From NCBI RefSeq assembly GCF_000151665.1, contig NW_013171866.1, positions 558,001 through 622,000 on the forward strand: a stretch of 64,000 nucleotides of DNA, given 5' to 3'. Position numbers and translations under genes: made by a program. The notes below the pieces were generated by a model that did not search any database, was not told the origin of the DNA, and saw nothing but the letters and a program-made list of their open reading frames with translations. This DNA is from Blastocystis hominis (lineage: Eukaryota > Sar > Bigyra > Opalinata > Blastocystidae). Positions 1-64,000 of the stretch are shown here, piece after piece; the first letter of the stretch is position 1; the number at the start of each line of letters is the position of its first letter.

Positions 1-33
1 CGAAGCTGTCCCGGGGAGAGCGAAGCTCTCCCC
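1..33. repeat. Double hairpin cut by the window edge
   Basis: GGGGAGAGC-GAA-GCTCTCCCC at 13-33, preceded by the 3' half of a first hairpin (GAAGCTGTCCC). Confidence 0.7.
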
Positions 34-153
34 ATTGATTCGAAATGCAAGGACAGATGTCACTGCTTGTGCGTGTACAACGAGAAGAACGAGAGTAGTG
101 ATGATAGTGGGAGTGATATATCGATCAGTCCGACAGAGATTAAAGTGAAATGA
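1..153 (+). CDS. 3' end of an unknown element gene (partial)
   Basis: A frame is open from the window edge to TGA at 151-153. It ends in a Cys-rich stretch (KCKDRCHCLC) followed by a Ser/Asp-rich acidic tail. Its visible beginning is made of a double hairpin (1-33), so the hairpin is translated in frame. No family is recognised. The next gene on the same strand starts 48 bp downstream. Confidence 0.5.
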   Translation, partial: RSCPGESEALPIDSKCKDRCHCLCVYNEKNESSDDSGSDISISPTEIKVK

Positions 154-201
154 GGGATGCCTAAATAGATTTAAATAATGTAAACATAAATAGAAATACA
201 A

Positions 202-639
202 ATGAACTGTTGGATGAATGATGAACGTCTTGATATCACACGTAAATATGTGCATGATATGATTAATTCATTTGTTGATGATCCCAAAGGTACAAATTAT
301 CATAATGAGTATAATCCTCCTTATATGATGATAAATTCACCCGATCTTCAACATCTTCTTGTGAAATCATGTTATGATGATAAATACATAGTGAAGTATG
401 GGGGACAAAGTGGGGCGACAAAGTCGCCCCGGGAAGCCGAAGGCTTCCCACAAAGTCCCGCCGGGGAAGGTTCGCTTCCCCGAAACATTGCTGAACTCCG
501 TGCTTTCAATGAGAATATCTATGATATCGAAGGTCATCGTGTGATGACATTAGGTGGTGATATAATTATCATTGATATCGATGGTGTTGCATTTGATCAA
601 CTCGAATGTGTATCGGGTAAACGATTACCGCCAAAGTAA
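202..639 (+). CDS. Hypothetical element protein interrupted by nested hairpins
   Basis: 145 residues with no recognised family. The N-terminal ~70 residues are acidic and hydrophilic; the C-terminal ~50 contain a hydrophobic patch (GDIIIIDIDGVAF). Between them, residues ~68-93 are encoded by two nested double hairpins (401-481), which keep the frame and add a Gly/Ser/Pro/Arg-rich stretch. The start follows an A-rich leader (AAATACAAATG). The gene converges on the fiber-like gene at 684, with a palindromic spacer between. Function unknown. Confidence 0.6.
   Translation: MNCWMNDERLDITRKYVHDMINSFVDDPKGTNYHNEYNPPYMMINSPDLQHLLVKSCYDDKYIVKYGGQSGATKSPREAEGFPQSPAGEGSLPRNIAELRAFNENIYDIEGHRVMTLGGDIIIIDIDGVAFDQLECVSGKRLPPK
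401..481. repeat. Nested double hairpins in the 145-residue gene
   Basis: The inner 40-bp element (411-450: T, GGGGCGAC-AAA-GTCGCCCC, GGGAAGCC-GAA-GGCTTCCC, A) is flanked by CAAAG (406-410 and 451-455). Removing it and one CAAAG restores the outer hairpin GGGAC-AAA-GTCCC, which is followed by GGGGAAG...CTTCCCC. An insertion with a 5-bp target duplication explains this exactly. Confidence 0.9.
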
Positions 640-673
640 AAGACTGGAAGCCACGGCTTCCTTTTTCACTTTG
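632..673. terminator. Palindromic spacer between convergent genes
   Basis: Inverted repeat CAAAGTAAAA...TTTTTCACTTTG enclosing the hairpin GGAAGCC-acg-GGCTTCC. It lies exactly between the stop at 639 and the convergent stop at 684. A related CAAAGTAAA...TTTACTTTGG palindrome lies between the convergent genes at 5519/5557, which suggests a shared 3'-end signal. The role is inferred from position. Confidence 0.5.
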
Positions 674-683
674 TCTCCTCCCC

Positions 684-1949
684 CTACAGTTCCATGATGC
701 TTACCTTCAGTCGAGTGAAGTAATGTTCGATCGTGGTGTCTCCAGAACGTAAGATTTGAATTTTCATATCTACAGGACGTACTGATGTGAATATGTTCGT
801 GCTACTCAATGTCGTTGTTGGCACTGGATTATTCAAGCTTGCTTTAATGATTGTAGCTGTCTCGACACCCATTACGAGAGTTGGCACGCTCGTGAATCCT
901 ACAAGTGCCTGTTCATAGTTGTCACAACGAAGTACGGCATCGATGGTGATCATGTACGTCTTATTGGGTTCCAATTTGATCGGTGCAGAAAGGTCTGAAC
1001 CTTCCGACGTGAGTGCCTCGCTAACAACCTGGTGTCCACTTGTCCAGGAGTACTCGAATGTCTTACTCAATTTAGCCGATGTGGGTGATAACGAGACTGT
1101 GCCGTTTTCTTTGACTTCCATGACGTACTTGCCAGCAGTGGATGGGATTGTTAGCTTGGACACGTTGGTCCCATTGTTGTACACGAGACACTTTTCATTG
1201 CTAGTACACCCGAGGATGTCTTTGTAGACGATCTCAGGCGTGAGATTAGTAAGAATTGGACTCTCATTGCTACTCTCGACCTTGAATGTCGCATAGCCTG
1301 CCGTGGTTGGCAATGGTAGACCATGGGCTCCATCGTTCCAGTAGGTGACGATTCTCTGCCCATCAGATCCGATTCCTAGAGCTTCATGGAAAAGACTTCT
1401 TGGTGTGACCTTGTTGAACTGGTAGTTATTGCTCGAATCGGCTGAAAGGAAGAACGTTCCCGACTTACTTGGTAAAAATAGATCCTTCGAATCACTCTTG
1501 GTCGAATTCCAGTTCGGTATCGCATACCAGTCCGACGTGCTCGTAAGTTCGAGTGCCTCGAAAATTACGGGCTTCGTCAACGCTTCCAATGAAGGACCAC
1601 TATCCGGGTCAGTCGTGAGAATGAAAGAACCACTTTCTGGCAGATTGATCGCTCCGAACGCCGAGTTATTCTTGAAGAAGGGAATAGCTCCATTGGCTGG
1701 AATGATAATCGATTGTCCATCGCTGTCCTTGAAATACGAGTTATCCAAGGAAGTGAAATCTTCACCTGCGACCGACCATGTGTACACATCGTCAGTCTTG
1801 GTAAGCACGTAGTTGCCATTGGTCGACGGAAATGCGAACGTGTCGAAAGAGTTGTCCGAGTAGTACTGGATACCCTCGGTCATCTCCTTGCGTTTGAATA
1901 CTCCATTCTGGAGATATACAAGTTTCTCAGGTTGTGTTGGTGTTGCCAT
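684..1949 (-). CDS. Fiber-like protein with beta-repeat shaft
   Basis: 421 residues. About five irregular repeats of ~50-60 residues carry the pattern LP/FPS-x2-G-x-(Y/F)-x-L (FPSTNGNYVL, LPESGSFIL, LPSKSGTFFL, LPTTAGYATF, IPSTAGKYVM), reminiscent of trimeric fiber shafts of phages and viruses. The last ~130 residues lack the repeat and could be a globular head. There is no signal peptide or membrane segment. The ATG sits in TAGTAAATGG. The gene is divergent from the capsid gene at 2042, with a double hairpin in the 92-bp spacer. A fiber or spike role is inferred from repeats and neighbours. Confidence 0.5.
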   Translation of the reverse strand: MATPTQPEKLVYLQNGVFKRKEMTEGIQYYSDNSFDTFAFPSTNGNYVLTKTDDVYTWSVAGEDFTSLDNSYFKDSDGQSIIIPANGAIPFFKNNSAFGAINLPESGSFILTTDPDSGPSLEALTKPVIFEALELTSTSDWYAIPNWNSTKSDSKDLFLPSKSGTFFLSADSSNNYQFNKVTPRSLFHEALGIGSDGQRIVTYWNDGAHGLPLPTTAGYATFKVESSNESPILTNLTPEIVYKDILGCTSNEKCLVYNNGTNVSKLTIPSTAGKYVMEVKENGTVSLSPTSAKLSKTFEYSWTSGHQVVSEALTSEGSDLSAPIKLEPNKTYMITIDAVLRCDNYEQALVGFTSVPTLVMGVETATIIKASLNNPVPTTTLSSTNIFTSVRPVDMKIQILRSGDTTIEHYFTRLKVSIMEL

Positions 1950-1989
1950 TTACTATGGAGGAGAGAAAACAGTTTTTCCTCGTAGTAAT

Positions 1990-2035
1990 TGGGGAATCTA
2001 CGATTCCCCGGGCGAGAATTAAAATTCTCGCCCTA
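1990..2035. repeat. Double hairpin element
   Basis: GGGGAATC-TAC-GATTCCCC directly followed by GGGCGAGAAT-TAAA-ATTCTCGCCC, with terminal T and TA. It is flanked by the direct repeat TAAT (1986-1989 and 2036-2039). It lies in the divergent promoter region between the fiber-like and capsid genes. Confidence 0.85.
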
Positions 2036-2041
2036 TAATAA

Positions 2042-3331
2042 ATGGCTACTACAATTCCTCCTGTGCATAACTACGAATCGCAGATTGTGTTCAGCAATCA
2101 GTCCAATAACATCAAGTCGACCGATGTGATCAATTGGACGATCGCACCATCTGGTGATGACGTGTACTTCAATCTGTACAAGTCTCGAATGACGTTCAAG
2201 CTCAAGATCACCGGATTGGCAAATAACGCAACAGGTTCACCCAAGGTATTCTATGTTCCAGTGAAGAAGAACATGTCGGGCATTGTGAACAACACGAAGG
2301 TCACGTACACCTATTGGAATGGTGAGAACCTGGCGTCCTTGCCTCTGAGTGCAGACAATGAAAACATCGGCCAGATCCGATCACTCTTGAATGCGCTCAC
2401 GGACAACAAGCACAACAATGTGGTGAATGAAGGATTGAAGGAACTGTCCTACATCTACTACGATGCATTGGACTACGATACTGACGATGAAACCGAGAGA
2501 GCTGCGGCCATCCTGGGTCGACCTTATGGCGGGAAGTTATTCTACAACATGCTCAAGTTCGTACAGCCACCTGGATCGACCACGGCGTACACGACGATCA
2601 ATGTGAACTTTGCAGACATCTTCGAAGGTTGTTCTCAGGAACGATTCATCAATCTCACGCAGATGGATGCTCAGATCTATCCCACGAACGACGATGCATA
2701 CTTCTACATCGATGCTGGCAAAATCAATACCGCTACAAGTCCGGACGCTGTTCCATCAGCCACGGCTTTCACCGGTGTGTACTTCGATACATGCACGCTT
2801 TGGTATCATAGTTACAAGACGAGTGATGATTCGACCTTCGATCCTGAAGACACTCAGTTGGTGAAGAACCAGATCATGACCAAGACGTTCCGTATTCCAA
2901 GTGGACAGGGATTCATCGATGATCGTGTGTTGGTTAACTTCCCCGTCAAGATGATGTTCATGATGTTCACGGACGACGATGGTGATTTCTCGGAACTCCT
3001 TGATGTGCGATTCAAGCGGATCTCATTGAACATCGCTGGTGAACAGAAGCGCATCATCAATGTGGACAACACGAACACACCCGACGGCATTGATCACACT
3101 TTCTTCGAATGGATGGACTATCTTTGCAATAGTCGTTCCGACGAGTACGACACGCTGTTGACGTACAAGACCTGGTTGAATCAGTTCCGCATCTTCGCCT
3201 TCCCGTTGGCCGAGTGGTTCCCGATGCGAGCATCGAATCAGATCCAGTTCGAAATCGAGTTGGAAGAGGAGGTTGCAGCGACGATCCAGATGCACCTCAT
3301 CATGATCCGTGCCAACACGGTGGGAGCGTAA
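2042..3331 (+). CDS. Probable major capsid protein (double jelly-roll type)
   Basis: 429 residues, beta-rich, with no membrane segment or coiled coil. The C-terminus reads as alternating strands ending in an amphipathic IQFEIELEEEV...IQMHLIMIRA segment, like the closing strands of Polinton capsid proteins. It stands just upstream of a small membrane protein and the packaging ATPase, the usual capsid-ATPase neighbourhood. It is the largest virion-like protein lacking fiber or coiled-coil character, and its codon use is strong and even. It is shorter than many Polinton MCPs. The ATG lies in TATAATAAATGG. The assignment rests on context and beta character; a structure prediction showing two jelly rolls would settle it. 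Confidence 0.6.
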   Translation: MATTIPPVHNYESQIVFSNQSNNIKSTDVINWTIAPSGDDVYFNLYKSRMTFKLKITGLANNATGSPKVFYVPVKKNMSGIVNNTKVTYTYWNGENLASLPLSADNENIGQIRSLLNALTDNKHNNVVNEGLKELSYIYYDALDYDTDDETERAAAILGRPYGGKLFYNMLKFVQPPGSTTAYTTINVNFADIFEGCSQERFINLTQMDAQIYPTNDDAYFYIDAGKINTATSPDAVPSATAFTGVYFDTCTLWYHSYKTSDDSTFDPEDTQLVKNQIMTKTFRIPSGQGFIDDRVLVNFPVKMMFMMFTDDDGDFSELLDVRFKRISLNIAGEQKRIINVDNTNTPDGIDHTFFEWMDYLCNSRSDEYDTLLTYKTWLNQFRIFAFPLAEWFPMRASNQIQFEIELEEEVAATIQMHLIMIRANTVGA

Positions 3332-3358
3332 GGGGAGCCGCAGGTTTGTATGGTAACT

Positions 3359-3402
3359 TTGAGGCGACGAAGTCGCCTCGGGAGGCATCTGCGATGCCTC
3401 CA
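3359..3402. repeat. Double hairpin element with 5-bp direct repeat
   Basis: GAGGCGAC-GAA-GTCGCCTC followed by GGGAGGCATC-TGC-GATGCCTCC, then A. Flanked by TAACT at 3354-3358 and 3403-3407. Intergenic, between the capsid gene and the next gene. Confidence 0.88.
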
Positions 3403-3447
3403 TAACTAATATCACTTAAAGATTTCAATAAATAAATATAAATAGAT

Positions 3448-3993
3448 ATGAGCAACAAGATTCAGGTTTTCGATCTTTCCAATGCTTCCAATGTGTCTCT
3501 CACTTCGAATGGATTCAAGAGAGAAGGCGAATCGGCTAAGTATGTTTGCAAGATCACCGATGCTACCATTGTTTTCGTGGGTGACAACTCGAAGTTCGAA
3601 ACAGACAAGAAGAAACTGTTCAACACTTTCTCCATCACACTGCCCAAGGAGCAATCGGAAGTGTTCAAAAGAATCCTCGATGAGACGAAGAGAGAGAATC
3701 AGCCGTGGAGCGAATACGATGGCGAGATCCAGTTCAAAGTGAAATTGAGTCCGAACACGAAGATCGTGAATAACGACAAGAAACCGATCAAAATCGATCT
3801 ACGAAATGTGCCATGTACTGATCTTCGCGAATACAAGGATGCAACGATCGATCTTGTGGTAACCGGGGAGAGCAAGGAGTTCATGAAGGAAGATAAGGAC
3901 GGCAAAAACACCGAGTTCTCGTACACAACTCTCACAGCAACGCAAATCAAGATCAAGGATAAGAATAGTGTCTTCGATTGCGATTTCCTGTAA
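3448..3993 (+). CDS. Unknown element protein, possible OB-fold
   Basis: 181 residues, charged and beta-rich with no membrane segment. The phrase IKIDLRNVP...YKDATIDLVVTGES...TLTATQIKI alternates strands as in OB-fold single-strand DNA-binding proteins, but no diagnostic motif is visible, so this is only a suggestion. The ATG follows an A/T-rich leader with ATAAATAGATATG. Its TAA stop forms part of the TAAATG that starts the next small gene, so the two are tightly coupled. Confidence 0.6.
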   Translation: MSNKIQVFDLSNASNVSLTSNGFKREGESAKYVCKITDATIVFVGDNSKFETDKKKLFNTFSITLPKEQSEVFKRILDETKRENQPWSEYDGEIQFKVKLSPNTKIVNNDKKPIKIDLRNVPCTDLREYKDATIDLVVTGESKEFMKEDKDGKNTEFSYTTLTATQIKIKDKNSVFDCDFL

Positions 3994-4164
3994 ATGGCTA
4001 CCGTGGTTGCTGTGACTACCTTTTTCACTTTGGCTATCATGGTCACCGTGGCTGTCGTGATTGCCGTGGTTGCCTCCATGAATAAATGGAAGATAGTCCG
4101 TACATTCGGGGGCGACAAAGTCGCCCCGGGGTTGTCGAAGACAACCCCATTATTCCCAACATAG
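3994..4164 (+). CDS. Small single-pass membrane protein
   Basis: A 56-residue frame too short for most ORF screens. Residues ~3-28 form an uninterrupted hydrophobic helix (VVAVTTFFTLAIMVTVAVVIAVVA), followed by NKWK and a polar tail. The ATG is in the TAAATG that overlaps the upstream stop, and the frame overlaps the start of the packaging ATPase (4086) in another frame. The double hairpin at 4107-4147 is read by both genes. Small membrane proteins next to the ATPase occur in viruses with an inner membrane; that role is inferred. Confidence 0.55.
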   Translation: MATVVAVTTFFTLAIMVTVAVVIAVVASMNKWKIVRTFGGDKVAPGLSKTTPLFPT

Positions 4165-5519
4165 ACACTACACTACTCTCGATCAAGAACCGAATAAGAC
4201 GATTTAACCATCGATGTCCGTATAACAACAAACGATTGACAAGAAGAACAGAAAATACGCTCAATCAAGCCGAAGTAATGCAGGATACCATCAAACAACG
4301 GATGGAGAATGAAACCGATGAAGAGAAGAGCAAGCAATATGCCAAAATACTGCGAGAACTAGCCGACTACATCCAACCAGAGCAGACCATTGACGAGCAA
4401 TTGCAAGACCTTCGACAGAACAAGGAGAGCATGGGCATTATGAAGTTCGACTGGGAACTTGATTGTCAGGACACATTCCTCAATCAATTCACACTCATCA
4501 TTGCTCCTTCCAAGTCGGGTAAGTCGTTCCTCATCAATCAGTTGTGCTACGAGATACCTCACTCGTTCGACAAGATCTGCTTCTTCATGGGAAAGGTGAG
4601 CTATGAAAACAAGTGTCCACAAGTGCTCAAACATGTCGCCAACAAAGCAGGCATCAAGACACAATGGATCAACACTGACAACGAAGTACGCCCTGAATTC
4701 ACGGATAGCGAGGACGTCGCGTACAAACAATTGAATGAAGATGGATCAAGTGTGGCGATCTACAATGACACCACATATCCGTCCATCTACATCTTCGACG
4801 ACCTGTACACGAAGCCGAACGATCATTGGGTGGTGAACTTCATGGACACCATGGCTTGCATGAGTCGACATCGGAAGACCAGTTGCTTCATTGCATTTCA
4901 AGGATTCTCTCGATTGAGCAACAAGATTCTGGATAACGTCACTCGAATCTTTCTCTTCTACGACATCCTTGGACGAGAGGATCTGTGGCGCAAAATGAAG
5001 ATACCACCACCGAGTAATCTATCCGAGGTACTTCGTGATATCCAGATGGGCATGCACACACGATGGTACTACTTGGATGACGATTCACTGGTCGAGTACG
5101 TCCCATACGAGCTGAGTAGCAAACAACAAGCAATCAACAAGATGCGATCGAAGTTACCGAAGGCATTGAGTGATGAACGAAAACGCAAAGAAGTGGAAGA
5201 GAAACAACGACAAGTACAGCAACTCGAACAAGAATTGGGACGCGCGAAGCAGACCACGCAATCCAAAGTGAATAAGGCACGCACTTACAATCTCTTGGAC
5301 ATCAAAGAGGCCGTTGAAATCAAACCACAGGACTATAGCAAATCCATCAACACCAAGGAATTCCAGTTCGTACAGAAGCCGAGAGATGGAACACAGAACT
5401 GGGAGGTAGGGGGAGCGAAGCTCCCCAGGGAAGCTACGCTTCCCAAGGCTCCGAGTGATAGAGTTACCCCAAAGCAGAAGAAAGGCAAAGGACTGCGTTC
5501 CAAGTACGACTTGACGTGA
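4086..5519 (+). CDS. A32-like genome-packaging ATPase (FtsK/HerA superfamily)
   Basis: 477 residues. Walker A is APSKSGKS at residues ~140-147 within the hydrophobic strand FTLIIA; a Walker B-like strand SIYIFDDLYT follows ~90 residues later, then FIAFQGFSRL, the sensor-like strand. This arrangement fits the ATPases that pump DNA into capsids of Polintons, virophages and large DNA viruses. Residues ~380-400 form a short coiled coil. The ATG lies in ATAAATGG. Two double hairpins are translated in frame: residues ~8-21 near the N-terminus and ~442-453 near the C-terminus, both outside the catalytic core. The gene is convergent with the KilA-N gene. Confidence 0.85.
   Translation: MEDSPYIRGRQSRPGVVEDNPIIPNIDTTLLSIKNRIRRFNHRCPYNNKRLTRRTENTLNQAEVMQDTIKQRMENETDEEKSKQYAKILRELADYIQPEQTIDEQLQDLRQNKESMGIMKFDWELDCQDTFLNQFTLIIAPSKSGKSFLINQLCYEIPHSFDKICFFMGKVSYENKCPQVLKHVANKAGIKTQWINTDNEVRPEFTDSEDVAYKQLNEDGSSVAIYNDTTYPSIYIFDDLYTKPNDHWVVNFMDTMACMSRHRKTSCFIAFQGFSRLSNKILDNVTRIFLFYDILGREDLWRKMKIPPPSNLSEVLRDIQMGMHTRWYYLDDDSLVEYVPYELSSKQQAINKMRSKLPKALSDERKRKEVEEKQRQVQQLEQELGRAKQTTQSKVNKARTYNLLDIKEAVEIKPQDYSKSINTKEFQFVQKPRDGTQNWEVGGAKLPREATLPKAPSDRVTPKQKKGKGLRSKYDLT
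4107..4147. repeat. Double hairpin inside two overlapping genes
   Basis: GGGGCGAC-AAA-GTCGCCCC followed by GGGGTTGTC-GAA-GACAACCCC, flanked by CATT (4103-4106 and 4148-4151). It is translated in frame in both the ATPase N-terminus and the C-terminus of the small membrane protein. Confidence 0.82.
5410..5444. repeat. Double hairpin in ATPase C-terminus
   Basis: GGGGAGC-GAA-GCTCCCC, A, GGGAAGC-TAC-GCTTCCC. Translated in frame as GAKLPREATLP. No clear direct repeat flanks it. Confidence 0.8.
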
Positions 5520-5522
5520 TGT

Positions 5523-5555
5523 CCAAAGTAAAAAAGGTCGCCATGTTTACTTTGG
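5523..5555. terminator. Palindrome between convergent genes
   Basis: CCAAAGTAAA...TTTACTTTGG lies between the ATPase stop (5519) and the convergent KilA-N stop (5557). It shares CAAAGTAAA with the palindrome at 632-673. A bidirectional 3'-end signal is inferred from position only. Confidence 0.5.
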
Positions 5556-5556
5556 G

Positions 5557-6483
5557 CTAACCATCCAAGTCACTTCGCCAACCAAGGCCAACACGTGCTT
5601 GCTTTGCTTCTTTCTCTATTTCTGGAATAATGTCAAATCTCTCTTTTTCCCATACATCCATTGGAATCGTATAATGAGTCTTACGTACCTTTTTCCCACC
5701 ATACTTCTTACACAAGTCTAAAAGGATTTTATCGATCTCGTCTTTGAACGTGAAACCATTCGGTATGTCTTTCACTCTATACACACATACACGTCCCTCT
5801 CTATCCATTTTGGAACATGTACTCTTCCATTTATCTGATTTAACATGTTGTGAATAGATGTGCACATTATCATCATTTTCAACGATAATGTACGTTATGA
5901 AAAAGTACCATTGTTGGCCTACTTTATTTGGCACACGGCGATCCTTCAATTCCTTGTTCTCATGGGTCAGCTCTTCGTTCGCACGTCTCAACTCTTCATT
6001 TGCCTTTCGAAGGTAGTCATTGTCCTCCTGTCGAAGACGTGTTAGGAATCTAAGCACATCGCAGGCAAATGCAGGATCGGCCCACATGAGGCATGCGTGA
6101 AGTAGCTCTTCGCAGATGATGTAACCCTTGTTTGCACCGACAGACGATGATGTCGTGATGTATTGAATCACGTCGCAAATGTCAAACTTGTCGTTTTGAC
6201 CCTCGTTTGACAGTAGGCTCAGATCTGAGCCTACTGTAGATTGACCGTTTTTGGCACTATTTTCACCTTCAGACCGTAGGCTGGAATTCCAGCCTACGCT
6301 TTTTGCCATATGTTCGATCAGTTCTTGGGTCTGCTTGTTTTGTAGGTAATTCTTGAATAGCTTGTTTGTACCGTGCTTCTCGTTGTACTGTCTCAACAGA
6401 TCAGAGACAAGGTACATGCGAATACCATTATCAAGGCACATACGAATCTTGTAGTCGTAGAAGTCAATCTCTTCGAATTTCAT
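5557..6483 (-). CDS. KilA-N/Bro-type DNA-binding protein
   Basis: 308 residues. The N-terminal ~150 residues match the KilA-N/MSV199 layout: DLLRQYNEKH...LFKNYLQNKQTQELI, then KGYIICEELLHACLMWADPAFACDVLRFL, which is the helix with the conserved 'aliphatic-x-W-x-p' core. A coiled coil follows at ~152-180 (NDYLRKANEELRRANEELTHENKEL), and the C-terminal ~120 residues form a separate basic domain. Proteins of this type bind DNA in large DNA viruses and phages. Two perfect palindromes (6211-6298) are translated between the two halves of the KilA-N domain. Confidence 0.7.
   Translation of the reverse strand: MKFEEIDFYDYKIRMCLDNGIRMYLVSDLLRQYNEKHGTNKLFKNYLQNKQTQELIEHMAKSVGWNSSLRSEGENSAKNGQSTVGSDLSLLSNEGQNDKFDICDVIQYITTSSSVGANKGYIICEELLHACLMWADPAFACDVLRFLTRLRQEDNDYLRKANEELRRANEELTHENKELKDRRVPNKVGQQWYFFITYIIVENDDNVHIYSQHVKSDKWKSTCSKMDREGRVCVYRVKDIPNGFTFKDEIDKILLDLCKKYGGKKVRKTHYTIPMDVWEKERFDIIPEIEKEAKQARVGLGWRSDLDG
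6211..6298. repeat. Pair of perfect palindromes inside KilA-N gene
   Basis: A 26-bp loopless palindrome (CAGTAGGCTCAGA/TCTGAGCCTACTG, 6211-6236) and a 24-bp one (CGTAGGCTGGAA/TTCCAGCCTACG, 6275-6298) lie 38 bp apart and share GTAGGCT. They differ from the GGG...CCC double hairpins in ends, spacing and absence of loops. Confidence 0.8.
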
Positions 6484-6568
6484 TTCTATTTGTATTTATG
6501 TATTGAACTCTTTTAAGTACAATAGTTACAGTAGGGGACACTACGTCTTCCCCTGCTTCGCCTTCCCC

Positions 6569-6985
6569 TTACACCCTCTGGATAGCTGGGTCAACAGCGT
6601 CGTGCGTGTACAAGTGAAGGAGTGCCAGGTAGCCACAATTGTTGGCAAAGATCGACTGGTATTTCACTTTGTTCACACGGAACACACGGTTCGTACCTGC
6701 CAACGGGAAGTCATTCATCTCGCCAAAGCTGTCCTGGTAGTTCAGTGTTCCGTCGTCTTCACGGAAGCAAGAAACGAAATGACCAAGCTTACTATTATCC
6801 TCGAATGGTATCCAGATGATGCAATTCGCCGGTTCTTTGTACTTCTTGGCCAAGGACTTGTACTTGTCCAATTCCATCACATCGAAGTCGGGTATCTCGA
6901 GTTGCTTGGCCAAGGAACGGACTTCATCGAAAGTCATTGGTTCAGCATCCACATTCATGTAGCCGTGCATATACAATTTCTTCAA
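6569..6985 (-). CDS. Adenain-like maturation cysteine protease (PRO)
   Basis: Up to 138 residues. The catalytic set is visible in family order: His69 in KLGHFVSC, Asp85 in YQDSFG, Gln110 and Cys117 in YQSIFANNCGYLALLHLY. This is the C5/Ulp1-type protease that cleaves capsid precursors in Polintons. The first codon of the open frame is TTG; the first ATG (residue 6) is the likelier start, giving ~133 residues, short but complete. A double hairpin lies immediately upstream (6989-7029). The gene follows the pVI-like precursor on the same strand; that precursor holds many G-G-A sites of the sort this protease family cleaves. Confidence 0.85.
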   Translation of the reverse strand: MKKLYMHGYMNVDAEPMTFDEVRSLAKQLEIPDFDVMELDKYKSLAKKYKEPANCIIWIPFEDNSKLGHFVSCFREDDGTLNYQDSFGEMNDFPLAGTNRVFRVNKVKYQSIFANNCGYLALLHLYTHDAVDPAIQRV

Positions 6986-6988
6986 TAC

Positions 6989-7029
6989 GGAGGAAGCAGA
7001 GCTTCCTCCCGGGGCAGCGTTGCTGCCCC
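6989..7029. repeat. Double hairpin element
   Basis: GGAGGAAGC-AGA-GCTTCCTCC, C, GGGGCAGC-GTT-GCTGCCCC. Near-matching flanks AATAC/AGTAC. It separates the protease from the precursor-protein gene. Confidence 0.85.
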
Positions 7030-8067
7030 TCAGTACACTCTCCTTCGAATTACTGACTCGTGCATCTTGTTCTCGTTCTGGGGCAGGGCTGTGAGAATGC
7101 GATTCTTTTTTTTCGTCGGGACTTCAATTGCTTGTGTCTCGTTGTCCAGGTCAGAAATATCGTAGCCGGCACCAGCTTTGCTTTCCTTTCCCTGAATCTG
7201 GTTTGCGACGTCTGCGATGCCATCCTTTGCCATGTCACCCACCACGTTCGCGATCTGTTTCACAGTATCCGATCCTGTCTTCTGGGATACATAGTTCAAT
7301 CCCTTGTTGATCGCGTTATTCGCAGCATTCGTGCCAGCATTCACCAGAATATCGGTGATGGGTTTCAACTTGTCGGCATTGTTGTCGTACCAACCTTTGA
7401 TCTTGTTCCAGGCATTCTTGAAGAACGTGCCAACACGACTTGAACCGGCGTACAAGGCTCCACCTCGGACTTCGATGTTTTTACTTTGTCGTTCGATGGC
7501 TTTCATGGTCTTCAACACGTCGTCGTAGTCGGATGGGTTGATTCCATTGAGGAACACAGCAGAAGCTCCGCCGGATCGAAGATCCGGCGAGGGGGAAGCA
7601 CAGCTTCCCCCTGTCGCTCCGCCGAATTTCAGCGCGCCACCCTCCTTACCCTTCACTAGCTCTTTGAGGCTTGAGATGATCTGTGGAGCCATCTGAATGA
7701 GCGCTGGGATGATCGTGGCAGCAAGAGTACCAAGTGCTCCGCCTTTCTTTAGTCCGGTCAGCTCGTTCATCAATTGCGCTTCATTGAATGCCAGGGCTCC
7801 TCCGGGTTTACAACTTCCCCCTGCTGCGCCACCTTCCTTGAAGCCAATGGCTCCACCGGTGTCCTTGAAGCCAATGGCACCAGCACTTTTCGCTGGAGCT
7901 CGCTTCGGTGATCGTTTCTTTCTCTTTGGTGTGTTGTTTACTGGTGCTTCGAGTTCCTTGTGTAGATTCAATGTCTTGCGTCGATCCACAATCGTTCCAC
8001 TATCCTGTTCTCGGAAATCGGGTTCGCCATAGAAAGCAGATATATCAACAGTGAATGGAATTGCCAT
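7030..8067 (-). CDS. Gly-rich virion precursor, pVI-like
   Basis: 345 residues. The N-terminal half is basic and carries repeated short Gly-Gly-Ala blocks (TGGAIGFK, EGGAAGG, PGGALAF, KGGALG, EGGALKFGGA, RGGALYAG) separating hydrophobic or amphipathic segments, e.g. LGTLAATIIPALIQMAPQII. The part after RGGALYAG (FFKNAWNKIKGWYDNNADKL, then a NAINKGLNYV helix) resembles in layout the membrane-lytic amphipathic region of adenovirus protein VI released by protease cleavage at a GG site. The adenain-like protease gene is next door, so maturation by it is plausible. One hairpin pair (7570-7611) is translated in frame. The start lies in GCATAAATGG. Confidence 0.6.
   Translation of the reverse strand: MAIPFTVDISAFYGEPDFREQDSGTIVDRRKTLNLHKELEAPVNNTPKRKKRSPKRAPAKSAGAIGFKDTGGAIGFKEGGAAGGSCKPGGALAFNEAQLMNELTGLKKGGALGTLAATIIPALIQMAPQIISSLKELVKGKEGGALKFGGATGGSCASPSPDLRSGGASAVFLNGINPSDYDDVLKTMKAIERQSKNIEVRGGALYAGSSRVGTFFKNAWNKIKGWYDNNADKLKPITDILVNAGTNAANNAINKGLNYVSQKTGSDTVKQIANVVGDMAKDGIADVANQIQGKESKAGAGYDISDLDNETQAIEVPTKKKNRILTALPQNENKMHESVIRRRVY
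7570..7611. repeat. Double hairpin inside precursor-protein gene
   Basis: CCGGATC-GAA-GATCCGG, CGA, then GGGGGAAGC-ACA-GCTTCCCCC. It lies between two copies of GCTCCGCCG, which may be a target duplication or just repeated Gly-Gly-Ala codons. Translated in frame. Confidence 0.7.
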
Positions 8068-8106
8068 TTATGCCTACAAAGTGAAAAGCGAATTGTCCGT
8101 CTTCAT

Positions 8107-8766
8107 TTAGCCATTGAAACCTTGTGTAATGAACATATCCTTGATCGTGTTGTACGTATTTTGCAGATATTGCTCGAATTGTTGATCTACATTGACAGCA
8201 AACCGTTTGATCTTGTTTTTCATGTAGTCCAAATAATCAGGAGTTAGATCCTTACTATTAGCTACTCGTATGAAGAAACTCATCAGTTCGGGGTCTTCAT
8301 TTCGATCACGATAAGCCCTGAAGAGACGTGAGAATCCAAGGTCATTTGCAAATTGAGCGAAAACAGGATTGTTGAAATTGCGAGCAAGCAAACTTGAGAA
8401 AGCAATGAAATCTTCGCGAGTATCATCGCTTTCCCAACTTTCCTTGGTGGAATTAGAATCTTTACTTTCATACGCGTCAATCAAGGCTGCAGCTCGATTC
8501 ACTTGATCGATTGCTTGAGGTGTGAAACTAGCATTTACACTTTCAGATTGACGACCGTCCAGTACAATCACAGGTTGAATTTGTGGCTGATTCCGGAAAT
8601 ATTCATATGATTGCCAAATGGCATCCATTAAGTTCTGGATTCCTCTCATATTCTGCTGATACAATTGTTGATATAATTGTTCCCGGGACAGCTGAGTATC
8701 AGCAAAATGATTACTCATTGTAGTAAGCAGCTGACCAGTTTGAGCATGTCCATCAAACAATGGCAT
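8107..8766 (-). CDS. Unknown helical element protein
   Basis: 219 residues, mostly helical and polar, starting with a heptad-like region (LSREQLYQQLYQQNMRGIQNLMDAI) and lacking membrane segments. No family is recognised. The ATG lies 14 bp inside the end of the upstream 629-residue gene, so the two are probably expressed together. Both look like internal structural or tegument-type virion components; that is inferred. Confidence 0.6.
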   Translation of the reverse strand: MPLFDGHAQTGQLLTTMSNHFADTQLSREQLYQQLYQQNMRGIQNLMDAIWQSYEYFRNQPQIQPVIVLDGRQSESVNASFTPQAIDQVNRAAALIDAYESKDSNSTKESWESDDTREDFIAFSSLLARNFNNPVFAQFANDLGFSRLFRAYRDRNEDPELMSFFIRVANSKDLTPDYLDYMKNKIKRFAVNVDQQFEQYLQNTYNTIKDMFITQGFNG

Positions 8767-10642
8767 TAGCCAACATCTTGTCAGACAGGTTGTTAGTTTG
8801 AGTCTGATTATCAGTGAGTTGGCTACTCATGGAATTGAATCCATTTGTCAACATGTTAGCCGTCTGAGTCTGATTATCAGTGAGTTGGCTACTCATGGAA
8901 TTGAATCCATTTGTCAACAGGTTACCAGTTTTAGTCTGATTGTCAGTGAGTTGATCAACAATTGCACCCGTAGAATCTTTGATTAACTTGGTTGTTTGAT
9001 CTTGTCCTTGTTCATATTGGTTGCCCAGAGCATTCGTACCATCCAATAGTTGTTTCCTAGTTGTCTTTCCCTCTTCTTTAACAACTTTACCAAGAGTTAC
9101 CAGTTTCATATTCATAAGCGCTATTCTATTAGAAATATTTCTAAACATAGGTGCGAAACGATTGAATGATTCAACCAACCGTTTGTTGATTTCGTCATAT
9201 GCTTTTTCCAACTCACCAGATACGAATTTCTGAATGAAGCTATTTCGCTCTAGCCATTGTTTCAAGAAATCATTGTACTGCGTCTTCATGAACTCTGTCA
9301 ATTCATCAATTCGCATTTCACTTTGTGTTGGAATCAATGCTTTGATATCAGCAATTGCAGGAGGATCGGGTTTGTTTTCAATACCTTGCAGACGAGCTTC
9401 GACTTGTTGCAAATACTGATTACTATTTTTAATCACAGCCTTCTGTTGATTTACCAAGTCACCAATTTTCTGGATCAACTTGTTGTCTCCTGTCGCAATG
9501 CTTTTTGCCAGTTCAGCATACTTATCACTCAACGACTTGATTCCTTGGTTCGTTTTTTGCAATTTGGTATTAACATCCTTCAACAAGTTCAACATCTTAG
9601 GATAACCATTCTGCGCATCTTGTAAGAAGTTGATTCGTTGTGCTACTTGGGTGACTACTTTGTAAATATTGCCAAGGTTCGCCTGGATATCGAAGCTGTT
9701 CATCACAGCAATCACATCATCCAACTTATCGAGAATGGGTGCCACATCCAAATTGACGACCGGTGGCGGCGCATTCATCTCTTGTACCACCTCACTACTT
9801 AGATCTACATGTCGTGATTCGGGTTTGATCATCCATTGGCCATGTTCAACACGACCTTCAGATCGCAATTTATTGTATTCCGGACTACCTCGCGTTGCTT
9901 TATGTGTTAAACCATGAACATATACCGTACTATTGTCGTCATTCCATAATAGAAGTGTTTCCTCTGGATCGACATTTACCGACAGATCATTTCGCAGGCT
10001 ATCAATATCATTATGAAACGATACACTCTGTTGAGCAAATGTGTTGACGCTTTCTCCCATTCGTTGAACCGCATTCGATATGTTGTCCGCAGCATTCTTC
10101 ATTTCTTCGATACTAGCTCCAAAATCACCAGGTAAATTCATGATTTGTATCTCGCCTGCATGCTCTGTAGGGAAGATGATACGATAGGGCGATACAGGTT
10201 CATATCCAAATGGATTATCAAACACAGCTCGTTTCTCCATATTGAGTAACTTGTGATTCACAGATTGAACAACGATCTTGTTGAATTGTCTGTCAATTTT
10301 GGCATTGTAGACCACGTTGTCCTCGAATGAGTACAGCAGCACGTTCTCTTTATCAATTCGTCGAATTTGATAACCACGCATGTTTGAAATGGGAGTACGA
10401 CGTCGATCAGCGGGTGAGAGATTCATGTACGAATCAAACATCGCTCGCTTTTCTAGCCAATGATCACTCATCATTCGCTGTTGATTATATTCATCTTCAA
10501 CGACTTTATCGAAATATCGATTCAACATCCTGTCCATTATTCTTCTCGATTTCACTTTGTATCTTCTGCTTCGAATGATTGGAATTATAGGAACATAATC
10601 ACCTTCACGCCACTCGAGTTCTTGTGTACTTGGTTCATCCAT
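8753..10642 (-). CDS. Large coiled-coil structural protein
   Basis: 629 residues. The N-terminal ~200 residues form a basic domain (RRYKVKSRRIMDRMLNRYFDKVV). From ~180 on the protein is dominated by long coiled coils (FNRFAPMFRNISNRIALMNMKL, KAVIKNSNQYLQQVEARLQGI). The last ~80 residues contain 22-residue tandem repeats (QLTDNQTQTANMLTNGFNSMSS). The start is in CAAAGTAAATGG. No family is recognised. Length, coiled coils and tail repeats recall phage tape-measure or fiber-stalk proteins, but that is only an analogy. Confidence 0.65.
   Translation of the reverse strand: MDEPSTQELEWREGDYVPIIPIIRSRRYKVKSRRIMDRMLNRYFDKVVEDEYNQQRMMSDHWLEKRAMFDSYMNLSPADRRRTPISNMRGYQIRRIDKENVLLYSFEDNVVYNAKIDRQFNKIVVQSVNHKLLNMEKRAVFDNPFGYEPVSPYRIIFPTEHAGEIQIMNLPGDFGASIEEMKNAADNISNAVQRMGESVNTFAQQSVSFHNDIDSLRNDLSVNVDPEETLLLWNDDNSTVYVHGLTHKATRGSPEYNKLRSEGRVEHGQWMIKPESRHVDLSSEVVQEMNAPPPVVNLDVAPILDKLDDVIAVMNSFDIQANLGNIYKVVTQVAQRINFLQDAQNGYPKMLNLLKDVNTKLQKTNQGIKSLSDKYAELAKSIATGDNKLIQKIGDLVNQQKAVIKNSNQYLQQVEARLQGIENKPDPPAIADIKALIPTQSEMRIDELTEFMKTQYNDFLKQWLERNSFIQKFVSGELEKAYDEINKRLVESFNRFAPMFRNISNRIALMNMKLVTLGKVVKEEGKTTRKQLLDGTNALGNQYEQGQDQTTKLIKDSTGAIVDQLTDNQTKTGNLLTNGFNSMSSQLTDNQTQTANMLTNGFNSMSSQLTDNQTQTNNLSDKMLANAIV
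8790..8960 (-). repeat. 66-bp tandem repeat encoding 22-residue units
   Basis: About 2.5 copies of a 66-bp unit ending the coiled-coil gene. The first two copies are nearly identical, which points to recent expansion; copy number may differ between element copies. Confidence 0.8.
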
Positions 10643-11344
10643 TTACTTTGTCTTTTTCGAATAGCACGAAATCGTGAATGAGATATACACATTCGAATTC
10701 AAGGAGATCGGACGGTCATTCGCGTCTGTCAGTACCCAATCAATGTAGTCCAGGTTCGATTGTTCAATCACATCGATCGATAGGTTGTCCCAGGTGATCA
10801 TGTTGTTCAGTCCCATCGATACATGAATCAGGTTATCGATCAACGGACTCTTCAGACCGAATGTTTGAGCATTGATACTACTGTAGACTCGGATCACACT
10901 CATGCCATTCGTGATGTCGTATGGCTCTGAGGCAGCAACGTTGCTACCTCCTACCACACCTTCCAACTTGAGGATACTCGTGTAATCAGGTGTGCCACTA
11001 AGGTCAACAGCGGTCGCCACATCACTGTTCAAGTATGCTCGGTTAACATCGTCTACCTGGATGGAATCGGCTATCGCACGGCATAACTCGGTAATCGAGT
11101 AGTAGCCAGGACCGACGTTGTACACCATTTCAAACCCTGACAGCATTTGAACCTTCACCACATTCATTGCACGAATGTTCCAGAGAGAAGTGGTATCGAT
11201 CTTGCATGTAATCGAAGTGATCTTGTACACAAGGTCACGAGGCATGATCACTGTGTTGAACGTTTCATGGTATCGTTCGTTGTTCTTCGGAATTACTGTA
11301 TTGTGGTTAATCACACTTACCGGTAGTGCACGATTATGACTCAT
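10643..11344 (-). CDS. Single-module relative of the large surface protein
   Basis: 233 residues that align by eye with one module of the 1,069-residue protein at 11663-14872: a G-P-G-Y-Y-S-I-T-E-L box followed by ALA/ALN-like residues, a D-(I/F)-T-N box, and a closing WVLTDANDRPISLNSNVYISFTI segment. This 'x-D-x-(N/D)-G-x-P-(I/L)-x-F' ending is seen in a known but uncharacterised Polinton protein family (from memory). The start is ACAATAAATG, overlapping the end of the upstream gene. A virion surface or penton-associated role is inferred. Confidence 0.6.
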   Translation of the reverse strand: MSHNRALPVSVINHNTVIPKNNERYHETFNTVIMPRDLVYKITSITCKIDTTSLWNIRAMNVVKVQMLSGFEMVYNVGPGYYSITELCRAIADSIQVDDVNRAYLNSDVATAVDLSGTPDYTSILKLEGVVGGSNVAASEPYDITNGMSVIRVYSSINAQTFGLKSPLIDNLIHVSMGLNNMITWDNLSIDVIEQSNLDYIDWVLTDANDRPISLNSNVYISFTISCYSKKTK

Positions 11345-11666
11345 TTATTGTGTGGAAGTGAATGCACACTGTAATCGGCATTGGCAGGGCAATCGTTGCA
11401 CCGGTCTTATCGGTCAACGAGAATGACCATTTGCGACTTTTGGGTACCACGACGTTCATGTGTGCATTCTCCGTGTACTCCTCGTTCAATACAACCAACG
11501 GAGACTGTCGTCGTTCTTGCATGTTGTTCACTCGATCAAGGACAAGGCAGGTGCCAGGCGATTCTCCCTTCATAGTCACTCTGTCGATTACCATGTCGCT
11601 TTTGATGAGATTGTTACTTGTGAATTCATGTTCGTACGTTCGAGCAATGTTGAACACTAGATTCAT
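11334..11666 (-). CDS. Small beta-rich element protein
   Basis: 110 residues, beta-rich (WSFSLTDKTGATIALPMPITVCIHFHT). Its ending, SLTDKTGATI...PITVCIHFHT, resembles the closing strand pair of the adjacent module family, so it may be a half-module relative. It overlaps its downstream neighbour by 11 bp and its upstream neighbour by 4 bp; the start is AATAATAAATG. Function unknown. Confidence 0.55.
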   Translation of the reverse strand: MNLVFNIARTYEHEFTSNNLIKSDMVIDRVTMKGESPGTCLVLDRVNNMQERRQSPLVVLNEEYTENAHMNVVVPKSRKWSFSLTDKTGATIALPMPITVCIHFHTINES

Positions 11667-14600
11667 TTATTATTTCCTCCTGAAACGGTGAATCCGATTA
11701 GCAGGTACACGTTCCCAATGAACGATAGCGGGTCACCATTTTCGTCCTTCAATTCGTACACGATGCGATCAAGCAATTCAGAACATGGTACCAACATGCG
11801 ATTCTTGTAGAAGTAATTCTTGTACAAGCTGTCCATCGGGACATTCGCAAGCAGTGGTATCGTCTTGCTTTTCACGATGTTGCAATACAGCTGTATGTTC
11901 GATAGACCGTTCGTGATATCGACAGGATACTCGGCAACCATCGGACCATAGTTGGCATAGTACACACCATCGTCGAAAGGGATACGCCATGTATGCGATT
12001 GCGATCCTGAAGCGGGAACGATGGTTCCCAGGTTGCCACTCAACGAGAACACGTAGTCTGCGTGAATGTAGTACCCATCTGACTCAGCTTTCCATCGTAT
12101 GTTCAGTGCAGCCGAGTCAAAACACTGGTTCATGTGCCATATCATGTCAGTCTGAGTCAATCGTGATGGTATGGTCCACGTGAATGTCTGAACGTCATCC
12201 GTGTACGTGATATCAGTCTCGGGGGAAGCACTGCTTCCCTCTTCGTCCAGTGTCATCATTCCGTACGGGAAGCGAATCGTTGTGTTAGCCGTGTACGACT
12301 CAGATTGTTCCCAGTCAACGAAGGTAGCCAATGATGGAACAACAACTTCATCATTCCTCACATAGTGGGGCAGCGAAGCTGCCCCGGGGAAGCTTTGCTT
12401 CCCCACATACGTAACACGTGTCGGTTGTATGAATTCGATCGACACAGCACGATCGGAATACGTACTACCTTTGATCATATTCGTCACATTCAGTCCATCG
12501 ATGTTTGCCATCGCAAACTCGTAAGGTGATGTCAACTCGGGCATTCTGATGTAGTAATTGCGATAAAACTCGAAATAACAAGACAAATACACACCACCTG
12601 GTTCAGCGTATGGTCCGGGTATAATCTTGAAAAATGGATTATCACAAAACAATATGAATCGTGGTTCTGTACCATTTCGACATCCCATTCGTACTCGACC
12701 ACCATTATCTGCAATGACATATACCAAGTACCCTCCGAGAGACGCATCTACATATATCTTATTGATCACATTAGCGATCATATTCACGATATCAATAGCG
12801 CTATAATGACCTCGTTGGATTGTGAGAGGTCTTTCGCCATATCCACGTATTCCAAGTATAAAATTCGTCGTATCGATAAACACTTTCGTGTGATATATAC
12901 TATCCTTGGAATACCAAGGTCCGATCGAAGAACCATTCGATGACACCAAGTCACCTGTATTTTCCGATGTGATATGCAATTCCAATTCTGGTGCATAGTC
13001 CTTCGCAGTCCATGACATGCTTTCTCTATTGTCATTCACCGTCCACGCAATCGCATTCTGGTGAGATGGAGGTAGTTCCATAGCACTCGCATATCGAGCA
13101 TTGAGTTCATTAAAACATGTGGTTGTAAGAGTATTCATCTTGATCGGGGTAGACGTATCTTCCGTTATGTAGAATTCACCACTATCGAGTACTGAACCAT
13201 CAGCTAAACGCATCGTGTATGTCGCGAGAGGCTTTAGCAGGAACCGATTATCATTCGTACGCATTTTCCAGTCATACGCAATGAAGGTGTTTGATCCTAT
13301 GTACGCATGACCACCAATACCTTGATCATTCGTCATATCAGGTGGGGAATCGCTTTCAGGGTTGAACGAAGTTTCCATAGGTCGTTCGATGCACAGGTTC
13401 TGCACAGATGGAGACAGTTTGAACCATGGAGTCCAACCAAAACCATTGATCGTCGTGTCATCACTGGATCGATCGAAATACCATCCGTCTGCTTGGACAT
13501 TGAAGCGAACATGATCAACCTCGATCGTCATGGATGTGAGTGGAAGCACTTTCACCATCTCAGCACCGACAGCCTCGATGAACTCGCTGAACGTGTAGTA
13601 ACCGACAGGCAATGTCAACATGTGCGATTCCCTGCTGTCAGTAACAACCACGTGATTACACGAGGAAGACAGGTAGTAGCGCTTCGGGTTATCCACTCCT
13701 TTCACCAAGATGTCAGATTCGAAACCAAGGATTGACCTGATCTCTGGTGCATTCGTGAAATCAATCATGTAGAAGTGATCTACCGTGATGTGGAACGCAT
13801 TCTCACCGCTATACACCAATTCGAACAGGGCATCACTTGCATTCAGCTTTGCAATGATCGTTTCGATGTCGTATGCACCGCGTGGTATCGCGATCTCTTG
13901 AATCGTAGCGCCAGCATTGATTAGCACCACTTGGTCAGTCGGCACGTTGTGCAACACGAAGTCCGTATACAACGACACAGACGAGATGTAGCACTGGTCG
14001 AACGAGAGAGGATTGTCCAGCTTCACTTCCTTCTTCGTGGTATTACCGAACACTTCGATCATACTGAACTGGTTTGCAGAGGCAATCGTTGGGGGTGACG
14101 ATGTCACCCCCGTGGGAAGCGAAGCTAGGCGGAACGAAGTTCCGCCGGGAGGCTTTGCCTCCCAAGCTTCCCCCATCGATGAAGGCACTTCATCATACAC
14201 GTCTTCAATCGTCAACTGGAGTTCGAATTCGCCGTTCAGTCGCATCATCTTGCCATCCATATCGCGGAAGACGAACATCAATTGATCAAACCGAGTGATC
14301 ATTGGTATACGCACGTCTTCCACACTTCGCACGTAGTCAGCCGTTGGATCGTCAATAATCATCGTGGTGAGCAGGTTGTTGTTCTGGTTGGCAATCTTCA
14401 GGTCCGATGATCGCACGATCGTCGAGTAGACCTGAATCACTTGGCGATTTCGCGTGATATCAATCACATTCGATCCACTGAACGAAGCAGGCAGAATGAC
14501 CGTTCGTCCATCGAAGCCGAGGATCTCACGAATGTCAGGTGCATCTGTGAAGTCAATGGTGTGTGGAGACTGAATCCAGATACAGCCGAACGACGAGGCG

Positions 14601-14872
14601 TTAGTAGATATCGAGAATGTAGTATCAGTCATGGTATTGAGCAAGGCAATGATCTCACTGATCGTGTAATAACCAGCAGGGATTGTCACAGTCTCATCAT
14701 TGCTGTTAGTAATCACATTCGTCGTGTCAACGTTGTTGAACATAGCCTGGGCATCCTTGGGTCGAAACAGGACAGTCATGGAAGTGATATAAGGATTCTT
14801 GTACTTGTAGGGGTTGATCCAGGTGAATGAGCCGTTGGTAGGTGAGCCTTGAATAAGCATGGAGTAGTGCAT
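11663..14872 (-). CDS. Large modular virion surface protein
   Basis: 1,069 residues built of about four to five modules. Each module has a box (I-P-A/R-G-x-Y-x-I-x-E-I-I-A-x-L-N), a D-F-T-(D/N)-A-P-(D/E)-I-R-(E/S)-I-L-G-F box and a closing F-x-D-x-(D/N)-G-(K/D)-x-(M/L)-x-F strand pair. Copies are seen around residues 1-220, 270-420, 420-560, 650-860 and 890-1065. There is no signal peptide. Hairpins at 12220-12241, 12365-12404 and 14089-14174 are translated in frame in linkers between modules. The ATG at 14872 has no TAAATG, unlike its neighbours. Role as a spike or vertex protein is inferred. A decayed copy of the first two modules ends element copy F. Confidence 0.7.
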   Translation of the reverse strand: MHYSMLIQGSPTNGSFTWINPYKYKNPYITSMTVLFRPKDAQAMFNNVDTTNVITNSNDETVTIPAGYYTISEIIALLNTMTDTTFSISTNASSFGCIWIQSPHTIDFTDAPDIREILGFDGRTVILPASFSGSNVIDITRNRQVIQVYSTIVRSSDLKIANQNNNLLTTMIIDDPTADYVRSVEDVRIPMITRFDQLMFVFRDMDGKMMRLNGEFELQLTIEDVYDEVPSSMGEAWEAKPPGGTSFRLASLPTGVTSSPPTIASANQFSMIEVFGNTTKKEVKLDNPLSFDQCYISSVSLYTDFVLHNVPTDQVVLINAGATIQEIAIPRGAYDIETIIAKLNASDALFELVYSGENAFHITVDHFYMIDFTNAPEIRSILGFESDILVKGVDNPKRYYLSSSCNHVVVTDSRESHMLTLPVGYYTFSEFIEAVGAEMVKVLPLTSMTIEVDHVRFNVQADGWYFDRSSDDTTINGFGWTPWFKLSPSVQNLCIERPMETSFNPESDSPPDMTNDQGIGGHAYIGSNTFIAYDWKMRTNDNRFLLKPLATYTMRLADGSVLDSGEFYITEDTSTPIKMNTLTTTCFNELNARYASAMELPPSHQNAIAWTVNDNRESMSWTAKDYAPELELHITSENTGDLVSSNGSSIGPWYSKDSIYHTKVFIDTTNFILGIRGYGERPLTIQRGHYSAIDIVNMIANVINKIYVDASLGGYLVYVIADNGGRVRMGCRNGTEPRFILFCDNPFFKIIPGPYAEPGGVYLSCYFEFYRNYYIRMPELTSPYEFAMANIDGLNVTNMIKGSTYSDRAVSIEFIQPTRVTYVGKQSFPGAASLPHYVRNDEVVVPSLATFVDWEQSESYTANTTIRFPYGMMTLDEEGSSASPETDITYTDDVQTFTWTIPSRLTQTDMIWHMNQCFDSAALNIRWKAESDGYYIHADYVFSLSGNLGTIVPASGSQSHTWRIPFDDGVYYANYGPMVAEYPVDITNGLSNIQLYCNIVKSKTIPLLANVPMDSLYKNYFYKNRMLVPCSELLDRIVYELKDENGDPLSFIGNVYLLIGFTVSGGNNK
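12220..12241. repeat. Single hairpin remnant in surface-protein gene
   Basis: GGGGGAAGC-ACT-GCTTCCCTC. It has one arm pair only, with one mismatch at the end, and may be a half or decaying double hairpin. Confidence 0.65.
12365..12404. repeat. Double hairpin with 5-bp direct repeat
   Basis: GGGGCAGC-GAA-GCTGCCCC followed by GGGGAAGC-TTT-GCTTCCCC, flanked by ACATA at 12360-12364 and 12405-12409. Translated in frame within the large surface protein. Confidence 0.88.
14089..14174. repeat. Nested double hairpins (one inserted in another)
   Basis: The outer element is GGGGGTGAC-GAT-GTCACCCCC followed by a GGGAAGC...GCTTCCC arm pair, flanked by ATCG (14085-14088 and 14175-14178). The outer second arm is split by an inner 37-bp copy (14127-14163: GGCGGAAC-GAA-GTTCCGCC + GGGAGGC-TTT-GCCTCCC) flanked by AAGCT (14122-14126 and 14164-14168). 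Removing the inner copy and one AAGCT restores a perfect outer hairpin with the usual GAA loop. Confidence 0.9.
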
Positions 14873-14906
14873 GGTCTTTCTCTCTTTACCTTAGTCAACA
14901 AGACAA

Positions 14907-14952
14907 TGGGGAGGAATCGAAGATTCCTCCCGGGGCAACGTACGTTGCCCCA
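14907..14952. repeat. Double hairpin near the end of element copy A
   Basis: GGAGGAATC-GAA-GATTCCTCC and GGGGCAAC-GTAC-GTTGCCCC, with outer T and A. It lies 35 bp upstream of the surface-protein start and is the last clear element sequence before host DNA. Confidence 0.85.
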
Positions 14953-15246
14953 TCACAACCATGGATACCATGGCCTACAATGGAAGTCAGGTTAACATTG
15001 CAGGAATTGGCCGAAATTGGCAGCCATGGGTTTCCGCGCGTTTCTTGTTATGGACATCGAGGTGAGCAGGTAGACAATGGCAGAAAATGGCCGAAAATGG
15101 TCGAAAAATGGTCGAAAAAAGTTCACCGCGGTTATTTGGTAGAAAATGGATTTTCGCGCATCTATCGCCTTTTCCCTACTACTAATACCACTCTGGAATG
15201 ATCATGATATGTACAATAGTAATATTATTATTATCATTCCAAAAAT
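14953..15246. other. Element/host junction region
   Basis: No gene seen. It contains short imperfect tandem units (AATGGCCGAAA / AATGGTCGAAAA, ~15075-15120) and the segment TTTTCGCGCATCTATCG...TACTACTA (~15150-15185), which weakly resembles ATTCGCGCTTTCTTCG...TACTACTA beyond element copy F (~59670-59705). That may mark the element terminus, but no inverted partner was found. Confidence 0.4.
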
Positions 15247-18200
15247 ATGACGTATTTCTTGTACGTAATGCTCACAATTTTACTGGTAATGATATCACTT
15301 GGATTGTTTTTGACTCTATTTCAGGTATTTTATGCCTTGTCTATCTCTGGGTGCGATAATTCTGACTACGAAGCTTATTTAGCACACTACAGCTCGAAGA
15401 ATGGTACCAACAATCCTACCTACTTTTCGTAAACTATGTTGATGCATAATATTGTATAGGAAGCATTTAAGTGATTGGCAACAATCTTGTGAGGACATCC
15501 AGAAAAAGGCTCCCTACAGAAAATACCCTATGAATTTCTCCATTCTATCTGATTTTAGTGACGAAGACCTGGAAAAAATGATGGATCTTGGAGTGAAGTA
15601 TTCTGGAGAGGGTTCCTATGCTGAGCCTGAGAGTACTCCTGCACCCTCCTGGCCAAACGAGTATGTTGTTGGTCGTGATATGTGCGAGGGAACTGAAAAG
15701 TATTCTGTCTCGAACTCGGACTCCACTTCATGGGCCAGTGCTTTGGTTCTTGCTGCTGAAGCTGCTTTGCGAAAAGAGGGACGTGATGCACACTTTTCTT
15801 TGCCCTATGTGTTGAAGTGTTTGAAGGAAAGCCAGGAAGTTGAGTTCAATGAAGTTTCTCCATCAGATATGATAGAGTTTGTTAGAGAGAAGGGTTTGAT
15901 GACTGAAAACGACGCCAATCAGATTTCAGAAGAAGATCTTTGTACTGCTGATGTGAACAAGTTCTATTTTGAAGTGACGAAGAACGATATTCCGAACAAG
16001 AGCGGATTGATGAACTTTATTGCTGAGGGAGATCCTGTGATTGTGCTGATGGCTCTCGACCTGGTTCGAATGAAGACTGTGAACGATGTGACAGGCGATG
16101 ACATTTACACGGGAGCTACGGACGAACCTTCTTTGTACGGTGTGATGAAGGGATTCGATGAAAAGAAATGGACCGTGACTTTCAACGTGGTGCCTTGCGA
16201 GAATATCGAGATGAATCTTCCTGTTGTGGATAGCGATACGAATGCAAACTATGCTGGAATTGCTGGATATGCGATGTCGATCAAGTTTGCGTCGGGACCA
16301 ATCGATAGTCTTCCCACGATTACCCCCACGGCCGAAGGTCCGACCTCGGAGGTTCCTACTACTCAAGCTCCTACTACTCAGGCTCCTACTACCCAGGCTC
16401 CTACCACTCAGGTTCCTACCACTCAGGCTCCTACTACCCAGGCTCCTACTACCCAGGCTCCTACCACTCAGGCTCCTACCACTCAGGCTCCTACTACCCA
16501 GGCTCCTACCACTCAGGCTCCTACCACTCAGGCTCCTACTACCCAGGCTCCTACTACCCAGGCTCCTACTACCCAGGCTCCTACCACTCAGGCTCCTACT
16601 ACCCAGGCTCCTACCACTCAGGCTCCTACCACTCAGGCTCCTACTGTTCCAGGAAAGTTACTAATTCAAATAGTGCGTACTTGTGGAACTACGGCTCCTG
16701 AGGAGGAATCGTTTGCTATATTTGAAGGAGAAGATTATCTGTCGTCAGAACCAATATATAGTGTAACAGGCTGTGTAACGGGCACTGAAGAAATCTGGAT
16801 TAATCCAGTTTTGCACACTATTCTGTTAAAGGACAGTGGATCGAATGGCTGGGATTCAGGTTCAAAAGTTGAGCTGTATTATATGGGTGCTTCGTTTTTG
16901 TTTACGATGAGTTCGGATGCTGAATATACCTCAACTTTCAATTTTGGACCGACTCCTACAGAAGGTCCTAAGGAAATTGTAGTGGATGACAGCATTGGCT
17001 CAATCGACAACATTCCAAAAGATGTAACTAAGCTGACATTCAAGGAAGGTTCTTTCAACAATGTGACGTCTGTTGTACTCGATTTCCCTTATTTGAAAAT
17101 CCTGATATTCGAGGATAACACATTTATGAATACCCAGTATATTGAGATAAATGCACCTGTTCTGGAAGAATTAATAATTGGTGAGAATTGCTTCTCTGGA
17201 CTGGCTACTACTCGAAGATTGCTGGATGTATCTGGAAAATTAGTACTCAACACTCCTGCATTGAAAAAAGTGGTTGTTGGTACTAATTCCATGCAAAACA
17301 TTAGCATTGTGGTACTGACTCAAGTGAGTGTCGATATTCAATTTGTTCTGAGTATGAATGCGATGAGCAATGTCAGTCTAATCCAATACAGAGTGGAGAT
17401 AACCATTGAAGTAGTTATTCAAATCAAGATATCGATTGAAAACAATGAAGGCCATGAAGGACCTGTCGATATTGAACCTATTAACCCTCCTACTACTCAA
17501 GCACCTACTACTCAGGTTCCCACCACTCAAGCACCTACACCCACTCCTACCCCTACTCCTACTCCAACTCCTACTCCTACTCCTGAACCTTGGTTCCCCA
17601 TCTATGATCCTTTCATTCTCGGAGATAATTGCAATTATGCAACTCCTGATGTTTGCAAACAAGAGATCATTTCGGAAACCAATGTTACTAGATTGTATTT
17701 GACAATTCGTGATGCTTATCCTACGAAAGCTTTAGCTCATACTCGTGTAATTGCTCTTGCTGGAGTTGATAAAATCAGTATTCAATTATGGTTTAATTCT
17801 CTGAATAAACAAGCAATGAATCCTGCTCCTATCGATTTCTACATTATGAATGATCCTATTAAAGGTCGAACTATTAGTACTGAACTTGCTATACTTCATT
17901 TGAGATTGGCTCAATTCACACATCCTCGTATTCTCTATATTGGTGATGGAACATTATATCGTGAAGGATTCTTAGAAGTATTGAAGTATATGAATGATAA
18001 CAAAGATAAGAATTGGTTTGTAAATTTGGAAGAATTCTATGTTGTGAAGAACTACATTGCTTCATATGATTATCAGATAGGCAGTCAGCATCCTGATTAT
18101 GCTTCTAATCTTACTAGAGATATTGTTGATTTGCTATATAACATGTGTACAAATAAAATCTATTTCCCAAAATTGCGATACATAAATCTGAATATGAATG

Positions 18201-21200
18201 GATATGGTTTGCCGGGAGGTTCTGAATTCTCTGAGGAATTGAGAAATGCTTGTCCTTCTGAAACTGGTGTTACAATTGAAGCTATTGTAGAGATTATGGT
18301 GAAATCTCCTGTATTCTGTGTGGATGATAATGCTTTCCAGTCTCAAACAATGACTCGAACTTACTATTATGATATGAATGATGCTAAAGATGCTGCTCAA
18401 TGTCGTTTCAATTGGAATTGGGAAGTGAATGGCATGTTTAACAGTGATATAACTGGACCATATCCTTTGCCTAGTACTCCGGATTGTCCTGGATATGAAC
18501 CTACTACTCAGGTTCCCACCACTCAAGCACCTACACCCACTCCTACTCCTACTCCTACTCCTACTCCTACTCCTACTCCTGAACCTTGGTTCCCCATCTA
18601 TGATCCTTTCATTCTCGGAGATAATTGCAATTATGCAACTCCTGATGTTTGCAAACAAGAGATCATTTCGGAAACCAATGTTACTAGATTGTATTTGACA
18701 ATTCGTGATGCTTATCCTACGAAAGCTTTAGCTCATACTCGTGTAATTGCTCTTGCTGGAGTTGATAAAATCAGTATTCAATTATGGTTTGATTCTCTGA
18801 ATAAACAAGTAATGAATCCTGCTCCTATCGATTTCTACATTATGAATGATCCTATTAAAGGTCGAACTATTAGTACTGAACTTGCTATACTTCATTTGAG
18901 ATTGGCTCAATTCACACATCCTCGTATTCTCTATATTGGTGATGGAACATTATATCGTGAAGGATTCTTAGAAGTATTGAAGTATATGAATGATAACAAA
19001 GATATGGATTGGTTTGTAAATTTGGAAGAATTCTATGTTGTGAAGAACTACATTGCTACATATGATTTCTCAATAGAATCACAGCATCCTGATTATGCTG
19101 CTAATCTTACTAGAGATATTGTTGATTTGCTATATAACATGTGTACAAATAAAATCTATTTCCCAAAATTGCGATACATAAATCTGAATATGAATGGATA
19201 CAATTTGGTGGGAGCTGCTGGATTCGCTGAGGAATTGAAAAATGCTTGTTCTCCTTCTGAAACTGGTGTTACAATTGAAGCTACTGGGGTTTTGGTGAAA
19301 TATCCTGTATTCTGTGTGGATGACCAATATTTCCAGTCTCAAACAATGACTCGAACTTACTATTATGATATGAATGATGCTAAAGATGCTGCTCAATGTC
19401 GTTTCAATTGGAATTGGGAAGTGACTGGCAGTTTCAACAGTGATATAACTGGACCATATCCTTTGCCTAGTACTCCGGATTGTCCTGGATATGAACCTAC
19501 TACTCAGGTTCCCACCACTCAAGCACCTACACCCACTCCTACCCCTACTCCTACTCCTACTCCTACTCCTACTCCTGAACCTTGGTTCCCCATCTATGAT
19601 CCTTTCATTCTCGGAGATAATTGCAATTATGCAACTCCTGATGTTTGCAAACAAGAGATCATTTCGGAAACCAATGTTACTAGATTGTATTTGACAATTC
19701 GTGATGCTTATCCTACGAAAGCTTTAGCTCATACTCGTGTAATTGCTCTTGCTGGAGTTGATAAAATCAGTATTCAATTATGGTTTGATTCTCTGAATAA
19801 ACAAGTAAGGAATCCTGCTCCTATCGATTTCTACATTATGAATGATCCTATTATGGGTCGAACTATTAGTACTGAACTTGCTATACTTCATTTGAGATTG
19901 GCTCAATTCACACGTCCTCGCATTCTCTATATTAGTGATGGAACATTATATCGTGAAGGATTCTTAGAAGTATTGAAGTATATGAATGATAACAAAAATA
20001 AGAATTGGTTTGTAAATTTGGAAGAATTCCATGTTGTGAAGAACTACATTGCTACATATGATTACATAATGGAGGGGCAGAAGCCTGGTTATGCTGCTAA
20101 TCTTACTAGAGATATTGTTGATATTCTGAATGAAATATGTACAAATAAAGCCAATTTCCCAAAATTGCGATACATAAATCTGAATATGAATGGATACAAT
20201 TTGGTGGGAGCTGCTACTTTTGCTGAGGAATTGAAAAGTGCTTGTTCTCCTTCTGTAACTGGTGTTACAATTGAAGCTGGAGAGACTTTGGTGAAATATC
20301 CTGTATTCTGTGTGGATGACCAATATTTCCAGTCTCAAACAATGACTCGAACTTACTATTATGATATGAATGATGCTAAAGATGCTGCTCAATGTCGTTT
20401 CAATTGGAATTGGGAAGTGACTGGCAGTTTCAACAATGATATAACTGGACCATATCCTTTGCCTAGTACTCCGGATTGTCCTGGATATGAACCTACTACT
20501 CAGGTTCCCACCACTCAAGCACCTACACCCACTCCTACCCCTACTCCTACGCCAACTCCTACTCCTACTCCTGAACCTTGGTTCCCCATCTATGATCCTT
20601 TCATTCTCGGAGATAATTGCAATTATGCAACTCCTGATGTTTGCAAACAAGAGATCATTTCGGAAACCAATGTTACTAGATTGTATTTGACAATTCGTGA
20701 TGCTTATCCTACGAAAGCTTTAGCTCATACTCGTGTAATTGCTCTTGCTGGAGTTGATAAAATCAGTATTCAATTATGGTTTGATTCTCTGAATAAACAA
20801 GTAAGGAATCCTGCTCCTATCGATTTCTACATTATGAATGATCCTATTATGGGTCGAACTATTAGTACTGAACTTGCTATACTTCATTTGAGATTGGCTC
20901 AATTCACACGTCCTCGCATTCTCTATATTAGTGATGGAACATTATATCGTGAAGGATTCTTAGAAGTATTGAAGTATATGAATGATAACAAAAATAAGAA
21001 TTGGTTTGTAAATTTGGAAGAATTCCATGTTGTGAAGAACTACATTGCTACATATGATTACATAATGGAGGGGCAGAAGCCTGGTTATGCTGCTAATCTT
21101 ACTAGAGATATTGTTGATATTCTGAATGAAATATGTACAAATAAAGCCAATTTCCCAAAATTGCGATACATAAATCTGAATATGAATGGATACAATTTGG

Positions 21201-21493
21201 TGGGAGCTGCTACTTTTGCTGAGGAATTGAAAAGTGCTTGTTCTCCTTCTGTAACTGGTGTTACAATTGAAGCTGGAGAGACTTTGGTGAAATATCCTGT
21301 ATTCTGTGTGGATGACCAATATTTCCAGTCTCAAACAATGACTCGAACTTACTATTATGATATGAATGATGCTAAAGATGCTGCTCAATGTCGTTTCAAT
21401 TGGAATTGGGAAGTGAATGGCAGTTTCAACAATGATATAACTGGACCATATCCTTTGGATACTACTCCGAATTGTCCTGGATATACAGAATAA
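15247..21493 (+). CDS. Secreted mosaic protein: inactive papain-like domain, Thr/Pro linkers, four large repeats
   Basis: 2,071 residues from two exons (15247-15428, 15460-21493); the 31-nt intron GTAAAC...TATAG (15429-15459) joins TC|G to read FSKHLSDW. Order: hydrophobic signal/anchor (residues ~4-32); I29-like propeptide (YEAYLAHYSS...NFSILSDFSDEDLEKMM); C1A-like domain with Ser in place of the catalytic Cys (DSTSWASAL for CGSCWAF) and no His at the expected NHAV site (SLYGV), so probably inactive; ~20 Ala/Val-Pro-Thr-Thr-Gln repeats; a ~100-residue beta domain; BspA-like leucine-rich segment; then four ~332-residue units. Likely a cell-surface or secreted adhesin or decoy. Encoded TAA; TGTTTGTT follows 55 nt downstream. 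Confidence 0.8.
16348..16644 (+). repeat. 15-bp tandem repeat encoding APTTQ
   Basis: About 20 copies of GCTCCTACTACYCAG encode an O-glycosylation-prone Thr/Pro linker. Variation is almost only the ACC/ACT third position and a few GTT (Val), suggesting slippage or conversion. Confidence 0.92.
17500..21480 (+). repeat. Four tandem 996-bp coding repeats
   Basis: The marker GAACCTTGGTTCCCC recurs at 17585, 18581, 19577 and 20573, exactly 996 bp apart. Each unit is a (PT)n linker plus a ~280-residue leucine-rich-like domain ending in a Cys/Trp box. Units 3 and 4 are nearly identical over their whole length; units 1 and 2 differ mainly in two short patches. Confidence 0.95.
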
Positions 21494-21547
21494 TAATGAT
21501 TAGCTTTCAGTAATGTTAAGATTATAAATGATTATTGACTGCTTTTC

Positions 21548-21555
21548 TGTTTGTT
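21548..21555 (+). promoter_or_regulatory. TGTTTGTT 3'-end motif
   Basis: Exact match to the Blastocystis transcript 3'-end motif, 55 nt after the stop of the mosaic gene. Confidence 0.6.
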
Positions 21556-24516
21556 GTATAGTGAAGGCTGATGCTATATGAATAATTGATTTTCAAATAC
21601 TATACTCTAATACTTGAAATGTGTGTTTTTCCTTATTTTGTATTTACTTATTTAGATAATCATTTCGGTTTATTTATATCTTTTTTATTGTGTAGATATG
21701 TCCACCTAATACAATCATATACCCTAATATTCATGTTCATTTATAGACATTTGAGCCTTAGTTTTTATTTTGGTATCCATTTGTAACTCTCAACATTTGT
21801 AATATCTCGCTATGTGAGCTTATATAAAATGGCTCAAGTCTTCAGGGATACTTTATTATATTACAATTTCTTATCAATTCAAACATTCTAAATGATAATA
21901 CAACCAATGTCCATAAGAGTCGCATTTGTGGATATTTGTGAATACACCATTTATGCTTATTCTAATATGTTGTTGAGGAATATAAATCATAATGATTAAG
22001 GAGTACATAACACATACATTGGCTAATATCATTGTTACTTGATATTACTCATGTAATAAATTGAATATACCTTTTTGTGAATTGGAATCAATACTTCTGC
22101 ATTACTATAAGTGTGAATATGATGCAAATATACCAATAATAATAAAGTGTCATTGAAGGTGGAGATAACCTGCATTATAATAGAAAACAATTTAAAAAGA
22201 GTATTTATAGTGCTTCCTTTTTATGAAATTGATCCATGAATAGTATTACCATAAAGGATTATTAAAGAGATTCTGTTTTTTGTATATTGGTACAAGTATT
22301 ATCATATTGTTTCTTATATTATGGAAGCAATTTATCAATAATGGAATCTCCAAGTATTTTCTGTTTCAACAATTGTTTACTATATTTTCTGTTGTATTAT
22401 ACATGACAATTCTATAATGCCATTATCTGGAAAAGACTATCCATAACCCTATATTCTATTTCATTGATTTCAACATCATTGCATTTTTATATCATTGTTT
22501 GTTTATGTATTATTATTTTTCTGTTATTATCTACAAGAATTGTCACTCTGTTATGTCTGATTAGTATTTTATGGCATATAATGCAATCGCACATGTTAAT
22601 AAGGTATTCATGTGAGATGATATCGTTTTTTTCTTTTTGACTTCAATATATATACATACGGAATAATCGTTTGATTGATGTTTTCAATGAACCACTGGAT
22701 TTATCTCAAAACGAGAGATATGATAGTTAATCGTTTCTATTGAGTTGTTATTATCTTTATTAATCTTAGTATATTTGCAATACTGATCACTTATTGGTCA
22801 GTTTATATGCTGTCCATATTCACAAATATAATGTATTGTTGCTATTGTTGATTATATTCAACTGTGGATTGAGATGACGATAATAGACTATTTCTGCTTG
22901 ACACAATTTGATACAAATGCTTATGATTGGATATACATTGTATCAAGTTGATTTGATCTCCTTATTGTTTAATATGTTAGCAGACGAATATGCTTAATGA
23001 ACTAAGCTCTTGTGTGTTAAAAGTGCAGTGCTATATCACTTATTGCTAACATATCAAACAAAAAGAAAGCTAAAGAGACCGAATATCTTTACGAATACGA
23101 CCCAAGGGATTGCTCTCTCCATAATACGTAGACGCCTTCTCCTGAAAACATCACTAATTCTCTTGAGAACAAGAAGGAAGAGATATTATTGCTTCCCCAT
23201 TACACACACACGTCGAATTCTATGGTAATAAGAAACTGCTGATTTTACACTATCATATATTTTCGTGCTCAATACTGCAATATTCTTTTTTGTAAATAAT
23301 CGCGAAACTGAAATTGTTGCAGAAACCCATTCGTCACATAAAACAGGCTTTAAAAAGCTCAAAGACTGTTTCATGTAAAGACTTCCAGGAATCTACTCAG
23401 CAGCTCGTTATTATCATACACGGCTTCCGATCATCGCAGAGAACATACTACCTAACAGCATTCCGGGAACAATTGGCTTGTTACCTTTATTCTCCCATTT
23501 ATGAATAGGATTATTGTCACACGTAATAGCAGAATAAATTTCAATCGAAAAATTAACCATTTTACCAAGCTATACTGTTTTTTTGTCAAATGTTCTTTTC
23601 CAGGTCAAGGAATCTCCAACATGCAAGTGGAAAGGTTTTCCTTTGGTGAACTACAATTATCATGAAAGAAATTGCGCAACCTGCTGAATACTGCCTTCTC
23701 CATCCATTATCGTACAATGGAACCTGCATACAATACCAACCAACTTTGATAAATTATGCTTATAGAGAGCAGTATACATCGCTGCATTTGAAAGCATTAT
23801 TGTTTGCTACTTATTAGATTAATACGCAAGATCAATACAATATTAATATTTAAATAAAATCGAAATTAGAAGAATACAACCTGTTTTTACTGGGTTTTGC
23901 ATTTCTATCCTCACTGTTTTTCCCCTTTCTTTTTAACGCGATGTATGTAAAATACATTGCTTGAAAAGGTAGCTGTCATCGTTTCCCTATGATAGTGGTT
24001 ACTATCTCAGAAAACACTCATTTAAAACCATTTTGATATAGATAGGAAATTTGAAGTAATAATAAGCCTTATGTCATAGTCTCACGTATCATCAAACAGG
24101 CTTTTGGGTATTCTACGAAAATACTAGAGATATGCTGTTTTTCATGCATATAAAGCTATTTACAACGAGCTAACAAACAAGTATGCATTGGTTCTGATAA
24201 AGAGTCATAATCTGTGAATATCGAATGATAAATACGTACCATATGCCAAGAATACTGGCTTCATTCACATGTGGATCAATAATAAAGAAATACACGTGTA
24301 TTGTGCAATTGTAGTAGTAGTATCAAAATTTCCATTCATACCAAAGTATATATCTCTGATTATCATATTTCTTTAAAAGTGCAAGCAAATATGTAGGAGA
24401 ATATATGATTTTGATTGAGGAAATACGAGTATAATTATCAAGACGACTCACACTGTACATATGATGAAACTCCTGCTCGTTTTTTCTAATTTAGAGGCAC
24501 TGACACAGAATTCGAG
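21556..24516. other. AT-rich 3-kb region, mostly without recognisable genes
   Basis: Low GC and only short frames. It is unusually long for such a compact genome. The one stretch with coding character is 22990-23700, listed separately. No tRNA, rRNA or repeat was recognised by eye. Confidence 0.5.
22990..23700 (+). CDS. Possible multi-exon gene, unknown
   Basis: Several short frames read like protein but are separated by stops: KKAKETEYLYEYDPRDCSLHN (~23058-23120), SPENITNSLENKKEEILLLP (~23140-23200), ETHSSHKTGFKKLKDCF (~23320-23375), YSAARYYHTRLPIIAENILP (~23395-23455) and SPTCKWKGFPLVNYNYHERNC (~23610-23680). Short introns could join them, but I could not fix a single consistent exon set. 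No family recognised. It could also be a decayed gene. Confidence 0.3.
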
Positions 24517-24945
24517 ATGGTATATATATGTCATGCACTATTGATATTATGTGAGGAACAGATCTAACCACCATGTAGGTTCACGTTCCCAAGACTGAGA
24601 AAACCTACTGCAAAAAGTGTAATAAGCACACTGAGCACAAGGTTACACAGTACAAGGCTGGAAAGGCTTCTTTGAGACCGCAAGGTGGAACTTGTATTCT
24701 AAGCTGACAAATAGGAAAACGACGATACGATATGAAGCAAAAGGGTTATGGTGGTCAGACGAAGCCTATTTTCCACAAGAAGGTAAGATCGTGCTCTGTG
24801 TTTTATCTTGTAGGCTAAGCAAACCAAGAAGTTGGTTCTCCGTCTCGAGTGTAAGGAGTGCAAGATGAGAGCCCAGCGTCCTCTTAAGAGATGCAAGACC
24901 CTTGAGATTGGTGAAAAGAAGAATAAGGATGCTCAGACTTATTAA
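24517..24945 (+). CDS. RPL44: Ribosomal protein eL42 (L36a/L44)
   Basis: Four exons give 102 residues: M (24517-24519), 24579-24684, 24715-24782 and 24814-24945. The product [20 protein letters not shown]...[31 protein letters not shown] is unmistakable eL42, a zinc-binding 60S protein at the ribosomal E site; the four zinc cysteines (CKKC, CKEC) are present. The 30- and 31-nt introns restore the conserved [14 protein letters not shown] and HKK|AKQTKK. The first intron (59 nt, directly after the ATG) is the least certain part. TAA at 24943-24945 is followed 20 nt later by TGTTTGTT. Confidence 0.93.
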
Positions 24946-24964
24946 GATTCAGGTTGCTTCCTTG

Positions 24965-24972
24965 TGTTTGTT
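24965..24972 (+). promoter_or_regulatory. TGTTTGTT 3'-end motif of eL42 gene
   Basis: Exact motif 20 nt after the eL42 stop. Confidence 0.7.
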
Positions 24973-25440
24973 TATAAGCAATATTTCATCGAATGGGCTT
25001 CCTTTTGCTTTATTGGTCATAGTGCAGTACTCTTAAGAATTGGTATTGAGTTTATCTCCTCCTTATTGTTTCGTTGTAATTTTCATATAATCACATTTCT
25101 ATGAACACCTGTTTCAAGAGTGTTGAGAAACACTATATTATATAGATTCCTCCAAAAATTCCTATTATTTAGCAAAGCAACCTATACTGAATTGGAGGTA
25201 TATTTTAAACAAATGTGCAAAGCATAAAACAAAGAAACATAAAAGGAAAAATCAAACAAAGTAATGATGATATTGGTTCACATGTTCTTCACTACAGTAT
25301 GTCCATATTCAAAGTCTTTTTACTAATTCTCCCAATACTGTCATCTAGTTTATTTGAAGGAATTACGTGACTTAGCGCAAGATCAAACAATTAGACAAGC
25401 ATTAATGTAAAACCCTGTATTTCTAACCAACAGTCTGTAA

Positions 25441-25448
25441 AACAAACA
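25441..25448 (-). promoter_or_regulatory. TGTTTGTT 3'-end motif of MMtag gene
   Basis: Exact motif on the minus strand, 57 nt after the TAA of the MMtag gene. Confidence 0.6.
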
Positions 25449-25505
25449 AGCAAACAAGATAAAAGAACAATTTGAATCAATAAAATAACGGTAGGAATAG
25501 ATAGG

Positions 25506-26314
25506 TTATGAGTGCGAAGGCGAATGTGAATGTGAACAATTTCGATGACTCATAGAAGAGCGAGAGCGAGAACGAGATCTTTTGTGATGACGATGATGAT
25601 GATGACGGTGGTGGTGATGATCTGCGTGGTGATAAGGTTTGTTCCTCTAAAATAACAATTCCTTATAAAAAACAACTCGATGGCGATTGTCCTCTTCATG
25701 ATTCTTTCTATCAAGCGTAGACACATCCCTATTCGCAATCGACTCTTCATCAGCTGGTTTTGTCTCACTCTGATGAGCGGAAGCAATCTAAAAGAATGAT
25801 ATACACACTATTGTGACTACTTTATGCCCATCATCAGCTGTCTGTGATGAATTGTATTTTACACTAAACGCCTTTCCCGCCTCTTCTTTGGATGAAGATG
25901 TACTCACTCTTTCACTATGCACCTGAATATTACACACAGATATGCAAAAAAACAGTCTGAGTCGATTCTTGCTTGGTAGATACAACCGATTGATTATGAA
26001 TAATACTTGGTACAGAAAGACCTAACATCTCCATCATTGTGATTTCCTCCTGAAGCTGCAAAATAAAATACATACTCTAGCTATTTACCTTGATTTGTAG
26101 ACGTTTACTGTCGTCATCCGACCGTTTTTCCTCTTTTGTATACCACAAACTATCTACAGTAATATTCGCATTCAAATAATACCTTTATTGTGAGATAGAC
26201 TACTTCCCATAATAGAATTCCCGAGATAGTTGGAACGGTGCTTATCATTACTAATTGCTTCCCAATCAACCTATTTTATATTTTTTCATAGAGTGTAACT
26301 ACTTTTCTCGACAT
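25506..26314 (-). CDS. MMtag-domain (MMTAG2/C1orf35-like) protein
   Basis: Seven exons give 206 residues. Six introns of 29-33 nt are at 26271-26302, 26154-26182, 26056-26088, 25923-25953, 25788-25820 and 25647-25676; all keep frame. The N-terminus VDWEAISNDKHRSNYLGNSIMG...DSLWYTKEEK...LQEEITMMEMLG matches the MMtag signature (W-x-x-V/I...D-K-x-R-x-N-Y-L-G-N-S-x-M, then W-Y, then a short helix ending in L-G). The tail is His-rich (HHHHRHHHHRHHK) then Arg-Ser (RSRSRSRSS), typical of nuclear RNA-associated proteins. Family function is poorly known, with phosphorylation and splicing links. Encoded TAA. Confidence 0.82.
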
Positions 26315-26866
26315 TCTTAACTATTTCAAAGTAAATTTGTGAAAACTGCTACTGAGCTTTCGCTTTGCCAAGACAATTTTCAGAATGCTCACATCTATTG
26401 TATACCATTATTTGAATGTATTAGCTGAGTGTTTTAGTGTTTAGACCTATTGTGCTACATTTTTCGGCAGTAAAAGCAGTTTTCTAGTGTATGTGCAATA
26501 CTAAATGATATTCTATAATCATTCGATAATATACTTTCTTATTATGTGTCTCATTCATTGTTATCCTAAATTAAACAACTCAGAGTACTAATTGTCATTA
26601 TTACTGTGAGATATAGACTCTTTTCGCTGAAGAACGACTCTTGTGTAGGGCTTTGTTTAGTAATACGTTTGACTCGCCCATATCCAGGAATTGTATCATT
26701 GTTGTACTTATTATTGCTAAATGATTCAGTATAGTCGAATTATTGTATAGATGAACTGTCGCTGATTTGTTATTTCAAAAAACCATCAATACAAATACAA
26801 ATGCCTTTTTTCACATTATTAAAAGTGTCATATCCTTTTCAATAGAGACTAACATCCATCCCAAAT

Positions 26867-28622
26867 CTACTGTTTTTGAAGTTGAGATATTCTTTGATAC
26901 AAAGCTGACCATATATATTGAATCTGGATGTGTTTATTCAGAACAGAAGACACATCTATATCTTATTTCCTCCATGTGAAAAAACTGGTGATTGATTTTG
27001 ATTCGATGTTTACAAATGAATAGACCATATTGATATGATTAAGATTTGGGATATCTAGAGTTCTCAATCACATTGCCATGTACCAACTTTCTAAGGTGAC
27101 GGAACGGGGTTCATAAAAACTGCCTCCTCCAGTATTATTGATACTGATTAGACAGGGAAGATCTATTGCATTATATGAAATCACCAATGCAATTCATACT
27201 TCTCATGACCAACATTGTTGACTCGTCATTTCCACACAGCGCACAGTACCCTAACTCGATAGTCAGTAATGAAGGTAGATCTAATCAATTATTCCATTCA
27301 GTAAAGAACATCACTCTCAAAAATAATCGACGAACTACCAAAAGTTGTGGCACCTAACTTTATCGTACGAAGATAAGGCAGATCTTAGAAATCAAAATAA
27401 AGAAACAATCATTACCCTGCAAAACAAAAGATTGATTCAAATCAAAATTCCATGAATTGGTTTCAACGTCACCGATCTTAATACCTTGAAGGGATGCAAG
27501 ATTCTTCAGTTCAAATTCGCCTCCAAAGTCTGCGAAACTTGATTGACCTATCTCAATCCATTCCAGTGACTCGCAATTCACTATGTAGAGTGATTTTGTC
27601 GAGTCGTTTGCTCTTGCCTTTGCAGCTTTGTAGTCAGCATCCCATTCTTGCTGCTTGACTTTTGTAAAAGAGTTTCTTCCAATTTTCAATCTTTTCAGTT
27701 GATTCATTCCATCGATTCTGAACGTTTTTACGTTTCCAAAGCAATCATCACCAATTTCAATTGAGCGTAACCACCCGAATTCGTTCAGATTCAATTCACT
27801 GATATCATTACAACAGTTCGATGAAATTACCAAATCTGTCACTTCTAAATTAATGTTGTGCAATTCTTTAAAAGAGCTAATGGTGGATATTTGACGACAT
27901 GGAGTGTACCATCCATCATAGAGATCTCTTCCACTCACTTCCACTCCATCTTTCCATTCCACTTCGCGAGTAGCAATCCGAGTTTCTTCATCGATCCAGT
28001 ATCCTCGACCATTTCGAAGAAACGATTCTTTCGATTCATCATAAACGAATTCACCCACATACAGGGGAATTTGGTTGGAAGCAATGGTGTTGTTGCCGTT
28101 TTCCTTGAATTCGATCATGATGGCTCCTTCGATCTTGCGGATGATCTCCACCAGCTTGTTCCCCTTCCACATCCCCTCAAGCAACATGGCACCCGTTTCT
28201 TCGTCATACTGGATGCCCCATCCTTCTCGTTCTCGCTTTTCGTTAAATTCACCGTGATATATCAGGTGATCACTCTCATGCGAATAGATTTCCATACGCT
28301 CGCCTCGAACGTGGTTTACAATACGATTAAAGTTGTGCTGATCCAGAATTTCGTCAAATGATTGGACAAAGGCAGCACAGCCATTCTCAAAGTAAGTAAA
28401 CTCCCCGATTTGAACTCCACCATCATCCTCTTCGTAAGCCATTTTAAGTACTCCATTTTTGAATAAATGAACCTTCCTCCCTTTCTTCATTGTGTATTCA
28501 TCTGCATGATTTCCTTGATAACACTGGAGAATATAGGTGCAGTCATTCAAAGTCATTTCTTTCGGTTTTCCAAGCGTAATATACCCATCCAAAAGAAACT
28601 CGCTTCCCTTAAGTTTATTCAA
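26867..28622 (-). CDS. MORN plus leucine-rich-repeat protein with repeat-phased introns
   Basis: Exon 1 (28622-27416) holds MORN-like repeats (YHGEFNEKREREGWGIQYDEETG, EGMWKGNKLV, YVGEFVYDES...RNGRGYW), then LRRs of the form L-x-x-I-x-I-G-x-x-C/S-F. Five short introns follow: 27384-27415, 27281-27314, 27163-27199, 27055-27087 and 26956-26985 (30-37 nt, all phase 1). They splice 69-81 nt exons each coding one LRR beginning (D/N)-(L/I/V)-P/S-x-L. Without splicing the frame would stop early at ~27360. About 529 residues to TAG at 26867-26869; the last exon is least certain. Likely a cytoplasmic scaffold; function unknown. Confidence 0.7.
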
Positions 28623-29454
28623 TCTACCTATTCATAATGATATATCCATCGTTCCTACTACTCGATTTCATATTTCGCTCAGTGTAATATAATCGCTTTG
28701 TAACAGTGTCAATCATCAGTTTATTTCATCTCTGTATTATTTTCTGGAACTGATATTCCTTTGTCGAATAGGTTGATGCAATAAGGGATACAGTACTTTC
28801 CTCTTCACTCCAACCCTTATCATGTTCACACTAGGCTCTTCTGTCCTATATGCTCCTTATTTTTTGTATGGCAATGCGGTTATGTCACAATATTGAACTT
28901 CTCCATTTTGTTTCCTAAGTTCGGATCGTTTCTCAGTTTTCTTCTATGTGATTATGCTTGACAATATGAGGGAATACATTTTGGAACTCTATTATACGCT
29001 GAATCATCTCAGTAATCGTTTGCACTCCCTTTGATGCTATTTTCAATATGACACTAAAATTCGTCTCTGCAAATATGACTCATTTTGGATTGCAGCTCTA
29101 TTTTCAACATTGTCAGGTGAGAATCCCTCTCGAAAGTGTTTACTATTGAAAATGCATCTTAGAATATACCTATTTCATTTTCGATACTGAAAATACTGCC
29201 TTGCGTACCAATCACATGCTTAACATAGATCCTGGATTGTTTCAGACCCTGTGTTACCTTGTGTGTTTTTCTCAAATCTGGTTCCTTCCATACCTTCTAC
29301 CAAAGAATTGAAACGGATATTTGAATTCCCAAAAAGTATTCTTCAAACAAACCATCTGAACTACCGAAATTCGAATTCGTTCAAATTACCTCCTGCCTAG
29401 ATTCGACTCACAAATACCTTACTCACATAACAGAATTGTCACTTTTTTTATATT
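28623..29454. other. AT-rich intergenic region
   Basis: No gene, RNA or repeat recognised. It lies between two divergent genes and should contain both promoters. Confidence 0.5.
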
Positions 29455-31179
29455 ATGTCTCCATGGGATAATATTCCGTTCAAAAGCGTACAGCGTATTC
29501 GCAAGAATATTATGATATGGTTTTATCGTCGATGCAAGGTACCTGCCCGTGTGCTGCTATTCGCCATTGTAGTTTGTATAATATTTGTCTATTCATTTCT
29601 TAACAATAATATTTTGCGCGTATCGGAGGAGTTAGTGAATTTGCAAAACCAAGTGGATGTTGTTGAGTCTTTTCGCTCCGAAAAGATAAACTTTGAAAAT
29701 CCTATGGATATAGCTGTTCCTTCCAGTAATACGGAAGTTCCTTCGGTCATTTCAGTCCAGGAGAGTGATACCGAAGAAAAGTCAGCCACAAGCGTGCACC
29801 ATCTGCGCGAAGAGAAGAAACCGGTGGGGAGTGAGACCCCAACGGCTGCTCAAGTGCAGATTGCTGGTACGTTATCCCAAATCATGCCTATATCTTTGGA
29901 AGGGAAATCTGACTTTGATGCAAGTTATGTTTTCAGATATTCTGCTTTTGTCCTTCCTCCTCCTTTTACGTATGTTAAAAGTAGACGCAGGACCCTTCCA
30001 GGGATTTCCAGCTATTTCCAAGAATTGGCAAGTTACAAACGTGATAAGTGCAAGAACGAGGATATTTGTGCCCATCCCTCTCACTATGTGAGCTTGTTTA
30101 CTGATTTTACTGCTGCCGACATTGAGAATATGAAGGAGAGGGACTACATTGTCTTCTTTCAGAAAGAGTACATTCGAGGAAGAGTCGATGTGGTGAGCAA
30201 CGGAGAACTCCCATTTACCTATGACTGTGGCTGCTTTTCGGACCATTCCAAAGCTCTTTCCTCGTCCTTGCAGCGTCCCTACAAGGTGCCGGGGACAGTG
30301 GTCTTTTTATTAGTTCCGAATGGAGCCACAATCCATCATTTTATCGACAGTGTTCTTCCCAAACTGGTCCAGCTGGAAGCCTTTCTCGGCGACGCCTCCT
30401 TCCGTTATCTGCTAGATTTGTCTCCACAGTACACGCTGGTGAAAGCACTTCTCGAGCGGCTAGGAATTCATGCAGACCAGTTGCTCGATTATCGAAGCAT
30501 TAAACACTTGGGAGATGGAATTTCTGCAGAGAGGCTTGTGATTCCTTGCAATACGCCTCCTCTGCATCCCTATTTGTGGCAGCGTGCGCAGTACTTGCTG
30601 CAGCTCCCGCATATCGTGAATCCTTCCTTGTTTACCAAAAACACAATTCTTTATTTGTCTCGAAGAAAGGGAACGATTGGAGGTGGGCGAAAAGTTGTAA
30701 ACGAGGCCGTGCTGGAAGGCCAGCTCAAGCAATTCGCTGCAGAGCACGGCTATCGGTACGTCCCCTTCTTCCATACAGACTACAATGACGCTGACTCGTT
30801 GATGCAGCTGTGGTCGTCCGCTGCAGCAGTGATTGGTCCGCATGGAGGAGCGTTTAGCAATATCTTGTTTGCACAGAAGGGATGTTTGGTGATCGAGTTT
30901 CTTCCGAATGGGGCCATCTTTACCGGCTCCACGTTCAAAGAGCACCTGTCTACCTATCAGCAAGCGATGCTATTGGGCCATCGGTATTTTGCCGTCATGT
31001 CGCCCTTTACGAAGCGGGATGATATGACTGTGAATGTGGAAGAAGTTATGAATATTTTAGAAAAGTCGTTGTCTTTATATTGTGTTTTCCAAACCAAACT
31101 AATTCTATTACTTCATTTCCAGTCTTTGGCTGATCTCTATCACGAATGGTTCGGCCATTCCTCACAACGAATGGAATGA
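29455..31179 (+). CDS. GT61-family glycosyltransferase (type II membrane protein)
   Basis: 574 residues. A short basic N-terminus precedes one membrane helix (residues ~33-53, VLLFAIVVCIIFVYSFL), a type II Golgi/ER topology, then a Ser/Glu-rich stem and a catalytic region. Typical GT61 (DUF563/EOGT/XYLT-like) blocks are VPNGATIHHFIDSVLPKL (cf. N-x-x-H), LYLSRRKG, and near the end VIGPHGGAFSNILFAQKGCLVIEF, the family's G-x-H-G-(A/G)-x-x-x-N box. It would transfer a pentose or GlcNAc to glycoproteins. The segment SLYCVFQTKLILLLHF near residue 540 may be an unspliced intron. No exact TGTTTGTT was seen after the stop. Confidence 0.78.
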   Translation: MSPWDNIPFKSVQRIRKNIMIWFYRRCKVPARVLLFAIVVCIIFVYSFLNNNILRVSEELVNLQNQVDVVESFRSEKINFENPMDIAVPSSNTEVPSVISVQESDTEEKSATSVHHLREEKKPVGSETPTAAQVQIAGTLSQIMPISLEGKSDFDASYVFRYSAFVLPPPFTYVKSRRRTLPGISSYFQELASYKRDKCKNEDICAHPSHYVSLFTDFTAADIENMKERDYIVFFQKEYIRGRVDVVSNGELPFTYDCGCFSDHSKALSSSLQRPYKVPGTVVFLLVPNGATIHHFIDSVLPKLVQLEAFLGDASFRYLLDLSPQYTLVKALLERLGIHADQLLDYRSIKHLGDGISAERLVIPCNTPPLHPYLWQRAQYLLQLPHIVNPSLFTKNTILYLSRRKGTIGGGRKVVNEAVLEGQLKQFAAEHGYRYVPFFHTDYNDADSLMQLWSSAAAVIGPHGGAFSNILFAQKGCLVIEFLPNGAIFTGSTFKEHLSTYQQAMLLGHRYFAVMSPFTKRDDMTVNVEEVMNILEKSLSLYCVFQTKLILLLHFQSLADLYHEWFGHSSQRME

Positions 31180-31599
31180 GTTATTTTGCTTTGAATACCC
31201 TTGCACAAACATGTAAAACGAAATTTTCACTTCCTTTCTTGCTTTACATCAAACGACTATTCTTGCTGACTTTGTTCTTCATCTGCTTTTCACTAATTTC
31301 TAATGATAATATTCCAACATCCTTGTATGGAAGCGATACAGCTCATAATGAGAAATGTCGGTAATCTCTTGTCTAGAAGAATACCAGTTCATTTGGACTC
31401 TACTAGATTCTCGTCTTGTGCTCTCGAAATAGGACCTTATGATGTTCTAGACAGTTATAACAATCTTGTTCTTAATATCACAGTAATCTATGGAACTCTT
31501 ACCATGTGGGATTACCACTGTGCCTGCGCCTCCACAACATACATGGATACACCTTTGATATTAAACTGATGTGCTATTTCCTCATTTCTTTTTATATCT
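31180..31599. other. Intergenic region
   Basis: No supported gene. An 88-codon frame (31303-31569) has no recognisable features. Probably the promoter region of the Hsp70-like gene. Confidence 0.4.
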
Positions 31600-32796
31600 A
31601 TGAGCAATTATCTTTGTTCAGGAATTGATTTGGGAGACGATGTCTCTGTGAGTGGTATTTTTTTTGAAAACCGTTCTGAACCCGAAAAGTCGTGTGTTGT
31701 TGTAACAGCGGATCGAAATGGATCGAAATTTCCAGTGTAGGACATGGTTAGGCTAAATCTTTACTTCTTTAGTACATCCGTTGCATTTGCTGATAAAGAG
31801 CGATTATCCGCCGAAGCTTCGCGATTGATAGTATAAATGATGTGGTTTCTGAATACCTAGTGCCGCCCGGACTACTCGGCCATCTGTCATAATTTGAGAG
31901 CTGTGATCCATTGTCAAATATCAGAGATTCAAGAGGAGACGCTGAAGTGTTTTCCTTCGATGAAATCGGATAAAGACGGATTTGTAATCTATGAAGTTCC
32001 GTTTGCTGGAAAGAAGATACAATTCACCCCAGAGCATTTACTAGGTAGTTACGCTGCCGACCGGATACGTGATATCAAGGCGGAGCGCCATTTGGATGAT
32101 TTGAGATTGGTGCTTTCCGTTCCGTCGTATTTTACCGAAGAGCAGATCAGTCACTTCCAGCTGGGATTGAATATAGCGCAAATTAGTCAATACACTCTGA
32201 TTCACAACATCGATTCCATCGCTGTGGCGTACAGCTACATGAAAGCTCTCCACAAGGAGTTCTCTTCTCCTCGCACCGTTCTCTTCGTGGGTATGGATTT
32301 CTTAGCGGCCGAAGCCTGCGTGATTCGCTTCAGCAATGACTCTTACGACATTCTTTCTTACGAATTCACGCCGAACGTTGGCACGCAAAGAATCAACTCC
32401 CTCATCTTCCACGAGGTCGAGAAGAATTATAAGGATATAATGGAGACGCAGAGCGGCTTCGAGGAGCTTCCGTTCGTGTATTCGAAGATCGCCGCGAAGG
32501 TAATGGAGTGTCGAAATCAGTTTTTGCCGTCGTTTTCGGAGTTCGAAGCGACGATTCCGGAGATTTTGGAGGATAAGGACTTCCCGTTTGTTGTGGAATA
32601 CGCGTCGTTGAGCGAGCGGATTGAAGAGGAAGGATTGAGCGAAGTGTTCTGCGGGATGGTGAAGAAATGTGTGGAGAAAGCGGGGAATGTGAAGCTGGAT
32701 TGCGTGGAGCCGATGAATCAAAATGTGTTTATGACACCGTTTTTGACCCGTTTGAATGAATTGATGAAGAGTAGTGGGCAGAATATATCCTTATGA
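31600..32796 (+). CDS. Divergent Hsp70-like protein, ATPase domain only
   Basis: Three exons (31600-31736, 31773-31830, 31861-32796) with 36- and 30-nt introns give 376 residues. Hsp70/Hsp110 fold markers: GIDLGDDVSVS (phosphate-1 loop), FPSTSVAFADKERLSAEAS (cf. TPSxVxF...R-x-G-x-A-A), LVLSVPSYFTEEQ (cf. V-P-x-x-F), NIDSIAVAYSY (cf. N-E-P-T-A-A-A-x-A-Y), VLFVGMDFLAAEACVIRF (phosphate-2) and EPMNQNVFMTPFLTRLNELM in the place of the V-G-G-x-x-R segment. Key Gly/Thr residues are replaced, so nucleotide use is doubtful. The substrate-binding domain is absent. Encoded TGA. Confidence 0.72.
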
Positions 32797-32857
32797 TGAA
32801 TTGAATGAATTGAAAGAGTTGAATGAATTGAATGAATAACTTGAATGACTTGAATGT

Positions 32858-34629
32858 ATGACTTGGCTTTTTGATTGTTCACTGAATCATCCATTCAATG
32901 CTCGGTTGGTTCCTTTATTCCACGTCGAATTAAAGCCTGGCTCCATGTTTATCATCGATCAGGTCATGCAAGGCAACGCAAAATTCGCCTTCTTCTGCGA
33001 GAACTACGGAAAGCCCGAGCTGCAATCCATTCTCTCCCCCATCTGCAACTCCGTAAAACCGATCTGCTGTCTCTGGAACGCCGTCAAAGCGCCCAACGCC
33101 GCCTCCGCGCCACGCTCTCTCGACGCTTTATGTACCCACACACACACTCTTCCAATTCATCGCTAGTCGCAGCCCACGCCTCCGATTTAGCGGCCGCGAA
33201 GCAGCTCGAAGCGTCCATTCTGGTTTCAAACCAGGAGCAATCGAACATCAAAAGCTGGCAGAACTCCTTTTCCACGATGCTGAATCAAATCAACTCGCTG
33301 GTCCGCGGGGAAAAAGTCTCCGCGGACGGCGTCGTGAATGAATACGCGTTGAACCAGGTCCAAATGCTGAGCATGATCGCCGAGGCCAACGAATGGTTCG
33401 TCAAAGCGACGCAGTCGAACGCCAGCGGCGAAGAATACCGCGAGATGTGCGAGAAATATCAGAAATCGTTCGACGAGGCGATGAGCGCGTTCCACGAAAA
33501 GCGCGAGAAAGAACTCGAAGAGGAGCGCAAGCGGAAGGAGGAAGAAGCCAGACAGGCGGAGCTCGAGCGGCAGAAGAAGCGGCTGGCCGAAGAGGAGGAG
33601 CGTCGCGCGATGCAGAAGGCGATGGTTCTCCACTGGCGCGAGATCAACGAGAACACCTACTATCTCTCGCGGTACGTTTCGCAAGAAGACGTGGAGTTCT
33701 GGCTCCAGAACCACAATCGCGTGTACTTCTCTCTCCTCTCCTCGCCTCATCGCGTAGAATCGAAGTGGGAAACCATCCCTCTGCGTTCTCCGACCTCCAC
33801 CTCGCGCTCACGCTCTCCGACTACCAGATCAGCACCGAAGAGGAGCTCAGTCGCCGCGCCTACCGCCTTCCTCTCAACGCCGAATGCACCGCTCCGCGTC
33901 TCTCCGACTCCAAGCCGCTTCTCTCGCGGAACTTCGTCCGCATGGCGCCGACACTGTTCTACGACGGCGATCTCTGCGAGGGCGTTCCGCACGGCGTGGG
34001 CACGCTGATCGACGCCACGCTGCAGCAAGTGGTCTATCAGGGCCAGTGGGACCACGGCGTGTTCCACGGCCAGGGCACGCGGTATGAGCGCGGCGCGCTG
34101 GTGCAGAGCGGAGAGTTCGAGAAGGGCGCGCTGATGCAAGGACGGTGGATCCAGTCGTCCGGCGCGATCTGGGTGGGAACGTTCCAGAACCAGTTCTTGA
34201 CGAGTGGACGGATGGTGCTGCCGTCGGGCCTGTGGATCGAGGGAAAGTGGAAGGAAGGCCGGCCGATGGGGGAGTGCACGGTGCACGTGGCGAACGCGAT
34301 CAAGGATCTGAATTACGATTTCGATCATGCGGACGAGATCACGAGGTATAATGTGATGGTGCTGGAAGACCGCGTGTACTACCATAACAAGTATTTGCTG
34401 GATCAGAACCCGATCTTCCTGTTCTACTTCAATGGAGATGTGTTCATTGGGAAGGCGAACGGAAAGGACGAGCCGGTGAACGGATTGTACTACTATCTGT
34501 ACAACAACCTCTACCAGAAGTTCAGCATCGGCAGCGGATTCCATGACGAGAATCTGAAGGATGTGACTTATTGCCCGATCCTGCCCATTAAGCAGTTTGA
34601 CCTGGTGCTGCAGCACGAGCAGAAGAAGT
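32858..34629 (+). CDS. MORN-repeat protein with central coiled coil; stop made by polyadenylation
   Basis: Three exons (32858-33131, 33167-33722, 33758-34629) joined by 35-nt introns that restore frame give ~567 residues. Residues ~130-270 contain a charged coiled coil (REKELEEERKRKEEEARQAELERQKKRLAEEEER). The C-terminal half has MORN repeats (YDGDLCEGVPHGVGTL, YQGQWDHGVFHGQGT, WVGTFQNQFLTSG, IEGKWKEGRPMGECT). No stop fits the end: the frame runs past TGTTTGTT (34634-34641). If RNA is cleaved after T34629, added A's create UAA right after ...EQKK, as known for Blastocystis. The first exon is the least certain part. Convergent with the ML gene; its stop lies 51 nt away. Confidence 0.72.
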
Positions 34630-34633
34630 TGTG

Positions 34634-34641
34634 TGTTTGTT
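34634..34641 (+). promoter_or_regulatory. TGTTTGTT motif setting a poly(A)-made stop
   Basis: Four nt separate it from the inferred cleavage T (34629); the same 4-nt spacing occurs at 35841-35853 on the minus strand. Confidence 0.65.
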
Positions 34642-34679
34642 TCCAACCAACAAAGCGTAGTGAATAGAGCTAAAATGAA

Positions 34680-35251
34680 CTACATCGGTACTTCGATGTC
34701 CAGACACAGGATCTGGTCATGGTTTTCATCGAACATTTCAGCGTGGATACCATAAACGCCACTCAGAGGCGTTACAGAGAATTCCGCACTCTCCTGAAGC
34801 GTGATTTGGCCCTTTTCCTGAACATCAACTCACTGACAAAACACACATACTTGAGGGCACTTCAGACCCGTAATATAAATATGACCCGTCCAGAATGGCA
34901 GATTAATCACAGAATCCTCGCACAAGTCACCATTCTTCCACAACACGGTCAATTTGTTAAATGAAGCACTCAGTTTCCATGTTGCTCCCTTGTTGATGGT
35001 CTTCGACAGCGTCCCAGTCGCATTCACAACGGTAACAACTCTGGGTTGAACAGGATTGGGGGAAATGGAAACATCTACATATCACAAACACCCTTCATCC
35101 CGTACCATCGATCCTACCAATCGCACCCGGCTCCGAACACATAGAGTAAGTAATCGGACCAGGGGTGGCAAGGCATACCTAAAATGAGTATGGACAATGA
35201 GAAAAGTACGGAAAATGTCAAGAGAGCAATAAGGAAAAGAGTCGGCTGCAT
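34680..35251 (-). CDS. Secreted ML-domain (NPC2/MD-2-like) lipid-binding protein
   Basis: Four exons (35210-35251, 35106-35178, 34851-35074, 34680-34817) with introns of 31, 31 and 33 nt give 158 residues. A clear signal peptide (MQPTLFLIALLTFSVCLATP) is followed by CSEPGAIGRIDDVSISPNPVQP, a beta-rich core with LCEDSVINLPF, GHIYITGLKCPQ, AEFSVTPLSGVYGIHAEMFDENHDQILCLDI. This is the ML layout, with the paired cysteines (LC...KCP, LCL) in place; these proteins bind sterols or other lipids. Encoded TAG. It starts 61 nt after the stop of the upstream minus-strand gene, showing extreme packing. Confidence 0.8.
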
Positions 35252-35289
35252 TTTTGTGGTGATGAAACACAACCCTTCCTCGTTGTTCA

Positions 35290-35301
35290 AACAAACAAAC
35301 A
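35290..35301 (-). promoter_or_regulatory. Doubled TGTTTGTT 3'-end motif
   Basis: Minus-strand TGTTTGTTTGTT, 11 nt after the TAG at 35312-35314, ends the unknown gene; the ML gene's ATG follows ~40 nt later. Confidence 0.65.
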
Positions 35302-35311
35302 GATAAACACG

Positions 35312-35825
35312 CTACTGTGACTCGCTTCTTGTTTCGTTGCTCAACATCGCGTTTAAATAACGAGAATTCCGATATGACACAAAAACTGTTCCGTTCTCTT
35401 GTTTTGGGATTGTATAATGATGACTAATCACGACGAAAGGTGCAGGGACATAGACATGGTCTTTGATCTCCTGCCTTCGACTCTTTCTCCATTGCTGAAG
35501 CGCAGACTGCAACTGGCGCAGCTCCTTCGTAATTCCCTACATGAAAAGTAATCTTCGCTTGTACTCGAAGGGCATTCCTATCCATAGGTTCCGTAATCGG
35601 GCTGAAAAGGTTTGCTGCAGACAGAGGCTCTGATTATTATGCAAATTTCCATCCAAACGATTGTCTATTCCTGCCCCTCTTTGCTCTTGGTTCCTTAGAG
35701 TCTATTCTAATATAGATGTATTTGCTACGTACAGTACTTCCATTTGCAACCTCTTGCGGCTGTTGCTGTTCCAATGACTGCTTCTGTGTTTCGCCAGACG
35801 CTGTGCTGTTCGAACTCGTACTCAT
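35312..35825 (-). CDS. Unknown small gene, exon structure partly unresolved
   Basis: It starts MSTSSNSTASGETQKQSLEQQQPQE; a 31-nt intron (35702-35732) joins to TLRNQEQRGAGIDNRLDGN...SARLRNLWIGMPFE, and a further block reads KELRQLQSALQQWRKSRRQEIKDHVYVPAPFVVISHHYTIP...RYLNAMLSNETRSESQ, ending TAG. The last two blocks are in one frame but separated by an in-frame TAG near 35548; no 28-33 nt intron I tried removes it while keeping frame, so a non-standard intron, readthrough or a lesion is possible. No family recognised; residues before VYVPAPF look like a coiled coil followed by a beta segment. Confidence 0.45.
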
Positions 35826-35840
35826 CGCAGCAGAATTTGA

Positions 35841-35848
35841 AACAAACA
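35841..35848 (-). promoter_or_regulatory. TGTTTGTT motif setting a poly(A)-made stop
   Basis: Four nt after T35853; cleavage there would give UAA directly after ...CLVH in the acyl-AMP ligase gene. The next gene's ATG (35825) is only 16 nt further on. Confidence 0.6.
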
Positions 35849-35852
35849 CCAA

Positions 35853-38800
35853 AATGCACCAAGCAGCAATACTTTTGTAGACATGTTCTTTCCTTGGGAA
35901 CGTGGACCGGCTTCAATAGCGGCTGTTCCACATTCTCTCCTGCCTCTCCAGCCGGAACCTCCTGCACAATGGGTTTCCGATCGGGAATGCTCTATCCGTG
36001 ACATCATCCCTTTATCCCCACATCCACCGCTCTGGCCAGCTGCTCAAACGTCGTATTCACGTCGTACAGCAACTCCGGATCCACCTTCGCGCCATAGTAT
36101 TGCTCGAGCACGCCCTGCAACTGGGCTCTTCGCAACGAATCCACATTCATCATCTCCAAAGTGTCGTTCGGCGTCACCATATACGACTGCGTCCCGCACA
36201 GCGAGCACACGTCCTCGAGCAGCGTGCTACGCAGCTGTTCTCCGTGTAGCGCCAACTATATGAGAGAAAACGTGGAAACGGACCGTATCGATGCCGTCGA
36301 GCTGCGAAGGCAGCGTGCTTTGAATCGATTTCGCTGCTGTGGCCTGCGAATTCTCCGCTTTGTTTGAAGAGTTTTCTTGTTCTTGTTCTTGTTCTTGTTC
36401 TTCTTGTGTGGGCAGATCGATGAACTGCTGTCGATACACAATCTGCAGCGTTCCGTTGCGATATTCGTCGAGCACGCGATGTCGACTGATCTTTCCGCTC
36501 GTCGTTTTCGGAATCGTTTTCGGTCGAATCACCACGATTTCGCTCGGAACCAGCCCGTTTTCCTCCGCGATCACCTGCCGCAGCTGCGTTACCACCGTTT
36601 CCACGGTTTCTCCGGTTCTCACGGCGTCTCGGAGCTCGAGAACGACGACAAGCGATTCCTGCCCGTTGCGTGGAACGGCGATGGCGGCGACGGCGCCGGG
36701 TTTGACCTGTGGAAGCAGGCAGCAGGCCTGTTCGATGTCTTGTGGGTAATAATTGCGGCCTCGCACGATGAGCAGATCTTTGGCTCGGCCACACACGTAC
36801 AGTTCGCCGTTCTGTGTCACAAACAAACAATCAAATCCAACGTGGAGGAACCCCAAGTCCCCCGTCGACAGCCACACGCCCGACGCTCCCCTCAGTTCCA
36901 CCGTGAAGCTCGCGCGGTTATCGGGGTAATACCCGCGCGCCACCGACCCCGACTGCACGTGGATCTCCCCCACGCGATCCTCGCCGCAAATCGACGCTTC
37001 CCGCGCGATCGCGATCCGGATTCCCGCGTTTTTCGACGCATTGCCGCAGGAAAACAACTCCCGGACCTCCAGTTTCTCCAGTTTCTCTAGTTTCTCCGGT
37101 TCCACCGATTCCTCTGATTTCTCCGGTTTCTCCGGTTTCTCGGTTGGAGGGGAGGTTTCCCCGGTTGGTTCCACGATTTCGTGGGCCGGGTGGTGTGGAT
37201 CTGTTGTTTCCCGCGGTTTTTCATTGTTCTGCAGGGTGGATTCGTGTGGTTTTGGATCGCTATTATCTGCGGATTCCCGCGGTTTAGTTCTGTTCGGAGC
37301 GTCTCGCGTGTCTGGCGTTTCGTTCTCCTCATTCAAATCGCGCTGTTGGAGAACGCAAATTTCCCCGCTTTGCTCCATCTTCGCGCGGTCAACGGTCAAA
37401 ATGGTGTGTCCGCCGTCGCTGACGTAGACGCAGCACTCGGCCAGGCCGTATCCGCCCACGAGGGCCTCGCTGCGCAGCCCGAAAGGCTTCAATTGCGCGG
37501 CGAATTGGCGCATGGTGAGCGTGGAAATGGGCTCGGCGGCGTTGAAAATGTGGCGGACAGAGCGAAGATCGAAGCGATGGCGGTAGGCGCAGAGGGAGAG
37601 CTTGCGAAGGAGAAGGGAGTAGGCGAAGTTGGGGCCTTGGAGATGGGTGGCGCGGTAGCGAGAAATGAGGAGAAGCCAGAGACAAGGATCGGCGATGAAG
37701 GCGAGCGGAGAGAAGTAGATGCCACTACCCCCACAGTGAATCAAAGAAACAAGATTGGAACACAATGGGAACACAATGGGAACACAATGGTGAGCAGTAA
37801 TCACTCATTAACACAAACGGAACACAAATGAACAATAATCACTAATTCACAAAAATAGAACACAAACAGAACAATAATGAACACAAATAGACATCATTGG
37901 AACACTTTGGAACACATTGGATCCAGGTAGCAAGGGATATGTACAGGAGGCAGAGCGATGATCCGATCAAACCCATATCGTGATATTGGGGAAGCCAACT
38001 CACGACGATGGAAGAAGAATCGGCGTGCAGAGCGGAGATGATGATGTCCATGTTGCAGTGAAGGTTGGAAATGGCGATCATGACGCCTTTCGGGAAGGAA
38101 GTGCTTCCGGAAGTGTATTGAAGGAAGCAGAGGGATGACGCAGGGAAGGAGAGAGCAGGTTCGTCTAGAGGATGATTTGGCTTGCGAATGAAAACCGTCC
38201 GGAATCTCACAGGGAGAAAGGTCCGATACATAGCTATCCGTACAGCGCCATGTCACGGAAGGCCACTCGCTACTAATGCGAGAAAACACGTTCTTTATGT
38301 CCGCTAACTGCTTCACCCTCATATACTCACTAGATTTAATGCGATTTCGATAAATAAAAAACTTGTTGCACAATACAACAGAGGCGGAGCAATTCTTTTG
38401 AATTCCTGCAAATAAGTGGATGTTCTTCTTCGCTCCACTCGGGTCTTAGAAATCAAAAGAAAATCCAAAAAGCGTACACGGAGGATAAACAGGGACAGCG
38501 ACGATTCCTGCCCTCAAACAACTCAGAAAAACGATAAGAAAGTCGATACAGGGTGGATATACCAATAGAACAGTGTCCCCTCTTGCAATCCTACAAATTA
38601 CACTATTTCTACTATACTACATCCACTCATTTACAAGGACTTGGGAGAGACGGTATGTGACATAGTTTAATTGCTAATTCATGATCATCACCTCGCATTC
38701 TTACAGAATACGTGCAGCTAGTCACTTCTTTTCCAGAATTATTACAATAACGAAGCGCAACCTACACGATTACCTAAAAGCAAGAGATTCATTCCTTATC

Positions 38801-38866
38801 TGGCTGTACGTTTGCCCAATGCCTTAGTCTCTTAATTAAAAAGTTTCCTTTCTCTGTTTCTTCCAT
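35853..38866 (-). CDS. Fatty-acyl-AMP ligase fused to a carrier protein
   Basis: Multi-exon gene starting MEETEKGNFLIKRLRHWANVQPDKE (38866). FAAL-type adenylation blocks follow in order: GDTVLLVYPP + CIDFLIVFLSCLRAGIVAVPVYPP (~38550), LQYTSGSTSFPKG (~38110), WLPQYHDMGLIG, IYFSPLAFIADP, RATHLQGPNFAY, VGGYGLAECCV, WLSTGDLGFL, KDLLIVRGRNYYPQDIE and KTTSGKISR. A Glu/Pro/Lys-rich insert of ~110 residues is at ~37050-37330. A 28-nt intron (36256-36283) leads to an acyl-carrier domain with NVDSLRRAQLQ, the 4'-phosphopantetheine Ser. It activates fatty acids as acyl-AMP and loads the tethered carrier. Bacterial-like domain order suggests lateral transfer. One intron (~37740-37930) looks unusually long and holds GAACACAA repeats; early exon junctions are approximate. 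Confidence 0.78.
37740..37930. repeat. GAACACAA-type short repeats, probably intronic
   Basis: About a dozen imperfect copies of GGAACACAATG / GAACACAAA lie between two coding blocks of the acyl-AMP ligase gene. If intronic, this intron is about six times the usual length. Confidence 0.6.
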
Positions 38867-39460
38867 AAAGTTAGATTTTTCTATTTGCCTTCATAAAGGT
38901 TCAAAGAGAAAGTTGGGTCTGTGTTGTATCGTTTCATAAAGTGTTTGCGCAAAATTTGTAAAAAGTGTGCCACTTTGACAAGGGTGCAAACGAAGAATCG
39001 AGTCAAAGAAATGGAATGCCGGATATGGCAAAGCCCTATTTCATCCATCCTTACTCCGAAGAGTGACATCACATGGAAACTTCGAGTTGCAAAACGGTGT
39101 CTATGTGCATGCTTCACAAACGCACCAACAATCAGCAACGAAAACGGACAATAGGAGCAAAAACAGTTAAAGCAACCACACTTTCCATTGACACCAATCC
39201 CCTCATTTGCCATACAAGAAAAGAACAGACCAATAGAGAAGACGACCCATCAACTTTCATATTAATCCCTCTTCCTACAATCCTTTTTTCCATGGGGGTG
39301 CAATTTTGTATATACAAACAATTAGGAGTTTCATTTTTACATAGGCAAATGACTGGCGCTTCCGCCACTGAGATGTACAGTGATCAGGTCACTCCATGAT
39401 AATTGTGTCACCCTATTTCCTTCAAAATCTTTTTAAAGCTGTACTTGTATTCTATTAGTT
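38867..39460. other. Intergenic region
   Basis: No supported gene. A 110-codon minus-strand frame (38881-39213) has no recognisable domain. Confidence 0.4.
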
Positions 39461-39912
39461 ATGTTTCGCCTATTGCAGAGAAAGGTCCTAGAAAATCCTG
39501 AGCTGGTTACCAGCCTCCTATCTTCTTCTTTTGCTTTTAGTTGTACAATGTTGGTAGGAGACGCGGTGGCTCAGAAAATGTCTCCTCAGGCCAAACCATT
39601 GTATTTCGTAAAGGTTAGTTCCTGATGGGTAGTGATTTCAAACGGTTTGCCTGTGTTGGGATTTCTAGTTTTTGCATCTCCGGACCCTTATCCTTTACCG
39701 TGAACCGAATCGTCCACAAGCTTTATCCTGGATCTGGACATTACTCTCTTCTGAAAAGAATTTGTGTTACTTCGAGTCTTTCTCCTTTGATGATTGCTGC
39801 GGGGATTATTCCTTCTGTCTATCTCCAAACGGGTGATTCCGAAACAGTTCGAGTAGATGTTGTTGCGGGAGTGGTTACCGATAGCACCGTGTCATTAACC
39901 GTGTGCCCCTGA
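39461..39912 (+). CDS. Mpv17/PMP22-family membrane protein, C-terminus uncertain
   Basis: Two exons (39461-39600, 39633-39912) around a 32-nt intron give the family opening: LLQRKVLENPELVTSLLSSSFAFSCTMLVGDAVAQK...KPFDFKRFACVGISSFCISGPLSF. D-x-K-R-x-x-x-x-G and the G-P box are the Mpv17 signature. These are small four-helix channels of mitochondrial or peroxisomal membranes. After ~residue 120 the frame no longer shows the conserved W-P-x-x-Q/N-F-x-x-V-P part; related words (INRVPLNW, RYVTQRLQKV) appear in another frame at 39890-40010, so an unplaced intron or a frameshift is likely. Confidence 0.6.
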
Positions 39913-40710
39913 ACTGGTTCGTTTCACTTATCTTTTTAACCCCTTTTACTTATTTCCATAGCCGGTATGTTACTCAGCGTCTCCAAAAAGTGACGCGAAC
40001 GACATACAACAGTAGGGAGTTTGGTTTTGGGGGCTGACTGTGTAGTGTTCTATAGTTCTTTTATGGCTACCCGGAATAATCCGAAATCCGAGGAGATCGT
40101 TATTGATCTGCTCCTTTAACAACAGCAACAACTGATTGAGCATTCCTGAATTGAACCGTAATTAGATAATGAAAAGAAAAAAGTCTTCGTTAATACTCTG
40201 ATTTATACGCAACTATTGATATGAACGCCTGATTGAATCGTAATTAGTATAACCTGTTTGTTGGAAAGCTGCGAATATTGGAATGATAAGGGCTCTTGTG
40301 TGGAAAGGACCACCCGCAGTGGACTGGATTACCGTACAAGTTGAAAGCAGTTTAAATGGAAGTATGTCAATGATGGTCCCAAAAATCGGTATCGGAGGAG
40401 TTTTATAGCTCCTTTCTCTTCTCCTTCTATCGAGAGCGCGAAATGAGTCCATTTGTGATTCTGGCATTTTTTGAAATTCGACGCCTACACGTTTCCATTG
40501 CCCATGTTAAACCCATTTTTGAGGTTAGAATTGAAAGTTCGCAACGAAAGACAAGGGGGTTTCGTTGACACAAATTATCTAGTTTTACCATTAAAAAGGT
40601 GTTGTTGTTGACAACAACTTGAGTCTCTAGTCTGTCTATTTAGTCTCTGCATCGATAGGGAACTTGTTGCTTACCTTTTTATTTGTTATTGTCTGTTTTT
40701 TTGTATAACC
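39913..40710. other. Region with no assigned gene
   Basis: May contain the true 3' exon of the Mpv17-like gene (to ~40030). A minus-strand 84-codon frame (40213-40467) is not recognisable. Confidence 0.35.
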
Positions 40711-43475
40711 ATGTGGAACGGTCAAGACAGTCCAATTTCTATGGACCCTAAAGAAAAGCTATCTCAAAGTCCAATTACAGCAGTGAACGAGTGCTTCAGT
40801 GAACTTGAGTTGTGTGGGCTTATTCTGTAGATTGCCATTGCAAAATTAACGGAGAAACCATATGCCCCTCTTGTAAGACTAGGTAGGTGCTTGAACGTTC
40901 AATTCCCTGTAGATTGACACAGAGGGCTGTGTGCTCTTCCGAAGCGATCTCCGTTGGTGAAAATACTTCTAGCGTAGTTGTTTGGCCGAATCTTAACGCG
41001 TAGCGTGGAATTGGGGGAGAAGATAATTGGCCCACACTGAACCAGGCCAACTCGCTCCAACTGTACCTGCGCTCTACTTTTTTTAAATTATAGGAACTAT
41101 ATGAAGAATTCCAATTCGCCCTTCCCCTCTCACCGCCCATCTAACCTCCTATCACGTCGTTTTTCGCTGGATGACTGTGCGATGGTAAGCGAGCTGGACT
41201 CTCTCGAGTTCTCGCTCTCCCCCCAAACCAATCCGTATCAAGCCCCCACCCCCGGCTCTGGCATGGTTCCCCGTTTCCCCTTTCCGTAACCCCCAGGGCC
41301 CCCGTCGCCGCTCGCAGACCACCGCGGAGGTCAACTTTCTCGCTACGGAGAGTCCCTACGCCGACGGCCCGGGTCTGGACTACGATTCGGATCCCCAAAG
41401 TCCCGAAATCGGGGGTATTTTGACGCGCAGGTCACTTTAGCAGCCATCGCTTCATGGGCTCGTTCTCGCAGGAGCCGCTGGACTCGAGCCTGCTGGGCGG
41501 GTACGGCGCGGACCCGTCGCGAGAGAGCGGTCTGTTCATCACGCTGCCGCGGACCAAGTCGACGCTGCCGTCGTTCGAGCGGGGCCCCGCGGTGTACGAC
41601 GACCCCGGAACGGACCCGCTGCGGATCGACGTGTACCTCCCGCGGAGCGTGAGCGAGATGGAGATGCCGCCGATGACCGGGTCGCTGGACCCGCTCTTCA
41701 CGGTGCCCTCGCTGGACGTCACGCCGCTGGACGACCCCACCGACTCCAGTGCGCTTGGCTCCGCCCCCTCACCGCTAGAGCGTCTGCGGCCGCACATCCT
41801 CAAGCCCGCGCCGTCGTACGCAGCGATGGGCTCGCTGGGCTGCGGCCCGCTCCCGCGCCGCTTCGAGCCCGCCTCGGAGAGCGCGCTGGCCGACGCCTCC
41901 GCGCACCACCACTCCTTCGAAGCGCCCTTCAAGTTCCCGCCCGACCTCCCCGTCCATCTCTCCCACAGCCGATCGTACCTTCTTTCTTTTGTTTTTAACC
42001 TCACCCGCAGCTCCGTATCCCCGCTCTCCGGACCCACGCCGCAGGAGAGCGTGTCCCCCATGCACTCCGTCGAGCACGTGCACAAACCCGACGAAGCCTC
42101 CAACCCCCCCAACGCATCCGCCGCCTCTCGCTCTGCCTCCAATCCCGGGTCCTCGGTTTCCACGGTTTCCACGGTTTCCACGATGGGAGAGACGGTGGCG
42201 ACGCGTCGGTCGCTGGCGTCGCTGCTGAGTTCGGGCACGCTGAGTAGTCTCACCGCGGGGAATTAACGCTAGCTGCGGAGGAAGTGAAGCGCGGGAACGA
42301 GTTCCGGTCGCACCTGGGGCACGTGACGGATGAGGTGTGCACGCAGAACGGTTCGAAGAGCCTGCAGCACTATCTGGGTACGCTGTCCGGCGATCTGTGC
42401 GCGGCGGTGGTGGGCGAGATCGTGGCGGAGGTGCTTCCGACGGGGTGCAAAATCATCTGCGACACGTTCGGGAACTACTTCTACCAGGTAGAATGCGTGG
42501 AGAGAGGGTGACGGGAAGCTGCTGTTTAAAAAGGCGACGGTGGCGCAGAAGGAGGCGCTGCTGCAGGCGATGCTGTTTCCGAAGGAGGAGCCGGGGAGCA
42601 CGATCTATGAGATCAGCGTGAAGAAGACGGGGAACTTCGCGTTCCAGAACATCATCGACTACATGAAGGAGAGCGCGAAGCTCGGGCAGATCATCGTGAA
42701 GGCGCTCCAGCACAGCGTGGTCAACTCCGGCACCGGCGCGACGGAGGACGTGATCCTCCCGCTGATCGAGCACGAGCGCGGCACCCACGTGATCCAGCGC
42801 ATCATCAAGACCTTCGACATGTGCCCGCTCCCTCGCTCTCTAACGAACTAGCTCGCTATGGACCCCGATCTACTCGATCCTGCTGGAGAAGTGCTACGAC
42901 GTGGCGCGGGACCGCAACGGCTCGATGGTGCTGCGGCTGTGCTACGGACAGGTGGACATCGACCGCAAGGAGGACTTGGCGCGCGTGATCATCCAGCACG
43001 CCAAGGACTTGTCCGCGGACCCCGTCGGCAACTACGTCGTGCAGCACATCCTCATGCTCCCCGATGCGTAGCGGTGCGGGAAGGAGAGGTCGATCGTAGA
43101 TATTCGGAGGAGAAGCTGGCTCGGTATTACTCGATCATCCGGGGAATTCTGAGCAAACTGGCCGGGCATTATTTGGAGCTCAGCAAGCAGAAGTATAGCA
43201 GCAATGTGGTGGAGAAGTCGATCACGAACAGCGTGATGCTGGGAGACAACACGATTTTCAGGGAATTGCTCACCGTCTCGGCCGTGCAGCAGCTGCTTGA
43301 TAATCATTACGGCATGTTCGTGCTGCAGAAGCTGCTGCAGTCGATTCCGCCGCAGTGGAGTAAGGAGATCGAGAGGCAGATGAAGGACATTGAAAAGCAG
43401 CTGAAGGGAGGGAGAATGGGCAATGGTCCGAATCTCTTCGAGAAGTGGAGGCAGTTGTTGAATAAGGTTTTGTAA
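40711..43475 (+). CDS. Puf (Pumilio-type) RNA-binding protein
   Basis: The N-terminal half is low-complexity Ser/Pro-rich (about 40711-42243; exon joins up to ~41450 partly uncertain). Placed introns: 41266-41296 (31 nt), 41975-42010 (36), 42244-42272 (29), 42488-42518 (31), 42821-42851 (31) and 43068-43099 (32). The C-terminal ~370 residues are Puf repeats, recognised by G-N-(Y/F)-x-x-Q words: NGSKSLQ, FGNYFYQ, TGNFAFQNII, RGTHVIQRII, NGSMVLRLC, VGNYVVQHIL, YSSNVVEKSI and YGMFVLQKLL, i.e. eight repeats. Puf proteins bind 3'UTRs and repress or localise mRNA. Strongly GC-rich from 41100 on. The start (MWNGQDSPIS) is tentative. Confidence 0.85.
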
Positions 43476-43648
43476 TTCTTTCGTATTTTATGTATTGGGT
43501 GTTTTTGTTGAACTCACTCGGGCGGGAATGACATGTACTGGAAAAAGGTAATAATTCAGCGGATACATGGTGCGGACACGCGTGCTGTGGCGAGAAACGC
43601 ACTCGCACATGCATTCGAACAATAACGAACATCACAGAATCTTTGCGT

Positions 43649-46600
43649 ATGTCCTTTATTACATCAGGATTTTCTGATTTTGTAAGGAGCATGGTGAAAG
43701 ACGATTTCCACTCATCGGACTCTGACTCTGAGAATGGTCAGGAAAACCACCTCTCCGGAAATCATGGCAATGTTTCTCGCTCTGCAGGCATTGGTAGGGG
43801 AGTGGAGGCACATGCAACGATGTCGGATGAGGGAGATCAGCAGCAACGCTACTTCAATGGTAAATTGCTAAATATCGGAGTGATTCGGTAGAGTCAGAAA
43901 TATTAGCAGACTTAAACGGTTCTGAAAGTGCAGGGTACGATATTCAGTCCCTAACGAAAGAATTGGAGTATTATAAATCGATGTTTCAAGAACTCTCCGA
44001 GAATAACAGCACCATGAGTGAGCAGCTCTCTCTGTTGCAAGAAGAGAACGAATCGTTAAAGAGCAAGATTAATTTGACAGAGCAGCGTTACGAGAGCCAA
44101 ATTAGTCAGATCATGCGTTTGAACGAGGAGATATCAAAGTCGATGCAAGAGAAGGAACAGCTTGAGAGTGACGTGAACTTTTTCAAAAATTTGTATGACT
44201 CCATGTCGACTTCGTCTCTTCCTCCAGCTGTAGCGGAGGAGATGCGAAAGAAAGTGGAAAGCGTAGTGTGTTCTGGGTGTGGAATGATGTGCAGCTGAGC
44301 CAGGAATGTTCGCAGTTGCAATCGGAAAACGACTCGTTGAAGAAGAAATGCGAGGAGAGAGACGCGTTGGTGCGAGAAAATACGGAGCGTAGCGATGTTG
44401 GGTGGGATTGAGGATAGGGATTTTGTTCTTGCAAGCGGAGCTGAGCGAATTGAGGGAGAAAAACGAGCAGAGAGGGAAAGAAAGTGGAAATGATGAGGAG
44501 ATGAAGGAAAAGATTGCGAAATTGGAGGAGAAGATACGCGAATGGGAAGACAGAGAGAAGGAAGCGAGTGATTTGCTGAATCGAAAGAGCGAGTTGGAGC
44601 GAGAAATCGATGCGATGAATGAAGAGAAAGAAAAAATTGTGAATGAATTGAACGAGAAGAAGAATGAATTGGAGAATGAAATCAAAGAATTGAATGAAGA
44701 GAAGGGAAAGTGTGTGAATGAATTGAATGTAAAGAAGAATGAATTGGAGAATGAAATCGAAAGATTGAATGAAGAAAAGAGAAAATCAATGAATGAATTG
44801 ACGGTGCAAAAGAGTGAATTGGAGAGAGAAATCGACGAATTGAACGAAGAGAAAGAACAATCCTTGAGTGAATTGGAAGCCAATAAGCTTGAAATCGAGA
44901 ACGAAATCAAATCGCTGAACGAAGAGAAGGAGAAATCATTGAACGATTTGACAGCGAGAAAGAATGAATTGGAGAGTGAAATTGGAGGATTGAACGAAGA
45001 GAAGGAAAAAGTAATGAATGAGTTGAGTGTGAAAAAGAATGAATTGGAGAGTGAAATCCAGTCATTCAATGACAACAGAGAGAAGGAATCGAATGATTTG
45101 CTGAGTCGAAAGGGCGAATTGGAATCTGAAATCGAAGCGCTGAACGAAGAAAAGGAAAAGCGGATGGATGAACTGAATGCAAAGATGAAGGAAATTGAAT
45201 CATTGAATGAAGAGAAGGAAAACGCATTGAATGAGTTGAATGTGAAGAAGAATGAATTGGAGAGAGAAATCGACGAATTGAATGAAGAGAAGGAAAATTG
45301 TGTGAATGAACTGAATGGAAAGAGGAGCGAAATCCAATCGGAAATCGAGGGATTGACTCAAGAAAAAGAAAAATTGTTGAATGACTTGGCATCAAAGAAG
45401 AATGAAGTGGAGAAGGAAATTGAAGGATTGAATGAAGAGAAGGAAAGAATATTGAATGAGCTGAAGGAGAAGAAGAGCGAAGTACTGGCAGAGATCACAG
45501 CAATGAATGAAGAAAGAGAGAAGGAAGCGAGTGATTTGCTGAATCGAAAGAGCGAGTTGGAGAGAGAAATCGATGCGATGAATGAAGAGAAAGAAAAAAT
45601 TGTGAATGAATTGAACGAGAAGAAGAATGAATTGGAGAATGAAATCAAAGAATTAAATGAAGAGAAAGAGAATTCACTGAATGAATTGAATGCAAAGAAG
45701 GATGAATTGGAATCTGAAATCGAAAGATTGAATGAAGAGAAGGAAAAGCAAATGAATGAATTGAACGAGAAGAAGAGCGAGATAGAAAATGAAATTGAAT
45801 CAATGAATGAAGAGAAAGAGAAGTGTGTGAATGAGTTGAATGAGAAAAAGAGCGAATTGGAGAGAGAAATCGACGAATTGAACGAAGAGAAAGAACAATC
45901 CTTGAATGAATTGGAAGCCAATAAGCTTGAAATCGAGAACGAAATCAAATCGCTGAACGAAGAGAAGGAGAAATCATTGAACGACTTAACCATCAAGAAG
46001 AATGAACTAGAAGCGGAAATCGCAGCAATGAACGAAGAGAAGGAAAAGTCATTGCACGAAATCGCTCTAAAGAAGAATCAATTCCAGTCGGAGATCGAAT
46101 CATTGAGCGAAGAGAAGGAGAAAATAATGAACGACGTTCTTTCCTTGAAGGGCGAACTGGACCAAGCTCAACTCTCCCAAGTCGAGCAATTCGAAGTCAT
46201 CAAATCCCAGCTCTCCGCCGATCTGAACAAGCTCCAAGCAGAGAAAACGTCCATCGAAAGCGCAATCCGGCAGCAAAGCGAAGAGCGTGCGAGGCTGGAA
46301 AGCGAAGTGAAGGACCTCATGAACGACGAGGAAACCCTCAAAACCGTGATCGCTTCGCTGCAGACATCCCACGAAGTCCTCGAAGAATCGTCCAGCGAAC
46401 TCACCGCAAAGCAAAACCAGCTGGAAGAATCGATCGCTGAGTTAACCGAAAACAAGGCAACCCTCGAACAAGCGCTGAACGCCCTCAACGCGGAGCGAGC
46501 TTCTATTGAAGAATCCAAATCGGTTCTTCTGAGCGAGCAGCGCGCTGCGCAGAGCGAATTCGCGTCGCTTCAGCAGTCGATCACAGAAGAAAAACGCAGT

Positions 46601-49600
46601 TTATCGAGTCTGGAAGAGCAGAAAACAGCCATGGAGCAGGTCGTCAGTTCGATTCAAGAGCAAATCCTTCAGAGCCGAGAAACGCTCGAGCAGCTTCAAA
46701 CGCAGCAGACCGAGCTGCAAGCCGTCGTCCAGCAGATTCTCAGCGAAGAGTCCGCCAATCCGCTGCCGCTTCGCTCCGATTTGGCTCCCAATTCCGATCC
46801 AAAACCCGATCAAGAGCTCAACTCGTCCGCGGACTCACCCGATTCTCTCTCCGTGGAGGCGCTAATCACGCAGATCAAGGCGCTGCATACGAACAATCTG
46901 CTGCTGAACGAAGTGATCGCGGACAGCAATCGGACGTCCAACGCCACGACGCTGCTGCTGAATGAGAAGAATGAGGAGCTCTACAGACTGAAGAACGCGC
47001 TCGCTGAGGCGCAGGCCGCGTTGGAGGCGCGCGGAAATGGTGGAAATGGAGAAACTGGGGAAGGCGAGGAGACAGAGAAGCTGCGGGAAGAGATCGAAGT
47101 GATGCATGAAATGATGGCGGAGCGAGAGAAACAAATCGAATCGCTGAGCCAGCAAGTGGAATTGTTGATGCAGCAGCGAGCCAATCAAAATCAAATCAAT
47201 CAAGAAAGTGGAAACGAAAATGGAAACGAAAATGTGAATGTGAATCACAATGAAAATGGAAATGAAAATGTGAATGTGAATTCGAATGTGAATGTGAATT
47301 CGAATGTGAATGTGAATCAGAACAATAATGACAATAATGATGATGAGTTTTCGAATCGATTGGAGTCGTTGGCTCAGCAGGAATCGGCGCTTCGCCAATC
47401 CCTGGCTTCGCTGCACTCCGAGAAAGAAGCCATCGAGGCATCGATCCGCACGCAGACCGAAGCCAAATCGAAGCTGGAAGGCGAGATCCTCGATCTTTCC
47501 AAAGAGCAGGAAACGCTCCAAACCGTCATCGCTTCCCTCCACGCTTCCCATCAAGCTCTCCAAGAATCCTTCCCTCCCTTGAACGCTGATTCCCGCGGGG
47601 AGGAGAGCGAACTGGAAGATCTGCGGAACGAAGTGAATCGTCTGCAGGGCTGCGAAGCCCAACTCCAAGAATCGGCCCGAATTATGGAAGAGCAAAGCCG
47701 ATTGATTGAATCATTGAAAGCCGAGTTGAAAGAACTCGAAACCACCATCACGCAGAAATCAAAGCGAATTTTGGAATTGCAGAATCAGATCGAAACGGAC
47801 TATCACAACCAGGAACCGCGGGAAACCTCCACTTCCGTTGCAGATTCCGCGGTTATCGAATCTGATTTGATGCAGAGTAGTTTCACTCCAATCAATTCTC
47901 GATCCATAGATTCTTTCAATGAAACTCCCGTTATGAATGAAACTCCCGTTATGAATGAGAATGAAACTCCCATCATGAATGAAACTCTCACCACAAATGA
48001 AACCCCCACCACCCATCCACCGAATTCCATCGAACCCAACCCCCCTTCCTTCAACGATATCCCCACAGATACCGACTCCATCGACCCGCTCGCCTCCCTC
48101 CCCGCGGGAGACGCCTCCCTCCTCTCCCTCCTCTCCTCCCTCCCCGCAGCGGACGGCGCGGACGGCGCGGACGGCGCGCAGTCGCCGCAGCCCGCCGCGG
48201 AGGAATTGTCGCTCGCGTCTCTCTACAAGCAGAGCCTGAAAGAGCTCGATTCTCTGCGCGCCGACATGCAGTCCGTACAGAAAGAACTGCTTCTCGCGCA
48301 GACCCTCGCCGAGAGTTTGCGCTCGCAGCTCGCCCAGGCCCACACCGAATCGGAGAAACGGAGAAACCAGGTCGTGGAGACGCAGAACGCGCTGGAGACG
48401 CTGAGCGCTGAGAACACAAAGCTCCGCGTGCAGCTGGAGGACCGCGAAGACGCCGTCGCCGCGCTCACCGAGGAGTTACGCCGCGTCGCGGGCGGCTGTT
48501 TGGCCGATGAAACGGCCGTGAAACGCCTGCAGGAAGCGCTGGCGGCGGAGCAGCAGGCGCGGAGCGAGGCGGACCAGCGATTGGCGGAGCTGCAGTTACG
48601 CGGGGATGTCGAAGAGGAGGCGAAGAAGGCTCTAGAGAGCCGGCTAGAAACTGCGGAAGCGGAGAATACCGCGGGGAAAGCGCAGATCGCGCAGTTGCAG
48701 AATCGGCTGGAGATCGTGGAAACCGAGTGGAAACGCAGCGAGGAAACCGCGGGAATGGCGCAAGCGGCGCTGGAAGCGGCGAAAACGGAATCGGCGCGGC
48801 TGCAATCGGCGCTGGCGGCTTCGGAGACGCAGTTACGCGCGATAACCGCGGAAGCAGCGGAGCTTCGTGGGGTTTCGGAGAGTCGATCGAAGGAACTGAG
48901 TGGGAGCTAGCTTGTTGGGTTGATAACGAATAGCGATGCTGCAGCTGCGCGTGCGTCGAGCGGACGATGTGGACAAGCAGCGGCTTCTGGACCAGGAGTC
49001 GCTCAAGCAGGAGCTGCAGCACGCGAACGATCGCGTGGACGGCCTCCAAGCGGAGCTGCAGCGGCTCCGCAGCGGGTCGCTGATCGAAACGCCGTCGGGA
49101 GCGATCAGCACGGCGAACCCCGAGGCGCTGAGCGCGTTCATTCAGTCGCTGCTGAGCCACACTTCCGCGCTGGAGGCGCGGCTGGAGGCTCTGCGTGCCG
49201 AGAAGGACCAGGAGCTGCAGGCCGTGCGGGAGGGAAAAACCGCGGCACTGAGCCAGAGCGCGACGCTGACGGACCAAATCGCGGTTATTCGGTCGGAATT
49301 GGCGTCGACGCGGACGATGAAGGAGGAATTGGAGACGCAGCTGCGGCGGAAGGAGGAGGAAATGGGGAAACTGCGCGAGGAGGATCGGTCGCAGCGCGAG
49401 GCGGCGCAGCAGCGAATGAAGGAAGAGTTGGAGCAGCTGCGGGAGGCGCTGAAAGAGGCGGAGAACCGCGGGACGGTGCTGGAGGAGCGAGTGCGGGAAG
49501 GGAAGGTGGCGCTGGAGAAGAGAGAGAGGTTGTATGAGACGGTGAAGGCGGCGAATGAGAAGCTGAAGCGGAATGAAGGCGTGTATCGACAGGCGATCGA

Positions 49601-49703
49601 GCAATTGAAGGGATGTTTGAGGGATCGCGAGAGTGAGCTGGATGAGCTGTATAGAGATATGAAATCGTTGAGAAATAAGAGGCAGAGTGTGTCTTCTGTG
49701 TAA
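43649..49703 (+). CDS. Giant coiled-coil protein (~1,969 residues)
   Basis: Five exons (43649-43859, 43892-44262, 44295-44388, 44436-48899, 48934-49703); introns of 32, 32, 47 and 34 nt all keep frame. After ~90 acidic residues, almost the whole protein is heptad coiled coil. Residues ~290-790 are repeats of (S/N)LNEEKEK-x2-NEL-x2-KKNELE-(N/S)EI. A break at 47180-47330 is Asn-rich (NENGNENVNVN), and another at ~47870-48180 is Thr/Pro/Ala-rich. Architecture resembles golgins, nuclear-pore Tpr or centrosomal scaffolds; no motif chooses among them. Composition shifts from AT-rich to GC-rich near 46100. Confidence 0.75.
44555..46090 (+). repeat. Internal segmental duplications in coiled-coil gene
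   Basis: The ~120-bp block encoding REKEASDLLNRKSELEREID...KNELENEIKELNEEK occurs at ~44553 and again at ~45517, almost identical; the block KSELEREIDELNEEKEQSL recurs at ~44810 and ~45850. Longer-range duplication or conversion overlies the short repeats. Confidence 0.85.
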
Positions 49704-49758
49704 TAGTAGTTGTGTGTTGAGGTTGTTTTTTACATCAACAAAAAGGTGTTACGGTAGA

Positions 49759-51992
49759 ATGAGTTCGGGGTCATATGGTCCTCCCGGAGTTGGTTCTCGA
49801 ACATCGCCGGCAACCAATGCCGTGGGAGCCAATACAGGTACATCTCCTATGGGATCGATGCCGAATCCGTATTCGGGTTACAACTATATGGGGATGCAAT
49901 ATTCCTATCCAAGTTATGGGTTTGAGTCATGGTTGCCCGTTTCACTTTCTAGAATGGTAAATTCTACTTCTATGTATTTAAACCCGTACGGGATGTACTA
50001 TAACCCGTATCAGCAACCTGCAATGTACTATGGCTATGGGTATCCTCAAAGCACTTCTCAGTCCGCGGCAACTACTGCAGCAAGTGCTCAGAACATGTAC
50101 TCCACGAGCTATGGAGCGAATTCGACGGTTTCCAGTGCTTCGTCCTCCGTTCCGCCCGCTTCAGGCTCTACTTCTACGGCTACCGCGTCTACAAACTATT
50201 CATGGTCTCAGCCGTCAGGAAGCACAACATCGACCATGGGAGGAGCTTAGTTTGCTTTTTCTGGCTTTTTTTGAATCTAGTTCAAATCCATTTGCAAGCT
50301 ACAATAAATCCGTTTTCGAAGCTCCTTCCTCCACAGCCCCCAAAAAGCGAGTCACCAAATGTAGTTCTTTTCTCTTCATTTCGCTCATTTTTAGTCGACA
50401 TCGTCCGGGAACCTCCCAGCGTCCCCGTTTCCGCCCCGCTCTCCCTCTCATCCCAATCCTCCTCCTCCAAGCCCTCCGTTTCTCAGCCTTCCTCCACCTC
50501 GGCAATGCCCAGCAGCTCGGCAGTTCCCACTGCGCCCTCCGATGGCAATCTGGACCCCAAAATGCTGGACAGCCTCTACAAAACTCCCCAATTTAAGCCA
50601 AAAACCCGATCCAAAGGACGATTTCGATCCATTTCGCGCTCCAAATCGCGTTCTCGATCGCGTTCTCGATCGCGTTCTCGATCGTATTCGCGTTCTCATC
50701 GTCATCACCGCTCTCGATCTCGATCTCGATCTCGATCTCGGTCTCGGTCTCATTCGCGATCATCCAATTCGCCGTCTTCGGATCCCTCCGATTTGAAAGG
50801 CGTTTCATCGCAGAAAAACGAATCTTCGATGCCTTCGAATTCGGTGGTTCGACGAATGACGCAAAGCGAAAAGAAGCAAAAACTAGCGAGCGAAAAGCGA
50901 AGATTGAAATTGGAGCTGCAGCAGGAAATGCAAACGCGCAAAAAGCGCTTCGCGGTGGATGAAACGCCTTCGAATTCGACGCACGTGACGGAGGTGGAGC
51001 CGGTTTCAGTGTGTTCGATCAGAATTCCTTAGAACTAGACGGACAAACCGATCGTGGGAACGCGAATGACGATGGAAAAGGAGTATTTCCGACTTACCAC
51101 CGTAGAATGTTCTTCGAATTCGACGAGAAATAGATCCCCACTCCCGATATGATTCGGCCGAAACCCGTTCTGCAGCAATGGCTCTCCATTCTCCACGACA
51201 AAATGGAGAAACAGGAGGTCTCGTACGAGTACTACTCCAATCAGATGCGAGCGATTCGCCAAGATCTCACAGTGGAACTCCTGTTCGGGCGTGATGGATA
51301 GGTGCAGCACATTCACGACGATTTCACGGTGACGGTGTATGAGGAACACGCGCGTTCTGCGCTGTGCAACGTAGATTCGAAGGAGATGTGGGAGATAGAA
51401 CGACATGAACGAGTTCAATCGGTGCCAAACGCAGCTGAAAGACTTGTATCAGCGCGGATTGCAGTCACAGAACGAAATCGAATTCGCGTGCTATCAGCTG
51501 CTCTACGGAATGTTCAGCCAGCAGCATTTGGACTGCAATGCGATGCTGCAGTCGCTGAAGGTGGAGCAGCTGAGCGATCCGCGCATCCGATTGGTTCTGA
51601 GCGTGTGCGTGGCGCTCCGACGCGAAGATTCCGCGGGGTTCTTCGCATTGTGGGATCGTTCGGATATTCCGTTCGAATGCCGTCATTTTATGAAGCAGTT
51701 CTTTAGGAGAGTGCGAACGACGGCGTTGCAGAGCGTTTTTTTCACGTAGAGATTGGAGGGAGATTGCGAAGGAAGGGTGAAACCGACGGTGTCGCTGGAG
51801 TTGTTGAAGGGTGTGATGCATTATGCGACGTTCGAAGAAGCGTTGGAAGAGTTGAAGCAGTTTGGAATTGTGTTTGAGAAGAAGATGGGCGAGGAAGCGT
51901 GTGAAAAGATGAGTATTGGGACTGCGGAGGGTCTGCGAATGATGCAGGAATTTCACCGGAATAATCCAGAACGAGGGGCGAAACTACTGTAG
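49759..51992 (+). CDS. LENG8/Thp3-like SAC3/GANP-domain protein
   Basis: At least eight exons with introns at 49926-49952 (27 nt), 50250-50280 (31), 50361-50394 (34), 51009-51038 (30), 51102-51133 (32), 51272-51301 (30), 51371-51398 (28) and one unresolved near 51740. The N-terminus is Ser/Tyr/Gln-rich (MYYNPYQQPAMYYGYGYP), then an Arg-Ser domain (~50640-50760). The C-terminus is diagnostic: [80 protein letters not shown]. These proteins pair with PCI/Csn12-type partners in transcription elongation, splicing or mRNA export. Encoded TAG at 51990-51992. Confidence 0.87.
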
Positions 51993-52401
51993 TTAGTAAT
52001 AATATTGTGAATAGAGTTTTGTGGTTTGATTGTTAAAAGAAATAAGCAAAATAAAGGGAAATAAAAGTGGATAGTTGATCTCAAGTGAGGATGGGACCAG
52101 AAAGTGTAAAAGCGAAAAAATGATGAAGAAAAGTATAGGTCTATGTGTGAAATGGTAACCTTAGCTTACGCGGACGTTGAAGGCAAAGTGTGTAAAACCC
52201 ATCCCACCATTTACGCGATTTTCGTAGGGGTTTCACGAGACTCCATGTCGACAATTGTGTCCACCCGTTGACCTCGTTCTCTCAAAGCAACTCCAGCTAG
52301 CCTGGAGTCGTTGATCGGTGTAATCAGGGGTTTAACACTATGTTGCGTTAAAACCGTACTACTCTTGGACGATCAAAGATTACCCCTGTTCACCGTGCTG
52401 T
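51993..52401. other. Host/element junction of copy F
   Basis: No gene seen. From ~52140 the sequence (e.g. TTTACGCGATTTTCGTAGGGG, and GTAATCAGGGGTTTAA...GATTACCCCTGTT, an imperfect inverted repeat at ~52318-52390) may be element terminal sequence. No match to the end of copy A was found by eye. Confidence 0.35.
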
Positions 52402-55400
52402 CTATGGTAAAGAGAGTAAGCCATACACTACTCCATGCTTTTCATCCACGAGGCAGTACATCTTGGGTCTGAGTCCCACGAACTCGGTGATGCGATGTCC
52501 GTTGTGCTCGTCCTTGAGTTTGGGTCCTAGCAGTTCTATGTCCTGTCCCAACAACTCCACGTTATCGAATGTGTTCTTGAGCACATTGTAGTAGAAATCG
52601 TGTATGATGTATTTGGACATGTCCAGAATGGCAAACCCGATGAAGAATGGCTTCTCCACCCTGCGCACCGGTGTATTCAGCTTGATGCCGATGAGATTCT
52701 CGGAATACATGGTAGTCCCGGCGATCATATCGTATCCATGCTTCTGAATGATTGCTTCACGTTCATTCCATGTGTTAGCGAACTTCACTTTCATCCGTTT
52801 CAACCCAGTCTCCACGAATTTGCCATAGGTCGAGTTTGCCAACAGCTTGTACAGGTTCTTCTCCACAGTGGTCTTGGACTTGGCTCGTTTCTCACTCAGC
52901 ATGTTGACATATTCGAAGATGAACGGTGCCTGCTTGAATCGAATGATGTGGTGAATGTGCGTGACACGATATCCCTGTTGAATGCCCAGTTGCAACAGTG
53001 AGTAATGCACGAGATACTTTTGACGAGGTACAAGATCGCAGATGAGCTTCGGTGTATTCACCTCTTTCACTTTGTCCACAATGTCGTTCTTCTCAGCGTA
53101 CTTCTTGATTCCATCGGAGTACATACCCGCCTTCTGTACGGGGAAGAATGGCAGATCATTGAACTTGTCGTGGAGTTCCACTGGTGCCTCGATATCACAC
53201 TCAATGAAGAATCCATACTTACCGAACGTCTTGAGTGATTGCACCCATCCATTCGGGTCACGATTGATCTTCTCCATCACTTCTAGTCGCTCAGGTACAC
53301 CCACCAACTCATAAGGCATCATTCGATGCATGGCTCCTCCATACAGGTTGTTGGCGTCCAGGTAGTAGATGCCTTGGGACGACGTTGCTTGCTCCTTGTT
53401 GGCAATGTTGACCTTGGCATGCCGTTTCACGATCTGTGTGATACCTCCTCGCAGGTTCTTCAACAATCGCATGAAGTCATCGATATCATTTGTTTCCATC
53501 AATCGAATGCCCTTGTTCTCATAGAATACACCCGTGCGATTCAAGAACACTTTCACCAGTTGTTTCTCGGCGAGTCCCTCATTCGCGTTAATGTGCATGA
53601 TGTACTGAGCCCACTTCCTTGCGAGGGTCATGAGGCTACTCTCACTATGATCGCCCTCCATTGTGACCTTCAAGAAGAGCGAATAGGCCATTTGTGGTGC
53701 TGTGATGTAATGCATGGGATCAACACCGAATGCATTCAGTGTGGTGTTTCGGAAGTGCTCGAATGCATCAGCCATGAGAGTCACATCGAGTACATTGTAC
53801 AATTCGTAGTATTCACCCCATGTCTTGATATCGAATGTCTTCCACAGCTTCACCATGTGATCATACTCATCTTGAGGCATCATCTCTCCCTTCATATCAT
53901 CAATGCATTGCTCGCGAGAAGGAATGACGGTATTGTTCAATGACTCGTACGACTTGATGAGACTGTAGAACATGGGTTCCTTCCGTGTCAACAAATCGAT
54001 GTATTCGTCATTCCACTGCTTGCCTCGAGACGGGCAGTACTTGCATAGTTGTCTTTTGGTGTGCACGTACAAATCGAGGTTGCCTCCAAGTGTCTGAGCC
54101 ACAATGGAACGCAGTGGACTGCTGATGAGCTTCAACGAGTCCTTGAATTGAATGCCATTGTATTCGATCTGCATCTCCTTGTCTTCAGTGGTTGGAATGA
54201 CTTCGAGATTCCCGCCAGGCATTGTTGCGATGATCTTCATGATGAATGTGAAGTCGTAGTGCGATCCATTGTGAAAGTAGACGGGTAGACGATAATTCTT
54301 CTTGTTGAACGAGAGTTGTAGGTTACACTTGGTGCAACAGGTGAAGATGTACTGCCGAGCTTTGAAGTTGCATATCCCTCCCTTCCCTGTGGTGTATTCA
54401 CCTGCCACATGTGCATGATGTCTAACCTTGTCGTTCTATAGTTTCTTGCGACAGAAGGGACACACGGTTGCTGAACGAAAGTCCTTCTCGACCTTCGATG
54501 TGCTCTCCAATGGCAATTCATCGAAGAGGTATGTTTTTACACTCTCTTGCAATTGCACGAAATACTCCATGAAAGGACGAAGATCCTCCTCGCTCTCGTG
54601 CGGTGCATGGAAGACTCTCAGTTGGGTATCAATGGCTGGAATGCGTGACACGGCTAGACAGGATAACATGATCGGCTTGTGTGTGTTCTTGTCATCAATG
54701 GCTGACTCGAAGTCAGCGTACACGACGACCGGTGCTGGCATTTCGTATCTCTGGTTGGTGAATCGCAACCTAGTCTCCTCGTTCGCCAAGTCGTACTCTT
54801 CGCTTTCATTGACGAGTTCTCGATGTGCTTGTACTTCGGGGTCATGAACGGCTTTGCGAGATCCGAAGAAGTCGTCACAGAATCTGCACTTCACGTTTCT
54901 TGCGAGATGTCTATTCTTCGCATCATTCTGTCGTGTCATGCGATGCTTGAAATCGCTCAAGTCCTTGATGTACAAGAAATGCTTGGGAGTGCCCTCGGGT
55001 AGATTCAGATCGTTCAAGAAGCAGAGAGAGAGAGGGAGACATGCTTTCTCCTTACCTTTGTACACTAGATCGCATGTGAATAAATCGAATTGCTCCTTCG
55101 TCTTATCGGTGTATCCAGGCAAGAGTGTGACCTCGAATACATTGAGAGAGACTTTCAGCAATGCCTCCAATGCGGCGAATTTCTCTTCACTATGATTGAA
55201 GGGTGCATTGTGGCGAATGTTTATCGCCTCCTCCACTTCGAAAATTGTTACTCCGAATACCTTGTACTTATCGGGTTGTTTCCACCACTTGTTGTACATG
55301 GTTGCATCGCCCATCTTGCGATTTGCAATAATCTTGTGCCCGCCTTCACTTGCCAGAATGAGACATTGTTGTAGGCATCGGTTGTCATTGATATTCGGGT

Positions 55401-56388
55401 TGATTACTGTACGCCTGATGACGAACGGAGTCGGATGTCTGTATCCCACGAATGTCCGTAGTGGGAACATCTCGATGTGGAAACCGATCCACCCATGGTA
55501 CACGAACCCACTTCCCTCCGTCTCCCGTTCTTCCACGGCATTTCTGTACCACTTCCGATACTCCTCGATCCAATCATCGATGCGTTCTCGGCGAACGATG
55601 CGAAGGTGTCCCAATCGATCATCGGTGAGGTTGAGAATCTTGGGATCTCCGTCATGTGTCAACATGAGGTTGTATGCCATGATGGTGACGAAACACTGGT
55701 TGTACTCGCGCATACCAGTCATGATGAACTTCTTCACGATCTCATTGAACTCCTCGCTTTCATCGAATACGAGGTTGATCGGTTCCACTTCCTCATCGCC
55801 CTTTTCACCCGGTAGTCGAACCCACAGTCTCTTGTCATCATCGTTATTGAGGCGGAAGTCCTTCTTGGTGCGCTTCTCATTCATCCATTCCTTGTACATG
55901 TCTCCTCCCACAGTGTGATAGTACGCGAGTGTATATCCCAGAGACAAGTCGATCACATCACTCAAACGCCCCTGTGAGACCTTGCGATCGAAGCGTTCGA
56001 ATGCCTTATTGCGTCTCATTTCACGCCTCTTCTCCACGGTGTTCAGGTAACCGGGTAGGTGACGTTGTCGCTTCTCACCTAATATGTGCCCATCCCGCTC
56101 GTACTCGAGGTACCGCTCGTTCCATGCCTTGCTTGCCACGTAGATGTACTTGTGCTTTCCCGCAGGGTCACTCACTCGTCTGTGCGTCACGCGCCCTTTA
56201 GGGGTTACTTGTTTCATCCCGAGTACCTTGTTCGACACATAGGCTCTCGAGTCAGGAATGGTCTGATCGGTGAACCTATCGCCGATCACGTAGTACTTGG
56301 CTGCCAATCGCTTCCAAGTTGGTCCACCGATTTTGATTTGTTTTCCGGTCTCAGGGTTGATAGTATAGCCAACGCGATGTGAACTCAT
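52402..56388 (-). pseudogene. polB: Protein-primed DNA polymerase B, inactivated
   Basis: One frame of ~1,328 codons starting in AATATAAATGAG and broken by TAG at 54436-54438. Visible parts: an N-terminal NPETGKQIKIGG adaptor-like box; exonuclease motifs VVYADFESA and YFHNGSHYDF; a zinc-finger region CPFC...HHAH...CCTKC; DNA polymerase motif A YLDANNLYGGAM; and motif B NLYKLLANSTYGK. The motif C segment (the family's Y-x-D-T-D-S) is absent: HDFYYNVLKNTFDNVELLG runs straight into the downstream KLKDE...ITEFVGLRPKMY block, so a deletion removed a catalytic aspartate region. The TAG splits the zinc finger. Both lesions argue for a dead gene rather than regulated readthrough. Confidence 0.88.
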
Positions 56389-56484
56389 TTATATTAGGGT
56401 CACAGAGTTTTTAAGTACCCAAAGTGAAATGATGTGAATTAGTTACAATGGGAAAATAGCATGGCCATCCGCGTCGTACTCGAA

Positions 56485-56859
56485 CTAATCAATGTCGACG
56501 TACTCGCTATCGCTAACCGAGTCACTGTCAAAGAACATCATGTCAATGTTCGGGTCTTTATCGTACGCCTCGGCTTCTTCTTTTGTCATTTTCACCCATT
56601 GTCCTTTCACGCGTCTGTAGTTGTCTCGGATCAACTCATTGAAAGCTGTGCCACCAATAATCATGAAACGATTGTTGGGAGAAAGCATTCTCGATTTGGG
56701 AACGTACTTCGTCGTACCCTCAGGCAATGGTTTGTCGTACAAGCGATTCAATTTCTCGTCGTACTTGAATCCACGCTTGAGAAGGTTCCAGAAGCGAACT
56801 CCGTTGATTTGAATTTCTCGTCCTGTATTGGGATTCAATGTGTGAGTAGGTCTATTCAT
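56485..56859 (-). CDS. 2-cysteine-adaptor-like small protein
   Basis: 124 residues. N-terminal THTLNPNTGREIQINGVRFWNLL matches the N-P-x-T-G-R-x-I-x-x-G-x-x-x-x-x-L box of viral adaptor-type domains and resembles the first 30 residues of the neighbouring polymerase (NPETGKQIKIGGPTWKRL), so the domain is shared or duplicated. The C-terminus is acidic (FFDSDSVSDSEYVDID). The start is ATTTAAATG. Upstream of polB on the same strand. Function unknown; protein-protein bridging is inferred. Confidence 0.55.
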   Translation of the reverse strand: MNRPTHTLNPNTGREIQINGVRFWNLLKRGFKYDEKLNRLYDKPLPEGTTKYVPKSRMLSPNNRFMIIGGTAFNELIRDNYRRVKGQWVKMTKEEAEAYDKDPNIDMMFFDSDSVSDSEYVDID

Positions 56860-56916
56860 TTAAATATTTATATATTTATATTTATCTCTTTTTACCCCAG
56901 TTCACGCCTTGATTAA

Positions 56917-57474
56917 ATGAAATACAAGAAAACAGAGAACAACACATGGTCTTCCCTGGTACGCACCTGTGAGGACGAGAATATCGAACTCGCCGATATC
57001 ATCATCCATACCAAGTATCCGATCAATTCCGAGCGTCTATTCGGCTTCAGTGTTCACACCCTGCAAGCAAATGTGAACTGTGGTTTGATCCTGCACGACT
57101 ATGATTGCATGGAGATGACGTTGGATGAAACTCGTCCTCCCTTGTTTACCGAGGATGAATGGGAATATCTATTGCCTCAATTGGAATCCAAAGGTCTGCT
57201 CGGTGTGCCTCTGAACGTCTTCGGCAGGACGTACTACACCCAACCCCACGTGGTGTCTGTGGAAACTGAGAATTGTGCGGTTTACTTCTTCTCCAACTAC
57301 TATATACGCGTGGTCTACAAGGTGGCAGATGATGAAGTGCCACCCGAGTTGTCCGATCTGTTCATCGATGATGGCACGTGTCTGAAGGGTGTGTACGTTC
57401 GTGCATATCAGCGACAAACGGGGGCAACTGTGTTGCCCCGGGGAGACATCGTCTCCCCCAAAGTAAATAAGTAA
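56917..57474 (+). CDS. Unknown element protein
   Basis: 185 residues, acidic, with no membrane segment and no recognised family. The start is GATTAAATG, divergent from the adaptor gene. The C-terminal GATVLPRGDIVSP is encoded by the double hairpin at 57419-57458, so the hairpin forms part of its C-terminal end. The next gene starts immediately after its stop (TAAGTAAATG). Confidence 0.55.
   Translation: MKYKKTENNTWSSLVRTCEDENIELADIIIHTKYPINSERLFGFSVHTLQANVNCGLILHDYDCMEMTLDETRPPLFTEDEWEYLLPQLESKGLLGVPLNVFGRTYYTQPHVVSVETENCAVYFFSNYYIRVVYKVADDEVPPELSDLFIDDGTCLKGVYVRAYQRQTGATVLPRGDIVSPKVNK
57419..57458. repeat. Double hairpin in element copy F
   Basis: GGGGCAAC-TGT-GTTGCCCC followed by GGGGAGAC-ATC-GTCTCCCC, flanked by CAAA (57415-57418, 57459-57462). 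Translated in frame. Confidence 0.86.
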
Positions 57475-58053
57475 ATGTAGTACATCTTCAGCAGCAATGA
57501 AAACAATTACACGTTCAAGAAGCTCGACAACATGCTCATCAACATGCCAGAGAACAACCGCAAGCATGTCCTCGTGCGTGAGACAATGGATAGCGTTCCT
57601 CCGTATTCGTGGGGCAGTGCTTCATGCATCGTGAAAGCGAACGAAGCATTTGTCTTCGAGTACACGCTAGAAGCTACCGAATCATTCAATGGCGAGTGGG
57701 GTGGTGATGGTATGCCACCTATGCCGTCCGGATCATACCTGGTGACCACGACTGTCATAACGTATCTTCCCGATGACATGTTCAACGATTGCGACTCAAT
57801 CGAATCGGTGGTTGAAAAGGGTTATTGAGTGCTAGTCACGTTTGACAATACTCCTATCCTAGACAGGCCATACATCGATACATTGAATAGTCTTGTATCT
57901 CATACTGGTTATGCTGTTGTAAATGTTGGTACCTCTCCTGTCCTTCGTACGTATTCGAATCTTCCTATCATGCTTCTCGGTGGTGTGAAGAGCATCACGA
58001 TCGTTTTCGAACACCTAGGGGACGCTTCATCTGCTTCTTCTGACTCCTCGTAA
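57475..58053 (+). pseudogene. Unknown element gene with two in-frame stops
   Basis: From ATG (57475, in AGTAAATG) one frame runs ~192 codons to TAA at 58053 but has TAG as codon 2 (57478-57480) and TGA at 57826-57828. Apart from these the reading is uninterrupted and protein-like (EYTLEATESFNGEWGGDGMPP, LLGGVKSITIVFEHLG). Single-base decay is the simplest reading. The last 59 bp overlap the end of the convergent integrase gene. No family recognised. Confidence 0.65.
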
Positions 58054-59035
58054 TGGGTCGATGTGATCGTGCTGCCTCTCTCAATACATTGGGTTCCTTT
58101 CGACTCTTGGATCGAGTGACAGGCGGTGCTGGTTGCGGTTTGCATTTGCTAGCCAGCAGTTCCCAGTGATAGCACTTTTGGGTGCGATTGTTTCCATCTT
58201 TCACTTCGTACATCAATGGCATGATGTGATCGTCAATATCAACCACTTCAACCAAGTCCTGAGACCATTTGATCGTCAATGATCGCTTTTCCAGAATGCG
58301 AGGTCTTCGTGTCACTCCAACATAATCACCAACATCGAATTGAGGTGTTGTGTCCTTTGCTGTCATGTTGGATGGTTCTGTATTATCCATGTACAAGATA
58401 TCGTTGTTGTTAAGCCAAATGTCATTGGGTGTATATCCGATGTCTCTGTTCTTCCTTCCATTATGTCGACGAACTGCACCATCGATCAAGTCGAACCATA
58501 CACCTTTCCATTGATTGATTGAATGGAATGAAGGAACCATGATGTGTTCCTTGATATCTCGAATTGTTCGTTCGGCTAGTACTGCCTTATTCGTTGAATC
58601 CATGTGATACATGGTGATGTCATACTTGTTCAAGATGTTGGTACAAAAGATGGCATTGGTGAACTCGGTACCTCGATCCGAGCAAATATGCTTTGGTGAT
58701 TCACCATATGTTAGAATGATGTCCTTCATCGCATGAGTGACTTCTGTAGCACTCTTGCTTTTCAGTTTCCGAGTCATCAGATATTTCGAATATCCATCAA
58801 TCCATACAAGTACATATTTGTATCCACGATTCTTGTAGAATTCGGTACTCTTTTGTGTTCCTAACACTTCCTGTATCGATTTGTGTAGTTTGGAAGAGAA
58901 ATCGATAAGATCGATGAAGTATATGTTTCGTTTGAATCCATTGATGATCACTCGAGTTGCACCTCTTCGTTTTGTTGGTTTCCATAGTTCCTTGATCTCA
59001 TTCATGTTCCACACACCTCGATAAATGAATCGCAT
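57995..59035 (-). CDS. int: Polinton-type RVE (DDE) integrase
   Basis: 346 residues, uninterrupted. Catalytic triad in retroviral-integrase order: Asp42 in YFIDLIDFS, Asp120 in ICSDRGTEF and Glu155 in VLAERTIRDIK, a D,D-34-E spacing. After it comes the VGDYVGVTRRPRILEK...WSQDLVEVVDID...YEVKD box (chromo-like/SH3 region typical of Polinton and Ty3-type integrases) and a basic tail (RSQKKQMKRPLGVRKR). It would join element ends to host DNA. No zinc-binding HHCC part is visible, so the N-terminus may be shortened. Start codon context AATAATG. Confidence 0.88.
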   Translation of the reverse strand: MRFIYRGVWNMNEIKELWKPTKRRGATRVIINGFKRNIYFIDLIDFSSKLHKSIQEVLGTQKSTEFYKNRGYKYVLVWIDGYSKYLMTRKLKSKSATEVTHAMKDIILTYGESPKHICSDRGTEFTNAIFCTNILNKYDITMYHMDSTNKAVLAERTIRDIKEHIMVPSFHSINQWKGVWFDLIDGAVRRHNGRKNRDIGYTPNDIWLNNNDILYMDNTEPSNMTAKDTTPQFDVGDYVGVTRRPRILEKRSLTIKWSQDLVEVVDIDDHIMPLMYEVKDGNNRTQKCYHWELLASKCKPQPAPPVTRSKSRKEPNVLREAARSHRPITRSQKKQMKRPLGVRKRS

Positions 59036-59039
59036 TATT

Positions 59040-59502
59040 CAAGGAATGAACAAGTTGTGTCAGAGGAAGAATCACAAACTGGTTATAGACTCGAAATGCA
59101 TTTTCTCCACTATACACTACTTCAAATAGAACATCACTCGCATTCAACATTGCAATGATCGTTTCGATATCATATGTACCTCGTGAAATCGATAGAGTAT
59201 GGAGACTGGATCCAAATACACTCATAACTTGTATCCATTGTGGAAATTGAGAATGTAGTATTAATCATGGTGTTCAGAATGGCAATGATTTCAGTCAGTG
59301 TAAAATAATCAGGCGAGATCGTTACCTCTTCACCATTGGTATTTGTCACCACATTGATTGAGTCCACAATATTGAACATGACTTGATTGGGTTAGAATAG
59401 AACAGTCATGGAAGTGATAAATGGATTTCTGAACTTGTAAGGATTGATTGAATTGAATGAACCATTGATAGGTGAATCTTGTATGAGAATGGAGTAATGC
59501 AT
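59040..59502 (-). pseudogene. Remnant of the modular surface-protein gene
   Basis: It begins MHYSILIQDSPINGSF, matching MHYSMLIQGSPTNGSF of the intact gene at 14872, and continues through its module 1 (VTISPDYFTLTEIIAILNTM...ECIWIQSPYSIDF) with an in-frame TAA after SMTVLF. It then jumps to module 2 (GTYDIETIIAMLNASDVLFEVVYSGENAF), which in the intact protein lies ~270 residues further on, so an internal deletion fused the modules before the rest was lost next to the integrase. Confidence 0.88.
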
Positions 59503-61140
59503 GGGTAATCTCTATTTTACATGGGATGGGACGCGAGGTGATAAATCGCACGATGTGAATAAGCCTATTTTTCGACCTCATTCTTATGAAGGGCAAAAAT
59601 ACAAGTTGCCCCTGTGAGCAACAAGAAACACTCGTTGCCAGGGATTAGAGGGCGACTTTGATTGGAATCATATTCGCGCTTTCTTCGTCAATTACATACT
59701 ACTAGCACAACTTCAGTAAGGTATTCAAGATGATAAATAGATAGATATCAATGTCTATCTTCTATATACATATATATATATATATATATCTGAAAAGTAA
59801 TAGTTTGATTGTTGCCTCCAACAAATCATCAGCCAGATATGTGTCACAGCTTGATATTGGACAACTACTCATTCCCATAGAGTCCATTCTTATGGATTTC
59901 AGCTTTATCATCAACAATACTGATATCACTATTAGTGAGTAATTCTATTCATCCTAATGAGTTGGGAACCAAAGCATTTCACTTTCATCAACCAACTCAA
60001 ACAGCAAGTATTATGTATACTATTGTTATTCATGCTCGTAATAGAACAACATTGTGAATCACTTTGTATCCCTATTGAAGTGGTGTACAATTCGATCCTT
60101 CCTTTAAATAGGAGATATTCTGTATTATTTGGCAGGTGGGGGATACTATATGGGTTAGAATAAGGGATAGTATTCTCTGGCAATATAACAATCTCTGATA
60201 GGTTCAGAGTGCATCAAAACGACAAAAACTGGACACCAACTATCCAAAAACCTAGAAACAGTGGAATATGAATATATCTCTATTTGTTCGTATAAAATAT
60301 ATTATGTATTCTACATTATTTTCCTCAGTTCTTCAACGACACACCCACCTTTCTCACAAACTCTACTATTCGATTCTACTATATACATATCACATATTAT
60401 TTATATAAATGATAACCCAAAAACTGCTTATCGCTAGCTTTTCCATTTTCATTCCTATCATCATCTTCTACATACCCTATTTCTTTCTATCCCATCTAGA
60501 GTAGATTCCAAATGAATAGAACGAAAAACAAAACGCTTCCACTGGAAACAACACTCTTCGATCTATTCATTCCACAATATCCCATTTCCGCTCATTTCCT
60601 TCCACTTCACAGTAAAAACAACTCCCTCCCTATTCGAAATCTATTCTTCCACTCATACCCAATTTCAACACTATTTTCACAATTGCACAATTCCTGTGTA
60701 TTTTTGAAATCATTTGTTTTACAATAAAAGCTATTAGCTTCGTCTTACTGGGTTTGAATGTATTCAAAATTTGGAATTGGACTTGTATGTCCTGTCTTTT
60801 GCTTTGTTTTGGGACTTCTATGTGTTTTTGTGTGTTGTGTTGTGGGAGTGTAAGTATTGTAGCTGGGATGGGTTCTGTCGTCAAGTTGGTGTGTTTGAAG
60901 AAGCTAGTGTAGTGTGCGCTATCGTTACTTTGACTAAACTGTGTGTGTGAGATATGCATCGTGAACGCATTCAATACCATAATGGCGGTGGACCCTGGTT
61001 CCATTTTTGCTGTGTGGAGTGTGTTCCGAGTGAGGAATTTCTGTACTTCAAACTGTGCAACGTGGCGAACCCATTCATGGCATGTGGGACCGCGGATACA
61101 TGGAGATAACTTGCAACGTGGGAGGTATCTGGTACAGGCA
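59503..61140. other. AT-rich region after element copy F
   Basis: No supported gene. It contains an (AT)n run at ~59768-59790. Low GC; some of the first ~200 bp may be element terminus. Confidence 0.45.
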
Positions 61141-63540
61141 CGACGTTCTTGCCTAGGATAGCTGTTCTGTTTCTCGTATTTTCATTTTCATATTGTGAGG
61201 TGGTAGAGTGTGGTAGAGAGAACGGATTTGCGATGAGTGAAAGGGCAAACTATGGGAGCAAGAGCAGTAGGTTTGTAGAAGCGGAGCGTGTGTGGAACTT
61301 GGGAGAATGGGACAAGAAGGCGGAGTATGCGAACTGCTGTGGGTACGGTCCTCGCCTCTGATTGATGCGAGCCGAGTGAACTGGAATGGCCAGTGGGAGG
61401 AGGCGAGTTCCAAGACGGTGCAGTTGTGCATTTGTGGGTCTGTGGAGCATGGGAAGGTGGAGGTGTGCGTGGTGCGGGCGTGTGGGAAGTGGTGGAATGG
61501 AAGAGAGGTGAGGTGCGTGGCGGTGGTGTGCCCCGCGGACGAAGCGGCGGGGTAGCCGGAAGGGCACTTGGGGCAAGTGTTGGATACGAAGTGCGATGTG
61601 GACTAGTGGGGCATGATCACGGATGGGTGCAACGCCTATCAGCAGTGGGAATCGATCAATCGATCGATAGGGGACGGGCTCCTGCCAGCCCATCCTGCCG
61701 ATGCTGCGCTGCGCTGCACTGCGCTGCGTGGCGGGCGATGGGGCGAGGGACGTGGCGCTGTGGACGATGGGAGATGGGAAGCAATCCACGATGTACTGCA
61801 CGAGCAATGTGGGCGTGGGCGAGGTGATCAACGACCCATTCGAGCCCATGAACATCCACATCGTGTTTGAATTGGCCGAGGCCACGTTCTCCTATCCCAC
61901 CACCGCGATCTCCATCTCCGACTACACCATTGCCTTCGCCTTCGCCTTCGCCTTCGCCTTCGATGGCTCCTTCCCGCGGTTCTGCGAAGGCACGCACGCT
62001 CTACATCAATGCCAACAGGTTGGTGTCCCGAAACGGCCTCCCCTTCCCCGCGGAAACCCTCATCGCGACCTTCTCGACCCGCGCCGGCGTTCGGTTGGCG
62101 TTCGGTTGGCGTTCGGTTGGCGTTCGGTTGGCGTTCGGTTGGCGTTCGGTTGTGGCCTGCTCGGATTGTGGAGAGCGCGATTGGTATGAGGGAAGTGGAG
62201 TAGGCGCAGCGCAGCGCAGCGTGTCTGTGCAGATGGAGGTTCCCTGGAGCAGTGGCATCTCCGATGAAGCCCCGATGGATGGCCTTGATGGGCAGCAATG
62301 TGCAGAGCCAGTTCTTCGAGACGCGCTCCGTGTTGGTGGCGGGCGCCATTGTGAACAGCGTGATGGCCATCAGCTGGCGTGTCCGCAAGGGCGCCTCCTG
62401 GTCCGCCTTCGCGTCCTTCTCCGTCTACCGCCCCGTCGTGCTGCCTCCCTGCTTCCCTCCCTCCGCGCCCGTCGTGCTGCTGCCGCCTTCGAAGCCACGC
62501 AGGTGCGCTGGGTCTGGTGGTGGTGCGAGCTCTTCGTGCAGGCCTTGGTTGGCTCCCACTCCCAGCTCTTCGCCGCCGACGCGCTCCTCCAAGAGGGCGA
62601 CGTCCAGCAACCCGAGCTCTCTCTCTCTCTCTCGCTCTCTCTCGATGCGTGCGTGGCCTACTGGGTGCGCGTGGCGCTGTGCTCCGCCGCGTGCTCCATC
62701 CTCTCCGAGGCCTCCTCTCCCATCACCCTCGCCGCGTATGTCGTCGCGCCCGGCGCGGTGCAGAACCTCGAGGTGGCCGCGCTCTCCTCGACCTCGCTGC
62801 GCGTGCAGTGGGCAGAGCCGGCGGAGCTGGGCGGCGCCAGCATTCGGTACTACGTGGTGCGACGCTCGTGGATGGCGTCGATGGCCGTGATCCGGAGCGA
62901 GAGCGAGAGCGAGAGCGAGAGCGAGAGCGAGAGCGAGAGCGAGGTCGCCAGCACGAACTGCTTCCTGGACCTGCAGAGCGTGCAGAGCGTGCAGAGCGTG
63001 CAGAGCGTGCAGAGCGTGCAGAGCGTGCAGAGCGTGCAGAGCGTGCAGCACACGCCCATCTATCTGAGCGTGGCCGCGTTCACCGGGTATCTCTCCCGCC
63101 AAGAGAAGATCCCCGCGGTTCTGTATGCGGTGTGTGTGGAATCAGGCGGAGGGCATTGAGTGGGACTGTGCGATGGCTGATTACCGGATCCTTCCATGAT
63201 CTCTGCACCGCCACGTGCGAGCTTCGCGCTCCCGCGACTTCCTCCTTCCTCCTTCCGCCGAACCGTCTGGTTCCCCGCGGGACGCGATGTGTGGGACGTG
63301 TTGGAGGGTGGGATCCCCGCGACTTCCTACACGCTGGAGTGCGTCCCGAGCGAAGTGGGCAGTGCCGAGTGGATGGGCAGGCAATTCGGAGTGTCCACGA
63401 TGGCCACGTCGGAATTCGTTGGGTGTTGGTGGTGGACGGCGAGCCAACCTCCTCGCTCACCGGTTCGCTCTGGGTGTGGGTGTGGGTGTGGGTGTGGGTG
63501 TGAGTGAGCAGGAATCTGGTGGGCGATGGGGTGGGGTCCG
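61141..63540 (+). CDS. Probable secreted Cys-rich / fibronectin-III protein, exon structure unresolved
   Basis: GC-rich coding-like region. An N-terminal signal-like stretch (IAVLFLVFSFSYCEVVECG, ~61160) precedes Cys-rich blocks (VQLCICGSVEHG...VCVVRACGKWWNGREVRCVAVVCP, ~61420-61545; MITDGCNAYQQWESINRSIGDG, ~61613). Later, NLEVAALSSTSLRVQWAEPAELGGASIRYYVVRRS (~62765-62875) is a fibronectin-III strand pattern, and a second similar block occurs at ~63265-63400 (WDVLEGGIPATSYTLECVPSE). A 29-nt intron at ~61341-61369 fits. In-frame microsatellites interrupt it. Likely a surface or secreted adhesive protein; boundaries are approximate. Confidence 0.45.
62086..62152 (+). repeat. GCGTTCGGTTG tandem repeat
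   Basis: About six 11-bp copies in the GC-rich gene region; 11 bp is not a multiple of three, so it shifts frame each copy and is probably intronic or a lesion. Confidence 0.85.
62892..62942 (+). repeat. GAGAGC hexamer repeat (Ser-Glu)n
   Basis: About eight copies within the first fibronectin-like domain, adding (SE)n in frame. Confidence 0.85.
62974..63047 (+). repeat. GTGCAGAGC nonamer repeat (Val-Gln-Ser)n
   Basis: Eight perfect 9-bp copies encode (VQS)n in frame. Confidence 0.9.
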
Positions 63541-64000
63541 TGGCTCCCTACGAAGGTGTGCAGAGTCGACCGGGCTCTCTGGATCTCTTCCTGTCCAACT
63601 GGGCGCAGAACGCCACCGTGGTCTCCGTCACCCAGCCCCTCCGCCTCCGCCTCCGCCTCCGCCTCCGCTTCCTCTTCGCCTACGACGTGACCGGCGCGCT
63701 CATCCGCGCCCACCTCGTCGATCACGCCTGGTGCGTCGTGGGTCGCGATGTTTCCACGTTTCCACGATCCAGACCGATTTGGCAGTTGCTGAGAGAAAGA
63801 AAGAGAGAAATGGTTGCGGTGTTTGGTTTGGAAGATGGATGGATGGATGGATGGATGGAATTGTAGAGATGTGGAATGGTTGAAGCGTTGTAGGATTTGA
63901 ATGAGAATCGAAAATGTGTTTAGGAAGGAAGGAAGGAAAATGTAGATTTAGAGTGTGTAGGGTGTTGGAATGATTTAGAAACATGAACAGAATAATCCAG
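63541..64000. other. End of window: simple repeats, possible 3' exon
   Basis: Contains CCTCCG (63640-63670), GGAT (63836-63855) and GGAA (63925-63940) short repeats. A coding-like stretch (SLDLFLSNWAQNATVVSVTQPLRLRL, ~63580-63665) may be the last exon of the fibronectin-like gene. Confidence 0.35.

Follow-up and report, generated by a model that had tools for sequence, protein, structure and literature searches.

Elements that consist of adjacent stem-loops have been described from mitochondrial DNA. According to the accounts of the double-hairpin elements (DHEs) of fungal mitochondria such as those of Allomyces (Paquin, Laforest and Lang, 2000) and of the repetitive hairpin elements of sponge mitochondrial DNA (PMC2800124), they are scattered, vary in number between close relatives, and lie in part within genes; the sponge study names missing population samples as the obstacle to understanding how short hairpin elements move. 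Palindromic selfish DNA situated in frame within protein genes is reported for Rickettsia (Rickettsia palindromic elements, RPEs; PMC10969869), two palindromes serve as a mobile unit in the REPINs, which form families of related modules (PMC3116915), and the short Submariner MITEs (about 27-72 bases) of Pandoravirus invade viral DNA, some of them in protein genes (PMC5799277). MITEs in general are short and non-autonomous, and generate target-site duplications.

The elements considered here, from a 64-kb stretch of the Blastocystis hominis genome (the window), share with mitochondrial DHEs the two-hairpin unit and differences in presence and absence, here between Polinton copies of one genome, but not the organelle location. 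They are nuclear, reside on a virus-like carrier, show target duplications, loop inversion and GNA loops, and none was found in the host DNA examined. Whereas RPEs measure about 150 bases and encode a conserved peptide, Polinton DHEs comprise about 40 bases, without a fixed peptide and with variable arms and loops. REPINs are inverted REP pairs of bacteria linked to RAYTs, whereas a Pfam scan of 10 Polinton ORFs with a loose threshold found neither RAYT nor HUH, nor any transposase or nuclease for DHEs. Submariner elements, as far as their description goes, belong to a giant virus and are single inverted-repeat elements, neither paired, independent perfect hairpins nor residents of Polintons. 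In contrast to MITEs, no terminal inverted repeats common with an autonomous transposon were seen when Polinton termini were compared, and each half of a DHE is a hairpin of its own. A literature search found no double-hairpin elements reported for Polintons. A search of IMG/VR with the double-hairpin pattern gave 13 matching stretches in GC-rich contigs; a single one of them reached the score of a hairpin pair, and it consists of a G/C run.

Double-hairpin elements and their Polinton carriers

A DHE is built of two abutting hairpins with loops of mostly 3 bases, about 35-44 bases in total, and with stems of 7-10, a range obtained with a scan threshold of at least 7. Scanning the window for perfect stems of at least 7 and loops of 3-6, and counting adjacent pairs, gave 11 adjacent perfect hairpin pairs, 10 of them in the Polinton and one in a second Polinton fragment (Table 1).

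Table 1. Polintons, hairpin elements and empty sites (positions in the window unless a stretch L is named)
Feature	Position	Details
Polinton	1-15183	right two thirds of an element that spans C38:550355-573183 (about 22.8 kb); its right terminus reads ...CCCTACTACT
DHE cut at window edge	1-33	first listed as 13-33, its second half; first hairpin C38:557994-558012, starting 7 bases outside the window
DHE	412-449	7-base flanking duplication ACAAAGT; apparently nested within an outer hairpin
Further hairpin	462-482	near DHE 412-449
DHE	1991-2033	between divergent ORFs; several Polinton copies empty
DHE	3361-3401	separates ORF429 from ORF181; target TAACT; inversion of both loops among copies
DHE	4109-4148	in frame, N-terminus of ATPase-like ORF; target TACATT; net 48 bases
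DHE	5410-5444	in frame near C-terminus of ATPase-like ORF
DHE	6989-7029	junction of ORF345 and protease-like ORF; net 48
DHE	7569-7612	in frame in ORF345; net 51
Single hairpin, DHE type	12223-12239	in ORF1069
DHE	12367-12404	inserted into ORF1069 in frame; target ACATA; net 45; L065 empty
Nested DHEs	14091-14174	inner 14128-14163 in second hairpin of older DHE; net 42
DHE	14909-14951	upstream of ORF1069
Second Polinton fragment	52402-59035	minus strand; two polymerase frames (52402-54408, 54436-56388) and an rve integrase (57995-59035)
DHE	57421-57458	in second Polinton fragment; relative at C9:24411
Empty site, duplication	L009 and window 4109	TACATT
Empty site, duplication	L010	TACACT
Empty site, duplication	L026	ACTTTG
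Empty site, duplication	L008	TAACT
Empty site, duplication	L060	CAAAG
Empty site, duplication	window 12367 vs L065	ACATA
Empty site, duplication	L020 vs L021	CTTCGT at hairpin tip

The carriers have genes of the Polinton type, namely a viral-type family B polymerase (PF03175, 1.3e-17) and an rve integrase (PF00665, 5.9e-12), and they are located on large contigs beside host genes. Inverted termini were present in all four elements checked; a 6-base target duplication was exact in two of these four (GATACG, ATAATA), carried one mismatch in another (AATGTA/ATTGTA) and was not seen for the window's own Polinton. With regard to a possible capsid gene, ORF429 gave no Pfam, PHROG or convincing PDB match, and searches of IMG/VR with ORF429 alone or as an alignment found no relatives. 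Comparison of phage records with positions 1-20000 and an Rfam search of the window were likewise without a match.

Most DHE loops are of the form C-GNA-G: GNA occurs in 53 of the 79 hairpin types that have a 3-base loop, and 75 of 85 hairpin types have a C-G closing pair; DNA mini-hairpins of the C-GNA-G kind are reported to be extraordinarily stable (PMC4686876). The initial annotation had described 12 hairpin places in the window, all of which exist when the stem-loop scan is combined with the edge and nested cases, although the one at 57419-57458, flanked by polymerase and rve integrase, lies in the second Polinton fragment and not in host DNA. Its statement that pairing stays perfect is nearly true: in 86 of 100 listed pattern rows, which include repeated sequences, the four inner positions left free by the pattern all pair, and the other 14 rows have a single mismatch there, the chance expectation for full pairing being 1 in 256. 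The view that structure rather than sequence is conserved was too strong, as 5' arms are purine-rich, start with GGG in most cases and are drawn from a limited set of recurring arms. Selection for the absence of stops in six frames was considered and rejected, with 36 of 59 distinct DHEs (61%) open and 66% open after permutation of the arms; when the purine bias was removed as well, the mean fell to 44%, so that nothing beyond the purine-rich composition of 5' arms remains.

The 10 + 1 pairs of the window fall in its 22.5 kb of Polinton parts, whereas the 41.5 kb of host parts hold no pair and 2 single hairpins, in agreement with the initial observation that host DNA has none. A chance origin of hairpin pairs was discarded after 60 dinucleotide shuffles of the Polinton parts had yielded 0 pairs. 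Genome-wide, a sequence-neutral half-pattern gave 227 matches and a control pattern 0. Among the matches listed, 66 of 69 places are situated at most 15 kb from Polinton markers, with such zones making up no more than 17% of the genome, a distribution different from equal density in host DNA; the other 3 are Polinton sequence according to blastn, as are 2 of the 50 places of another pattern listing that had appeared as outliers. Each of the genome places inspected is in a Polinton or near one, confinement being a statement about the places listed.

Occupied and empty sites among Polinton copies

Arm pairs and loops were compared between Polinton copies in 42 non-overlapping stretches (105 pairs), and net inserts in all 43 stretches, including the overlapping L002-L004. 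Copies differ in presence, identity and loop orientation of DHEs and some sites are empty, so that identical hairpins at the same sites in all copies, which would have spoken against mobility, are not what is found. Together with target duplications and the recurrence of the same pair at unrelated sites, the empty sites support the initial reading of these sequences as mobile double-hairpin elements. Not part of that reading were the duplicated target bases, the inversion of loops and their GNA sequence, the insertion in frame and the nesting. Target duplications of at least 4 bases accompany 28 of 54 distinct events, whereas in 500 re-pairings of flanks the share averaged 7.5% and never exceeded 19%; of the remaining events, 20 have a duplication of 2-3 bases and 6 have none. 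In about half of the events the duplication measures 4-7 bases, inserts have 0-3 extra bases in addition, and net inserts are mostly 42-54 bases long, most of them exceeding the hairpins by 6-8 bases. At 4109-4148 the right copy of TACATT is altered, whereas it is intact in L009, and 12 copies share the identical empty site.

The same short target is sometimes used by several different DHEs, as with the TAACT of DHE 3361-3401, which is occupied by another DHE in L008 and L028. Conversely, the arm pair GGCGGAAC/GGGAGGC is found at three different sites, and the pairs GAGGCAAC/GGGAGGAAGC and GGGAAGCC/GGGGCGAC at two each; the arm pair of DHE 412-449 recurs beside ORF421 in L026 and L029, where the window (664-675) is unoccupied. 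Insertion of pairs into pairs is seen across copies: L066 possesses the outer DHE of 14091-14174 and lacks the inner one, and in L055 a second DHE is nested within that corresponding to 6989-7029. Where copies differ in a loop at a shared site, the variant is the exact reverse complement in 12 of 12 cases (non-overlapping stretches, 4-base loops included), and 32 multi-copy hairpins are without variant. Net length is a multiple of 3 in all 11 gene-spanning events among the 27 analysed, and two more in-frame cases exist besides, but this argument is weakened by the typical unit length of 45 bases, which is divisible by 3 in any case. An insert like DHE 5410-5444 is present in P0090 and absent in P0091, and among ATPase-like proteins from other data sets some have a DHE-coded peptide and some do not.

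Possible routes of spread

We consider it likely that DHEs are non-autonomous mobile double-hairpin elements that live on Polintons and are putatively moved as folded single strands by a candidate enzyme, for which the Polinton rve integrase is one option. Folded single-strand DHEs might be set free during strand displacement by the Polinton polymerase, and a hairpin-cutting activity would nick them at the stem base or at the tip, where C-GNA-G should form very stable hairpins. A nick followed by resynthesis would flip a loop, and an insertion with duplicated bases would arise when the folded unit is joined to a staggered cut in a second Polinton undergoing replication. Confinement might result if Polinton DNA is single-stranded or outside the chromosomes. 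It may even be, with somewhat less than even likelihood, that DHEs represent a class of mobile DNA occurring only on virus-like DNA and made of just two hairpins with ultra-stable GNA tips. An enzyme that recognises hairpins and belongs to the Polinton or to its replication site would copy and paste them in the form of folded single strands; hairpin tips would be among the preferred targets, and host chromosomes would thus not be reached.

That the rve integrase itself moves DHEs in trans seems rather doubtful. It is encoded in the Polinton, and the 6-base duplications of Polintons are close to the 6-8 base excess of most DHE inserts, but DHE ends are unlike the Polinton termini AGTAGTAGGG, whose sequence they lack, and DHEs lie within Polintons whereas Polintons themselves lie in host DNA. 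Also, exact DHE duplications vary in length, a spread that a single integrase would not give. Alternatively, DHEs might be by-products of replication, if template switching at small inverted repeats makes and corrects palindromes where they stand and flips loops, and recombination then spreads them. Loop inversion is a possible outcome of hairpin template switching, small inversions caused by hairpins being reported for plastid DNA (PMC5910586). L012 and L029 hold single hairpins that are chimeric, with their 5' arm from one hairpin and their 3' arm from the other, and some sites resemble a local fold-back or partial deletion and not a clean insertion, e.g., at the ORF429 stop codon, where one arm of the DHE equals sequence also held by empty copies. 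However, clear empty sites hold no half-palindrome as a source for the 36-44 bases, inserts are complete double units with flanking duplications, and identical arm pairs turn up at different sites, which makes this origin unlikely. Recombination among Polinton copies, without transposition, could be a route of DHE spread.

In Mimivirus, transcripts end at hairpins, the "hairpin rule". One might expect functional signals of this type in Polintons as well, given the strong, GC-rich stems and the position of several DHEs in intergenic gaps, but DHEs are also situated in frame inside genes and between divergent 5' ends, and many close copies have no DHE in the same gap; such a role is very improbable. 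Palindromes are prone to error and flipped loops might be misreads, but a DHE-coded peptide that comes and goes in proteins of other data sets, 227 matches against 0 for the control and contigs of as much as 2 Mb in the assembly leave an artefact of assembly or sequencing barely credible.

With DHEs taken as mobile elements of Polintons, they add a layer to the viral mobilome, i.e., a parasite of an endogenous virus-like element, and their confinement may mark DNA that passes a viral replication stage. A single genome offers about 70 carriers that are close relatives of one another, in which occupied sites can be set beside empty ones and duplications, flips, nesting and in-frame inserts are present, so that the mechanism of movement is directly testable. 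As a separate observation on this genome (18.7 Mb), the word TGTTTGTT occurs once per 2,561 bases, 7,304 times as compared with 5,456 for the reversed control word; for the same word in Blastocystis, one per 2,751-3,097 bases is reported (PMC5608401).

Polinton carriers and the distribution of double-hairpin elements

The genome holding the window consists of 18.7 Mb in 40 contigs, and apart from its two Polinton parts (see table) the window is host DNA. Polinton copies are numerous, with 83 matches to ORF429 genome-wide (some being fragments of a single copy, the long ones 87-100% identical) and 66 scored matches to the Polinton polymerase among 287 candidates. Open polymerase frames of many other copies comprise about 1,470-1,520 aa. 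Polinton termini read AGTAGTAGGG...CCCTACTACT, and among four elements inspected the 6-base target duplication is exact in two and has one mismatch in another one. For the window's own Polinton (C38:550355 / window 15183) no such duplication is recognisable, in contrast to three other copies, and its ends may have recombined. As G000:C5:489900-490582 matches the window's Polinton end and its host flank jointly (94%), a second copy of the locus including the Polinton end seems, judging from this match, to lie close to the end of a contig.

Features of the window (C38, the contig holding it)
Feature	Window position	Remarks
Polinton, right part	1-15183	whole element ~22.8 kb, C38:550355-573183
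ORF429, conserved 429-aa protein	2042-3331	
Second, broken Polinton piece	~52.4-59 kb	polymerase frames and rve integrase
Polymerase gene of second Polinton	52402-56388	two frames, 668 and 650 aa
Motif CAAAGTGAA	673, 3735, 4032, 5264, 6671, 8077, 9325, 10559, 53074, 56420	10 in Polinton parts, 0 in host parts
Two long perfect palindromes, KilA-N gene	6210-6237, 6275-6298	stems 12 and 10 bases, loops 4; common core GTAGGCT; unlike double-hairpin elements
66-base repeat, about three units	8785-8982	3' end of 629-aa ORF
Host ORF	16350-21493	array of a 15-base repeat; four tandem units of 996 bases, 99% alike over the 300-base stretches that were aligned

A scan for perfect stems identifies 11 adjacent hairpin pairs, or double-hairpin elements (DHEs), in the window. 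Under one fixed definition, the Polinton parts contain 10 pairs in 15.2 kb and one pair in 7.3 kb, the host parts contain none in 37.2 and 4.3 kb, and none arises in 60 shuffles of the Polinton parts. The initial annotation had seen none in host DNA, which is borne out; its copy at 13-33 belongs to a pair cut by the window edge, of which it forms the second half. Since the pair at 57421-57458 sits in the second Polinton piece, confinement is even stronger than had been claimed.

Genome-wide, the pattern GGGG-11 bases-CCCCGGGG gives 112 forward and 115 reverse matches, its reversed control 0 and 0. Location and pairing were analyzed for 100 listed rows of the 227, merging to 69 places. Among these matches listed, 66 of 69 places have a Polinton marker at most 15 kb away, the 15-kb zones around such markers covering at most 17% of the genome. 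The other three align for the greater part of their length to the window's Polinton parts, at about 92-97% identity, as do two outliers among 50 places listed for another pattern. In the places examined, DHEs are confined to Polintons. Pairing had been described as perfect throughout; for the four inner base pairs of the stem, left free by the pattern, this holds in 86 of the 100 listed rows, and the other 14 have one mismatch. In 42 non-overlapping Polinton stretches (182 kb) there are 105 pairs (0.58 per kb), and by extrapolation the genome may contain several hundred to a thousand.

Occupied and empty sites, loops and reading frames

Polinton copies are so alike that direct comparison shows which sites are occupied and which are empty, and in agreement with the mobility proposed initially, the same site differs between copies, being occupied in some and empty in others. 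DHEs insert with duplication of their target. At the site of window 4109, the Polinton copy L009 reads TACATT-CG-[pair]-TACATT and 12 copies have plain TACATT; other insertions are TACACT-A-[pair]-TACACT (L010), ACTTTG-T-[pair]-ACTTTG (L026) and TAACT-T-[pair]-TAACT (L008). Flanking duplications measure at least 4 bases in 28 of 54 distinct events and 2-3 bases in 20, with none in 6; when flanks were re-paired randomly in 500 trials, a mean of 7.5% and a maximum of 19% had at least 4 bases. An identical arm pair is found at different sites and single hairpins combine with different partners. Two different pairs use the target TAACT, and TACAC (in L020) and TATGTAT (in L061) are each used by two pairs in tandem. 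DHEs also nest. In the clear cases (L020 vs L021, L011, L055, and window 14128), the inner pair lies within a few bases of the outer hairpin's loop, and L066 possesses the outer pair of the 14128 site without the inner one. DHEs of Polintons are real and very probably mobile, their mobilising enzyme being putative.

Loops are inverted between copies. At multi-copy sites, 12 hairpins show a second loop form. In 12 of 12 cases it is exactly the reverse complement of the more frequent form (GAA/TTC, TGC/GCA, AAA/TTT and TTTA/TAAA among them). In 32 hairpins the loop is constant, and loop differences of any other type were not seen. Within a pair, each loop flips independently of the other. Among the 79 hairpin types whose loops have three bases, 53 carry a GNA triplet on one strand, against 12.5% expected if triplets were random, and a C-G pair closes the loop in 75 of 85 types. 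DNA mini-hairpins with the motif C-GNA-G are extraordinarily stable (PMC4686876), an indication that the folded form is DNA.

Insertions within genes preserve the frame. Among 27 events picked from earlier lists and located by tblastn, 11 lie inside a gene, and all 11 have a net length that is a multiple of three (42-54 bases), the protease-like frame start being uncertain for two of them (window 6989, L055). Other events with a net length are multiples of three in 8 of 15 cases (9 when the ORF429-stop site is measured against its commoner empty form), so that the typical unit of 45 bases (38 + 7) already favours this outcome. Events in genes show it more cleanly (P about 0.01-0.02), net lengths depending on the empty copy chosen (up to three per event). 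Beyond these 11, ORF1069 has in-frame insertions at 12367 (net 45) and 14128 (net 42). Across 29 loci no pair lies inside ORF429, and among 88 ATPase-like relatives, none of those with the N-terminus present has an N-terminal insert as here; the C-terminal insert is present in P0090 and absent in P0091, two close relatives from other data sets.

Known relatives and possible mechanisms of movement

Descriptions exist of double-hairpin elements in the mitochondria of fungi and of hairpin repeats in those of sponges (PMC2800124), of palindromes inserted in frame in Rickettsia (PMC10969869), of RAYT-linked palindrome doublets in bacteria (PMC3116915) and of short MITEs, some within genes, in Pandoravirus (PMC5799277). 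Plastid DNA is known to undergo small inversions at hairpins (PMC5910586). Among the records listed in an open literature collection on Polintons together with hairpins, palindromes, MITEs or Blastocystis, and in text of PMC10120064 and PMC12220804, no such elements of Polintons appear. The initial view that they are undescribed there stands within this literature, and as far as the searches go they are unreported.

During strand-displacement replication, DHEs would fold at a single-stranded stage and a hairpin-cutting enzyme would act on them. A nick at the stem base and copying of the opened hairpin would leave the arms unchanged and reverse the loop, much like at the flip/flop ends of parvoviruses, so a single hairpin-cutting activity could be behind both loop flips and release. 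The rve integrase might join the DHE, a possibility raised by the 6-base Polinton target duplications, although DHE duplications vary in length and DHE ends are unlike Polinton ends. Duplications standing 1-3 bases off the element, like those of DHEs, are reported for certain polinton-like viruses that have a tyrosine recombinase (PMC12220804), and this gives a further lead.

Between ORF181 and the ATPase-like ORF, L012 and L029 contain chimeric single hairpins, likely deletion products, in which the 5' arm comes from one hairpin of a DHE and the 3' arm from its other hairpin. Template switching alone could produce these chimeras as well as loop flips, but would not account for whole two-hairpin units that stand at different sites with target duplications.

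The motif CAAAGTGAA is perhaps a Polinton signal, and some DHE targets (ACTTTG, CAAAG) coincide with its words.
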